Shown here: positions 1-42,804 of the stretch, piece by piece | Layout: the number at the start of each line of letters is the position of its first letter | Position numbering within the stretch: position 1 is the first letter of the stretch | Assembly (NCBI GenBank): GCA_017439405.1 | Contig: JAFSJF010000077.1 | Location: 1 to 42,804 of the forward strand | Direction of reading: 5' to 3' | Length of the DNA: 42,804 nucleotides | Origin: Bacteroidales bacterium | GTDB lineage: Bacteria > Bacteroidota > Bacteroidia > Bacteroidales > F082 | Made by a program: the position numbers and the translations under genes | Notes under the pieces: model-generated | Database searches by the model: none | Told to the model about the DNA's origin: nothing | What the model saw: only the letters and a program-made list of their open reading frames with translations

Positions 1-8
1 AAAAAGCC

Positions 9-36
9 TTGTTTTCGTGAAAAAGTTGTATCTTTG
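9..36 (+). promoter_or_regulatory. Bacteroidetes-type promoter of the Rpn-family gene
   Basis: A -7 element TATCTTTG lies at 29-36, with a TTG at 9-11 separated from it by 17 bp, which fits the -33/-7 promoters used by the Bacteroidetes primary sigma factor. Transcription would start near 42, so the in-frame ATG at 17 lies upstream of the transcript and cannot be the real start. A nearly identical block (GAAAAAGTTGTATnTTTGCC) precedes the gene at 12327. Confidence 0.7.
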
Positions 37-64
37 CCTTCGAAACAGACAAAACAATAATGCT

Positions 65-1048
65 ATGAGCGACGACACCAAATACATTTGCTTCGATTGG
101 GCAGCCAAGAAGATACTACGCGACAAGGCCAACTTCGCAGTCTTTGAGGGCTTGATGACGGTACTCATCGGAGAGCCAGTTAGAATCGTGGAAATCTTGG
201 AGAGCGAGAGCAACCAGGAACATGAGCGCGACAAGTTCAACCGCGTTGACATCAAGGCACGCAACAGCAAGGACGAAATCATCATCGTTGAGATTCAGTT
301 GACGCGCGAGCTGTATTATTTGGAACGCATCCTATACGGCGTTTCCAAGACCATCACCGAGCATATCAGCATGGGCGACGACTACGACAAGGTGAAGAAG
401 GTGTATTCCATCAACATCCTGTATTTCGATTTGGGACGCGGGAAGGACTATCTGTATCATGGCACGACGACGTTCCGTGGCGTGAACACGGGCGACATGC
501 TTGAAATTACGATGAAGGACAAGGATGCACTCAAGCTGCGCACTCCCGCCGAAATCTTTCCGGAGTATTTCCTCATCCGCGTGAACGAGTTCAACGTTGC
601 CGAGGTCAGCAATTATTTGGAGGAATGGCTCGACTATCTGAAGAACGGGCGCATTAGGGAAAACACGACGGCACCGGGCTTGCAAGAGGCGCGAAAAAAA
701 CTGCAATACATGAAGATGGATGCCAAGGAGCGCAAGGCATACGATCGACATGTCGATAACATCAGATACCAGAACAGCGTGTTCGGCGCAGCCCATTTGG
801 AAGGTTGGGAGGAAGGCCATGCCGAGGGTCACTCCCAAGGTTTAGCCGAGGGTCGTGCCGAGGGTCGTGCTGAAGGTCGTGCTGAGGGTCGTGCCGAGGG
901 TCGTGCCGAGGGTCGTGCCGAGGGTCGTGCCGAGGGCGAGCGCGAGAAGCAATTGGAAATTGCGCGGCGCATGAAAGAGATGGGCCTTGACCCCGACTCC
1001 ATTTGCAAGGCCACTGGATTGAACCGCGAAGAAGTGGATCGACTGTAG
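65..1048 (+). CDS. Rpn family recombination-promoting nuclease / PD-(D/E)XK transposase-like protein
   Basis: Predicted 327-residue member of the Rpn/YhgA-like family (PD-(D/E)XK nuclease family transposase), proteins reported to nick DNA and promote RecA-independent recombination. The N-terminal half carries the family signature: Asp-Trp-Ala-Ala-Lys near the start, an acidic segment (VDIKARNSKDEIIIVEIQL) whose D...E-x-Q pattern is the nuclease core, then a LYYLERILYGVSK helix. The last quarter is an E-G-R-A tandem repeat followed by a helix-turn-helix-like tail (MKEMGLDPDSICKATGLNREEVDRL), usual for these proteins. I place the start at the ATG at 65, because the promoter overlaps the earlier ATG at 17. 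The gene stands alone. It may be a chromosomal member of a dispersed family, since such genes often occur in many copies in Bacteroidales. Family call is confident; biochemical activity is inferred. Confidence 0.85.
   Translation: MSDDTKYICFDWAAKKILRDKANFAVFEGLMTVLIGEPVRIVEILESESNQEHERDKFNRVDIKARNSKDEIIIVEIQLTRELYYLERILYGVSKTITEHISMGDDYDKVKKVYSINILYFDLGRGKDYLYHGTTTFRGVNTGDMLEITMKDKDALKLRTPAEIFPEYFLIRVNEFNVAEVSNYLEEWLDYLKNGRIRENTTAPGLQEARKKLQYMKMDAKERKAYDRHVDNIRYQNSVFGAAHLEGWEEGHAEGHSQGLAEGRAEGRAEGRAEGRAEGRAEGRAEGRAEGEREKQLEIARRMKEMGLDPDSICKATGLNREEVDRL
845..940 (+). repeat. 12-bp tandem repeat coding for Ala-Glu-Gly-Arg
   Basis: Seven consecutive copies of a 12-bp unit (GCCGAGGGTCGT and close variants with T or A changes) run from 845 to 928, followed by a partial eighth unit to 940. 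They encode AEGR repeats in the C-terminal linker of the Rpn-family protein. Copy-number change would keep the frame and alter only linker length. Confidence 0.9.
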
Positions 1049-1490
1049 CAGTTTTTGATTAACGGCTTTCCATTTTCTTTTGTTTGTAAGTTATTGATAT
1101 ACAGTTAATTACCAACACCCTAACAGTATCCAAAAAATCCAATGAATTGTTACTTTTTTTGGGAAAAAATACCTAATTTTGCAGCCCATTATACGGAAAT
1201 CTATTGTTGAATTATCAAGGATGCTAAAGGAAATGAAAAACTTTGTTTGTCAAATGCTTAGGGGTCGGATAATGGAAGACAGTATGTTTTTGAGAGATAT
1301 TTGTCTCACCCCTTTGGGTTGCGTAATATAAGTGCCGTGTGCCGGCATTCTGTTCCCGCGAAAGGCACGATTTTTGTAAAGTCCGGGGACGGCTTAGCCT
1401 TATTTATCAGAAGCGAATTGCAGTTGTAGTGCGAACTATGGTCGTAGATTTGTTATTTTATTGAGTTTAAATGCAATTAAATCAAAGTGA
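1049..1490. other. 442-bp intergenic region with a promoter and long leader
   Basis: Between the Rpn-family gene and the large surface-protein pseudogene. A good -7 element TAATTTTG is at 1174-1181 on the plus strand, so the transcript would carry a leader of about 300 nt. Inside it is a 36-codon open frame (ATG at 1221, TAA at 1329-1331) with no recognisable product, and short GTGCC/GGCAC inverted repeats near 1333-1368. I see no RNA family I can name here. Confidence 0.4.
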
Positions 1491-2129
1491 ATGATGAAAA
1501 GACAAGATATTGGAAAACAGAATGTGCTTAAATGGAGAAGATGGTTTCGCGGCATGGGATTGATGGTGCTGATCCTCTGCGGATGGAGCGGGGCGATGGG
1601 ACAGACCTACGAGACGGGGACGCTGGAGGAGGGTTTCTTCTACATCGTCCATAACCAAGATAGGACATATAGCCTGTGCCCGGCAGAGGATCCTGCCAAC
1701 CCAAATATTGGCAAATGGTATGATACCAACCATACCATGCCTTTCCTGACCACAAAGAAAACCAGTCTCCCTGACGACTATAGGCTGTGGCACCTGACCA
1801 AAGACGGCAGCGGGAACTTCCAGATGATTCATGCCAAGGACAACAAATACGTCATCAACGACACGACTGGCAAGGCGCCAGAAGCTGTTCACTTGGATGT
1901 GTTGCCAGAAAATGGTACCAACACGTGGTACGTCATCAACTATGTCAGCAACGGTGGCTATTATAACATAAAGAGCATAAGCGTTACGAATAACTATTCA
2001 ATCAACCCTTATAACGGCAACAAGGATAATTATGACGGTAATGGTGGTGGAATTCATAGGCTACTGGGACAACGGCGACAACGGCTCCAAATGGCAGTTC
2101 GTCAAAGTGTTACCCATCATTACAAATGA
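1491..2129 (+). pseudogene. Fragment 1: signal peptide and lectin-like N-terminus
   Basis: Starts at ATG 1491 (a second ATG follows at once). Residues about 14-37 form a signal peptide: KWRRWFR, then a hydrophobic GLMVLILCGWSGAMG core before QTYE. The mature part (RTYSLCPAED..., YRLWHLTKDGSGNFQMIHAKDNKYVI) resembles a ricin/beta-trefoil-like module. Meaningful homology stops near 2045; the rest of this frame (RLLGQRRQRLQ...) is out of frame, and the true continuation EFIGYWDNGDNGSKWQFVKV is in the next frame. Confidence 0.7.
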
Positions 2130-3390
2130 TGCGGGAAACTTCACCATCAGTTTCTTACCTGCCATTAGTGGGCAACAAATATATTATACCACCGACAACA
2201 GCGACCCGCGCACGTCCAGCACCGGACATCTCTATTCTGGTGCTTTCCAGCTGACGGGCAGCGATACAAAAGTGAAGGCCTGCGTCGAGCTGAACAACCA
2301 CTACTCCGAGGTGGTCATCTACAACACCGTCCCATGCGCTACGCCCGTCATCACCAACACCGACGGCGTGATTGATATGACCTGCGCAACTCCTGGAGCT
2401 TCCATTTACTACACCACCGACGGCTCGACACCCACACCCAGTTCGACGCTGTTTGAGACATCATTCAACTTGCCCATTACAACCAGCGTGGAGCAAATCA
2501 GGGCCATTGCCGTGTCGGATCCCGACTTTTCTGACATTTCGGAGGAGGCGTCTCTCAATATCAATAAATGCAATACACCCAGCATCACCGTCAATACTAC
2601 CAACGGCGAGGTGACCATGACAAGCACTTCAGGTGCCATCATCCGCTACACCACCAACGGTTCCAACCCTAATACAGGTTCTACGCAGTATTCATTCCCC
2701 AACGCCCTGCTGCCTGATGGCAACACGACAGAGCAAATCAAGGCCATCGCCTATAAGGCAGGCATGAGGCCGTCAGACATTAAGACTTACTATGTGCCTC
2801 AGTGCGACCTTCCTGTTATCACCAATAACGATGGGACCATTACTATCACTTGTGGCCTTAGCAATGCCCATATCCACTATGCCACTTCTGTCAACGGCAG
2901 CTTCAGTGATTACACCGCCCCCTTCCAGTTAGGTTCGGCTCTGATGGTGAGGGCCTACGCCTCCCACGCAGGCTATCGCAATTCCTCGGAGGCGTTGTTT
3001 TGGGGTGTACTGACGGAGGTGTCGAGCACCGACGAAATAACCGATATGGGCGGCGGCTACAAACTGGCAGCGGGTTTCACTGTCAACGGCTCCATAGGCA
3101 GTGCTGACCATCCTTTTACAGGAGTCATTGACGGACAGTTTAATACCATCGCCAGCACATCCTCGGCCTTGGTGGCCTATGCCGACGGTGCCATCATCAA
3201 GAATGTCATCATCGGCAATGCCACTGTCAATGGCACAGGCGATGTGGGTGCCATCTGCAACACGGCAACAGGGAATGCCAAAATCTACAATTGTGGCGTG
3301 CTGCAAGGCAGCGTCAGCGGTACAAACTATGTGGGCAGTCTTGTCTGTCGGCTTGCTCGACGGTTCGGCGCGAGTCATCAACTGCTATAG
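2032..3390 (+). pseudogene. Fragment 2: chitobiase-C-type repeats and first GLUG repeat
   Basis: Continuation after a +1 shift. Contains at least three copies of the chitobiase/beta-hexosaminidase C-terminal-like repeat, each with a YYTTDxSxP or RYTTNGSNP motif and a following AxA strand (near 2180, 2400 and 2640), then a degenerate copy near 2870. From about 3020 it enters a GLUG-type region (GGYKLAAGFTVNGSIG..., FTGVIDGQFNTI). Real coding ends at 3345; the last residues (CRLARRFGASHQLL) are frameshift products of the TGTC duplication. Confidence 0.7.
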
Positions 3391-4609
3391 TTTCGCCAAT
3401 GTCAGCGGCGGCACTGTGGCCGCAGGCATCGTGGGCTACAACAATGTTGCCTCCACCACTACCAACCTGAAGACGATGGTGATGAACTGCATGTTCTACG
3501 GCAACGCCACAGGCACCACCATCTCGCCCGTCTATGGCGGACAAATCATCAACAACAATAGTGCCACGGGATTGAACAATTTCAATTATTTCTTGCAAGA
3601 TGAATTCACGTCGACCATCAATGCCTACAACTGCGCCTTGGGTGCCGAGAGGCGTTTCCTTGAGCGTTTCGAGTTCTACCGCCAAATCCTCAACTCCAAC
3701 CGCGAGTTGGCGGCTTGGTACGTCACTGGCTCCACCGATTTCACAGGCTCTCGTTCAGAGATGGGCAAATGGGTTTTGGACAAGTCGGTGGCTCCCTATC
3801 CCATACTGAAGCCCCACGGCAAATACACCTCCATCATCAATTATGACGCCTCTGTTCATAGTCTTAACATGACCCTCAGCGTCACCATCAACCAAGGCAG
3901 TGGTGCCCCAACGGGTGCTTCTATCACTACGAGCAGTCTCACGCTGACCCGCACCGACAAAGACCCCGCCAACTACAACTTCAACTACGACAAAGTGCAG
4001 CTACCTTATTATAATAATGTGGGTACGGGCAACTACACCAACAACAAGGTGGTCGTGGGCTGGAAGATTACCTCAATAAGCGGCGGCACGGTGGGCAGCT
4101 TCACCACTGGCATCGATGCACCGGCCTACAACTTCGCCGACCGCGAATGTACGCAGAAAGACCTCTACTCCATCAGTGGCCGCGTCTTCTCGCAGGGCGC
4201 CTACTTCGACGTGCCCACTGGCGTGACCACCATCACCATCGAGCCGTATTGGGCCAATGCCGTCTACTTGTCTGATGGCTATTACGACAAAACCTACACC
4301 AGCAGCTATGGCGGAAATACCACAAACCCTGGTGGAAACGATATCACGGTCATGGGCATCCGCTACACCAACGGTGAAGACTACACCATCAACGGCAGCA
4401 GCCAAAAGGTGTATACCACCATGAGCAACGCCATCAATGCATTGAACCGTGCGGACAACAGCAGCGTCTACGACTACGCCGTGGTGCTGGTGGGCAACTA
4501 CCACCACTATTACAACAACAGCTCTATAACAAACGACACCAAAGGCTTCACCATCATGAGTGCCGACCTCGACTTCGACAATGAGCCTGACAACTGCTTC
4601 ATCTTCTAA
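3350..4609 (+). pseudogene. Fragment 3: GLUG repeat and middle region, ended by a nonsense codon
   Basis: Resumes as GLLDGSARVINCYSFANVSGG, a GLUG repeat that fits directly onto the end of fragment 2. It continues through a non-repetitive region (FLERFEFYRQILNSNRELAAWY...) and a region rich in Tyr, Asn and Thr. It stops at TAA 4607-4609 within DNCFIF-stop-MGNDRQPVSPIRFDFL. The next codon is ATG in the same frame, so the stop replaces a single residue. Confidence 0.7.
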
Positions 4610-5761
4610 ATGGGAAATGACCGTCAGCCTGTCAGCCCCATCCGCTTCGATTTCCTATGCTGGTCCGGCATCGGTATGGCACAGAAACCCAGCAATAGCA
4701 CCCGTATGCCCGGTATTGGTATTTTCAAGCCTCGTGGCTGGTTTGAGGTGACCAACACCGTCATTGCCCGTTTCACCGAGTTTGAATACGACTGGGGTTC
4801 AAAGAATGCCGAGACTGACGGCTCGCCGCTGATTCTGCTGGGAGGAATCTATGAGCAGATCGTTTCGTCAAACGACGGCGCACCCACCCACACCAAATAC
4901 ATCCACATCGGCAGCAACGCATGGTTCAAGATGTTCAACAACGGCATCCATGCCGATAAGACCTACTTCACCCCACACTACCCCATCTCCGTCACGGGCG
5001 GCGACTACGACCTCTTCTACCTTTCGGGCATGTTCCAGCCCAACGCCACTGTCAGTGTAGACAATGCCGAGTGCTACATCAGCGGCGGACGTTTCGGCGA
5101 GCTGGCCGGTGCCAGACAGGAACAAATCAATGGCAACGTTTATTGGCAGATCAACTACGCAGACATCACTGACTTTTATGGCGGCGGCATCAATGCCGCC
5201 AAGCCCATCACGGGCAATATCACTGTGGACATCAAAAACAGCGATGTCGTCACCTATTGCGGAGGACCTAAGTTTGGCGACATGAGCACTGGAAAAGAGG
5301 TTGTAACCACCGCTATGGGATGCACTTTTGGCACTTATTTCGGAGCGGGCTATGGTGGCACATCATTCAACCGCATCAGGAAACGGAATTATACAAACAG
5401 TCAAAACTACAATTTTAACGGTTGGGCAATCAACGACACCCATCCTGGGTACGGGTACACTAGACAATATGAGTCTACGACCAATACTACTACCGTCAAT
5501 GCCATTTCCACCAACTACGAATATGAGCTTTTTGCCTATGCCGGTTTTGGAAACGATAATAATGTTGGTCGTTTCTATGTGAACTACGCCTCGCTGTCAT
5601 TGGCCACTACCCGCAACGTAACCAGCACACTCACGGGCTGCACCATCAGCGACAACTTCTACGGTGGTGGCAAGTGGGCAAGGTGGATGGCAACGTCACT
5701 TCAACGCTTACCGACTGCACCGTCACCGGCAGCGTGTTTGGCGCCGGCTACTCGGCTTTAG
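4610..5761 (+). pseudogene. Fragment 4: Gly-rich surface repeat region
   Basis: Same frame as fragment 3. Sequence such as CYISGGRFGELAGARQEQINGNVYWQINYADITDFYGGG and TFGTYFGAGYGG is typical of long Bacteroidales beta-helix-like surface proteins. Coding sense ends near 5672 (ISDNFYGGGK); the residues after it (WARWMATSLQRLPT...) are out of frame. An independent start at ATG 4610 is possible but there is no signal peptide, so a functional secreted product is unlikely. Confidence 0.65.
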
Positions 5762-6192
5762 CCCCCACGGTGAATGTGTTTACCCGGGAAGGCTTCACCG
5801 TAGAACCAAGCTACGATGGCAACTCGGGAACCTATACAGAGGGTGTATTTCCCACATACACAACCTACACATGGAAGCACGCAGACAGCGTCTCGGAAGG
5901 AAACGAATTCGTGGACGATGACGACAATCACTTCATCCTCACCACGGAAGACATGACCACCTTAGGCACCGTGACAGGGGCTGTCACGCTGACCATCGGG
6001 GGCAACAGCACTGTCGGGGGAAGCGTGTATGGCGGCGGCGACGCAGGTCCCGTGGTCAACGCCACCGATCCCTCCAACGCCAACACCTCGGTCATCCTTC
6101 GTGGCAACACCCAAATCACCGGCAACGTCTTCGGCGGCGGCAACAAGGCAGCGGTCGGCGGAGCCTCGTCGGTGACCATTCAAGACGAATAA
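5674..6192 (+). pseudogene. Fragment 5: C-terminal Gly-rich repeats
   Basis: Resumes as GKVDGNVTSTLTDCTVTGSVFGAGYS and repeats the motif pattern G-N-V-F/Y-G-G-G (SVYGGGDAGP, NVFGGGNKAAVGG) up to SVTIQDE and a double TAA. The end looks natural for this repeat class and is followed by a terminator. No T9SS domain or membrane anchor is seen, so how the intact ancestor was displayed is unknown. Confidence 0.65.
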
Positions 6193-6234
6193 TAAAAGCG
6201 ACAACACGAGGGGTGAAGAAACCACCCGTCATAG

Positions 6235-6297
6235 AAGGACATCAGCCCGCGCCGCAGGAATGCCATTGACTTTCTGGACGCGGTGTCCTTTTTTTCC
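6235..6297 (+). terminator. Probable intrinsic terminator
   Basis: AAGGACA at 6235-6241 pairs with TGTCCTT at 6284-6290; after a small bulge CCGCG also pairs with CGCGG, and a run of seven T follows. Placed 40 nt after the pseudogene stop codon and before the fadD promoter. Confidence 0.55.
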
Positions 6298-6336
6298 AAA
6301 TATCGGTCCAATGTATCGCCGTGTCCGATAATTTCC

Positions 6337-6344
6337 TACATTTG
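6337..6344 (+). promoter_or_regulatory. -7 element of the acyl-CoA ligase gene
   Basis: TACATTTG matches the TAnnTTTG consensus. Transcription would begin near 6350, downstream of the GTG at 6321 and upstream of the ATG at 6372, which decides the start codon. No clear -33 TTTG was found. Confidence 0.5.
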
Positions 6345-6371
6345 TGGCCAAATTTTCGAAAACTATTGCCA

Positions 6372-8141
6372 ATGGAAATCAAAAGAGTCTTCGATCTTCT
6401 CCAAAACTATGTGGAAAAGTATCCGGGTCAGCGAGCCGCCCTTGCCGGGAAAAAGGACGGGAAATGGGTTAAGTACAGCATCCAGGAGTATGTGGAATGC
6501 GCCAAAGCCTTGAGTTATGCCCTCATAGAGTTGGGCATCGGGAAAGGCGACAAGGTGGCCATGATCCTCACCAACCGTCCCGAATGGAACATGCTCGACA
6601 TGGCCATCAGCCAGGTGGGAGCCATCACTGTTCCGGTCTATCCCACCATCAGCGAGGAGGACTATCGCTACATCCTCCACGACTGCGACGCCAAGATGGT
6701 CGTCATCGACGGTATGTCGGTGATGAACAAGGTGACGAACATCCTGCCCGACGCACCCAACGTGAAGATGGTCTATACCATGCTCGACCGCGAGAAATAC
6801 CCCTATTTCGACCAGCTTATGCAGATGGGAAAGGAGCATCCGCACGCCGAGGAGCTTGAGGCCCGCAAGGCAGCTGTCGATGAGATGGATTGCGCCACCA
6901 TCATCTACACCTCTGGCACCACGGGAACGCCCAAGGGCGTGATGCTCTCGCACCACAACCTGATGAACCAGTTCCCGAACTTCCACTACACCATTAGCGA
7001 CAACTCGAACAAGGCCTTCAGCTTCCTGCCCGTGTGCCATGCCTACGAGCGTGCGCTGAACTACTGCTACCAATACCGCGGCATGTCGATTTACTATGCC
7101 GAGAGTCTGGGCACCATCGCCTCCGACATGCGCGAGATCCATCCCACGATGATGTGCGCCGTGCCGCGTGTGCTTGAGCGCTTCTACGACGCCATCTACC
7201 AAAGCGGCAAGAAACAGAAGGGCATCGCAAAGGTCATCTTCTTCTGGGCCTTGCACCTCGGCGAGCGTTACAAGATTGATGCTACGAGCCGCAACTGGTT
7301 CTACGACAAAAAGTTGGCTTTGGCCGATAAGTTGGTTTACAGTAAGATTCGCGCCAACATCGGTGCCGAAAACTTCGACATCATCGTGAGTGGTGCCGCC
7401 GCCATCTCGCAGAAGATCGCCGGCTTCTTCTCGGCCATCAAGATGCCCGTTTTCGAAGGCTATGGCCTGACGGAGACTTCACCCGTCATCGCGGTGAGCA
7501 ACCGCAACCCGCACGGCCGCGAAGTGGGTTATGTGGGACAGCCACTGCCCGGAACGGAGGTTAAAATTGACGAGAACGGTGAGATTTGCTGCCGTGGCCA
7601 CAACGTGATGATGGGCTACTACAAACACCCCGAGCTGACTGCCGAGGTCATCGACAAGGACGGCTGGTTCCACACGGGCGACATGGGCGTACTCGACCAA
7701 TACAACCGCCTGCGCATCACGGGTCGCATCAAGAGCCTCTTCAAGACCTCGGGCGGCAAATACATTAACCCCGACGTCATCGAAGCCAAGTTCTGCGCCT
7801 CCAAGTTGATTGAAAACATCCTCGTGGTGGGCGAGAACCAAAAGTTTGCCGGTGCGCTCATCATCCCAAGCTTCGCCGACTTGAAAGCATGGTGCGCTGA
7901 GGAGAAGATCCCTTTCACGACCAACGCCGAGATGATTCAAAACTCCGAGGTTTTGAAACGCTTCGCCAAGGAAGTGAACGAGCTGAACAAAGGTTTGGGC
8001 GAGACCGAGAAGATTAAGAAACACGTCCTGCTCTCCGACGAGTGGAGCATCGCCAACGGCCTGCTCACCCCGACGCTCAAGGTCAAGCGCAAGGTGCTTG
8101 TTGCCAAGTATAAGGATGTGATTGAGAAGATGTTTGCTTGA
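6372..8141 (+). CDS. fadD: Long-chain fatty-acid--CoA ligase (AMP-binding enzyme)
   Basis: Activates long-chain fatty acids to acyl-CoA through an acyl-adenylate, feeding exogenous or recycled fatty acids into lipid synthesis. The 589-residue protein has the full ANL-superfamily set: P-loop-like IIYTSGTTGTPKG at about residues 177-190, YGLTETSP near 363, GWFHTGD near 431 and the following RIKSLFKTSGGKYINP hinge. The length is normal for the long-chain (FAA1-like) bacterial family. The start at 6372 (MEIKRVFDLL) is preferred because the upstream promoter lies inside the longer open frame. It is a housekeeping gene and marks the left border of the defence island. Symbol is by family; several paralogues are usual in Bacteroidales. 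Confidence 0.93.
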   Translation: MEIKRVFDLLQNYVEKYPGQRAALAGKKDGKWVKYSIQEYVECAKALSYALIELGIGKGDKVAMILTNRPEWNMLDMAISQVGAITVPVYPTISEEDYRYILHDCDAKMVVIDGMSVMNKVTNILPDAPNVKMVYTMLDREKYPYFDQLMQMGKEHPHAEELEARKAAVDEMDCATIIYTSGTTGTPKGVMLSHHNLMNQFPNFHYTISDNSNKAFSFLPVCHAYERALNYCYQYRGMSIYYAESLGTIASDMREIHPTMMCAVPRVLERFYDAIYQSGKKQKGIAKVIFFWALHLGERYKIDATSRNWFYDKKLALADKLVYSKIRANIGAENFDIIVSGAAAISQKIAGFFSAIKMPVFEGYGLTETSPVIAVSNRNPHGREVGYVGQPLPGTEVKIDENGEICCRGHNVMMGYYKHPELTAEVIDKDGWFHTGDMGVLDQYNRLRITGRIKSLFKTSGGKYINPDVIEAKFCASKLIENILVVGENQKFAGALIIPSFADLKAWCAEEKIPFTTNAEMIQNSEVLKRFAKEVNELNKGLGETEKIKKHVLLSDEWSIANGLLTPTLKVKRKVLVAKYKDVIEKMFA

Positions 8142-8291
8142 TGGTCGATTAATACCTATAAAGGTGCGGTGCCCTGCAAAAAAGAGGGGGAGCTATATAC
8201 CTGTTGACAGTAAATAAATAACGGAGTCAATCTCTTGGCCCCTTTTGTTTTCATGCCCCCATCCAAGCATGGGATTTTATCATTCTTTATC

Positions 8292-8320
8292 TTTGTTTAT
8301 TGATATTTTCCTTATCTTTG
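8292..8320 (+). promoter_or_regulatory. Promoter of the restriction-modification operon
   Basis: TTTG at 8292-8295, a 17-bp spacer, then TATCTTTG at 8313-8320: a textbook Bacteroidetes promoter. A second TATCTTTG overlaps the -33 box (8288-8295). The predicted start near 8326 leaves a leader of about 50 nt before the helicase ATG. The rest of the 235-bp gap (8142-8291) shows nothing I can name. Confidence 0.75.
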
Positions 8321-8376
8321 CCCCATGCTTTTGATTGGTGCACTGTAGGTGTATTTAACCTGTCAGGATACTGTAT

Positions 8377-11300
8377 ATGGAATTGATTGATAACGTCACC
8401 AAGACGCTACGCGATGACTTAACCGTGGAGATTAAGTCGGCAAGCAAGATTTCAATGGCTGCTTGCTGTTTCTCTATTTATGCCTTTCAGGAACTGAAAG
8501 AGCAGCTCAAAGACATCAAGGAATTGCGGTTCATCTTCACTTCGCCCACGTTCACTGCCGAAAAAATCGACAAGCAAAGGCGTGAGTTCTACATCCCGCG
8601 TATCGACCGTGAACGCACCCTTTACGGCTCTCCCTTTGAAGTCCGCCTCCGCAACCAGCTCACACAAAAAGCCATTGCAATCAAATGCGCCGAGTGGGTC
8701 AAAAAGAAAGTCCGTTTCAAGTCAAATATCACAAATAACACCCTCCCCGGATTCATCATTGTTGAAAACGACGACGCGCATACCTATACGCCTGTAAACG
8801 GCTTCACTACAACTGACTTGGGCTGTGAACGAGGCAACAGCATGATGAACTTCGTCAACAAGGTGGATGGCTCAAACGCCCGTCAGTATCTCCGTGTGTT
8901 CAACGAGCTTTGGAACAACGAAAAGGACTTCGCCGATGTCACTGACGACATCATTGATCACATCTCCAACATCTACCGCGAGAACTCCCCAGAGTTCATC
9001 TATTTCGTCACACTCTACAATATCTTCAACGAGTTTCTTGAAGATATTTCCGAGGACGTTCTTCCCAACGAGGCCACAGGATTCAAGGACAGCCAAATCT
9101 GGAACAAACTCTACGACTTCCAAAAAGATGCGGCACTGGCCATCATCAACAAGCTGGAGAAATACAACGGCTGCATCCTTGCCGACAGTGTGGGTCTGGG
9201 TAAGACCTTCACCGCACTGGCCGTCATCAAATACTACGAGACGCGAAACAAGAATGTCCTGGTGCTCTGTCCCAAGAAACTTTGCGACAACTGGATGACC
9301 TATCGCACCAACTACATCACTAATCCCATCGCAGGCGATAGGCTTGCCTATACCGTGTTGTTCCATTCCGACCTTTCGCGTGTTGGTGGCCGCTCCAATG
9401 GCTTGGAACTGGAGAAAATCAACTGGGGCAACTACGACCTGGTTGTGATTGACGAGTCGCACAACTTCCGCAACGGAGGCAAGCTTTCAAGGGATGATGA
9501 TGACGATGACCCACGCGAGAACCGTTACTTGCGCCTGATGAACAAGGTGATTCGTGCCGGAGTGAAAACCAAGGTGCTGATGCTCTCGGCCACACCCGTC
9601 AACAACCGCTTCAACGACCTCAAAAACCAGCTTCAGCTGGCCTACGAGGGCGACACCAAAAGGATGGACGCTCTGCTCAACACCAACACTTCAATTGACG
9701 ACATCTTCCGCCAAGCGCAGAAGGCTTACAACATCTGGGCAAAACTCCCCAACGAAAAACGCAACACCGAAAGGCTCCTTGGGATGCTCAGCTTCGATTT
9801 CTTCGAGGTGCTCGATTCGGTCACTATCGCCCGAAGCCGCAAGCACATCGAGGCGTATTACAATACCGAAGCCGTCGGCAAGTTCCCGCTTAGGCTTCCA
9901 CCCATATCGCGCCGTCCCTCGCTCACCGACCTTCCGTCGGCCATCAACTACAACGAAATCTTCAACCAGCTCCAAAAGCTCAACTTGGCTATCTATACGC
10001 CTTCGGAATTTATCCTGCCAAGCAAGATGGCAAAGTATGCGCTCGACCCTGAGACACACGGCGCAGGCCTTTCCTTGGTAGGCCGTGAAATGGGTATCCG
10101 TCGCATCATGTGCATCTTAATGCTGAAGCGTCTTGAAAGCTCCGTCAATTCTTTCCGGCTAACACTGACTCGTTTGCTGAAGCTCATTTCCAACACTATC
10201 GATACGATTGACCGCCATGAAGCTTATATCAATGTGGAAGAGGTTGATGATTACGATTTCGACATTGAAGACTCCGACAACGATGCCTTTGTGGGCACCA
10301 AGAAAAACAGGATTGCCTTGGAAGACATCGACTATATCAGCTGGCGGCAATACCTCCAGAGCGATAAGGAAGAGCTGGAGCTTACCCGCTTGATGCTCGA
10401 CGACATCACCCCTGAGCACGACAGCAAGCTTCAGCAGCTCATTGCCGACCTTCGCGACAAGTTCGCTCATCCCATCAACGGCGACAACAAGAAGGTGCTC
10501 ATCTTTACGGCCTTCTCCGATACCGCCGTCTATCTCTACGACAACCTTGCCAAACCTATCAAGCAGAAATATGGAATGGACACCGCTCTCGTTACTGGCG
10601 ATGTGGAAGCGCGTAGCACTCTGAAACTGAAAGAAAAACTTGACTTCAACAAGGTGCTGACCCTCTTTTCGCCCATTTCCAAGGAAAAGGAGTCCATCTA
10701 TCCCAATATTCACGAAGAGATAGAAGTCCTCATCGCCACCGACTGCATTTCCGAAGGTCAGAACTTGCAGGATTGCGACTACCTCATCAACTACGACATC
10801 CACTGGAACCCTGTGCGCATCATCCAGCGCTTCGGTCGTATCGACCGTATCGGCTCCAAAAACGACGTCATCCAGCTGGTAAACTACTGGCCAGACATGA
10901 CGCTTGACGAGTATATAGACCTCAAAGGCCGTGTCGAGGCCCGTATGAAGGTCTCTGTGCTCACCTCCACAGGCGACGACAACCCCATTTCACCTGAAGA
11001 GAAAGGCGATTTGGAATACCGCAAGGCCCAACTGAAGAAGCTTCAGGAAGAAGTCGTCGACATTGAGGAGATGAACAACGGCGTTTCCATTATGGACCTT
11101 GGCCTTAACGAGTTCCGCTTGGACTTGCTCGAATATATGAAGACCCACAAAGACGTGGAGCATACGCCCTTTGGCCTTCATGCCGTGGTGGGTCACAACG
11201 AGTTCACCGAGCCAGGTGTCATCTTTGTGCTGAAGAACCGCAACAAAGGCGTCAACATCGACAAAAAGAACCGTCTGCATCCATTCTATATCGTTTACCT

Positions 11301-11610
11301 TCGCAACGACGGCTCAGTGGTCGTCAACCACCTTTCGCCCAAGGAGCTGCTCGACAAGTTCCGCAGCCTCTGCAAGGGTAGGAATATGCCCCAAACCTCC
11401 TTATGCCGTGAGTTCAACAAAGAAACCCGCGACGGTTTCCGCATGACCCACTACTCCAAGCTGCTGGGCGATGCCATCAACAGCATCATCACGGTGAAAG
11501 AGAACAGCAACATCGACAGCTTCCTTGAAGGCGTTCAGGGCGAGCTGTTCACAAAGGAAATCAAAGGACTTGATGATTTCGAGCTGATGTGTTTCTTGGT
11601 TGTAAAATAG
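8377..11610 (+). CDS. SNF2/HepA-like helicase of a type III-like restriction-modification operon
   Basis: A 1,077-residue superfamily 2 helicase, first gene of the defence operon. N-terminal residues 1-170 resemble the phospholipase-D-like module that precedes many such helicases (ISMAACCFSIYAFQELKEQL...LRFIFTSPTF), but no HKD motif is visible, so nuclease activity is not supported. ATPase motifs: I ADSVGLGKT at about 267-275, II DESH near 359, III MLSATPVNN near 401; motifs V-VI ATDCISEGQNLQDCDYLIN...IIQRFGRIDRIGS near 788-830. The glutamine-arginine motif VI is the SNF2/RapA type. About 250 C-terminal residues are unassigned. The next gene starts 9 nt after its stop. It likely translocates on or remodels DNA for the Mod/Res pair. 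Similar helicases occur in DISARM, but no other DISARM gene is present. Confidence 0.88.
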   Translation: MELIDNVTKTLRDDLTVEIKSASKISMAACCFSIYAFQELKEQLKDIKELRFIFTSPTFTAEKIDKQRREFYIPRIDRERTLYGSPFEVRLRNQLTQKAIAIKCAEWVKKKVRFKSNITNNTLPGFIIVENDDAHTYTPVNGFTTTDLGCERGNSMMNFVNKVDGSNARQYLRVFNELWNNEKDFADVTDDIIDHISNIYRENSPEFIYFVTLYNIFNEFLEDISEDVLPNEATGFKDSQIWNKLYDFQKDAALAIINKLEKYNGCILADSVGLGKTFTALAVIKYYETRNKNVLVLCPKKLCDNWMTYRTNYITNPIAGDRLAYTVLFHSDLSRVGGRSNGLELEKINWGNYDLVVIDESHNFRNGGKLSRDDDDDDPRENRYLRLMNKVIRAGVKTKVLMLSATPVNNRFNDLKNQLQLAYEGDTKRMDALLNTNTSIDDIFRQAQKAYNIWAKLPNEKRNTERLLGMLSFDFFEVLDSVTIARSRKHIEAYYNTEAVGKFPLRLPPISRRPSLTDLPSAINYNEIFNQLQKLNLAIYTPSEFILPSKMAKYALDPETHGAGLSLVGREMGIRRIMCILMLKRLESSVNSFRLTLTRLLKLISNTIDTIDRHEAYINVEEVDDYDFDIEDSDNDAFVGTKKNRIALEDIDYISWRQYLQSDKEELELTRLMLDDITPEHDSKLQQLIADLRDKFAHPINGDNKKVLIFTAFSDTAVYLYDNLAKPIKQKYGMDTALVTGDVEARSTLKLKEKLDFNKVLTLFSPISKEKESIYPNIHEEIEVLIATDCISEGQNLQDCDYLINYDIHWNPVRIIQRFGRIDRIGSKNDVIQLVNYWPDMTLDEYIDLKGRVEARMKVSVLTSTGDDNPISPEEKGDLEYRKAQLKKLQEEVVDIEEMNNGVSIMDLGLNEFRLDLLEYMKTHKDVEHTPFGLHAVVGHNEFTEPGVIFVLKNRNKGVNIDKKNRLHPFYIVYLRNDGSVVVNHLSPKELLDKFRSLCKGRNMPQTSLCREFNKETRDGFRMTHYSKLLGDAINSIITVKENSNIDSFLEGVQGELFTKEIKGLDDFELMCFLVVK

Positions 11611-11619
11611 GAGGTGTGT

Positions 11620-12231
11620 ATGCTCGGATTGCCAAAAAGTACAGAAATAGCGAAGCAACTTCCCAAGAAGGCCATTTACGAGAAGTTCCAGCTGAAGTCT
11701 GCCCAGCGCGACCGCTTCGATGCCGATATCAGCCGTATCGACATCGTGAACATGGTTTCGTCCAACACGGTGCCAGGCTTGAAGGAAGGCGAGCATGTCA
11801 AGGAGTTTTATGTGTTGCTTGTCTCGCTGAAGCGAGAGCTGTATGACGAGAAAAACATCTTGCTTCTGACAAAGTTAATCAAGCAGCACATGGTTTTTGC
11901 CTTGGTGTTTGAGGATATGTTGCGTTTCGCCGTAGTGCACGACAAACTCTTTTCCACTGACTGGGAACCGCTTGCCGATGCTGCGCTTCCCCTGATGGGT
12001 ATTGACATGGACAACGTATGGGAGCACATAGTGACGACCATAGGAGGCTTCGAGGTGATGGAAGGCGTGACCATCGAGGAACAGATAACGATTGATGGAG
12101 AGAGGCAGAAAGTCATCAAGCAGATTGAAACGCTTGAAAAGAAGGTGAGGGCTGAAAAACAGCCTCGAAGGAAATATGAATTGTATCAGCAATTATGCGA
12201 GTTGAAAAAATCATTGAAGGATAACCCATAA
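11620..12231 (+). CDS. DUF4391 domain protein
   Basis: A 203-residue protein of the DUF4391 family, whose genes commonly sit beside Mod/Res and SNF2-helicase genes; its molecular role is not established. It opens with LGLPKSTEIAKQLPKKAIYEKF and ends in a charged coiled-coil-like tail (VIKQIETLEKKVRAEKQPRRKYELYQQLCELKKSL). I choose ATG 11620 over GTG 11614: a strong Shine-Dalgarno GGAGG at 11610-11614 is correctly spaced, unusual for this genome and a sign of translational coupling to the helicase. A second, diverged copy of its C-terminal tail survives at 14345-14492, after the first cassette. Because it is the last backbone gene before cassette 1, its 3' end appears to be one boundary of the exchange site. 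Confidence 0.82.
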   Translation: MLGLPKSTEIAKQLPKKAIYEKFQLKSAQRDRFDADISRIDIVNMVSSNTVPGLKEGEHVKEFYVLLVSLKRELYDEKNILLLTKLIKQHMVFALVFEDMLRFAVVHDKLFSTDWEPLADAALPLMGIDMDNVWEHIVTTIGGFEVMEGVTIEEQITIDGERQKVIKQIETLEKKVRAEKQPRRKYELYQQLCELKKSLKDNP

Positions 12232-12290
12232 AAATCGGCTTTTTTTCGGAAAAACGTATTTGAAAATTACGTTTATTGATGAAAAAGTTG

Positions 12291-12298
12291 TATTTTTG
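12291..12298 (+). promoter_or_regulatory. -7 element of cassette 1
   Basis: TATTTTTG in the block GAAAAAGTTGTATTTTTGCC, nearly identical to the promoter at 21-38. It lies inside the upstream extension of the next open frame (which would read MMKKLYFCL), so translation must start later, at 12327. Together with the AT-rich 95-bp gap after DUF4391 this indicates that cassette 1 can be transcribed independently of the operon. Confidence 0.65.
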
Positions 12299-12326
12299 CC
12301 TTGAATTAGATAATAAACGTAAAATT

Positions 12327-13631
12327 ATGGTTAGCATTGATAGGATTTGTATAGGAGGATATAGAAATATCGACTATTCCGAACTGAATTTGCAGCAATT
12401 GACCGCTTTGTTGGCACCCAACAATTATGGAAAAAGCAATATTTTGAATGCCATCATGTTTGCATCTACATTTCTTCATGCTCCCTCTGATGTGAAAAGA
12501 CAGATGATGAAGGACTCCTCGTGCATTCCTATCAATTCAAAGATTGCTGGAACACCTTTCTATTTTGAAATTGAGGGCAGACTTGAATCGGAAAGATGTT
12601 TTCTTTATAGATACAGTTTCGATTGGTATCAACAAATCGGGAAAGACAAAACGGGGAAAGATGGTCAAATCATTGGTGAATATTTGGGCATCAAGGACGA
12701 AACAAAAGGAAAGCAAAAATACAGGGCAATAATCAATAGGACGCTTGAAAGTGCAAAGTATGATGCAACAGGCCGTTGTAATAAAGAGATTGCCATCAAT
12801 TCCGATGAATTGGTATTGGTTAAATTGACCAACAACGATAATTGGAATTACTTGTCAATTGCCAAAGAAATCATGGAGATTCATGTAGCCTCTGTTGACA
12901 CTATTGCCGATCCCAAAGGTCATTTCGTGCCGCAAAAGATGCTGACCACAGACGGTGTTCAGTTGGTGTATGATGGCTTTACCCAGTATCTTTATCAACT
13001 TAAACAGGAAGATGAAGGAGAGTTTGACTATCTGATTTCTTTGTTGACGGTTTTGGTTCCAACCATTGAATCTGTCCAACCTGTGAAATTAAGTTCGATT
13101 GAAAAAAATGTGGGGAAAGATGTACCTTATGAATTGCCTGATTTGTACGATGTTTATGTAAAGGAAAAATACAACAACCAGCCAACTCCTTTCCGTTTTC
13201 TTTCCACTGGCAGCATGCGCATGTTCTTCTTGGTGACCTCAATCGTTAATGCACGTAAGACGGGCACACAGATTCTTTTGGTTGAGGAATTGGAAAATTC
13301 CATCCATCCTGATTTGATGCAGAGTCTTCTTGAATCGATCCCTTTGTTTATGGGCGACACCAAATTGCTGTTTACTAGCCACTCGCCACTTCTCACAAAA
13401 CACATGGGCTATCAACAATTGTATGTAGGGTTGCCTTCAGATGACGGAGTGGTGGATTTTCGCACCATCAAACGAAGCAAATTGAGAAGCGTGTTGGAAA
13501 TTGCGGGTGCTGGCGAGATGGCCTTGGGTGAGTACTTATTTGAATTGATGCTGGACACAGAGGATGACAAAAGTTTGATAGATGCTTTTTTTGAGAATAA
13601 GCATGTCAAGAAGGGAGGCTCCAATGACTAA
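12327..13631 (+). CDS. Cassette 1 AAA/ABC-type ATPase (OLD/AAA_15-like)
   Basis: A 434-residue SMC/ABC-like ATPase of the AAA_15/AAA_21 group. Walker A is APNNYGKSN at about residues 29-37, with Ala in place of the usual first Gly. The signature-like motif FLSTGSMRM is near 290, Walker B ILLVEELENSIHP near 315-327 and the switch histidine TSHSPLL near 350. Start ATG 12327 is set by the promoter at 12291. Its stop overlaps the next ATG by 8 nt (ATGACTAA), so ATPase and partner are translationally coupled. ATPase plus separate TOPRIM-like protein recalls split OLD, RloAB and PARIS systems, in which the ATPase senses a phage trigger and releases a nuclease; assignment to any of them is not possible from the sequence. 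Base composition is visibly more AT-rich than in the helicase gene, which suggests separate acquisition. Confidence 0.82.
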   Translation: MVSIDRICIGGYRNIDYSELNLQQLTALLAPNNYGKSNILNAIMFASTFLHAPSDVKRQMMKDSSCIPINSKIAGTPFYFEIEGRLESERCFLYRYSFDWYQQIGKDKTGKDGQIIGEYLGIKDETKGKQKYRAIINRTLESAKYDATGRCNKEIAINSDELVLVKLTNNDNWNYLSIAKEIMEIHVASVDTIADPKGHFVPQKMLTTDGVQLVYDGFTQYLYQLKQEDEGEFDYLISLLTVLVPTIESVQPVKLSSIEKNVGKDVPYELPDLYDVYVKEKYNNQPTPFRFLSTGSMRMFFLVTSIVNARKTGTQILLVEELENSIHPDLMQSLLESIPLFMGDTKLLFTSHSPLLTKHMGYQQLYVGLPSDDGVVDFRTIKRSKLRSVLEIAGAGEMALGEYLFELMLDTEDDKSLIDAFFENKHVKKGGSND

Positions 13632-14247
13632 AAAGGGTAAGCAGGAAACGGCGCAAGAAATCAGTGTGATATTTGTCGAAGGTGATGCAGATGAATTGAT
13701 GATACGTCGTCTTCTGGACTACTATGTGGAGAAGGGCTGGAAACGGAAAGACGAAGTTTTCGTTCATAAAACTCATGGCACACCTATGTTTGGCAAGATG
13801 AAAAAAGGATTGGTTAAGATTAGGCAAGACATGGAGGGCAAAGCCCGCTTCAAGGCTGTTTGTTGTGAGTTTGATACTGATGTCTATGTGAACGGCTTTC
13901 AGAAAGAACCTGATTGGGAGTCCATTAGAAAAGAGCTGAAACGATACTTTGGAGTGGTTGAGTTTTGCTGTTTAAGGGCAGAAACAAGCATCGAAAGCTG
14001 GATGCTTGATGATGCAGAAGGGCTTATCGTTGCTCTTGGATTGCCAAAAGCCACAAAGATCAAGGGTGCTACAGGACTCGAGAAAATGGGCAATCTGTTC
14101 CGACTCAATCGTATGTCGTATTCAAGAAACAAGGGCATGGAAAAGATAAAGCCCATTATTGACAAACTGGACATCTCCAAAATCCGCGAAGCAAGAAAAA
14201 AGGAGTTGAAAGAATTTGAGAAACTTTTAGGAGTTGAAATTGAATAA
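13624..14247 (+). CDS. Cassette 1 partner, TOPRIM-like putative nuclease
   Basis: A 207-residue protein whose ATG (13624) lies within the last codons of the ATPase gene. The N-terminus has the TOPRIM pattern: hydrophobic strand then conserved Glu-Gly (ISVIFVEGDADELMIRRLL, residues about 12-30), and a later strand ending in Asp-x-Asp (VCCEFDTDVYV, near 79-89). Further acidic motifs follow in ETSIESWMLDDAEGLI. This layout matches TOPRIM-fold proteins paired with AAA_15 ATPases (RloB, AriB/DUF4435, DUF4276-like); which one is uncertain. It ends in a Lys/Glu-rich helix. In cells it would be the effector, likely acting on nucleic acid once released or activated by the ATPase. Thirteen bases after its stop begins a truncated copy of the mod gene. 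Confidence 0.68.
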   Translation: MTKKGKQETAQEISVIFVEGDADELMIRRLLDYYVEKGWKRKDEVFVHKTHGTPMFGKMKKGLVKIRQDMEGKARFKAVCCEFDTDVYVNGFQKEPDWESIRKELKRYFGVVEFCCLRAETSIESWMLDDAEGLIVALGLPKATKIKGATGLEKMGNLFRLNRMSYSRNKGMEKIKPIIDKLDISKIREARKKELKEFEKLLGVEIE

Positions 14248-14260
14248 ACATAACAAGAAT

Positions 14261-14392
14261 ATGAATAAACTCACCATGCAAACCCACAACATCGTGGACG
14301 AAAACATAAAGAAAATAGCCGAACTCTTCCCCAACTGCCTCACCGAGCAAATCGTTGTCGACGATGAAAGCAAAGCTTCTGCGCCAAATTGA
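14261..14392 (+). pseudogene. Truncated 5' end of mod (first 29 codons), recombination scar
   Basis: The first 87 bases match the start of the intact mod gene at 16446 with only three differences (MNKLTMQTHN through FPNCLTE in both). Identity stops after GAG at 14347; the open frame then runs 15 codons into the DUF4391 remnant and ends at TGA 14390-14392. The bases just before each ATG also agree (AATATGAATAAACTCAC). The near identity means the duplication is recent. Confidence 0.9.
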
Positions 14393-14492
14393 GACACTTG
14401 AAAGGAAAGCCCGATTGGAAAAACAGCCTCGTAAGAAACTGGAGCTGTTTAAACATTTGAAGGAGTTGAAATCATCAATTGGAGAAGGGTGA
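14345..14492 (+). pseudogene. Remnant of a DUF4391 gene 3' end, recombination scar
   Basis: Directly fused to the mod fragment. Read from 14345 it gives EQIVVDDE and, after a one-base shift, KLLRQIETLERKARLEKQPRKKLELFKHLKELKSS ending at TGA 14490-14492. This parallels the intact DUF4391 tail (EQITIDGE..., IKQIETLEKKVRAEKQPRRKYELYQQLCELKKS) but is clearly a different allele. An open frame from ATG 14364 covers most of it. The order mod-start then DUF4391-end is the reverse of the functional operon order, as expected at the joint of two recombined alleles. Confidence 0.87.
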
Positions 14493-14517
14493 AACTGAGT
14501 GGATAATTTATTGAATG

Positions 14518-14601
14518 AATTACGAAATTTCTATAGAAATTGTAATTTTCTTACAAATATCAATTAAATTTATTGAAAAATAGGAATTTTGCTTATTTTT
14601 G
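14518..14601 (+). promoter_or_regulatory. Promoter of cassette 2 with an upstream palindrome
   Basis: The -7 element TATTTTTG is at 14594-14601, with a TTG at 14573-14575 separated by 18 bp. Upstream, 14518-14547 is an imperfect palindrome (AATTACGAAATTTC, TATA centre, GAAATTGTAATT) that could be an operator or a weak hairpin. Transcription would start about 17 nt before the ATG at 14624. Confidence 0.6.
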
Positions 14602-14623
14602 CACCGAATTAAAACCATAAAGC

Positions 14624-15835
14624 ATGATACGAGAATTTTGGGCAGAGAATTATCTCTCGATAAAAAACAGACAAACGTTGAATTTTGAATCCAAGACAAG
14701 TGATGACGAATGGGCTTCTGTTGATTTTGGAGGCGGAAAACGCATTAATAAGCTTGCCGTAATTTATGGCGCAAATGCAGCAGGCAAGTCAAATATACTG
14801 ATGGCCCTCCTAAATGTGTTTGAATTGTTGTTTTCTCCGTGGGAAAACAAAACGGAATCGGTTAGAACAAGACGTCCATTCGCCTTATGCACGGGCAAAC
14901 CCACCCGAATGCATGTTTCGTTCTATGCCAATCGCATCCGCTACGACTATACCATCTCCTATACATCAGAGCATATTATTGATGAGTTGATGGAATGGTT
15001 CCCCAATGGTTCGAAGTCGCTCTTCTATGAACGTAGATTTGTGTCGGACGATTCGCAAGCCACCATTAAATTTGGCCAAAGCGTGGGTTTGTCTGCCAAG
15101 ACAAAAGACATTTTTCTTCAAAACGTGCTAAACAACCACACCGTTCTTTCCTGTTTCGGGAAAAGATCGTTTGAGGCTGATGCCAAACCCATTGCCAATC
15201 TGTATAATTGGATAGGTCGTTACATACATCGATTCGACAATCCTAAGTTCACTTTGGAGACATCGCTCAAGCAGGTGTTGGAGAATGGTAAAGCCAAACA
15301 GTTTTACATCCAAATGTTGGAAAAGGCTGATTTTAACATCGTTGACTTTCATGCTCAAACCGCAATCGAAGATGAAGAACAAACTAAGATATACTTTGAT
15401 TGCAAGGCAGGAGCCGAAACTTTCAGTCTCGGTTTAGACGAACAATCTCAGGGAACCAAGAAGTTCTTGGGTAACTTGTCAACGCTTTATTCCGCTATTT
15501 CAAATCATCACATTTATTTCATTGATGAAATAGACTCGGAGTTGCATGATGATTTGTTGCTGTATTTCTTGAATGCATTTCTGATGAACTCCAACGAATC
15601 GCAGCTTATTTTTACCAGCCAGGAAACTTCCTTGTTGGACGAAGACTTGCTGAATACGCATCGCGACTTTGTTTTCTTTGCGGAGAAGAACCGTGAAGGG
15701 GCATTTTCTGAATATATGCGTGCCGATGAATTCGGTTTGCACAAGAACCTGTCCCTCTACAAATCCTACAGGAACGGTCGTTTGGGGGCCGTTCCCCAAT
15801 TGGGTTCACCCTTATTGTATTTGAACCATGAATAA
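14624..15835 (+). CDS. rloA: Cassette 2 AAA ATPase, RloA-like
   Basis: A 403-residue ATPase of the AAA_15/AAA_21 type typical of RloA (restriction-linked ORF A). Walker A is GANAAGKSN at about residues 49-57, preceded by the usual FWAENYLSIKNRQTLNFE start. The Q/signature segment LDEQSQGTKKFLGNL is near 270, Walker B HIYFIDEIDSELHDDL near 296-311 and the switch region LIFTSQETSLLDEDLL near 326. The TGA-free end overlaps the next gene by 8 nt (ATGAATAA), the same arrangement as cassette 1. RloA/RloB pairs were first named from genes lodged inside type I restriction loci of Campylobacter, so its position inside a type III-like operon fits. Symbol is by family resemblance. Confidence 0.82.
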   Translation: MIREFWAENYLSIKNRQTLNFESKTSDDEWASVDFGGGKRINKLAVIYGANAAGKSNILMALLNVFELLFSPWENKTESVRTRRPFALCTGKPTRMHVSFYANRIRYDYTISYTSEHIIDELMEWFPNGSKSLFYERRFVSDDSQATIKFGQSVGLSAKTKDIFLQNVLNNHTVLSCFGKRSFEADAKPIANLYNWIGRYIHRFDNPKFTLETSLKQVLENGKAKQFYIQMLEKADFNIVDFHAQTAIEDEEQTKIYFDCKAGAETFSLGLDEQSQGTKKFLGNLSTLYSAISNHHIYFIDEIDSELHDDLLLYFLNAFLMNSNESQLIFTSQETSLLDEDLLNTHRDFVFFAEKNREGAFSEYMRADEFGLHKNLSLYKSYRNGRLGAVPQLGSPLLYLNHE

Positions 15836-16442
15836 GAGGATGAAAGAGGCTATTGCCGTCATCGGCGAAGGCATCACGGAATACTACTACTTCAATTCCG
15901 TCAAGGATGAGAACAGGCAGCTCAACCTAAAGCCTTCCTATCCCAAGCACTCCTCCAGCCTGAAAGACCTCGAAAAAGAGATCGTCAAGGCCATCGATAT
16001 GGAGTATTCCTTGATATTTTGTGTGGTGGACATGGACAACAAGAAAGGAGGCAAGGAACGGCAATCGTATGAAAATCTCAAGCGTCGATTTCAAGGGACT
16101 CATAACGTCAAGCGGACAGGATACAAATATGAGATACGTTTTATTGAGACGGAGCGATGCACCGAACTCTTCTTCTTGTTCTATTTCGCCTATACCTCGA
16201 AAAGTTATGGCAACCAGACGGAACTGTTGAACGAGCTGAACAAAAATTGTACCTACGACAAAAGTGAAAAATTCTTCCGCTCCCATGCCTTGCACCAATA
16301 CTTTCAGCAAAATGGTGGCGATTTCATGCAAGCCTTGCGCAATGCCGCCAAATCCATGAAGGAAAAAGAAGAAACTGGCAGGGATTACACATATTCTCAA
16401 ATGGCGCAGCTGTTTGAGGCATTGGGAATTAAAACAAATTGA
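15828..16442 (+). CDS. rloB: Cassette 2 partner, RloB-like TOPRIM protein
   Basis: A 204-residue RloB family protein. Key residues: IGEGITEYYYFNSVK at about 12-26 (the Glu-Gly-x-Thr-Glu motif of RloB/TOPRIM proteins) and FCVVDMDNKKGG near 64-75 (Asp-x-Asp). These form the likely metal site. An acidic ETERCTELFFLFYFAYT segment follows near 105-121, also conserved in RloB-like proteins. ATG 15828 overlaps the rloA stop. Three bases after its TGA comes the mod start codon, so this cassette is joined tightly to mod and may read through into it. The expected role is a nuclease effector controlled by RloA. Confidence 0.83.
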   Translation: MNKRMKEAIAVIGEGITEYYYFNSVKDENRQLNLKPSYPKHSSSLKDLEKEIVKAIDMEYSLIFCVVDMDNKKGGKERQSYENLKRRFQGTHNVKRTGYKYEIRFIETERCTELFFLFYFAYTSKSYGNQTELLNELNKNCTYDKSEKFFRSHALHQYFQQNGGDFMQALRNAAKSMKEKEETGRDYTYSQMAQLFEALGIKTN

Positions 16443-16445
16443 AAT

Positions 16446-18323
16446 ATGAATAAACTCACTATGCAAACCCACAACATCGTGGACGAAAACATAAAGAAGA
16501 TTGCCGAACTCTTCCCCAACTGCCTCACCGAGCGGCTGAACGAGAAGGGGCAGCCCGAAGCGGCCATCGATTTTGACATGCTCCGCCAAGAGCTTTCAAT
16601 AGACATCGTGGAAGGCCCGGTGGAACGCTACCAGTTCACCTGGCCTGATAAGCGCAACGCCATCCGGCTGGCCAACGCACCCACCACCGACACGCTGCGC
16701 CCCTGCCGCGAGGAAAGCGTGGACTTCGACAACACCCAAAACCTCTATATCGAGGGCGACAACCTTCAGGTGCTGAAGCTTCTCCGCGAGAACTACTTGG
16801 GCAAGGTGAAAATGATCTATATCGACCCACCTTACAACACAGGTAACGATTTTGTTTATAATGATGCCTTTGACACCAATAGAAACGAATGGAAACCTAT
16901 TAGTGGAAACTATGATGTGAAAGGAAACTGGCTCAATGACCGATATGACATCAACTCAGAAAGCAACGGCCGCTTCCACACCGACTGGCTCAATATGATT
17001 TACCCCCGACTGAAAGTGGCGAAGGACTTGCTGAGTGAAGACGGAGTGATTTTTATAAGCATTGATGATAATGAGCAAGAGAACTTGAAAAAGGTTTGTG
17101 ATGAAGTGTTTGGTTCTCGGAATTTCATTGCTGAATTGGTTTGGGAACGGGCCTATGCTCCAAAGAACGACGCTCGATTTGTCTCTAACAGCCACGATTA
17201 TATTTTGATGTTCGCGAAAAATATTGATGTTTTCGTGATAGGCAGGCTTGATAGGACAGAAGAAGCAAATGCAAGGTATTCAAATCCTGATAATGACCCA
17301 CGCGGAGTGTGGAAGCCGAGTGATATTTCGGTAAAAACATATAACGCAGCTTGCGATTATCCCATAACGACGCCCTCCGGGCGTATAGTAGAGCCTCCAG
17401 CAGGGCGCTGCTGGAGTCTCTCTAAAAACTCGTTTTTAGAGAGACTCCAGGATAACCGGATTTGGTTTGGTCCAAATGGTGATAGTGTTCCTTCAATGAA
17501 AAGGTTTTTATCAGAATTGAAGTTTGATGGCATGGCACCTACCTCGATTTTGTTCTACAAAGAAGTTGGGCACAGTCAAGAGGGCGCAAAGGAAGTCGTT
17601 TCATTGTTTGGCGACAAAGGCGTTTTTGATGGTCCAAAACCTGTGCGTTTGCTCGAAAGACTTTTGACTTTAGCCAATTTATATGACGATTCAATTATCC
17701 TCGATTTCTTTTCTGGAAGTGCTACAACCGCTCATGCTGTGATGAAACGGAATGCTGAAAAAGACATGAATCTGAAATACATCCTCGTTCAATTACCCGA
17801 AAAAGTCAGTGAAAAGAAAAAAGACCAAGGCTTTTCCACCATCTGCGAAATCGGCAAGGAGCGCATCCGCCGTGCAGGGAAGAAGATCAAGGAAGAATCG
17901 CCATTAACCACACAAAATTTGGATACAGGCTTCCGTGTACTAAAACTCGACTCCAGCAACATGCAGGATGTCTATTACCGCCCGGAGGACTCAACGGAGC
18001 AGACCCTGTTTGAGGACAACATCAAGCCCGACCGCTCGTCAGAGGACTTGCTCTTCCAAGTGATGCTGGAGTGCAACCTGCCGCTGTCCGCCAAAATCGA
18101 AACCGAGAAAATAGCCGGCAAGGAAGTGTTCTCCGTCAACGAGGGCTACCTCATCGCCTGCTTCGACGAAAAGGTGAACGAGGACGTCATCAAGGAAGTG
18201 GCCAAACGTCAGCCCTACTACTTCGTCATGCGCGATAGCAGCTTGGCCACCGACAACGTGGCGGACAACTTTGAGCAGATTTGGATGGCTTATAGTAAGG
18301 ATACGATAAGAAGAATCATTTAG
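16446..18323 (+). CDS. mod: Type III restriction-modification methyltransferase (Mod), N6-adenine, beta class
   Basis: Methylates an adenine in an asymmetric site and supplies DNA recognition for the Mod-Res complex. The 625-residue protein shows beta-class order: motif IV DPPYNTGND at about 127-135, then a long central part, then AdoMet motif I IILDFFSGSATTAHAVM near 417-433. The central target-recognition part contains PITTPSGR...PPAGRCW...DNRIWFG, typical of type III Mod. Base composition changes inside the gene: the ends (to about 16840 and from about 17825) use GC-rich codons like the helicase, while the middle is AT-richer, consistent with a swapped recognition domain. A group of strong hairpins lies at 17371-17450. 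A near-identical copy of its first 29 codons is at 14261. Its intact start lies directly after rloB, and cassette 3 follows it. Confidence 0.93.
   Translation: MNKLTMQTHNIVDENIKKIAELFPNCLTERLNEKGQPEAAIDFDMLRQELSIDIVEGPVERYQFTWPDKRNAIRLANAPTTDTLRPCREESVDFDNTQNLYIEGDNLQVLKLLRENYLGKVKMIYIDPPYNTGNDFVYNDAFDTNRNEWKPISGNYDVKGNWLNDRYDINSESNGRFHTDWLNMIYPRLKVAKDLLSEDGVIFISIDDNEQENLKKVCDEVFGSRNFIAELVWERAYAPKNDARFVSNSHDYILMFAKNIDVFVIGRLDRTEEANARYSNPDNDPRGVWKPSDISVKTYNAACDYPITTPSGRIVEPPAGRCWSLSKNSFLERLQDNRIWFGPNGDSVPSMKRFLSELKFDGMAPTSILFYKEVGHSQEGAKEVVSLFGDKGVFDGPKPVRLLERLLTLANLYDDSIILDFFSGSATTAHAVMKRNAEKDMNLKYILVQLPEKVSEKKKDQGFSTICEIGKERIRRAGKKIKEESPLTTQNLDTGFRVLKLDSSNMQDVYYRPEDSTEQTLFEDNIKPDRSSEDLLFQVMLECNLPLSAKIETEKIAGKEVFSVNEGYLIACFDEKVNEDVIKEVAKRQPYYFVMRDSSLATDNVADNFEQIWMAYSKDTIRRII
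17371..17450 (+). repeat. Three adjacent perfect inverted repeats inside mod
   Basis: CGCCC-TCC-GGGCG at 17371-17383; CTCCAGCAG-GGCG-CTGCTGGAG at 17395-17416; and an 18-bp perfect stem, CTGGAGTCTCTCTAAAAA (17411-17428), with loop CTCG and its exact complement at 17433-17450. The second and third share CTGGAG, so they are mutually exclusive. The DNA still encodes the conserved Mod segment SGRIVEPPAGRCWSLSK...LQDNRIWFG in frame. Confidence 0.9.
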
Positions 18324-18356
18324 AATTATTGTCACGAATAGAATCTGACTTTTTTG

Positions 18357-18364
18357 TATTTTTG
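18357..18364 (+). promoter_or_regulatory. -7 element of cassette 3
   Basis: TATTTTTG in the 61-bp gap after mod, 20 nt before the ATG at 18385. Like cassettes 1 and 2, this gives the pair its own start of transcription. No convincing -33 TTTG at standard distance. Confidence 0.55.
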
Positions 18365-18384
18365 CATCAATATAATAATCATTT

Positions 18385-19524
18385 ATGACTGAATATCTTA
18401 AAATATCAAATTTTGGTCCGATAGTTGAAGTTGAATTGGACAATATAGCGCCATTCACCATCTTGGTTGGCGAGTCTGGTAGCGGTAAGAGTACGATTCT
18501 GAAAGTATTATCCCTTTTTAGATGGATATACAAAAGGGTTGTTCTGCGCTCGTATGTAAAACAAGCTAATATTAATAAAACGGGTATCGGTTTCCAAATG
18601 AAAACCCTTCTTAAAACGTCGTGTTTGGAGGAATATTTGAAGACCGATACAGAAATTGTTTACAGAAGAAATGATTATGAGATATCCTATAGAAACAAGA
18701 AGTTGAATGCCCAATCAACGATTCCAGTTTCGCAATTGAGCTTGGAAAAGATATGTTTTGTCTCCGACAAACGTTCTATGATACCGGATTTCCTTGACAA
18801 TAAAATGGAACGTAGAATAGCCAATTTCCATTTGCAAGATACGATGGACAATTTTTTGCTGGCAACCAATTCCATTCAATCATTCCCTGTAGATTACCTG
18901 AATGTTAGGCTTTCCGTGGTGAAAACAAATGCAGGAATCCAGTACATGATACATGGAACAAGCGAAGAGAAGTATTCCATAAAACTGAAAAACGCTTCTT
19001 CTGGAACACAAACTGTACTTCCGTTGAGTATGATAGTGGAGTATTATGCACGGCATTTTGACCCTAAAAAATCAATGGATTCCTCGTTGTTCCAATATTT
19101 GCAAGACAATGACAGACTGAAAGATTTCAACACGGCAAAGAACATCGGTGAAATTGAGCAGAAAAACGTTCACATACTAATTGAAGAGCCTGAATTGAGT
19201 TTGTATCCGGAAAGTCAATGCCATCTGATAGATTATTTGGTGGACCGTTGCTTCTTCCATCGCCCGCAATATAATATGACATTGATGATGGCCACTCACA
19301 GTCCGTATATAGTGAATTATATCAATCTTTTGCTCCGTAGAGAACAGAAACTTGTGCCCGATATGGCGGATGTGAGGATAAAACCGTCTGATGTAGATAT
19401 ATATCAGATAGTGGATGGACAAGCCTTGTCGCTGAAAATAGAGACAGAGGGAAACGTGTTGATTGACGCCCGATTGATGTCTGATCCTATTTCTGAAATC
19501 TATCGCGAATACAATAGTTTGTGA
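18385..19524 (+). CDS. Cassette 3 AAA/ABC-type ATPase
   Basis: A 379-residue ATPase of the AAA_15/AAA_21 class, distinct from the other two. It begins KISNFGPIVEVEL, with Walker A GESGSGKST at about residues 29-37. The signature-like ASSGTQTVLPL is near 208, Walker B ILIEEPELSLYP near 265-276 and the switch histidine MMATHSPYIVNYIN near 305. The small insert between ATP-binding halves (about 170 residues) suggests a compact SMC-like head without a long coiled coil. It is AT-rich relative to mod's ends and to res. The partner starts 2 nt after the stop (or overlaps it by GTGA if GTG 19521 is used). ATPases of this type form many anti-phage pairs; which signal it senses cannot be told. Confidence 0.82.
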   Translation: MTEYLKISNFGPIVEVELDNIAPFTILVGESGSGKSTILKVLSLFRWIYKRVVLRSYVKQANINKTGIGFQMKTLLKTSCLEEYLKTDTEIVYRRNDYEISYRNKKLNAQSTIPVSQLSLEKICFVSDKRSMIPDFLDNKMERRIANFHLQDTMDNFLLATNSIQSFPVDYLNVRLSVVKTNAGIQYMIHGTSEEKYSIKLKNASSGTQTVLPLSMIVEYYARHFDPKKSMDSSLFQYLQDNDRLKDFNTAKNIGEIEQKNVHILIEEPELSLYPESQCHLIDYLVDRCFFHRPQYNMTLMMATHSPYIVNYINLLLRREQKLVPDMADVRIKPSDVDIYQIVDGQALSLKIETEGNVLIDARLMSDPISEIYREYNSL

Positions 19525-19526
19525 TT

Positions 19527-20180
19527 ATGGAGGACTTGTTGAAAAACCAGTTTGTGAGCGTTATTAATGCCGAACGCATAGGAACAGCTCCTCCTTGGAC
19601 TGCAGAGCCTGTTGTTCGTTATGAAGATATTTCAGAGCGTGAATTTGATGTTGTTGACTCAAAAGAAGACCCTACTACAATCAGACGTGAACTTGGACGA
19701 GGAACAGCGTCTTACATTAATGGGAAGGGTTATGTCTTAAGATTTGTCTCTTTTGACGATTATCTTCATCAATTTATTTATGATGATGGTCGAGGGAACA
19801 CTCAAAAGAGTATGTTGAAACCACATACGAAAATGGCGGATTTACTTGTCTATGACAGGAGTGGTGACAGCGTATATTTTTTAGTGCATGAACTTTGTGT
19901 TGGTAGTATTGCCAACAAGCGTGCGAAAGCAAAGATTCAATTAAATTCCACGCTGAACATGTTGTATAAGTCAAATGAAATTAAAGATTTTATCAACTCT
20001 TTTGATAACAAGATTTGTTATTTGTCTGCTGACGACGGAAGAATTGCCACTCCAAATCAAGTTGCAGAGGGTTTTATGAAGTCGTATGATATTATCCCAG
20101 ATCCTTCTCCTTTTACGTTTGGCAAAATAAAGACATGCGGTTTTACCGCCTACGAGACAAGTATTATTGATTTGAAATAA
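19527..20180 (+). CDS. Cassette 3 partner, unrecognised protein with a possible PD-(D/E)XK-like core
   Basis: A 217-residue protein I do not recognise. ATG 19527 is chosen; GTG at 19521 is the alternative. No signal peptide or membrane segment is seen. The middle has a pattern that could be a degenerate PD-(D/E)XK nuclease: KMADLLVYDRSGDSVYFLVHELCVGS near residues 100-125 (Asp, then Glu at the end of the next strand) followed by NKRAKAKIQLNSTL (Lys and Gln in helix positions). The canonical E-x-K triplet is absent, so this is weak. The C-terminal part (NKICYLSADDGRIATPNQVAEGFMKSYDI) gives no hint. By position, it takes the role of RloB or the TOPRIM protein in the sister cassettes, hence a candidate effector or antidote. 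Confidence 0.6.
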   Translation: MEDLLKNQFVSVINAERIGTAPPWTAEPVVRYEDISEREFDVVDSKEDPTTIRRELGRGTASYINGKGYVLRFVSFDDYLHQFIYDDGRGNTQKSMLKPHTKMADLLVYDRSGDSVYFLVHELCVGSIANKRAKAKIQLNSTLNMLYKSNEIKDFINSFDNKICYLSADDGRIATPNQVAEGFMKSYDIIPDPSPFTFGKIKTCGFTAYETSIIDLK

Positions 20181-20186
20181 GTATTC

Positions 20187-20240
20187 GTAAAATTCACATT
20201 CAACGTACAACAACTCCAGTCCGTTACGGTACAAACCATC
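20187..20240 (+). pseudogene. Diverged remnant of a res 5' end
   Basis: Read from 20187 this gives VKFTFNVQQLQSVTVQTII, which aligns codon for codon with the true start of res, MKFKFKIQQYQSDAVESTV; 36 of the first 48 bases agree. It lacks a start codon and lies in the same frame as res with no stop between, only 7 nt after the cassette 3 partner stop. It mirrors the mod fragment behind cassette 1: a truncated start of the next backbone gene, then the real gene. Confidence 0.72.
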
Positions 20241-20273
20241 ATAGCGTCGCCATCAAATTTAGTATCTAATCTT

Positions 20274-23200
20274 ATGAAATTCAAATTCAAAATACAGCAA
20301 TACCAGTCCGATGCGGTGGAAAGCACCGTTTCGGTTTTTGCGGGTCAGCCCTCGCGCGACGCTTTCCAATTCAGAAGAGATTTGGGCAAGCGCAAGTCTC
20401 AGCAGAAAATGGAATTCGAAGACGAATTTGTGGGCTACCGCAATAGCGACATCGAGCTGAGCGACCAGCAGCTTTTAGACAGCATCCGCAAGATTCAAGA
20501 CGGTCAGGACATCAAGCAGTCGCCCCGCCTTGTGAGCGACTTGGGTCGCCTCGGGTTGGACATCGAAATGGAAACAGGCACGGGCAAGACCTACGTCTAT
20601 ATCAAGACCATGTTTGAGCTGAACAAACGCTACGGCTGGAACAAGTTCATTGTGGTAGTGCCGTCTATTGCCATCCGCGAAGGTGTCAACAAGAGCTTCA
20701 CCATGCTCGAAGACCATTTCATGGAACATTACGGCAAGAAAGCCCGTTTCTTCATCTACAACTCGTCCAACCTCCAGCAACTGGATTCTTACTCCAGCGA
20801 TGCGGGCATCAATGTGATGATCATCAACACGCAGGCCTTCGCCAAGGATTTGAACGAGGATAAAAAGACCAAGGCAGGCTTAATTATCTACTCTGAGCGC
20901 GACGACTTCGGCAGTCGCAAGCCCATCGATGTGATCGCCGCCAACCGTCCCATCATCATCATGGATGAGCCTCAAAAGATGGAAGGTCAAGCCACCCAAA
21001 AAGCCCTGCGTCGCTTCAACCCACTCTTTTTGCTCTATTACTCGGCCACCCACAAAACCCAACATAACTGCATCTATGCCCTCGATGCGCTGGATGCCTT
21101 CAAACAGAAACTGGTGAAGAAGATTCAGGTGAAAGGCTTTGAAGTGAAAAACCTCAAAGGCACCAGTTCCTACCTCTATCTCGACGACATCATCCTTTCC
21201 AAGAACCAGCCCCCAATGGTGCGTCTCGAAATGGAAGTAGAAACCAACTCGGGCGTGAAGAAAATCATGAAGAAACTGGGGCATGGCGACAGCCTCTATA
21301 GCGCCTCAGGACTTTTGGAATACAAGGACTTCACCATTTCCGACATCGATGCTTTCCACAACACCGTCACCTTCCTCAACGGCGTGAAAATTGCCAAAGG
21401 CGAAGTGTATGGCGACAGCAGCGAAGAAGCCATGCAGCGCGTCCAAATCCGCGAAACCATCGCTTCGCATTTCGAAAAGGAACGCGACCTGTTCAAGCGG
21501 GGAATCAAAACCCTGTCGTTGTTTTTCATCGACGAAGTGGCCCACTACAAGAGCTACAACAGCGAAGGCGAAGAGGTGCATGGCCCGTTCTGGAAAATCT
21601 TCGAGGAAGAATACACTCGGATATTGAACGAAAACTTGTCCCTATTTGAAGATGACTATCAAAAGTATCTCCTCCAGTTCGATGCCTCGCAAGTCCACAA
21701 CGGCTATTTTTCCATCGACAAGAAAGGCCACGCGGTCAACAGTGCTACAGGTCGCGGCACCGACATTTCCGATGATATTTCAGCCTACGACCTCATCCTG
21801 AAGAACAAAGAGCGTCTGCTGAGCTTCGACGAGCCTACCCGCTTCATCTTCTCACACTCCGCCCTTCGTGAGGGCTGGGACAATCCCAACGTGTTCCAGA
21901 TTTGCACCCTTCGTCACGCCGCTTCTGCTATCGCCAAGCGTCAGGAAGTGGGCCGAGGCCTCCGCATCTGTGTTGACCAACAAGGCAACCGCATGGACTT
22001 GGAAGAACTGGGTGAGGAGATGGTACACGACATCAACAAGCTCACCGTCATTGCCAACGAAAGCTACAAGACTTTCGTGGCTGACCTGCAGCGCGAGACC
22101 AAAGATGCCCTTCGCGAGCGTCCCAACAAGGCCACTCCAGAGTATTTCCAAGGCAAGATGATCACTTTGGACGGCGAGAAATACACCTTGGACGCTCAGG
22201 ATGCAATGGCTATCTGTGGCTGGCTGGCAGGAAACGATTATTCCGACGTGAACTACCAAATCACGCAGAACTTCAAGGACGACTTGCAGAACGGAACGCT
22301 GGAGCCAATGGGCAAGAAACTGGCTGGCAAGGAAGAGCAGGTCATCACGCTCATCAAAGCCCTCTTCGACGATAGCATTTCTATCGAAGATATGATTGAG
22401 GACGGCAATGCATCCGCCGCAGCCACCAACCGCCTCAATGAGAACTTCAAAAAGAAAGAGTTCCAAGCCTTGTGGAATGAAATTAACCACAAGTACGTCT
22501 ATACCGTACATTACGACAGTAACGAGCTGATAGAAAAAGCCGTGAACGCCATCAATGCAGAGCTGATGGTCACCGAATTGAAATATGTGATGACCATTGG
22601 CGACCAGGAGTCTGTAGACACCTTTGGCGACACCAAAACCACCACCCAGAAGTTGGGAACGGTAAGCACTTCCTCGGTGAAATACGACTTGGTGGGCGAA
22701 GTGGCCAAGCGCACCACGCTCACCCGTCGCACGACGGCCACCATCCTGAAGAAGACACTCCCCAGCAAGTTGGCCATGTTCCGCAACAATCCCGAGGAGT
22801 TCATCAAGAACGTGAGCCGTATCATCCGAAACGAGAAGGCCACCATGATTGTGGAACATATCCAATACGACCGCATCGACCAGACCTACGACAGCGATAT
22901 TTTCACCAAAGACAAACACGCTAAGAATGTGTCGAAGGCCTATGCTGCGAAGAAACATATTATGGATTATGTCTTTACCGACGGCTACGCAGAGGAAAGT
23001 GTTGAAATGAAGTTTGCTAAAGACCTTGATGCCGCCACCGAAGTTTGTGTCTATGCCAAGTTGCCACGTTCCTTCCAAATCCCTACGCCCGTGGGCAACT
23101 ACGCTCCTGACTGGGCTATCGCCTTCAACCAAGGCGCGGTAAAACACATCTTCTTCATCGCTGAGACCAAAGGCTCAATGGACTCAATGCAACTGAAGAA

Positions 23201-23324
23201 AGTGGAAGAAGCAAAGATTGGTTGCGCCGAAAAGCTCTTCAACAACCTTTCCACTTCCCATGTCCGTTATCACAAGGTGGATAGTTACCAGACCATGCTG
23301 GATATAATGAAAGCGATGGATTAA
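20274..23324 (+). CDS. res: Type III restriction endonuclease subunit (Res)
   Basis: A 1,016-residue DEAD-type helicase-nuclease that, with Mod, translocates on or senses unmodified DNA and cuts it. Motifs: I METGTGKTYVY at about 98-108, II IIIMDEPQKMEG near 227-238, III YYSATHKT near 255, VI AKRQEVGRGLRI near 555-566. The C-terminal nuclease has YAPDWAIAF...HIFFIAETKG near 942-966, the PD...(D/E)XK arrangement with an intact Ala-Glu-Thr-Lys. All key residues are present, so the enzyme should be active. ATG 20274 fits the family start; an unterminated, in-frame 29-codon remnant lies just upstream but has no start codon. It is the last gene of the island; speA follows in convergent orientation 25 bp later. 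Confidence 0.94.
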   Translation: MKFKFKIQQYQSDAVESTVSVFAGQPSRDAFQFRRDLGKRKSQQKMEFEDEFVGYRNSDIELSDQQLLDSIRKIQDGQDIKQSPRLVSDLGRLGLDIEMETGTGKTYVYIKTMFELNKRYGWNKFIVVVPSIAIREGVNKSFTMLEDHFMEHYGKKARFFIYNSSNLQQLDSYSSDAGINVMIINTQAFAKDLNEDKKTKAGLIIYSERDDFGSRKPIDVIAANRPIIIMDEPQKMEGQATQKALRRFNPLFLLYYSATHKTQHNCIYALDALDAFKQKLVKKIQVKGFEVKNLKGTSSYLYLDDIILSKNQPPMVRLEMEVETNSGVKKIMKKLGHGDSLYSASGLLEYKDFTISDIDAFHNTVTFLNGVKIAKGEVYGDSSEEAMQRVQIRETIASHFEKERDLFKRGIKTLSLFFIDEVAHYKSYNSEGEEVHGPFWKIFEEEYTRILNENLSLFEDDYQKYLLQFDASQVHNGYFSIDKKGHAVNSATGRGTDISDDISAYDLILKNKERLLSFDEPTRFIFSHSALREGWDNPNVFQICTLRHAASAIAKRQEVGRGLRICVDQQGNRMDLEELGEEMVHDINKLTVIANESYKTFVADLQRETKDALRERPNKATPEYFQGKMITLDGEKYTLDAQDAMAICGWLAGNDYSDVNYQITQNFKDDLQNGTLEPMGKKLAGKEEQVITLIKALFDDSISIEDMIEDGNASAAATNRLNENFKKKEFQALWNEINHKYVYTVHYDSNELIEKAVNAINAELMVTELKYVMTIGDQESVDTFGDTKTTTQKLGTVSTSSVKYDLVGEVAKRTTLTRRTTATILKKTLPSKLAMFRNNPEEFIKNVSRIIRNEKATMIVEHIQYDRIDQTYDSDIFTKDKHAKNVSKAYAAKKHIMDYVFTDGYAEESVEMKFAKDLDAATEVCVYAKLPRSFQIPTPVGNYAPDWAIAFNQGAVKHIFFIAETKGSMDSMQLKKVEEAKIGCAEKLFNNLSTSHVRYHKVDSYQTMLDIMKAMD

Positions 23325-23349
23325 GCATCATCCCTATATCACTAATCCT

Positions 23350-25236
23350 TTACTCCAAATAAGTATATCCATACAATCCCGACCGATAGTTGGAAAGGAA
23401 TTCCTTGCCCTCTTCAACGGTGATCTTGCCTTCCTTGACGCACTTGGTGACCCAGGTCTCCACCGTGCGGACGAGCTTCTTCGGGCTGTACTGGACATAC
23501 TCTAGCACATCGGCAACGGTCTCGCCATCAATCACTTGGTCGATGTAGTAGCCTTTCTCGTCAACGGAGACGTGTACGGCGTTGGTGTCGCCAAAGAGGT
23601 TGTGCAAGTCGCCGAGGATTTCCTGATACGCGCCCACGAGGAACACACCGATATAATAATGCTCCTTGTCGTTGATGGCGTGCAGCGGGATGGTGTGTTG
23701 CGTCGATTTGGCCACGAAGTTGGTGATTTTGCCGTCGCTGTCGCAGGTGATGTCCTGCAAGGTGGCGAGGTGCGTCGGGTTTTCGTCCAGACGCTGAATT
23801 GGAATGATGGGGAAGAGCTGGTCGATGGCCCAAAGGTCGGGCAGCGACTGAAACAAGGAGAAGTTGCAGAAGTATTTGTCGGCCAAAAGTTTGGGCAGCG
23901 AAGTGAAGTCTTCGGGCACGCGTTTCAGGCTGTTGGCGATGTGGTTCACCTCACGGGCGATGCTCCAGAACAAACGCTCGATTTTGGCCCTCGACTTGAG
24001 GTCGAGTAGGCCGAGGCTGAACAGGTTGAGGGCTTCTTCGCGGATTTCCTGTGCGTCGTGCCAGATTTCAAGCGATGAGCTTTTGGTCAGTTCGTCCCAC
24101 GACTCATAGAGTTCTTTAATCAGTTCGTGGTCGTTTTCCTCGGGTTCCTCGTTGTCGTCCCATTCGGGCAGCGAGGTCTTCTCCAGCACCTCGAAAATGA
24201 GTACGGAGTGGTGCGCGGTGAGTGCGCGTCCCGACTCGCAGATGACGTTGGGGTGGGGGAGTTCGTTCTTGTCGCAGGCATCGACGATGGTGTAGATGGC
24301 GTTGTTGGCGTATTCCTGAATGCTGTAATTGACTGAGCTTGCACTACTTGACCTCGTTCCATCGTAGTCGACGCCGAGGCCGCCGCCCATATCGACGAAC
24401 TCGATATGGTAGCCCATCTTGTAGAGCTGCACATAGAACTGAGCCGCCTCGCGCAGGGCCACATTGATTTTCTTGATCTTGCTCACCTGGCTACCGATAT
24501 GATAATGAACGAGTTTCAGGCATTCTTTCATGTCGTGTTCTTCGAGGAAGTCGAGGGCTTCGAGGAGTTCCGACGAAGTGAGGCCGAACTTGCTGCCGTC
24601 GCCGCCCGACTCTTCCCACTTGCCCGCCCCCGAGCTTGCTAATTTGATGCGTACGCCAAGGTTTGGCGTTACTTTCAGCCGATGGGCGATTTTGGCCGTG
24701 GTTTTCAGCTCGTTGAGTTTCTCGATGACGATGATGATCTTGCGGCCCATCTTTTGGGCGAGTAAGGCGAGTTCGATGAACTCCTCGTCCTTGTAGCCGT
24801 TGCAGATGATCAAAGAGTCGGAGTCGGTGCCGAGGGCGATGATGGCATGAAGCTCAGGCTTCGAGCCCGCCTCCAGACCGATGTTGCACTTCTTGCCGTG
24901 GCTCACGATTTCCTCGACCACGGGACGCATCTGGTTCACCTTGATGGGCATCACCACGAAATTCTGCCCGTTGAACTCGTATTCCTTGGCCGCCTCCTTG
25001 AAACAGGAGTCGATTTTGTTGATGCGGTCGTCGAGGATGTCGGGGAAACGTAACAGCATCGGGGCTGAAACGTCCCTAAGTGACAGTTCGTCAACCAATT
25101 CCGGCAGGTCCACGGAGGCACAGCCTTCTTTGGGAGTCACGACCATGTGGCCTTTCTCGTTGATGGAAAAGTAATTGCCGCCCCAGCCTTTCACGTTGTA
25201 AAGGTCCTCGGAGTCTTCAATGCGCCATTTTCTCAT
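23350..25236 (-). CDS. speA: Biosynthetic arginine decarboxylase
   Basis: Decarboxylates arginine to agmatine, the first step of spermidine synthesis in Bacteroidetes, with pyridoxal phosphate. The 628-residue length is normal for the SpeA family (fold type III plus inserted helical domain). The PLP lysine is Lys99 in VVMPIKVNQM. The phosphate-binding Gly-rich loop is in FVDMGGGLGVDYDG, an HYHIGSQ motif precedes it and the catalytic Cys lies in VICESGRALTAHHS. The start, MRKWRIEDSEDLYNVKGWG, is typical. It is convergent with res, with no visible terminator in the 25-bp gap, so transcripts may interfere. Chromosomal housekeeping gene marking the right border of the defence island. Confidence 0.95.
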   Translation of the reverse strand: MRKWRIEDSEDLYNVKGWGGNYFSINEKGHMVVTPKEGCASVDLPELVDELSLRDVSAPMLLRFPDILDDRINKIDSCFKEAAKEYEFNGQNFVVMPIKVNQMRPVVEEIVSHGKKCNIGLEAGSKPELHAIIALGTDSDSLIICNGYKDEEFIELALLAQKMGRKIIIVIEKLNELKTTAKIAHRLKVTPNLGVRIKLASSGAGKWEESGGDGSKFGLTSSELLEALDFLEEHDMKECLKLVHYHIGSQVSKIKKINVALREAAQFYVQLYKMGYHIEFVDMGGGLGVDYDGTRSSSASSVNYSIQEYANNAIYTIVDACDKNELPHPNVICESGRALTAHHSVLIFEVLEKTSLPEWDDNEEPEENDHELIKELYESWDELTKSSSLEIWHDAQEIREEALNLFSLGLLDLKSRAKIERLFWSIAREVNHIANSLKRVPEDFTSLPKLLADKYFCNFSLFQSLPDLWAIDQLFPIIPIQRLDENPTHLATLQDITCDSDGKITNFVAKSTQHTIPLHAINDKEHYYIGVFLVGAYQEILGDLHNLFGDTNAVHVSVDEKGYYIDQVIDGETVADVLEYVQYSPKKLVRTVETWVTKCVKEGKITVEEGKEFLSNYRSGLYGYTYLE

Positions 25237-25267
25237 TTCGAAATCAATTATCGGTTTGTTTGCGCTG

Positions 25268-25275
25268 CAAAACTA
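25268..25275 (-). promoter_or_regulatory. -7 element of speA
   Basis: CAAAACTA on the plus strand reads TAGTTTTG on the minus strand, 32 nt upstream of the speA start. A plus-strand TATTTTTG at 25307-25314 points the other way and could drive the kinase gene at 25561 with a 240-nt leader. Neither has a clear -33 box. Confidence 0.5.
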
Positions 25276-25392
25276 AGAAAAACATTCGGTTTAGCGCAGT
25301 TTTGCTTATTTTTGCATGAAAATATTTGGTAAGTAGATGTACAAATTTATACAAATAGACAATCAACCGGGTAACACTAACCTAATCCTTTC

Positions 25393-25505
25393 ACCGTCAT
25401 GGCGGAGAAGCATCCGCCATCTCCTATGCGCGAAGATGGTCTTTCACGCTCAGGGGATTGACTACGTCGAATCTTCGATTTGCGGGTCAAGCCCGCAATG
25501 ACGGT
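25393..25505. repeat. MITE/REP-like inverted-repeat element
   Basis: Terminal inverted repeats ACCGTCATGGCGG (25393-25405) and CCCGCAATGACGGT (25492-25505) frame 113 bp containing two internal hairpins: GGCGGA/TCCGCC at 25401-25418 and TGCGGG/CCCGCA at 25481-25497. No gene is encoded. It occupies most of the 324-bp gap between speA and the kinase gene. The CCCGCAATGACGG ending resembles dispersed repeats seen in many bacterial genomes. Confidence 0.65.
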
Positions 25506-25560
25506 TAAGGTCTATGTTTGGTAAGCCCATAAAGTGTAGTGTAATTTTGAATAATTACTT

Positions 25561-26397
25561 ATGAAATTAATTATTGACAGCGGCTCCACCAAAACGGAAT
25601 GGATTCTCTTGGATGGAAAAACGGAGAAAAACCATTTCACGACCCAAGGCTTCAATCCGAACTATGCTGACATTCAAACCCTTGAAAACCTGATTGTTGA
25701 TATTGTGGAGACCCACGACCGTGTGCCTCTACAGGCCATTCATTATTACGGCACGGGCTGCGGTTCGGAACGGAATTGCCAATTAATAAAAGAGGTGTTC
25801 CAACGCCATTTCCCCGAGGCCGAAATCCACGTCACCCACGACCTGATGGCCGCCTGCCATGCCGTTTTGGGACATGAAAAAGGCATCGTCTGTATCCTTG
25901 GAACAGGCTCAAACTCATGTGTTTACGATGGCGAGAACATCACCGAAAGGGCGGTCTCGTTGGGCTATCTCGTCGGCGACGAGGGCAGCGGGATGCACAT
26001 CGGCAGGGAAATGGTGAGGGCGTATTTCTACGGCTTCATGCCCGACGACCTGAAAGCCGAGTTCGAAGCAGCTTATCGTTTGGAAATCAAGGATTTCATC
26101 GAGCAATTGTATCATCAAGCGCAGCCTTCGCGGTATTTGGCGTCGTTTGCCCGGTTTGCTGGCGAGCAACAATCGCATCCCTTCGTCAAGGCATTAGTGA
26201 AAAATTGCTTCGGGGCTTTCATCAAGGCTTTCCTGCTTCGTTTCGATGATTGCAAACGCCTGAAAATCGGTTTTGTAGGTTCCGTTGCCTATCATTTCCA
26301 AGACCTGCTTCGGGAAAGCCTCGCCGACCATGGCCTCACGATGGACGAGGTGATGCAAGCACCTGCCAAAGGGTTGGTTCGTTACTATCAGGCGTGA
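25561..26397 (+). CDS. BadF/BadG-family ATPase, probable N-acetylglucosamine kinase-like sugar kinase
   Basis: A 278-residue ASKHA-fold kinase. The phosphate-1 motif is IIDSGSTKTEWILLD at residues 4-18, the phosphate-2 motif ILGTGSNSCVYDG near 117-129 and GDEGSGMHIG near 140-149; an adenosine-type IGFVGSVAYHF motif is near 237. These match the BadF/BadG/BcrA family branch that includes N-acetylglucosamine kinases of Bacteroidetes. It probably phosphorylates an amino sugar from glycan or peptidoglycan recycling; the exact substrate cannot be read from the sequence. Single-gene unit between a repeat element and a strong terminator. Confidence 0.8.
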   Translation: MKLIIDSGSTKTEWILLDGKTEKNHFTTQGFNPNYADIQTLENLIVDIVETHDRVPLQAIHYYGTGCGSERNCQLIKEVFQRHFPEAEIHVTHDLMAACHAVLGHEKGIVCILGTGSNSCVYDGENITERAVSLGYLVGDEGSGMHIGREMVRAYFYGFMPDDLKAEFEAAYRLEIKDFIEQLYHQAQPSRYLASFARFAGEQQSHPFVKALVKNCFGAFIKAFLLRFDDCKRLKIGFVGSVAYHFQDLLRESLADHGLTMDEVMQAPAKGLVRYYQA

Positions 26398-26404
26398 ATA
26401 AACA

Positions 26405-26486
26405 AATTGCGGCTGCCATAATATGACAGCCCTACACGGTTTCGGTTGTAGGGCTGTCACACCGTGGCAGCCGCAATTGTTTTTTA
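26405..26486. terminator. Nested double-stem bidirectional terminator
   Basis: Outer stem AATTGCGGCTGCCA (26405-26418) pairs with TGGCAGCCGCAATT (26465-26478), and an inner 13-bp stem TGACAGCCCTACA (26424-26436) pairs with TGTAGGGCTGTCA (26447-26459). A T run follows at 26480-26485. It lies between the convergent kinase and transporter genes, just touching the transporter stop codon. Confidence 0.85.
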
Positions 26487-27773
26487 TTCCACCGGAATGT
26501 CCTTGTTGACGTTCTTCGAACCCACGAGGGCGTAGAACAGGATGTAGGCGGCGCAGAACAGCACGACCACATAGCTGGTCATGTAGCTGCCCGTCCAGTC
26601 GGCGACCAAGCCTTGTAGACCGACCATGATGGCGAAGCCGAAGACCATTGTCATGAAGGCACCTGAGGCAATGGCGGTGTACTTGCCAAGGCCTTCGGTG
26701 GCGAGGTTGAAGATGGCACCCCACATCACGGAGGTGCAAAGACCAACGAGGATGAAGGCGAAGATGCCCACAGGAACTTCAGCCCAAATCAGCTTCAGGT
26801 TGGCCCAGTCGATGCCCGGCACCTTGACGAGCCAGCTTTGCGGGGCCAGCATGCCGAACAGCACCAAGGCAATGGCCGCGATGGAAACCGTGGTAACCAT
26901 TGACTTTGAGGAGACTTTGCCGCCAATGGCGCCGCCGATGAAACGTCCGACGAGCATCATCAGCCAATAGACCGCCACAATGAGACCTGCGATGGTGCCA
27001 CTCATGCCGATGCCGGGCGTGGCGGCGGTTGGCTCAGAGGTGAGGTATTGCAGGATGTAAGTCGGGGTGCCGACCTCGATGCCGCCATAGAGGAAGATAG
27101 CCAAAATGCCGAGTTTGAAGTGGCGGAACGAGAAGGCGCTATACTTGTCCTTCACTTCCGACTTCACTTCCACGGGCTGCTGCGGCTCCTCGATCTTGGT
27201 GAACAGGATGACGATGAAGCCGATGACGAAGATGGCCAAGGCAATCAGCAGGGCAGGGGTGGCATCGGAGATTTTGGCCTTGGTGGCCTCGCCGATGAGC
27301 GCACCCATGAGGATGTAAACCGCCACGGCAGCCGCCGAGTTGAACACACCGCCGATTTGGATGAGTTGGTTGCCCTTGTTGCCGCCACCACCAAGGAGGT
27401 TGAGCATCGGGTTGACGACGGTGTTCAGCATGCACATGCAGAAGCCGGAGATGAAGGCGCCGATGAGGTAGACGCCGAAGCCGTACTTGCCGCTGGCCCA
27501 TTGCACGAGGATGCCGATGATGCCCACGGCCAAGGCAATCAGAGAGGTTTTCTTGTAGCCATAGCGTTTAATCAACATTCCCGATGGGATACCCATGACG
27601 AGGTACGCGATGAAGTTGCCGTAGTTGCCGATTTGCGACAGGAAGTTGCTGGCGCCGAACTGGTTTTTCACGATGACGGCCATCGGCGAACAGAGGTTGG
27701 TCACGAAGGCAATCATGGCGAAGAGCGCGATCATGACGATGATGGCGCCCCATTGTTTCGTTTTTGTACTCAT
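26484..27773 (-). CDS. MFS sugar transporter of the FHS (fucose/glucose-galactose:H+ symporter) family
   Basis: A 429-residue inner-membrane transporter with about 12 hydrophobic segments. It starts MSTKTKQWGAIIVMIALFAMIAFVTNLCSPMAVIVK, the usual FHS start; the longer open frame upstream covers an intergenic repeat and is rejected. The loop MGIPSGMLIKRYGYKKTS is the MFS motif A equivalent. NPMLNLLGGGGNKGNQLIQIGGVFNSAAA resembles the FucP/GluP region after helix 4. With galM upstream in the same orientation and galK further up, galactose or glucose/galactose uptake is the likely role. This is the last gene of the cluster and ends at the double-stem terminator. It may have its own promoter within the repeat upstream, since a 187-bp gap separates it from galM. 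Confidence 0.88.
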   Translation of the reverse strand: MSTKTKQWGAIIVMIALFAMIAFVTNLCSPMAVIVKNQFGASNFLSQIGNYGNFIAYLVMGIPSGMLIKRYGYKKTSLIALAVGIIGILVQWASGKYGFGVYLIGAFISGFCMCMLNTVVNPMLNLLGGGGNKGNQLIQIGGVFNSAAAVAVYILMGALIGEATKAKISDATPALLIALAIFVIGFIVILFTKIEEPQQPVEVKSEVKDKYSAFSFRHFKLGILAIFLYGGIEVGTPTYILQYLTSEPTAATPGIGMSGTIAGLIVAVYWLMMLVGRFIGGAIGGKVSSKSMVTTVSIAAIALVLFGMLAPQSWLVKVPGIDWANLKLIWAEVPVGIFAFILVGLCTSVMWGAIFNLATEGLGKYTAIASGAFMTMVFGFAIMVGLQGLVADWTGSYMTSYVVVLFCAAYILFYALVGSKNVNKDIPVE

Positions 27774-27809
27774 TGTTATTAGAATTAAGGATTTAACTTT
27801 GAATTGTTT

Positions 27810-27953
27810 AACTACGAATTGCACGAATTTTACGAATTGATTCAGAAAGAATTTTGCAACTTCGTTGCGAATGGGCACGAATTCGTATAATTCGCAGCTT
27901 TAGCTGCAAAATTTTCAGACAGTCATTCGTCTAATTCGTTTAATTCGTAGTTT
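27810..27953. repeat. Inverted-repeat element built from ACGAATT motifs
   Basis: The left arm has three ACGAATT-type units (27811-27839) and the right arm has the complementary ATTCGT units (27925-27951), ending AACTAC and GTAGTT. Between them are short hairpins (GCAACTTCGTTGC near 27856 and GCAGCTTTAGCTGC near 27894). Non-coding, between galM and the transporter gene. A MITE-like dispersed repeat is the best guess. Confidence 0.6.
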
Positions 27954-27960
27954 CTTTTCA

Positions 27961-29016
27961 TTATAATGTTGAGAATTTGAAGATGATGGTTTCCTTGTAT
28001 TCCTCGCCAGAGCGCAAGAAGGTGCTCGGGAAGTTGGGTTTGTTCGGCGAGTCGGGGAGGGCTTGGCATTCCAAAGCGACGCCGGAATAGTCCTCGTAGA
28101 CGTGGCCGTTCTTTCCCGTCGGGCAGCCCGAGAGCCAATTGCCTGTGTAGACCTGGATGCCTGGTTGCGTTGTATAGATTTTCACCATGCGTCCCGTGCC
28201 TTCGTGCGAAAGCTCGGCGGCAAAGCAAAGCTTGTCCTTCTCGATGCCGTCGATGACCCAGCAGCTGTCGTAACCCTTGCCGTTGATGAGGTCGGGATAA
28301 GGCTTCTTGATGTCGCGCCCGATGAGCTTGCCTTCGGTGAAGTCCATCGGTGTGTCTGCCACTTGCGCCATTTCGCCTGTAGTAATCAGTTCGTTGGTGG
28401 CGGGCAGGAAACGTGAGGCGTTCAGTCGCAGTTTATGGTCGAGGATGTCGCCGTTGCCTTCGCCTTTCAGGTTGAAATAGGTGTGGTTGGTGAGGTTGAC
28501 GATGGTGGTGTCCGACGAATGGGCACTAAGGAGGATGTTCAGCTCATTCTCGTCGTTGAGGGTATAGCGCACTTGCGCCACAAGCTCGGCGGGATAGCCT
28601 GCCTCGCCGTCGGCGCTGAGGTAGGTGAACACCACGCTCTCGCCCGCGATGCGGCTGGCCCACTTCTGGTTGGCGAAGCCGATGCTGCCGCCGTGGAGGT
28701 GGTGCTTGCCATCGCCCGTGTTCAGCTCAAGCTGGTACTCCTTGTCGTCAATCTTGAAGCGTCCGTTGGCGATGCGGTTGGCGAAACGTCCAGGAATCTT
28801 GCCTGCGCAGGGGCCGTCGTTGTAGTAGTCCCACGGATGCGGATAGCCAAGGGCGATGTCTTCCATGTGGCCGTAGCGGTCGGGCGTGACAATGCTCACG
28901 ATTCCCGCTCCGATGTCGCTCAGCTGCACCTTCAGGCCGTGGCTGTTCGTCAAGGTGTAGAGCTTGATGTCTTTGTTGTCGGGGGTCTTGCCCCAGGTTT
29001 TCACTTCGATGTTCAT
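27961..29016 (-). CDS. galM: Aldose 1-epimerase (galactose mutarotase)
   Basis: Interconverts alpha and beta anomers of galactose, giving the anomer that galactokinase needs. The 351-residue protein has the family motifs: PGRFANRIANGRF near residues 75-87, HLHGGSIGFANQKW near 107-120 (first catalytic His), TNHTYFNLKGEG near 175-186 (second His) and VYTGNWLSG followed by ALECQALPDSPN near 313-327 (catalytic Glu). No signal peptide, so cytoplasmic, unlike some lipoprotein mutarotases of Bacteroidetes. The start MNIEVKTWGKT is supported by family similarity. It lies between the nucleotidyltransferase and transporter genes in the galactose cluster; an inverted-repeat element separates it from the former. 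Confidence 0.93.
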   Translation of the reverse strand: MNIEVKTWGKTPDNKDIKLYTLTNSHGLKVQLSDIGAGIVSIVTPDRYGHMEDIALGYPHPWDYYNDGPCAGKIPGRFANRIANGRFKIDDKEYQLELNTGDGKHHLHGGSIGFANQKWASRIAGESVVFTYLSADGEAGYPAELVAQVRYTLNDENELNILLSAHSSDTTIVNLTNHTYFNLKGEGNGDILDHKLRLNASRFLPATNELITTGEMAQVADTPMDFTEGKLIGRDIKKPYPDLINGKGYDSCWVIDGIEKDKLCFAAELSHEGTGRMVKIYTTQPGIQVYTGNWLSGCPTGKNGHVYEDYSGVALECQALPDSPNKPNFPSTFLRSGEEYKETIIFKFSTL

Positions 29017-29029
29017 TGTTTCTTATTTT

Positions 29030-29102
29030 GACACGGGACACGGGACTGCGGGACGCGGGACAAAACCTCTGTCTCGCGTCTCGTGTCTCGAAGTCTCGTG
29101 TC
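29030..29102. repeat. GACACGGGAC-type inverted-repeat element
   Basis: The left arm (29030-29061) repeats GACACGGGAC-like units; the right arm (29071-29102) has GTCTCG-rich complementary units. Differences are mostly G/A changes that would become G-U pairs in RNA, so the transcript could fold into one long hairpin. Located between the nucleotidyltransferase and galM genes. Confidence 0.65.
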
Positions 29103-29111
29103 CAAGATTAA

Positions 29112-30011
29112 TTACCATAAATGTTCAGGATAAACTCCCTTTTCAATCAATTCGCGGATCTTGCGCATCACCTCGGGCTTGTCTTCCTTGTAGGTCACGC
29201 CGAACCATGAAGCGTTGCTCGACAAGACTTTAAGTTTGGCCGATCCGTCGTGGATGGCTTGGTTGACCATCAGTGGGATGAAAAACTCGGCCTTGATGTT
29301 GGTTTGGGCAGGGCCTTTCAAAAACTCGACGAAGCCCTTTTCGGAATAGGCGAAGAAGTCGGGCGTGAAGCCGAAGAAATTCATCGAGACGAGCGAGTCC
29401 ATGTCCAAAGGATGGCTTCCTGTCTCGTCGGTGTAGGCTGCGCCGTCGTCGGTGTGACCGATGGCTGTGCGCTCGACGATGGTTTGCAAGTGGCCTTCCG
29501 CGTCGGCGGTGCAGATGCCGCGCGAGACAGTGCCGAAGTCCGACATGGTGTTGCGCAGCTTGTAGGCTACCATGCTGTAAGCCCCTTTTTTGCCCTCACA
29601 TTCAGTGAGATACTTGGCCAGAACCTCGTAGGCTTCCTTGCCGTAGAAATCATCAGCGTTGATGGCGGCAAATGGTTCGTGAATCACGTCCTTGGCCATT
29701 AAGACGGCGTGGCATGTGCCCCAGGGTTTCACGCGCCCTTCGGGGACGCTGAAGCCTTCCGGCAACTTGTCAAGCGACTGATACACATACTCAACGGGGA
29801 TGCCGAATTTCTCCGCGTTGTTGACTTTCTTGAACGCCTCGGCGAAGTCCTCGCGGATGACGAAGACCACCTTGCCGAAGCCGGCGCGCTTGGCGTCATA
29901 GATGGAATAATCGAGGATGGCCTCGTTGTTCGGCCCGACGCCGTCCATTTGTTTCAAAGCGCCGTATCTGGAACCCATTCCAGCGGCTAATACTAATAAG
30001 GTTGGTTTCAT
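29112..30011 (-). CDS. NTP_transferase-family sugar nucleotidyltransferase
   Basis: A 299-residue nucleotidyltransferase. The N-terminus TLLVLAAGMGSRYGALKQMD (residues 4-23) has the GxGxR...K signature of sugar-1-phosphate nucleotidylyltransferases; INADDFYG near 119-126 holds the metal-binding Asp. FGTVSRGICTADAEGHLQTIVE resembles the sugar-binding part. Substrate is not obvious. Because it is next to galK and galM and no galT is present in the window, it could make UDP-galactose or another UDP-hexose directly (UDP-sugar pyrophosphorylase role); that is inference. The gene starts 18 nt after the T9SS protein gene. Confidence 0.82.
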   Translation of the reverse strand: MKPTLLVLAAGMGSRYGALKQMDGVGPNNEAILDYSIYDAKRAGFGKVVFVIREDFAEAFKKVNNAEKFGIPVEYVYQSLDKLPEGFSVPEGRVKPWGTCHAVLMAKDVIHEPFAAINADDFYGKEAYEVLAKYLTECEGKKGAYSMVAYKLRNTMSDFGTVSRGICTADAEGHLQTIVERTAIGHTDDGAAYTDETGSHPLDMDSLVSMNFFGFTPDFFAYSEKGFVEFLKGPAQTNIKAEFFIPLMVNQAIHDGSAKLKVLSSNASWFGVTYKEDKPEVMRKIRELIEKGVYPEHLW

Positions 30012-30029
30012 TTATGTTTGAATTGTTTA

Positions 30030-32627
30030 TTATTGTTTAACGATTTTCCTAATTGTTGTTTTTCCTGTCTTGTCGAAAACCTTCACCACATACAGGCCTT
30101 GAGGCAAACTGCCTAAGTTAAGTGTGGGTTGTTGGCTTTGTTTTATTATGCGGCCTGTGAGGTCATAAACCACGGCATGGCTGAAATCATCTGTCGTAAT
30201 GGTCAAAAATCCTGTTGTAGGATTAGGATAAAGGATAAGATTTTCGATGGTTTCTTTGACGCTCCATGTATTGCAAACTTCCGCCCAGTCCGTCAAAGGA
30301 TTCTCTGCATTGAGCATGGGTGTGGTCTCGCAATAGGAGCCGTCGACGCCGTGGTGCGTCAAGGTCACTTGGTAATAATAGCACTCTTGCGACGAGTCGT
30401 CATGTGGGTCGAAATAGTCCACATGGCAGTTGTAGGGCGGATAAGGGATTTGCGCAATCCGCTCGTAATCAACATTATCTGTTGAACGATACAGGTTGTA
30501 GTGTTGGAAGCCATATTGCGGCTCTGTCAACTGCATTAGCGATTCAGCATCCATTCGGTTGCTGTATTGTGCCCTGACCATAAACGAGCCATCGATGATA
30601 TTGGTCTTATACCAATAGCCGTTGTCGCAAATCCAGCGTCCGTCGTCACTCGTACCGTCGTTGCCTGCGTAAGGGATGGGGGTTTGGATAACACTCCTCC
30701 GAGAGACCATAACCCAAACCTCATGGTTGTTCATTTGGTAAGGTTCGTCGAGTGTCACCGTGTGCCATTGGTCGGAGCCAGTGAGTTGCACCGTCATCTC
30801 CGAGACGAGCGTTTCAGGTTGGCTGAAACCTTCGTAAATCCTAACTCTGTATGCTCCATCGAACTGGATGTAAAGCGAGACATTACGGATAAACGAATAG
30901 TAATTCTGCCAAGCAAAAGGCACCATGATGCCCCATTGGATTTGGTTGCTTACGTTGGCCGTCGATGCCATGTAAACGCCATCGTCGTAGTGGAACTCAC
31001 CTTCATGGAGTTCGCCCCAACCGATGGAAGCCCCGTCAGTAAAGCCGTTCCATTGGGCTTCTCCACTGACCACATCGTCTGTCCCCTCGCAGTCGCCAAA
31101 CCGTCCGGCAAACTCGCTCTCGCACGAGCCCGTGGGAAAAACGTTGTAGTCGTTGACGCGGTAATAATGAATGCCATTGGGTACGGTGTCAATGTATTCG
31201 TAGTACTCTTGGCTTTCCTCTTTGGCTACCACACCAATCAGGTTGAATTGGCTGTCGGTGATACTTTTGCGATACACTTCGTAGTACGTCTTGATGTCCT
31301 CTCGCTGCGGGATGTCGTCTTCCTTGTTCCAAGTGAGGTGACGCGCCGTCCATTCCTCGTCGAGCTGCTCTATCTCCACATGGAAGTCTTCTGGCGCATA
31401 GCTTGGTCGCACGTCGATGGTCTGGAGGCACGATTTGTTGGGACATTCCCACCAACCAGGGTCGGCGTAAATGTTCTCAATGCTATAGTTGTGGATGCCG
31501 TGCGGCACGTTGTGGTCGATATAGGAATCTTCGTAGGGGTCAATGCCTTGGGCGATCAGCTCGCCATCGCGGTAAATGTTGGTGTAGGAAATGGGCAAGG
31601 CAGCGCCATTGCCGGGACCAATGATTTCGAACGACAAGCCTTGCTGTGTATTGGTGCCAGGGTCAATAAGAGGTGACCAACCTTTGTTGGGGTCATAGAT
31701 GCGGGCCTCGCCTGTGATGGTCTCTCCCAAAATGGAACGTGGAACGGCATACACGCCACAATTCAATGCACCAGTGAAAGAGACTATGAACCAATAGGTT
31801 CCAGGAAGGATGTCTTCGAGCGTCATTCCCGCTTCGATGCATGAAATGGGACGGTCTGTTTCGGTGAAATCGTTTTCGCTGGTGCGGTAGGTATGGTTCA
31901 TGTAAGTTCTTGCCATGATGTTTTGGCTCAAGTCGCCGTAGACGAGCTGCCCACCATTCAAAGGGTCTCCATCGTAAATAGCCATATAGACTCCCGTGAG
32001 CGTTGAGATGGGTGTGGCATCCTGATATAGGTAGAATCGGAAGCCAAAGATACCTCCTTGCGTCCATCCTTCGGGCGTGTCGAACTTGTCCATGACCATG
32101 AGGCTGTCGTTGCGGTTCACGTTGAAGCCGTATGCCGTCAAGCCATCATGCAAGGCACTCACGTTCCAACCGTTGTTGTAGCCCGCTCCAGGATGGGTGA
32201 TGTTACTTTCTCCGTAGCCGAGAGTCCAAGGTTCGACGAAATAGTTGGCCCATGTCAGTTTCACAGTGTTCTCGTCCACAAACGCGCCTTTGAAGTAGGC
32301 TGGTCTTGCAAAATGGGAACATGGCTCACAAAGGAAGACGTGCGAAACGGACTCGGAAACCTCGTCAGGATATACGGCTGCTACCGAGAAAATGTATTCA
32401 TGCCCCATAACCAACGTGTCGGTCATGACTTGGTATTCCGTTTCGGCCACGTCGCCCAACGCAATGTCGTCAAGCCAAAGGCGGTAGCCTAGTAGTTCAT
32501 TGGGATTGGCGGGAGGCGACCAAGAGGCAAAACCCATGTTGCTGACGCAAAGTTCTCGTGGCGGTTCCTGTGCTACAAGGTGAGCCGTCAGCAAAACCAT
32601 GATTAGAATGTAGAGCAATCGTTTCAT
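30030..32627 (-). CDS. Secreted T9SS type A sorting-domain protein with fibronectin III-like regions
   Basis: An 865-residue secreted protein. Residues 1-19 are a signal peptide (MKRLLYILIMVLLTAHLVA-Q). The body has several fibronectin III-like segments (FASWSPPANPNELLGYRLWLD; DEEWTARHLTWNKEDDIPQ; EPQYGFQHYNLYRSTDNVDYERIAQIP) alternating with jelly-roll-like regions (NVSLYIQFDGAYRVRIYEGF). The last about 70 residues form a T9SS type A sorting domain: LYPNPTTGFLTI, VVYDLTGR, LNLGSLPQGLYVVKV, KIVKQ. It should be exported by T9SS and attached to or released from the surface. No catalytic domain was recognised. Its place between galK and a nucleotidyltransferase is unusual; it may be co-transcribed by chance or bind a galactose-containing polymer. 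Confidence 0.85.
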   Translation of the reverse strand: MKRLLYILIMVLLTAHLVAQEPPRELCVSNMGFASWSPPANPNELLGYRLWLDDIALGDVAETEYQVMTDTLVMGHEYIFSVAAVYPDEVSESVSHVFLCEPCSHFARPAYFKGAFVDENTVKLTWANYFVEPWTLGYGESNITHPGAGYNNGWNVSALHDGLTAYGFNVNRNDSLMVMDKFDTPEGWTQGGIFGFRFYLYQDATPISTLTGVYMAIYDGDPLNGGQLVYGDLSQNIMARTYMNHTYRTSENDFTETDRPISCIEAGMTLEDILPGTYWFIVSFTGALNCGVYAVPRSILGETITGEARIYDPNKGWSPLIDPGTNTQQGLSFEIIGPGNGAALPISYTNIYRDGELIAQGIDPYEDSYIDHNVPHGIHNYSIENIYADPGWWECPNKSCLQTIDVRPSYAPEDFHVEIEQLDEEWTARHLTWNKEDDIPQREDIKTYYEVYRKSITDSQFNLIGVVAKEESQEYYEYIDTVPNGIHYYRVNDYNVFPTGSCESEFAGRFGDCEGTDDVVSGEAQWNGFTDGASIGWGELHEGEFHYDDGVYMASTANVSNQIQWGIMVPFAWQNYYSFIRNVSLYIQFDGAYRVRIYEGFSQPETLVSEMTVQLTGSDQWHTVTLDEPYQMNNHEVWVMVSRRSVIQTPIPYAGNDGTSDDGRWICDNGYWYKTNIIDGSFMVRAQYSNRMDAESLMQLTEPQYGFQHYNLYRSTDNVDYERIAQIPYPPYNCHVDYFDPHDDSSQECYYYQVTLTHHGVDGSYCETTPMLNAENPLTDWAEVCNTWSVKETIENLILYPNPTTGFLTITTDDFSHAVVYDLTGRIIKQSQQPTLNLGSLPQGLYVVKVFDKTGKTTIRKIVKQ

Positions 32628-32630
32628 TTG

Positions 32631-32657
32631 TTTGTTGTTTGTTGTTTGTTGTTTGTC
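32631..32657. repeat. 7-bp tandem repeat in the 5' leader of the T9SS gene
   Basis: Three full copies plus a partial one of TTTGTTG (plus-strand reading) directly abut the ATG of the minus-strand T9SS gene at 32627. Slippage would change the leader just upstream of the start codon and so translation. Confidence 0.75.
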
Positions 32658-32740
32658 TTTGCGAGCGATTGGCGAAGCCGTCCACCGAATTAGGCTGATT
32701 CTCTGGATCGCTTCGTTTGCTTCGTGCCTCGCAATGACGA
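32655..32740. repeat. Dispersed inverted-repeat element (CGCAATGACG type)
   Basis: GTCTTTGCGAGC (32655-32666) and GCCTCGCAATGAC (32726-32738) are inverted copies, and GGCGAAGC/GCTTCG arms lie between. The reverse strand would read the peptide RHCEARSKRSD, a known hallmark of non-coding dispersed repeats misread as genes. It fills the gap between galK and the T9SS gene. Confidence 0.65.
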
Positions 32741-32805
32741 CTTGCGATGACGCGAAGCGTGTCCATGATTTATGATAGATTTATGTCAGATTTGTTTCCA
32801 ATACA

Positions 32806-33954
32806 TTAAAATAATTTCCTCGCTCCGTCAGAAATCACCACATCATACACCTTCGGTTCGTGCCCGAACTTGGCAGCGAATTTCTCCTTCGCCGTGGCGA
32901 TGAAGGCATCATAAAGCTCTTCCTTCACAAGGTTGATGGTGCAACCGCCAAAGCCGCCGCCCATCACGCGCGAGCCGGTCACGCCGCACTGCTTGGCGAT
33001 GTCGTTGAGGTAGTCCAATTCCTCGCAACTCACCTCATAGAGCTTGCTCATGCCGTGGTGTGTGCCGTACATACGGTCGCCAACGGTCTCATAGTCACCT
33101 TTTTCCAAGGCTTCGCAGACATCGAGGACGCGCTGCTTTTCACCTATTACATATTCCGCGCGCATGTAATCCTCGGCGGAAATCTCAGCTTTCACTTCAT
33201 TGAGCATTCCCATTGTCGCGTCGCTCAAATATTTCACTTCGGGATGCTTGGCGGCGATATGGGCGCAAGAATTCTCACACGACTCGCGGCGCTTGTTGTA
33301 GGCAGATGATGCCAATTCGTGTTTTACCAGAGTGTCCAAAAGCACTACTTTGTAACCCTTAGGGTTGAATGGATAATACTCAAACTCCATCGTGGCGCAG
33401 TTGAGGCGCATTAAATGTCCGGCTTTGCCGAATAGCGAGGCGAACTGGTCCATGATGCCGCACTTCACGCCGCAGTAGTTGTGCTCAGTAGATTGGCCGA
33501 TGCGGGCCAACTCGAACTTGTCGATGTTGAGGTGCAGCAGGTCGTTGAGGGCGAAGGCGAAGGTGCTCTCCAAGGCGGCCGACGACGACATGCCCGCGCC
33601 GAGCGGCACATTGCCGAAGAAGGACGTGTCGAAGCCTGCGACCTTATAGCCGCGTTTCTGGATCTCGCGGCACACGCCGAAGATATAGCGTGCCCAAGGC
33701 TCGTTGGGTTTGTCCTCTTCATCGAGACCGAACTCGCTATAAGCGTCATAGTCAGCGGAGTAGGCGCGGACCTTTTCAGTGCCGTTGAGGCGGATGCAGG
33801 CGTAGATGCCCTTGTCGATGGCGCCTGGGAAGACGAAGCCGCCGTTATAATCGGTGTGTTCGCCAATCAGATTGATGCGGCCAGGCGAAGTGTAGACAAC
33901 GCCTTCATTTCCAAAGCGTTGCGTGAAAGTGGTTTTTAATTGTTCGATAGTCAT
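32806..33954 (-). CDS. galK: Galactokinase
   Basis: Phosphorylates alpha-D-galactose to galactose 1-phosphate (Leloir pathway). The 382-residue protein contains the galactokinase signature GRINLIGEHTDYNGGFVFPGAID at about 25-47, the GHMP ATP-binding motif NVPLGAGMSSSAALE near 119-133, a catalytic Asp in CGIMDQFASLFG near 169-180 and the C-terminal GHMP motif VTGSRVMGGGFGGCTINLV near 325-343. Complete and of normal length. It is the first gene of the minus-strand galactose cluster; the AraC-type membrane regulator gene lies 124 bp upstream in the same direction. A TAATTTG-like -7 on the minus strand near 33989 is weak. Confidence 0.96.
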   Translation of the reverse strand: MTIEQLKTTFTQRFGNEGVVYTSPGRINLIGEHTDYNGGFVFPGAIDKGIYACIRLNGTEKVRAYSADYDAYSEFGLDEEDKPNEPWARYIFGVCREIQKRGYKVAGFDTSFFGNVPLGAGMSSSAALESTFAFALNDLLHLNIDKFELARIGQSTEHNYCGVKCGIMDQFASLFGKAGHLMRLNCATMEFEYYPFNPKGYKVVLLDTLVKHELASSAYNKRRESCENSCAHIAAKHPEVKYLSDATMGMLNEVKAEISAEDYMRAEYVIGEKQRVLDVCEALEKGDYETVGDRMYGTHHGMSKLYEVSCEELDYLNDIAKQCGVTGSRVMGGGFGGCTINLVKEELYDAFIATAKEKFAAKFGHEPKVYDVVISDGARKLF

Positions 33955-34078
33955 AGTGCTTTCCGTTTTTCAAATTTGGGCGCAAATTAGGAAAAAAAAC
34001 GATTGCTTGGTCAGGGAATTTGATTTTTGTTTATAATCATGAATTGGAATACAGTTTTTTCAGAAAATCCATTTTCTG

Positions 34079-35188
34079 TCATTTATGCTTCCCAGAAAGG
34101 TATTGCGACGGCGTTTGCCCGAATTTTTTCTTGAACGAGCGCAGGAAGGTGGCGTAGGAATTGAAGCCCGACATGACCGAAATGTCTTCCAAAGAATGTT
34201 GGTTTTCAACGCCTTTTCCGTCAAGCAGACGTTTGGCTTCATCCAAGCGGAAGTCGTTGATGTAGTCGTAAAACGTCTTGTGCTTCTCTTGGTTGATGTA
34301 GTTGCTCAGATATTGTCGGTTGGTACCCAAATGTTGCGCCAACTTCTGCAAGGTCAGCGTGTTGTCCTGATAATACCGCTTTTCATGCATGATATTGTCC
34401 AAATCAATGTAAATCGGTGGTTTACGATAGGATAGAGTGGAGGCAATCTCTTGGTTTTCAGTTGCTTCCTCGCTTTCGTTTGCAGAAAGGACAAATACTT
34501 TTTGCCGAATCAGTTTCCGCATGACGAACAACCCAATGCCAATGGTGAAGAGACAATAGGCGGTGTCGAAAAGCAGGTTGCTCTCGATTGACGGCGTTGA
34601 GAACCAAGTTTGCTGCGAAACGCTCTCTAAGCCCCAAATTAGTTGCACGACGAAATAGACGACAATCAGGTAGCCGCTCCAGCGCAAGTCGAAACACTCC
34701 AAGTCGCCCACGTTGTCAAGCAGCATTTTCGTGTGCCTCTTGATGGAGCGTTCCAGATAAACCAGAAACACGATGGAGGCCACCAAAGTGTAGATCTGCA
34801 CCGCAGGCAAGACCCAACGGCTTCGGCTGAAGGCAAACAGAAGCATTGCAATTAAATCAGGTGTTGCCAAAAGCAGAAGTTGGCGTGTCTTGTAGCGGTT
34901 GGGGAAAACCAACGAGACGGCAAACATCATGTAGCCGCCCACAATCAGGTAGTCGAAAAGCACCAAAAGCGAGTTGAGAAACTCGGAATAGGGCAGGTTT
35001 CGGCAGGCCAGCACCACGAAGTTGTTGAAAAAACCGAAGGAGTGCAAAATCAAAACAGCGGCAAAAACCCGCTGGAACTGGTAGGTGCGGTGGTGCATGA
35101 GCATGAAAATGCCGCATCCCGTCAAGGCGCATTGCGTCAGGCCGGAGACGAAGCAAAGCAGCAAGATGTGGAACGAATCGCTGTTCAT
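34079..35188 (-). CDS. Membrane-anchored AraC-family transcriptional regulator
   Basis: A 369-residue regulator joining an N-terminal membrane region (about seven hydrophobic segments over residues 6-225) to a C-terminal AraC/XylS DNA-binding domain (about 270-369). The latter has two helix-turn-helix motifs: LTLQKLAQHLGTNRQYLSNYINQEKHKTFYDYINDFRL and HSLEDISVMSGFNSYATFLRSFKKKFGQTPSQY. The input is probably a membrane or periplasmic signal. ATG 35188 is chosen over an upstream extension because a -7 element TACCTTTG (plus 35194-35201) sits immediately before it; the transcript would be nearly leaderless. It is divergent from the lipoprotein pair at 35453-38083, and direct repeats between them could be its binding sites. 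Confidence 0.85.
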   Translation of the reverse strand: MNSDSFHILLLCFVSGLTQCALTGCGIFMLMHHRTYQFQRVFAAVLILHSFGFFNNFVVLACRNLPYSEFLNSLLVLFDYLIVGGYMMFAVSLVFPNRYKTRQLLLLATPDLIAMLLFAFSRSRWVLPAVQIYTLVASIVFLVYLERSIKRHTKMLLDNVGDLECFDLRWSGYLIVVYFVVQLIWGLESVSQQTWFSTPSIESNLLFDTAYCLFTIGIGLFVMRKLIRQKVFVLSANESEEATENQEIASTLSYRKPPIYIDLDNIMHEKRYYQDNTLTLQKLAQHLGTNRQYLSNYINQEKHKTFYDYINDFRLDEAKRLLDGKGVENQHSLEDISVMSGFNSYATFLRSFKKKFGQTPSQYLSGKHK

Positions 35189-35250
35189 GTCGGCAAAGGT
35201 ACGGCTTTTTCTGTCCAAGGTGCGGCCATATTCCGCCCGATTCCTGAATT

Positions 35251-35318
35251 TTTACGCATTGCAAACAAGTTTTTTACGCAATGACGAAACAAAAGGGAAT
35301 GTTTTACGCATTGCAAAA
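35251..35318. promoter_or_regulatory. Three TTTACGCA direct repeats, candidate operator
   Basis: TTTACGCATTGCAAA at 35251-35265, TTTACGCAATGACGAAA at 35273-35289 and TTTACGCATTGCAAAA at 35303-35318. The spacings of 22 and 30 bp are close to two and three helical turns, as expected for AraC-type regulators binding direct repeats on one DNA face. They lie between the divergent AraC gene and the lipoprotein operon. A candidate plus-strand -7 (GACCTTTG) is near 35363. Confidence 0.55.
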
Positions 35319-35452
35319 CGGTTTTTGGGCAGTTGAAAAGCCGATGCGGATGTTTTTGGTGACCTTTGCGCAACAAAACGAATGAACTAACCCAACTAAC
35401 AACAACCAAACCCCGACGAGCCAAAATGGGTAATAACCTTGGCAACGAAAAA

Positions 35453-36196
35453 ATGAAAGAAAAACGTCTTTTAACGACATTGTTCTGCGCAGGCGCATTG
35501 GCTTGTGCGCTTGTCATGACTTCATGCGGAGGTGGCGGCGGCACCGAAGGTGGCAAAACCGAAGCGAAGTTCAAGAAACAGCCCAAGAACGAGTTCCTCG
35601 GCGACTTGGTGAACATCGCTGGCGAGTATGAAGCCAAGTGGGATGCCAGCGAAGCGGAGTATAAGGAAGCCAGAAAGAAAAACAACGAAAAGTACGCTGA
35701 CAACTCCGACAAGAGAGAGCAGAACTATGGAAAAATCAGTGCAAGTCACAAGGAGAGAGGGAAGCAGATTGTGGCAGACGCCAACGCCGCTTTGGAAAAG
35801 GAAATGGCGACACTGAACGGAAAGGCCCTTCCCTTTGTGTTTGAGGAAGGTTTGGGCTTTGAGGTCGTGGAATGCAAGATTACAGGGATCACCAAACATG
35901 CGTCGAGCTGCAACAGGACGACACTTACCTTTACTTATAAGGTGAGGGCCACCGATGAAGACCTCGTCAAAAAAATCAGCGTGCATGATTATCCGATCAA
36001 ATACGGCTTCGTTGACGCAAATGGCAATGCCTTGTTGGACAAAAAAGGCAATGCCATTACGGAAATCGGTGGCTTTTCCAACGAGCATTTGAAGCAACTG
36101 CGCAACGGCGAGACCGTGGAGAAGGAAGGCTGGTTTGTTTTGGAACCGAGCTTCGCCAACTTCGCAAAGATCAAGTTTGAAAGGAATCGGTACTAA
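35453..36196 (+). CDS. Lipoprotein of unknown function
   Basis: A 247-residue predicted lipoprotein. MKEKRLLTTLFCAGALACALVMTSC is a signal peptide with lipobox ending TSC (Cys near residue 25), then a flexible GGGGGTEGG linker. A highly charged helical part (EYEAKWDASEAEYKEARKKNNEKYADNSDKREQNYGK...) is followed by a beta-rich domain with FEVVECKITGITKHASSCNRTTLTFTYKVRA. No family recognised. ATG 35453 is chosen because the upstream in-frame ATGs would bury the signal peptide. The start of the next lipoprotein is 19 nt after its stop, so the two form an operon divergent from the AraC gene. Confidence 0.72.
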   Translation: MKEKRLLTTLFCAGALACALVMTSCGGGGGTEGGKTEAKFKKQPKNEFLGDLVNIAGEYEAKWDASEAEYKEARKKNNEKYADNSDKREQNYGKISASHKERGKQIVADANAALEKEMATLNGKALPFVFEEGLGFEVVECKITGITKHASSCNRTTLTFTYKVRATDEDLVKKISVHDYPIKYGFVDANGNALLDKKGNAITEIGGFSNEHLKQLRNGETVEKEGWFVLEPSFANFAKIKFERNRY

Positions 36197-36214
36197 AAAG
36201 AAAGGCATACAACG

Positions 36215-38083
36215 ATGAAAAAAGCAAGATTCAATCTGCTGATAGGCGTAGTGTTCGCCTTCGCGCTGTGTACGATGACCTCGTGCCAAAAAGAGAAGAC
36301 CACCGGACAAATCCAAGGTCTTGTGACCAACTACAACACCAACGAACCCATCCAAGGCGTGAACATCTCGCTCAGCCCCACGGGCGCTTCCGCCGTCACG
36401 GGTAGCGATGGCCGCTACGAGTTCGCCAACCTCGCGCCGGGCAACTACACCGTGCAGGGCGTGAAGCAGGGTTTTGAAAGCAACACGAAGAACATCACCA
36501 TCACGGCGGGCAACGTCTCCTCGGGCGACATGCAACTGCGTCCCGCCGCCACGGGCTTCCGCCTCAATGTGGAATACCTTGACTTCGGCAGCGCGTTCTC
36601 CAACCTGACTTTCAAGATCATCAACGCCAGTGCCAACACGCCGATGAGCTGGGAAATCTCGGAAAGCCTTAACTGGCTGACCGTCACGCCTTCGACGGGC
36701 AACCTGCAAGGCGGACAAGAGACCACCGTCACCGTGGACATCGACCGCTCGCTCCTCACCCAAAGCATCACGGCCAACATCATCGTGCGCAGCGCCGACC
36801 AAAGCATCGTGCTGCCCATCAACGTCACCGTTTCGGGCAGCAACGGCCCGCAACTCCAACTGAGCGAAACCTCGGTTGACTTTGGCACTGCGACCAACAG
36901 CCTCGCTTTCTATGTGATGAACACTGGCCCGGCCAACACCTCGCTCAACTGGATTTGCTCCAACATCAACGTCGGTTGGCTGACGCTCAATCCCACTTCG
37001 GGCAACACGGCTGGCGGCGCCAGCACGCAGGTCATCGCCACCATCGACCGCTCGCAAATCAGTGGCATGGTCTCCACCTCGGTCAGCGTAAGCGGCGCGG
37101 GCAGCACCTCCACCATCACCTTTTCGGCCTCGTCAAGTGGTAGCGGCACGGCCCTTCTTCAACTGAGCGAAGGCTCGCTCGACTTTGGCGAAGAAGCCAC
37201 CACCAAGACCTTCCAGGTGAAAAACGTCGGCTCAGCCGGTACGGTGCTTGACTGGAGCATCACGGCACCTTCGGTGGACTGGCTGACCATCACGCCCATG
37301 TCGGGCAGCACCAATGCGGGCAGCGGCACCGAGGTGACCGCCGTCATCGACCGCAACAAGTTCAACAGCAATGTCTCTACGACCGTCACCGTGAATGGCG
37401 CGGGCAGCAGTGCCAACCTTTCGGTATCGGCCACCTATGTGGATAACAGCTTGGTGATTGGCGATGGCTTGTTCTGCTTCTTCAACTTCGATGGCGACGA
37501 AATTGTGGACTATAATGGCAACTACACGGGCATCAACAGTGGTGCCGAGGTCTCAACCGACACGCCATCGGGCGAAGGCAAGTCCTTGCAGTTCAACGGT
37601 CAATCTTCCTCTGTCATTGTTGAAGGCAGCATCGTTCCCACAGGAAAGAACTTCACATTCAACATTTGGTTTAAGACTGGCAGAGGCGACCAGGCTTTGA
37701 TTGGTTCCGACAATCACGCGGGCGGTAACAGGTGTTCTGCATTGATTATCACGGCAGACAACCATTTCAAATACTACCCGAACACCGCTGCCAACAATTG
37801 GGTGACGAGTGAAGAGGTGTCGCAATACATTGACAACCAGTGGCACATGTTGACCTTGACCTATAACGGCACTATCGGCATGATGTATGTTGATGGCACG
37901 CTGCTGGAGGCAAAGTCAAGCAATGTTCTGGAATGGGGGACGTATGTAACCACCAGCCTCATCGGTGCTGATATGACCAACAGCACCAACGGCTACTTCA
38001 ACGGCAAGCTCGACAACTTCCGCAGCTACAACCGCGCTTTGAGTGCCTCGGAGATTCAGACGCTATTCAACGCAAAGCAATAA
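36215..38083 (+). CDS. BACON- and LamG-domain lipoprotein
   Basis: A 622-residue surface lipoprotein. Lipobox MTSC ends near residue 24. Residues about 30-108 are a carboxypeptidase-regulatory-like (CarboxypepD_reg) beta-sandwich (GQIQGLVTNYNTNEPIQGVNISL...DGRYEFANLAPGNYTV). Three BACON-type repeats follow (about 115-210, 213-310 and 312-408), each with a LDFG/VDFG start, a W-L-T-V/L/I-x-P-x-S/T-G centre and a TVTVxIDRS end. The C-terminal about 200 residues are a LamG/concanavalin-like domain (LQFNGQSSSVIVEG...FTFNIWFKT...DNQWHMLTLTYNG...GKLDNFRSYNRALSASEIQTLF). BACON and LamG modules are linked to carbohydrate or mucin binding in gut Bacteroidales. Ends before a clear terminator. Confidence 0.88.
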   Translation: MKKARFNLLIGVVFAFALCTMTSCQKEKTTGQIQGLVTNYNTNEPIQGVNISLSPTGASAVTGSDGRYEFANLAPGNYTVQGVKQGFESNTKNITITAGNVSSGDMQLRPAATGFRLNVEYLDFGSAFSNLTFKIINASANTPMSWEISESLNWLTVTPSTGNLQGGQETTVTVDIDRSLLTQSITANIIVRSADQSIVLPINVTVSGSNGPQLQLSETSVDFGTATNSLAFYVMNTGPANTSLNWICSNINVGWLTLNPTSGNTAGGASTQVIATIDRSQISGMVSTSVSVSGAGSTSTITFSASSSGSGTALLQLSEGSLDFGEEATTKTFQVKNVGSAGTVLDWSITAPSVDWLTITPMSGSTNAGSGTEVTAVIDRNKFNSNVSTTVTVNGAGSSANLSVSATYVDNSLVIGDGLFCFFNFDGDEIVDYNGNYTGINSGAEVSTDTPSGEGKSLQFNGQSSSVIVEGSIVPTGKNFTFNIWFKTGRGDQALIGSDNHAGGNRCSALIITADNHFKYYPNTAANNWVTSEEVSQYIDNQWHMLTLTYNGTIGMMYVDGTLLEAKSSNVLEWGTYVTTSLIGADMTNSTNGYFNGKLDNFRSYNRALSASEIQTLFNAKQ

Positions 38084-38111
38084 AAGAAAACATCTGTGAC
38101 TATTTTTTCTG

Positions 38112-38143
38112 GTGGCCTCGGAGATTCCGGGGCCGCTTTTTTT
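38112..38143 (+). terminator. Intrinsic terminator after the lipoprotein operon
   Basis: TGGCCTCGG (38113-38121) pairs with CCGGGGCCG (38127-38135) with one mismatch and a 5-nt loop, then seven T. Confidence 0.8.
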
Positions 38144-38220
38144 ATGGGTCGTTTCCCAATTGTTTCAATACGAGCGTTATTAAAAAATCGACAACCCGCC
38201 TCAACTGACTGATAATTTTG

Positions 38221-38228
38221 TATTTTTG
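38221..38228 (+). promoter_or_regulatory. -7 element of the M64 peptidase / fucosidase operon
   Basis: TATTTTTG in the string TTTTGTATTTTTGCC, about 45 nt before the ATG at 38274. The -33 box is not clear. Confidence 0.6.
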
Positions 38229-38273
38229 CCCTTTCAAATTTTCAGATTCCTAACAAAATAAACCTAATTAGAG

Positions 38274-39803
38274 ATGAAAAAGACCATTATTTTCCTGTTT
38301 GCCATCGCATTTTCGCTGCTTTCGAGGGCGCAAAACGTCAATTTCGAGCAGTATTTCCAAAACGAAGGCTCGCTGCGCATGGATGTGTTCCAATGCGGCA
38401 CTGCCGACAGCTCGCACTATGTGTTTGAACGTTTCATCATCGAGCCATATTTCGGCGGCTCCAAAGTCAATCTTGTTGACCCCTTCAATTTCGGTACTAA
38501 CCGTGTGAAAGTGATTGACGCACAAACGAATACGTTGATTTATTCGAGAGGCTACAACACTCTTTTCCGCGAATGGCAGACCACCGACGAAGCCCGTGTG
38601 ATGGAACGCTGCTATGAGGAATCCGTGAGCGTTCCGTTGCCGCGCAATGAGGCGTATGTCATCCTCGAAATCAGGAACTTCGATGGCGAGTTTGAGGAAG
38701 TTTTCTCAAAACTTTATGAGCCTGACGAAATCTTCAACAGCACCGAGCAACGCTATGTGTTTCCCGTTCAGGACATTATGGTCAATGGTGCGCCCGAAAG
38801 CAAGGTGGACATCGTGATTTTGCCCGATGGCTATACCGCCGATGAGATGGCGCAGTTTGAGCAAGATTGCCAGAATCTGGTCAATGTGTTTGCCCAAGCG
38901 GAGCCGTTTGCAAGCCACATCAGCGACTTCAATTTCCGCGCCGTGCTTGCCCCTTCCGAGGAGAGCGGCGTCGATATTCCGGCTTCCCATACTTGGGTGC
39001 GCACCATCCTCAACTCGCACTTCTATACCTTTTACATCGACCGCTATTGCACCACCCGCAATTATTTCTCGGTGAAGGACGTGGCAGCCAACGCGCCATA
39101 CGACCAGATTTACATTTTGGTGAACAGCAGCATGTATGGCGGCGGCGGGTTCTACAACTTCTACTCGATGAGCACGGCAGGCAACATGTCGTCATCCAGC
39201 GTCATCGTGCATGAGTTTGGCCATGCTTTCGGAGGTTTGGCCGACGAATACGAGGAGCCTGACAATCCGTTGGCCTTGCTCTACAACCTGAATGTGGAGC
39301 CTTGGGAACCCAATCTGACCACTTTGGTGGACTTCGAGTCGAAATGGGCCGACCTTGTCGCGCCCGAAACGCCCATTCCCACGCCAAACAACTACCAGTA
39401 TAACAACACGGTAGGCGCTTTTGAGGGCGGAGGCTATCTGACGCACGGCATGTATCGTCCGCAACGCAACTGCATGATGCGCAACTATGCGCCTTTCTGT
39501 GCCGTGTGCAACAGGACGATTGAAGCCGTAATCGAAGCGCATTCCGATACTCCAGTTTCGGTGAAATCGGATTACATACAGACTGAACCCTCGCTTCGCG
39601 TTTGTCCCAATCCCGCCAAAGATTTTGTCGATGTGTTTGTAAACCAAGAAGATGGCCTGGCTGAAATCATCGATTTGAACGGCAAGACTGTGATGACTCT
39701 TCAACTCAAAAACGAGGTAAATAGAATCTCAATCTGTGACTTGCCGAAGGGTATGTATATGCTTCGCGCGAATGGCGAGGTGCGGAAGTTTGTGAAACAA
39801 TAA
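38274..39803 (+). CDS. Secreted M64-family (IgA peptidase-like) metallopeptidase with T9SS domain
   Basis: A 509-residue secreted zinc peptidase. Signal peptide MKKTIIFLFAIAFSLLSRA-Q. An N-terminal beta-sandwich-like prodomain (about 20-155) precedes the catalytic domain: VDIVILPDGYTADEM near 179-193 is the M64 family start, and the zinc motif is HEFGHAFGGLADEYE near 313-327 (HExGH plus downstream ligand). RNCMMRNYAPFCAVCNRTIEA follows near 401-421. The last about 75 residues form a T9SS type A sorting domain (RVCPNPAKDFVDVFV, IIDLNGKTVMTLQL, LPKGMYMLRANG, KFVKQ). M64 includes the IgA-cleaving enzyme of Clostridium ramosum; an IgA or mucin target is possible but not shown here. Starts an operon with the fucosidase 13 nt later. 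Confidence 0.9.
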   Translation: MKKTIIFLFAIAFSLLSRAQNVNFEQYFQNEGSLRMDVFQCGTADSSHYVFERFIIEPYFGGSKVNLVDPFNFGTNRVKVIDAQTNTLIYSRGYNTLFREWQTTDEARVMERCYEESVSVPLPRNEAYVILEIRNFDGEFEEVFSKLYEPDEIFNSTEQRYVFPVQDIMVNGAPESKVDIVILPDGYTADEMAQFEQDCQNLVNVFAQAEPFASHISDFNFRAVLAPSEESGVDIPASHTWVRTILNSHFYTFYIDRYCTTRNYFSVKDVAANAPYDQIYILVNSSMYGGGGFYNFYSMSTAGNMSSSSVIVHEFGHAFGGLADEYEEPDNPLALLYNLNVEPWEPNLTTLVDFESKWADLVAPETPIPTPNNYQYNNTVGAFEGGGYLTHGMYRPQRNCMMRNYAPFCAVCNRTIEAVIEAHSDTPVSVKSDYIQTEPSLRVCPNPAKDFVDVFVNQEDGLAEIIDLNGKTVMTLQLKNEVNRISICDLPKGMYMLRANGEVRKFVKQ

Positions 39804-39816
39804 ACATACATTTGAA

Positions 39817-41277
39817 ATGAGCCTTAAAAACTTGATACTCAATTCAAAAAGGGTAGCCATGTTTGTTGGTTTCCTGATTCTGGCTTCTTGTGTCCATCAA
39901 CCTGAACCAAGCTATCCTATCCCAACTGTCCAACAACTTGATTGGCAGCAACTTGAAACCTACGCCTTCATCCACTTCGGGCTGAACACCTTCAACGACA
40001 TGGAATGGGGCTACGGCAACTCTCATTCATACACCTTCAACCCCACCAGTATCGACTGCGAGCAATGGGTGAAAACGCTGAAAAACAGCGGAATGAAAGG
40101 CGTTATCTTCACCGCTAAGCACCACGACGGCTTCTGCCTTTGGCCGACTGAAACCACCGATTATTCCATCAAGAACACCTATTATAAAGATGGGCAAGGA
40201 GATTTGGTGCGCGAACTTTCAGAGGCATGCAAGAAACACGGCTTGAAGTTCGGGATTTACGTTTCGCCTTGGGACCGGCATCAGGCTGAGTATGGCTATC
40301 AAGGCTATGTTGATATCTATCACAAACAGATTGAGGAACTTACGAGCAACTACGGCGAGTTGTTCGAGTTTTGGTTCGATGGTGCCAACGGCGGCACGGG
40401 CTGGTATGGCGGTGCCGACGAAATGCGTTCAATCGTTGCCGAAAAATATTACGACTACGAAAAGGCCCGCAACATCGTTTGGAGCCATAGCCCCAATGCG
40501 GCCATCTTCGGTGGAACGGTGCCCACCTTGCGCTGGGTTGGCAACGAAAAAGGCTTTGCCGATGCTACGCAATGGTGTATGTACAAAACTGATTTCAAGT
40601 CGCTTAACGACGAAAAAGCCTTGGTTCGCGGCTTCAAGGACGGCGAGGCTTGGCTGCCTTCCGAAGTTGATGTTTCCATTCGTCCGGGGTGGTTCTATCA
40701 CGAAAGTGAGAACGGCCAAGTGAAGACCGTGGAACAACTTATGGACTTGTATTTCAACAGCGTGGGACACAATGCCAACCTCTTGCTCAATTTCCCTGTC
40801 AACCTTGATGGGAAAATCCCTGCCATCGACTCGGCCAACGCCGTGAATTGGTATCAGCAAATGCAAAAGGATTTCTCAAATAATGTTCTGAAAGACAGCA
40901 AGGTAACTGCAAGCAACACACGTTCAAGCCGCTTCAGCCCGAAATATGTGCTTGACGACGAATACACCCATTATTGGGCAACGGAAGACGCCGTGAGCCG
41001 TGCCGAACTCGTCTTCGAGTTTGCCCAACCGACCGCTTTCAACCGTCTGATGTTGCAAGAGTATGTTCCTTTGGGTCAGAATGTTGAAGCATTCTATTTG
41101 GACTATTACTTTAATGGTAAGTGGCTGCCCATCGAAGTGGATGAGCCAACGACCACCATCGGCTACAAGCGACTGATTCGTTTCCAGACCGTTAAGGCCG
41201 ATAAGTTAAGAATCAGGTTTAAGTGTTTCAAAGGCACATTGTGCATTAATCAAGTGGGCGCGTTTAATGTACCCTGA
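39817..41277 (+). CDS. GH29 alpha-L-fucosidase lipoprotein with discoidin-like C-terminus
   Basis: A 486-residue glycosidase that removes alpha-L-fucose from glycans such as mucin or milk-type oligosaccharides. The signal (FVGFLILASC) has a lipobox Cys at about residue 25, so it is membrane-anchored, probably on the periplasmic or surface side. GH29 motifs: FIHFGLNTFNDMEWG near 51-65, KGVIFTAKHHDGFCLWPT near 94-111, LKFGIYVSPWDRH near 145-157, and the nucleophile Asp188 in LFEFWFDGANGG. The C-terminal about 130 residues (KVTASNTRSSRFSPKYVLDDEYTHYW...) form an F5/8 type C-like domain. Coupled to the M64 peptidase gene 13 nt upstream, suggesting a small operon for glycoprotein degradation. Family assignment is firm; linkage specificity is unknown. 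Confidence 0.93.
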   Translation: MSLKNLILNSKRVAMFVGFLILASCVHQPEPSYPIPTVQQLDWQQLETYAFIHFGLNTFNDMEWGYGNSHSYTFNPTSIDCEQWVKTLKNSGMKGVIFTAKHHDGFCLWPTETTDYSIKNTYYKDGQGDLVRELSEACKKHGLKFGIYVSPWDRHQAEYGYQGYVDIYHKQIEELTSNYGELFEFWFDGANGGTGWYGGADEMRSIVAEKYYDYEKARNIVWSHSPNAAIFGGTVPTLRWVGNEKGFADATQWCMYKTDFKSLNDEKALVRGFKDGEAWLPSEVDVSIRPGWFYHESENGQVKTVEQLMDLYFNSVGHNANLLLNFPVNLDGKIPAIDSANAVNWYQQMQKDFSNNVLKDSKVTASNTRSSRFSPKYVLDDEYTHYWATEDAVSRAELVFEFAQPTAFNRLMLQEYVPLGQNVEAFYLDYYFNGKWLPIEVDEPTTTIGYKRLIRFQTVKADKLRIRFKCFKGTLCINQVGAFNVP

Positions 41278-41339
41278 CCATTGACCCAGACCCAGACCCG
41301 TTGCAGAGCAAAAGTCGGTCAGGGTCAGTGGTCATGGTC
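41276..41339. repeat. GACC-rich inverted-repeat element
   Basis: GACCATTGACCCAGACCC (41276-41293) and GGGTCAGTGGTCATGGTC (41322-41339) are imperfect inverted copies around a 28-nt centre. The left arm starts within the last codon of the fucosidase gene. It separates fucosidase and glycosylase genes and could act as a terminator-like hairpin, although no T run follows. Confidence 0.6.
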
Positions 41340-41352
41340 AAAAAAGAGACTT

Positions 41353-41919
41353 ATGATAGAACATCATCCTTTACAACCGTTTCTCCCTGAGAATGCAAGA
41401 GTCTTGTTCCTCGGCAGTTTCCCGCCGCCGAAGAAGCGTTGGTGCATGGACTTTTTCTACCCTAATTTCATCAATGACCACTGGCGCATCGAGGGCGAGA
41501 TTTGGTTCGGCGACCGCAACCATTTCGTTGATATAGAGCATAAAAGCTTTAAAAAGGAGGAAATCGTTGCTTTCCTCAATGAGAAAGGCATCGCTTTCTT
41601 CGACACTGCCATGGCGGTCAAAAGGTTGAAAGACAACGCTTCGGATGCTTTTTTGGAAATCGTGGAACACACCGACATCCGAGCTTTGCTTGCCCAAATG
41701 CCGCAATGCCATGCCATCGCCACGACGGGCGAAAAGGCTACCACCGAAGTGTGCAGTTATTTCAACGTTGAAACGATTCCTTCGCCTAATACAAAAGTAA
41801 CTCTCAAAGATGGTTTAATATTGTATCGATTACCCTCATCTTCAAGAGCATATCCTTTGTCATTTGACAAAAAGGTTGAAGCCTATAAACAAATGTTCGA
41901 GGCAGTGTTTGGCACCTGA
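41353..41919 (+). CDS. Uracil-DNA glycosylase superfamily protein
   Basis: A 188-residue DNA-glycosylase-like protein (UDG/Mug-type fold), expected to remove uracil or mismatched bases. The N-terminus VLFLGSFPPPKKRWCMDFFYPN near residues 16-37 resembles the GxxPG-type motif I loop of Mug/UDG-like families, though the usual Asn/Asp catalytic position is not clear. HAIATTGEKATTEV near 118-131 is the middle strand, and LPSSSRAYPLSFDKK near 158-172 the C-terminal DNA-binding loop. ATG 41353 is chosen because the longer frame from 41281 runs through an inverted-repeat element. Its TGA directly abuts the stop of the convergent sirtuin gene. Confidence 0.72.
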   Translation: MIEHHPLQPFLPENARVLFLGSFPPPKKRWCMDFFYPNFINDHWRIEGEIWFGDRNHFVDIEHKSFKKEEIVAFLNEKGIAFFDTAMAVKRLKDNASDAFLEIVEHTDIRALLAQMPQCHAIATTGEKATTEVCSYFNVETIPSPNTKVTLKDGLILYRLPSSSRAYPLSFDKKVEAYKQMFEAVFGT

Positions 41920-42672
41920 TTACCTTGTCATCAGCGCATCAATCGCCGGCAGAATCTCACCTGATTTGCCTTCGAGGTAGATGTCTGTGATGTAGTTCGT
42001 GTAGGTCGAAGGTTCCCTGTTGATTTCGATGATCTTGGCGCCGTTGCGCTTGGCGATGCCGGGAATCATGTTGGCAGGGCTGACCTGTCCAGAAGTGCCG
42101 ATGATGACAAAGGCGTCGCAGTTCTCGGCAGCCCGCACTGAGCCGTAATAGGCATCCTCGGGGATGCCTTCGCCGAAGAAGATGAAGTCGGGCTTCATCA
42201 GTCCGCCGCATTGGGCGCAACGGGGCGGTTCCTCGGTGAGTGTCAGGCTCTTGGCATCGACTTTGTGGCCACATTTCGTGCACACGAAGCGCGACATGTT
42301 GCCGTGGAACTCATACACCACGCTGTTGCCCGCCACGGTGTGCAGGTCGTCGATGTTCTGCGTGATGACGCTGCTCAGGCGGCCTTCCTTCTCCCATTTG
42401 GCCAGGATGAGATGCCCGGGGTTGGGCTTGATGTCCTTGTTGCTGAAGAAGTTGTAGAACACCTCGCGGATAATTTTCCATGACTCCTTGGTGTGGCGGT
42501 AGTAGAAGTCGATGTCGAGCGAGTTGGGGTCGTACTGGTTCCAGATGCCGCCTTCGCCACGGAAAGGCGGGATGCCGCTCTCGGCGGAAGTGCCCGCGCC
42601 AGTGAAGCCCACGATATTTTTGGCTTTCGAGAGGATTTCAGCGGCTTGCTTGATTTTTTCGTTGTTGTTCAT
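41920..42672 (-). CDS. cobB: Sir2-family NAD-dependent protein deacylase
   Basis: Removes acetyl or other acyl groups from lysines with NAD, linking protein activity to metabolism. The 250-residue length is typical of bacterial sirtuins. Motifs: GFTGAGTSAESGIPPFRG near residues 22-39 (NAD loop), TQNIDDLH near 109-116, catalytic His in YEFHGNM near 126, and a zinc knuckle CTKC...CAQC near 133-158. The Arg-x-x-Tyr pair that marks class III desuccinylases is replaced here by YYRHTKESW, so I do not call an acyl preference. Single gene, convergent with the glycosylase gene with no gap. Confidence 0.92.
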   Translation of the reverse strand: MNNNEKIKQAAEILSKAKNIVGFTGAGTSAESGIPPFRGEGGIWNQYDPNSLDIDFYYRHTKESWKIIREVFYNFFSNKDIKPNPGHLILAKWEKEGRLSSVITQNIDDLHTVAGNSVVYEFHGNMSRFVCTKCGHKVDAKSLTLTEEPPRCAQCGGLMKPDFIFFGEGIPEDAYYGSVRAAENCDAFVIIGTSGQVSPANMIPGIAKRNGAKIIEINREPSTYTNYITDIYLEGKSGEILPAIDALMTR

Positions 42673-42713
42673 GACAGTGTGGTTTTGTGACTTGTTCGAA
42701 ATGTTTTCAAGCG

Positions 42714-42721
42714 CAAACTTA
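42714..42721 (-). promoter_or_regulatory. -7 element of the sirtuin gene
   Basis: CAAACTTA on the plus strand reads TAAGTTTG on the minus strand, 42 nt upstream of the sirtuin ATG. A plus-strand TAACTTTG at 42784-42791 probably drives a divergent gene beyond the window end. Confidence 0.55.
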
Positions 42722-42804
42722 CATAAAAATCCCGAATTATAAGCCAGATGGATAAAAATCGTGGAAAAGTCAAGGCCACAGCGTAACTTTGCAGCCGAAC
42801 GGGT

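Follow-up and report, generated by a model that had tools for sequence, protein, structure and literature searches.

The window analysed here, a stretch of 42,804 nucleotides from a Bacteroidales bacterium, raises the question of whether the gene pairs lodged between the genes of a restriction operon are fixed parts of one machine or exchangeable blocks for which the operon serves as a carrier. The original prediction, made from the sequence alone, described a backbone of SNF2 helicase, DUF4391, Mod and Res with three cassettes in its seams and proposed an interchangeable platform. All ten ORFs are indeed present between positions 8377 and 23324, on one strand and in the predicted order (Table 1).

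Anatomy of the operon

Judged by its domains and motifs, the operon is a type III-like restriction-modification operon with an SNF2 helicase-DUF4391-Mod-Res backbone. Type III Mod proteins are N6 methyltransferases of the beta type in which DPPY lies ahead of F-x-G-x with a variable region between them, and the Mod of the window follows this plan, with DPPY at residue 127, FFSGSA at residue 421 and a target-recognition region that is hypervariable at about residues 200-440. In type III systems the Mod-Res complex cuts at two inversely oriented sites. The Res subunit joins, as expected, a superfamily 2 helicase to a C-terminal PD-ExK nuclease (ResIII and RE_endonuc matches), with the GTGKT, DEPQ and PD...ETK motifs in place. 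The SNF2/Helicase_C protein matches PADLOC C3a139 (E 2.7e-126), and a PDB profile search with the DUF4391 protein gave no useful match. The cassettes are poorer in G+C (0.38-0.43) than the backbone genes (0.47-0.51).

Table 1. Features of the restriction operon, its cassettes and their junctions in the window
Feature	Position	Strand	Basis
SNF2-type helicase (backbone 1)	8377..11610	+	Pfam/PADLOC; GLGKT and DESH motifs
DUF4391 protein (backbone 2)	11614..12231	+	PF14335 E 1e-28
aA (cassette a), AAA_15/AAA_21 ATPase, HEC-01A/AriA-like	12276..13631	+	Pfam/PADLOC
TATTTTTG promoter-like element, cassette a	12291..12298	+	consensus match only
aB (cassette a), ATPase partner, TOPRIM-like motifs	13582..14247	+	alignment of four
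Scar, first 88 nt of mod	14261..14348	+	97.7% to L031 mod, 96.6% to own mod
Scar, DUF4391 3' end, other allele	14345..14492	+	84% to L083 over 106 nt
TATTTTTG promoter-like element, cassette b	14594..14601	+	consensus match only
bA (cassette b), AbiLi ATPase	14624..15835	+	PADLOC AbiLi 2.6e-63
bB (cassette b), RloB/AbiLii	15828..16442	+	PF13707 5.7e-23; AbiLii 3.4e-13; alignment
Mod, type III methyltransferase (backbone 3)	16446..18323	+	MTase_III 2e-227
TATTTTTG promoter-like element, cassette c	18357..18364	+	consensus match only
cA (cassette c), AAA_15 ATPase, PDC-M29A-like	18385..19524	+	AAA_15 5.7e-18; PDC-M29A 2.1e-42
cB (cassette c), partner without family, GTG start	19521..20180	+	Pfam/PADLOC without family match
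Weak scar resembling nt 4-52 of res	about 20190..20238	+	80% over 49 nt; profile E 3e-3
Res, type III endonuclease subunit (backbone 4)	20274..23324	+	REase_III 2e-293; EcoP15I Res E 2e-70

Cassettes a and b occupy the DUF4391-mod seam and cassette c the mod-res seam. Their description as an ATPase with a partner holds for the window, but the partners differ in kind: in our reading aB and bB carry TOPRIM-like motifs, which were not seen in cB on inspection. The ATPase aA scores 2.5e-19 with AAA_21 and 3.7e-16 with AAA_15 (Pfam), and its true start is probably the ATG at 12327 rather than the TTG at 12276, as its relative in L045 has 433 aa. Its partner aB matches no Pfam family and shows invariant EGDADE and E-x-D-x-D motifs in an alignment of four sequences; PDB profile searches with aB and bB gave no useful match. 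The genes bA and bB are coupled by an 8-nt overlap. For cB, a search of 295 genomes of the order returned its own copy only and none was found among viral contigs; the protein is weakly similar to the partners of cA relatives. The TAnnTTTG elements predicted for the three cassettes were all found, each in the form TATTTTTG, and given the ATG start of aA they lie 20-28 nt ahead of each cassette start, where they may act as promoters.

Survey of the seams

The survey drew on two collections and covered 87 distinct res loci, that of the window among them; they come from the top 80 of 200 stretches that matched in one collection and from the genomes of a single family. ORFs of at least 90 aa were called in the seams, and 10 of the 87 loci had no Mod in range. 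Across these loci the backbone is stable while the DUF4391-mod and mod-res seams are hypervariable. The SNF2-DUF4391 seam is empty in 45 of 51 cases, the DUF4391-mod seam in 7 of 52 and the mod-res seam in 17 of 77. An empty mod-res seam measures 1-3 nt in L033, L064, L069, L087, L121, L137 and L138, and L069 and L121 are bare four-gene operons. The seam ORFs lie on the operon strand in 174 cases and against it in 3, and the 174 fall into 63 families. Taking all empty seams as a single content, and each of four seams without a called gene as a content of its own, there are 26 distinct contents among the 52 DUF4391-mod seams and 42 among the 77 mod-res seams. Seam G+C is below that of the backbone in 68 of 72 loci.

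Many of these families are of abortive-infection type (AbiL, AbiJ, AbiGi, Fic, RhuM, TIR, KwaB); PIN and GmrSD_N also occur, and several seam genes match PDC or HEC models (PDC-S01, S04, S05, S31, S32, M29A, HEC-01A). No defence-type annotation was obtained for 19 of the 46 families examined, which by position alone become defence candidates. The two-gene ATPase cassette does not hold as a general unit, since RhuM (f5) and Fic (f10), both frequent families, each fill a seam alone.

Turnover also separates close relatives, as loci with res 89-93% identical differ in their cassettes. Compared with the nearest neighbour at 85% res identity or more, 23 of 33 and 29 of 48 loci shared nothing in the two cassette seams; the content was the same for 3 of 33 and 12 of 48, the seam being empty in both loci in 10 of these 15 comparisons. 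Mod-res seams longer than 250 nt without a called gene (L068, L081, L131, L132) are left out of this comparison. The window and L031 have the stretch from DUF4391 through cassette a in common at 98% nucleotide identity, and in L031 f18-f51 replaces cassette b and f50-f1-f0 replaces cassette c. Seam replacement is also seen in at least one other type III lineage, where four loci whose Res proteins are 86-89% identical share no seam gene. Other type III operons were rejected as a negative control, their seams varying as well. The platform proposed at the outset is thus borne out by the tabulation: both seams are either empty or filled with widely differing genes, similar backbones carry different contents, and the three identical pairs in all relatives, the finding that would have told against it, were not seen among the 87 loci.

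Scars at cassette junctions

The cassettes were predicted to sit exactly in the seams; their placement was confirmed, but the gaps are not clean, holding mod and DUF4391 fragments at 14261-14492 and a weak likeness to res (Table 1). The mod stub meets the DUF4391 3' end at four common nucleotides, GAGC. The DUF4391 scar is 76% identical over 96 nt to the DUF4391 of the window itself; in L083 cassette b adjoins that locus's own DUF4391, and the scar of the window joins an L031-like mod to an L083-like DUF4391.

A profile search of the 21 internal junctions of at least 25 nt found scars at 12, all on the + strand, and none at the other 9. Six control profiles gave no match in 85 junctions, and 50 shuffled sets gave 4 matches at E < 0.05 and none at E < 0.01. 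A whole-seam search found no further scar in the 46 shorter internal junctions, many of which lie within gene pairs. In a 16-profile search the internal tile D4391_i2 matched at E < 1e-3, this match being the window scar reaching into the tile. Stub lengths differ, res stubs ending at nt 42-68 and the mod stub measuring 88 nt. Since the L043 and L075 scars resemble a single event and five of eight res scars precede family f0, the 12 scars are not all independent. The scars at the window res (E 3e-3), in L071 (6e-3) and in the res-then-mod pair of L104 (2e-3, 3e-3) are weak. Two candidates were rejected: a 'mod scar' in L122, where mod loses its reading frame at a 9-G tract and the match falls on what remains of that gene, and an SNF2 match in L067, the rest of a broken gene. 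BLAST matches to the first bases of the L131 res (in L104, L107, L108, L116 and L129) were left out of the count because the start called for that ORF was taken to be an extended one. From these junctions we infer that cassettes have been exchanged as blocks, with the ends of backbone genes as putative homology arms.

A model of cassette exchange

The anatomy of the operon, its hypervariable seams, the replaced blocks and the scars are the observations on which our model builds. We consider it very probable that the operon is a modular carrier, in which four genes are kept while defence blocks are exchanged and stacked via conserved gene ends. Such a carrier would vary at three places: the DUF4391-mod and mod-res seams and, within Mod, the target-recognition region. 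Homologous recombination in the conserved ends of the flanking genes would swap short same-strand runs of defence genes as whole blocks, a donor piece consisting of the DUF4391 3' end, a cassette and the mod 5' end, or of the mod 3' end, a cassette and the res 5' end. Stacking may then occur when a donor piece is inserted next to a cassette already present, one of its ends using homology and the other joining at a micro-homology. The residue between cassettes would be a stub of the start of the downstream gene and, in the fullest cases, also the end of the upstream gene; with such stubs left behind, each cassette would therefore again be flanked by homology arms. The most likely role of the cassettes, some of which have a promoter-like element of their own, is that of abortive-infection or second-line systems working independently; they may provide back-up immunity, called up when restriction fails.

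Whether the arrangement amounts to an integrase-free array, in which gene ends serve as reusable homology arms and any captured cassette can be stacked, exchanged and transferred between strains and species, we regard as an even question. If it does, the recognition region of Mod and the back-up effectors would be reshuffled together in one operon. Exchangeable immune parts in one operon are here marked by genomic variation and not only by neighbourhood statistics; the scars are a physical record of part addition, and they offer a testable model of how abortive-infection genes could be renewed without a mobile-element enzyme.

Alternative explanations

The tight spacing of the window genes on one strand could suggest a fixed ten-gene machine of which the ATPase pairs are obligate subunits, but this is the least credible explanation and the seam survey refutes it: the content of the window recurs in neither seam of any other of the 87 loci, and besides the two bare operons of the survey, seams are bare in plasmids of other phyla, read from E. 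coli, Methylotuvimicrobium and Mycolicibacterium. Because those plasmid seams are bare, the cassettes are dispensable for the backbone. Chimeric metagenome contigs that fuse unrelated operons are a very improbable source of the pattern. The genome that holds the window consists of 159 contigs and has 5.2% contamination, and most survey loci are contigs of metagenome-assembled genomes; however, the same families return in the same seams of different genomes, and seam genes are carried by named isolates (L095, Alistipes; L106, Segatella albensis; L129, B. caecigallinarum) and by complete Aeromonas plasmids. Precise seams and modular arrays also look like integron cassettes, which would imply a dedicated enzyme acting through integron-like sites, a transposon or an integrase. 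We consider this unlikely, and rejected membership in the integron or transposon class: no integrase, transposase or other recombinase domain was found in the 46 of 63 families examined by one representative each, no terminal inverted repeats surround the cassettes of the window, and the junctions hold pieces of neighbouring genes of differing length and not a constant site.

A stronger contender, to which we would give a real though less than even chance, is that the seams are a tolerated landing place with no functional tie to restriction, the defence genes gaining from the persistence and horizontal spread of the operon. The mixed mechanisms of the contents, from Fic, RhuM, TIR and KwaB to AbiJ, AbiL, PIN and GmrSD_N, agree with this, as does the presence of TAnnTTTG elements in 24 of 55 upstream gaps, which is expected of self-contained units. 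Cassette relatives also live outside the operon, some adjoining other methylase or helicase loci: bA relatives (at least 48% identity) in 5 of the 14 genomes having one, aA relatives in 2 of 7, and relatives of cA as well. The cassettes are thus not confined to this operon. Their placement mainly in two of the three seams, the common strand (174 of 177) and the abundance of Abi-type families agree at least equally well with a functional partnership.

Relation to known systems

In Mod and Res architecture and motifs the operon resembles EcoP15I-like type III systems, from which it differs by the SNF2 helicase and DUF4391 in front and by its cassettes. Cassettes a and b recall PARIS (AriA/AriB) in pairing an ATPase with a TOPRIM-like partner, and the AriA model matches aA (5.7e-23, below HEC-01A at 1.2e-25) and bA (1.2e-17, below AbiLi); unlike in PARIS, the AriB model has no match and the best models are HEC-01A for aA and AbiLi for bA. 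Cassette b corresponds to AbiL, with bA and bB matching AbiLi and AbiLii as an ATPase and a coupled AbiLii/RloB partner, yet it is nested in a restriction operon.

Defence genes nested in restriction loci are known. In type I systems, prrC is nested in ecoprrI, and DarTG2 lies between hsdS and hsdR, a site described as a potential recombination hotspot (PMC12255303, PMC12707154). Those loci likewise place genes of abortive-infection type between restriction genes; as far as the accessible parts of these reports go, unlike the operon of the window they hold one nested module, and scar evidence was not found there. Comparable too are HEC in Hma and the PDC families, defence genes embedded within a DNA-modification system and recognized through 'guilt-by-embedding' (Payne et al. 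preprint, as cited in PMC12988326 and PMC12255303). As there, defence genes here lie between DNA-modification genes, several seam genes matching PDC or HEC models, and unrelated defence genes sit inside a defence operon whose relatives are empty or differently filled. The host differs: it is a type III-like operon with SNF2 and DUF4391 genes in which two seams are filled, cassettes are stacked in arrays and scars of gene ends are present, and no description of this was found in the parts of the literature available to us. The new part is the stacking in two seams of this type III-like operon, together with its scars.

Operon structure and seam content

Open reading frames and family matches bear out the original prediction that a type III-like restriction backbone (SNF2-type helicase, DUF4391, Mod, Res) and three cassettes, each an ATPase gene with a partner, share one strand (see table). 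Cassettes a (aA, aB) and b (bA, bB) occupy the DUF4391–mod seam, a seam being the gap between two backbone genes, and c (cA, cB) the mod–res seam. The window is one complete contig of 42,804 nt from a genome of 159. Sequence motifs of the methyltransferase, endonuclease and both motor proteins are present, and Res is, by sequence comparison, a relative of EcoP15I Res. G+C is 0.505 for SNF2 and Res and 0.474 for DUF4391 and Mod, and lies below these in the cassettes (a 0.403, b 0.429, c 0.381). Mod itself forms a third variable zone: across 15 close relatives, aa 201-440 are conserved at 0.16-0.5 and the flanks at 0.63-0.98, with Res at 0.94-1.0 except in its last segment.

Coordinates of the operon and of other sequence features
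Feature	Position	Strand	Observation
Operon	8377-23324	+	SNF2-type helicase, DUF4391, aA, aB, bA, bB, Mod, cA, cB, Res
mod 5' stub	14261-14348	+	First 88 nt of mod, between a and b; 97.7% to L031 mod, 96.6% to own mod
aB 3' end	14158-14253		Last 96 nt 88.5% identical to L045, proteins only 46%; on sequence, a mosaic
Window Mod, target-recognition region	~aa 200-440		Exchanged between loci whose flanks are much more alike
Contig start	17-1048		PD-(D/E)XK family transposase (PF12784)
L122, end of called mod ORF	~6800-6860 (oriented)		Reading frame lost in a run of nine G; mod looks phase-variable here
L181	5591-18353		Different SNF2-methylase-nuclease-like operon, whose seams contain two ATPase pairs resembling that of cA
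L182	5503-16524		Operon as in L181, also with cA-like ATPase pairs between its genes

Relatives of Res were drawn from 173 genomes belonging to the family, of which 40 matched at E 1e-50 or better (25, the window's own included, with full-length Res at 61-100% identity), and from the best 80 of 200 matches in one scan of a genome-contig collection. Removal of duplicates left 87 distinct res loci, window included, with Mod in range in 77, DUF4391 and Mod in 52, and SNF2 and DUF4391 in 51. These are the closest Res relatives only, mostly MAGs with simple ORF calling; with seams of up to 250 nt scored as empty, 45 of 51 SNF2–DUF4391, 7 of 52 DUF4391–mod and 17 of 77 mod–res seams were empty. The operon strand carries 174 of the 177 seam ORFs of at least 90 aa, and BLAST clustering places these 174 genes in 63 families, 31 of them singletons and five with members in more than one seam. 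The 52 DUF4391–mod seams show 26 distinct contents and the 77 mod–res seams 42; all empty seams are scored as a single content, and the four mod–res seams that lack a called gene add one each. Together the two seams hold at most 7 genes (52 loci with both in view).

Block replacement between close relatives

The original prediction had set a platform against a fixed system with the same pairs in all relatives; close backbones in fact hold different seam genes. At the DNA level, res is 89-93% identical among the window and loci L031, L032 and L033, and no two of the four are alike in the content of either seam. The window and L031 have DUF4391 and cassette a in common (98% over 2,571 nt), and L031 carries other genes at the place of cassette b and again at that of c. 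Among loci with a neighbour at least 85% identical (33 DUF4391–mod and 48 mod–res seams), the nearest neighbour had nothing in common in 23 and 29 seams, respectively, and part of the content in common in 7 and 7. Contents were identical in 3 and 12 seams, of which 2 and 8 were empty in both neighbours. Where inspected loci have no mod–res cassette, the res start follows the mod stop after a few nt.

Scars at the junctions and a possible mechanism

The mod stub, a leftover piece of the gene between cassettes a and b, is directly followed by the 3' end of a DUF4391 gene, for which L083 is the nearest match (84% over 106 nt) and the window's own copy a more distant one (76% over 96 nt). The two stubs meet at GAGC, which is found in mod and in L083-type DUF4391, and in L083 cassette b directly follows its own DUF4391. 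The order of the window array is therefore DUF4391 - a - mod stub - DUF4391 stub - b - mod.

The ends of the backbone genes were made into profiles and run against 85 seam junctions of at least 25 nt (E < 0.05). Scars turned up in 12 of the 21 internal junctions, the window's among them; these are partly non-independent and some are weak, and every match lies on the + strand. Eight internal mod–res junctions contain a stub of the res 5' end (L031, L032, L037, L043, L075, L078, L083, L104), which in seven of them begins at the res ATG; L104 and L071 have mod 3' stubs, and L097 and L107 have stubs of the DUF4391 3' end. In L104 the res stub passes directly into the mod 3' stub, a window-like signature in which both matches are weak (E 2e-3, 3e-3). 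The window also has a weak res stub between cB and res (E 3e-3), and L107 a further DUF4391 stub between its last cassette and mod. Six control profiles from internal or far-end stretches gave no match in the 85 junctions, and 50 first-order Markov shuffled junction sets gave 4 in total at E < 0.05 and none at E < 0.01.

Cassettes may be exchanged through homologous recombination between conserved gene ends; stacking would combine one homologous with one micro-homology join, which resembles homology-facilitated illegitimate recombination. A circular intermediate would give the same structure as this stacking model, as would tandem duplication followed by replacement, and the data do not separate the three. 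There are no terminal repeats around the window cassettes, and no recombinase domain among the 46 of 63 seam families examined.

Seam genes and their possible function

One representative of each of these 46 families was checked by Pfam, and 26 also by PADLOC. By our own classification, 27 contain domains characteristic of proteins that act in defence, as toxins or in abortive infection: the AbiL pair, AbiJ-type (three families), AbiGi, Fic/SoFic (two), RhuM, AlbA_2/Schlafen (two), zeta toxin, TIR, PIN, KwaB, GmrSD_N, DUF4238, DUF4365, DUF2971, DUF1016, AAA_14-DUF4143, HerA-type, Ppl-like, the window ATPases aA and cA, and a second AAA_21 pair whose partner matches DUF4276 below the Pfam cut-off. 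The other 19, aB and cB among them, gave no match or an uninformative one, such as TPR, pentapeptide, DnaJ-type zinc domain or 23S rRNA intervening protein.

Within the window, the best PADLOC matches of aA are HEC-01A (1.2e-25) and AriA (5.7e-23), and in aB EGDADE and E-x-D-x-D are invariant among four relatives, which we take to be TOPRIM-like motifs. The b pair is AbiL by PADLOC, bB also by alignment, and cA best matches PDC-M29A (2.1e-42). For cB, Pfam and PADLOC gave no family and 295 genomes of the order only the window genome's own copy; in L181 and L182, the partners of cA relatives are weakly similar to it (E ~2e-4 to 3e-4 in a five-protein comparison). The promoter-like TAnnTTTG predicted ahead of each cassette is indeed found before a, b and c as a sequence match. 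Across all seams it occurs in 24 of 55 upstream gaps of at least 30 nt (119 of the 174 genes have shorter gaps), against a mean of 2.9 and a maximum of 7 in 300 single-base shuffles, and 9 on the opposite strand.

Because of the seam gene families, the natural reading is that the cassettes would provide second-line or abortive defence. PrrC and PARIS are described in a review as guardians reacting to restriction inhibition (PMC12707154); the window cassettes may respond to it as well.

Occurrence in other genomes and operons

Plasmids of E. coli, Methylotuvimicrobium and Mycolicibacterium carry the bare four-gene backbone. Near matches occur in 10 of 5,426 complete E. coli genomes, nine covering at least 80% of DUF4391-mod-res and the tenth cut; eight of the nine span 5.7-6.0 kb (query 5.7 kb), and the ninth, which contains an IS30-type element, 7.1 kb. 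In Aeromonas plasmid pE31A, an ATP-binding-domain gene separates DUF4391 from mod, and an AAA ATPase + DUF4276 pair lies between mod and res. A pair of this kind also lies between mod and res in Aeromonas plasmid pHX3, with an ATP-dependent endonuclease before mod and no SNF2 or DUF4391 gene in the gene listing. Eighteen DUF4391 stretches from other genomes of the phylum, several cut by contig ends, hold backbone genes, and several have seam genes (e.g. L158). In a second type III lineage (Res 881-883 aa; L056, L057, L058, L059), Res is 86-89% identical and no mod–res seam genes are in common.

Relatives of bA (at least 48% identity) occur in 14 of 173 genomes, its own included, 9 of them inside this operon, and those of aA in 7 of 173, 5 inside it. 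The nearest cA relatives lie outside, two of them between the methylase and nuclease genes of another operon. In L171 and L172 an AbiL pair (74-85% identical to the bA/bB family) adjoins another SNF2-like helicase, and L172 also encodes a 975-aa methylase-motif protein.

Relation to known systems

The nesting of defence genes in modification systems is already established: published cases include Hma-embedded defence candidates and PDC families (PMC12988326, PMC10855318), the Hma system itself (PMC8565338), DarTG2 nested in a type I locus (PMC12255303) and nucleases inside BREX loci (PMC12839542). The literature searched, partly in excerpt and with most subscription papers and bioRxiv outside it, names DUF4391 in one paper and gives no account of this two-seam operon or of gene-end scars. 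Compared with these known nested systems, the new part is therefore the two-seam operon with gene-end scars.
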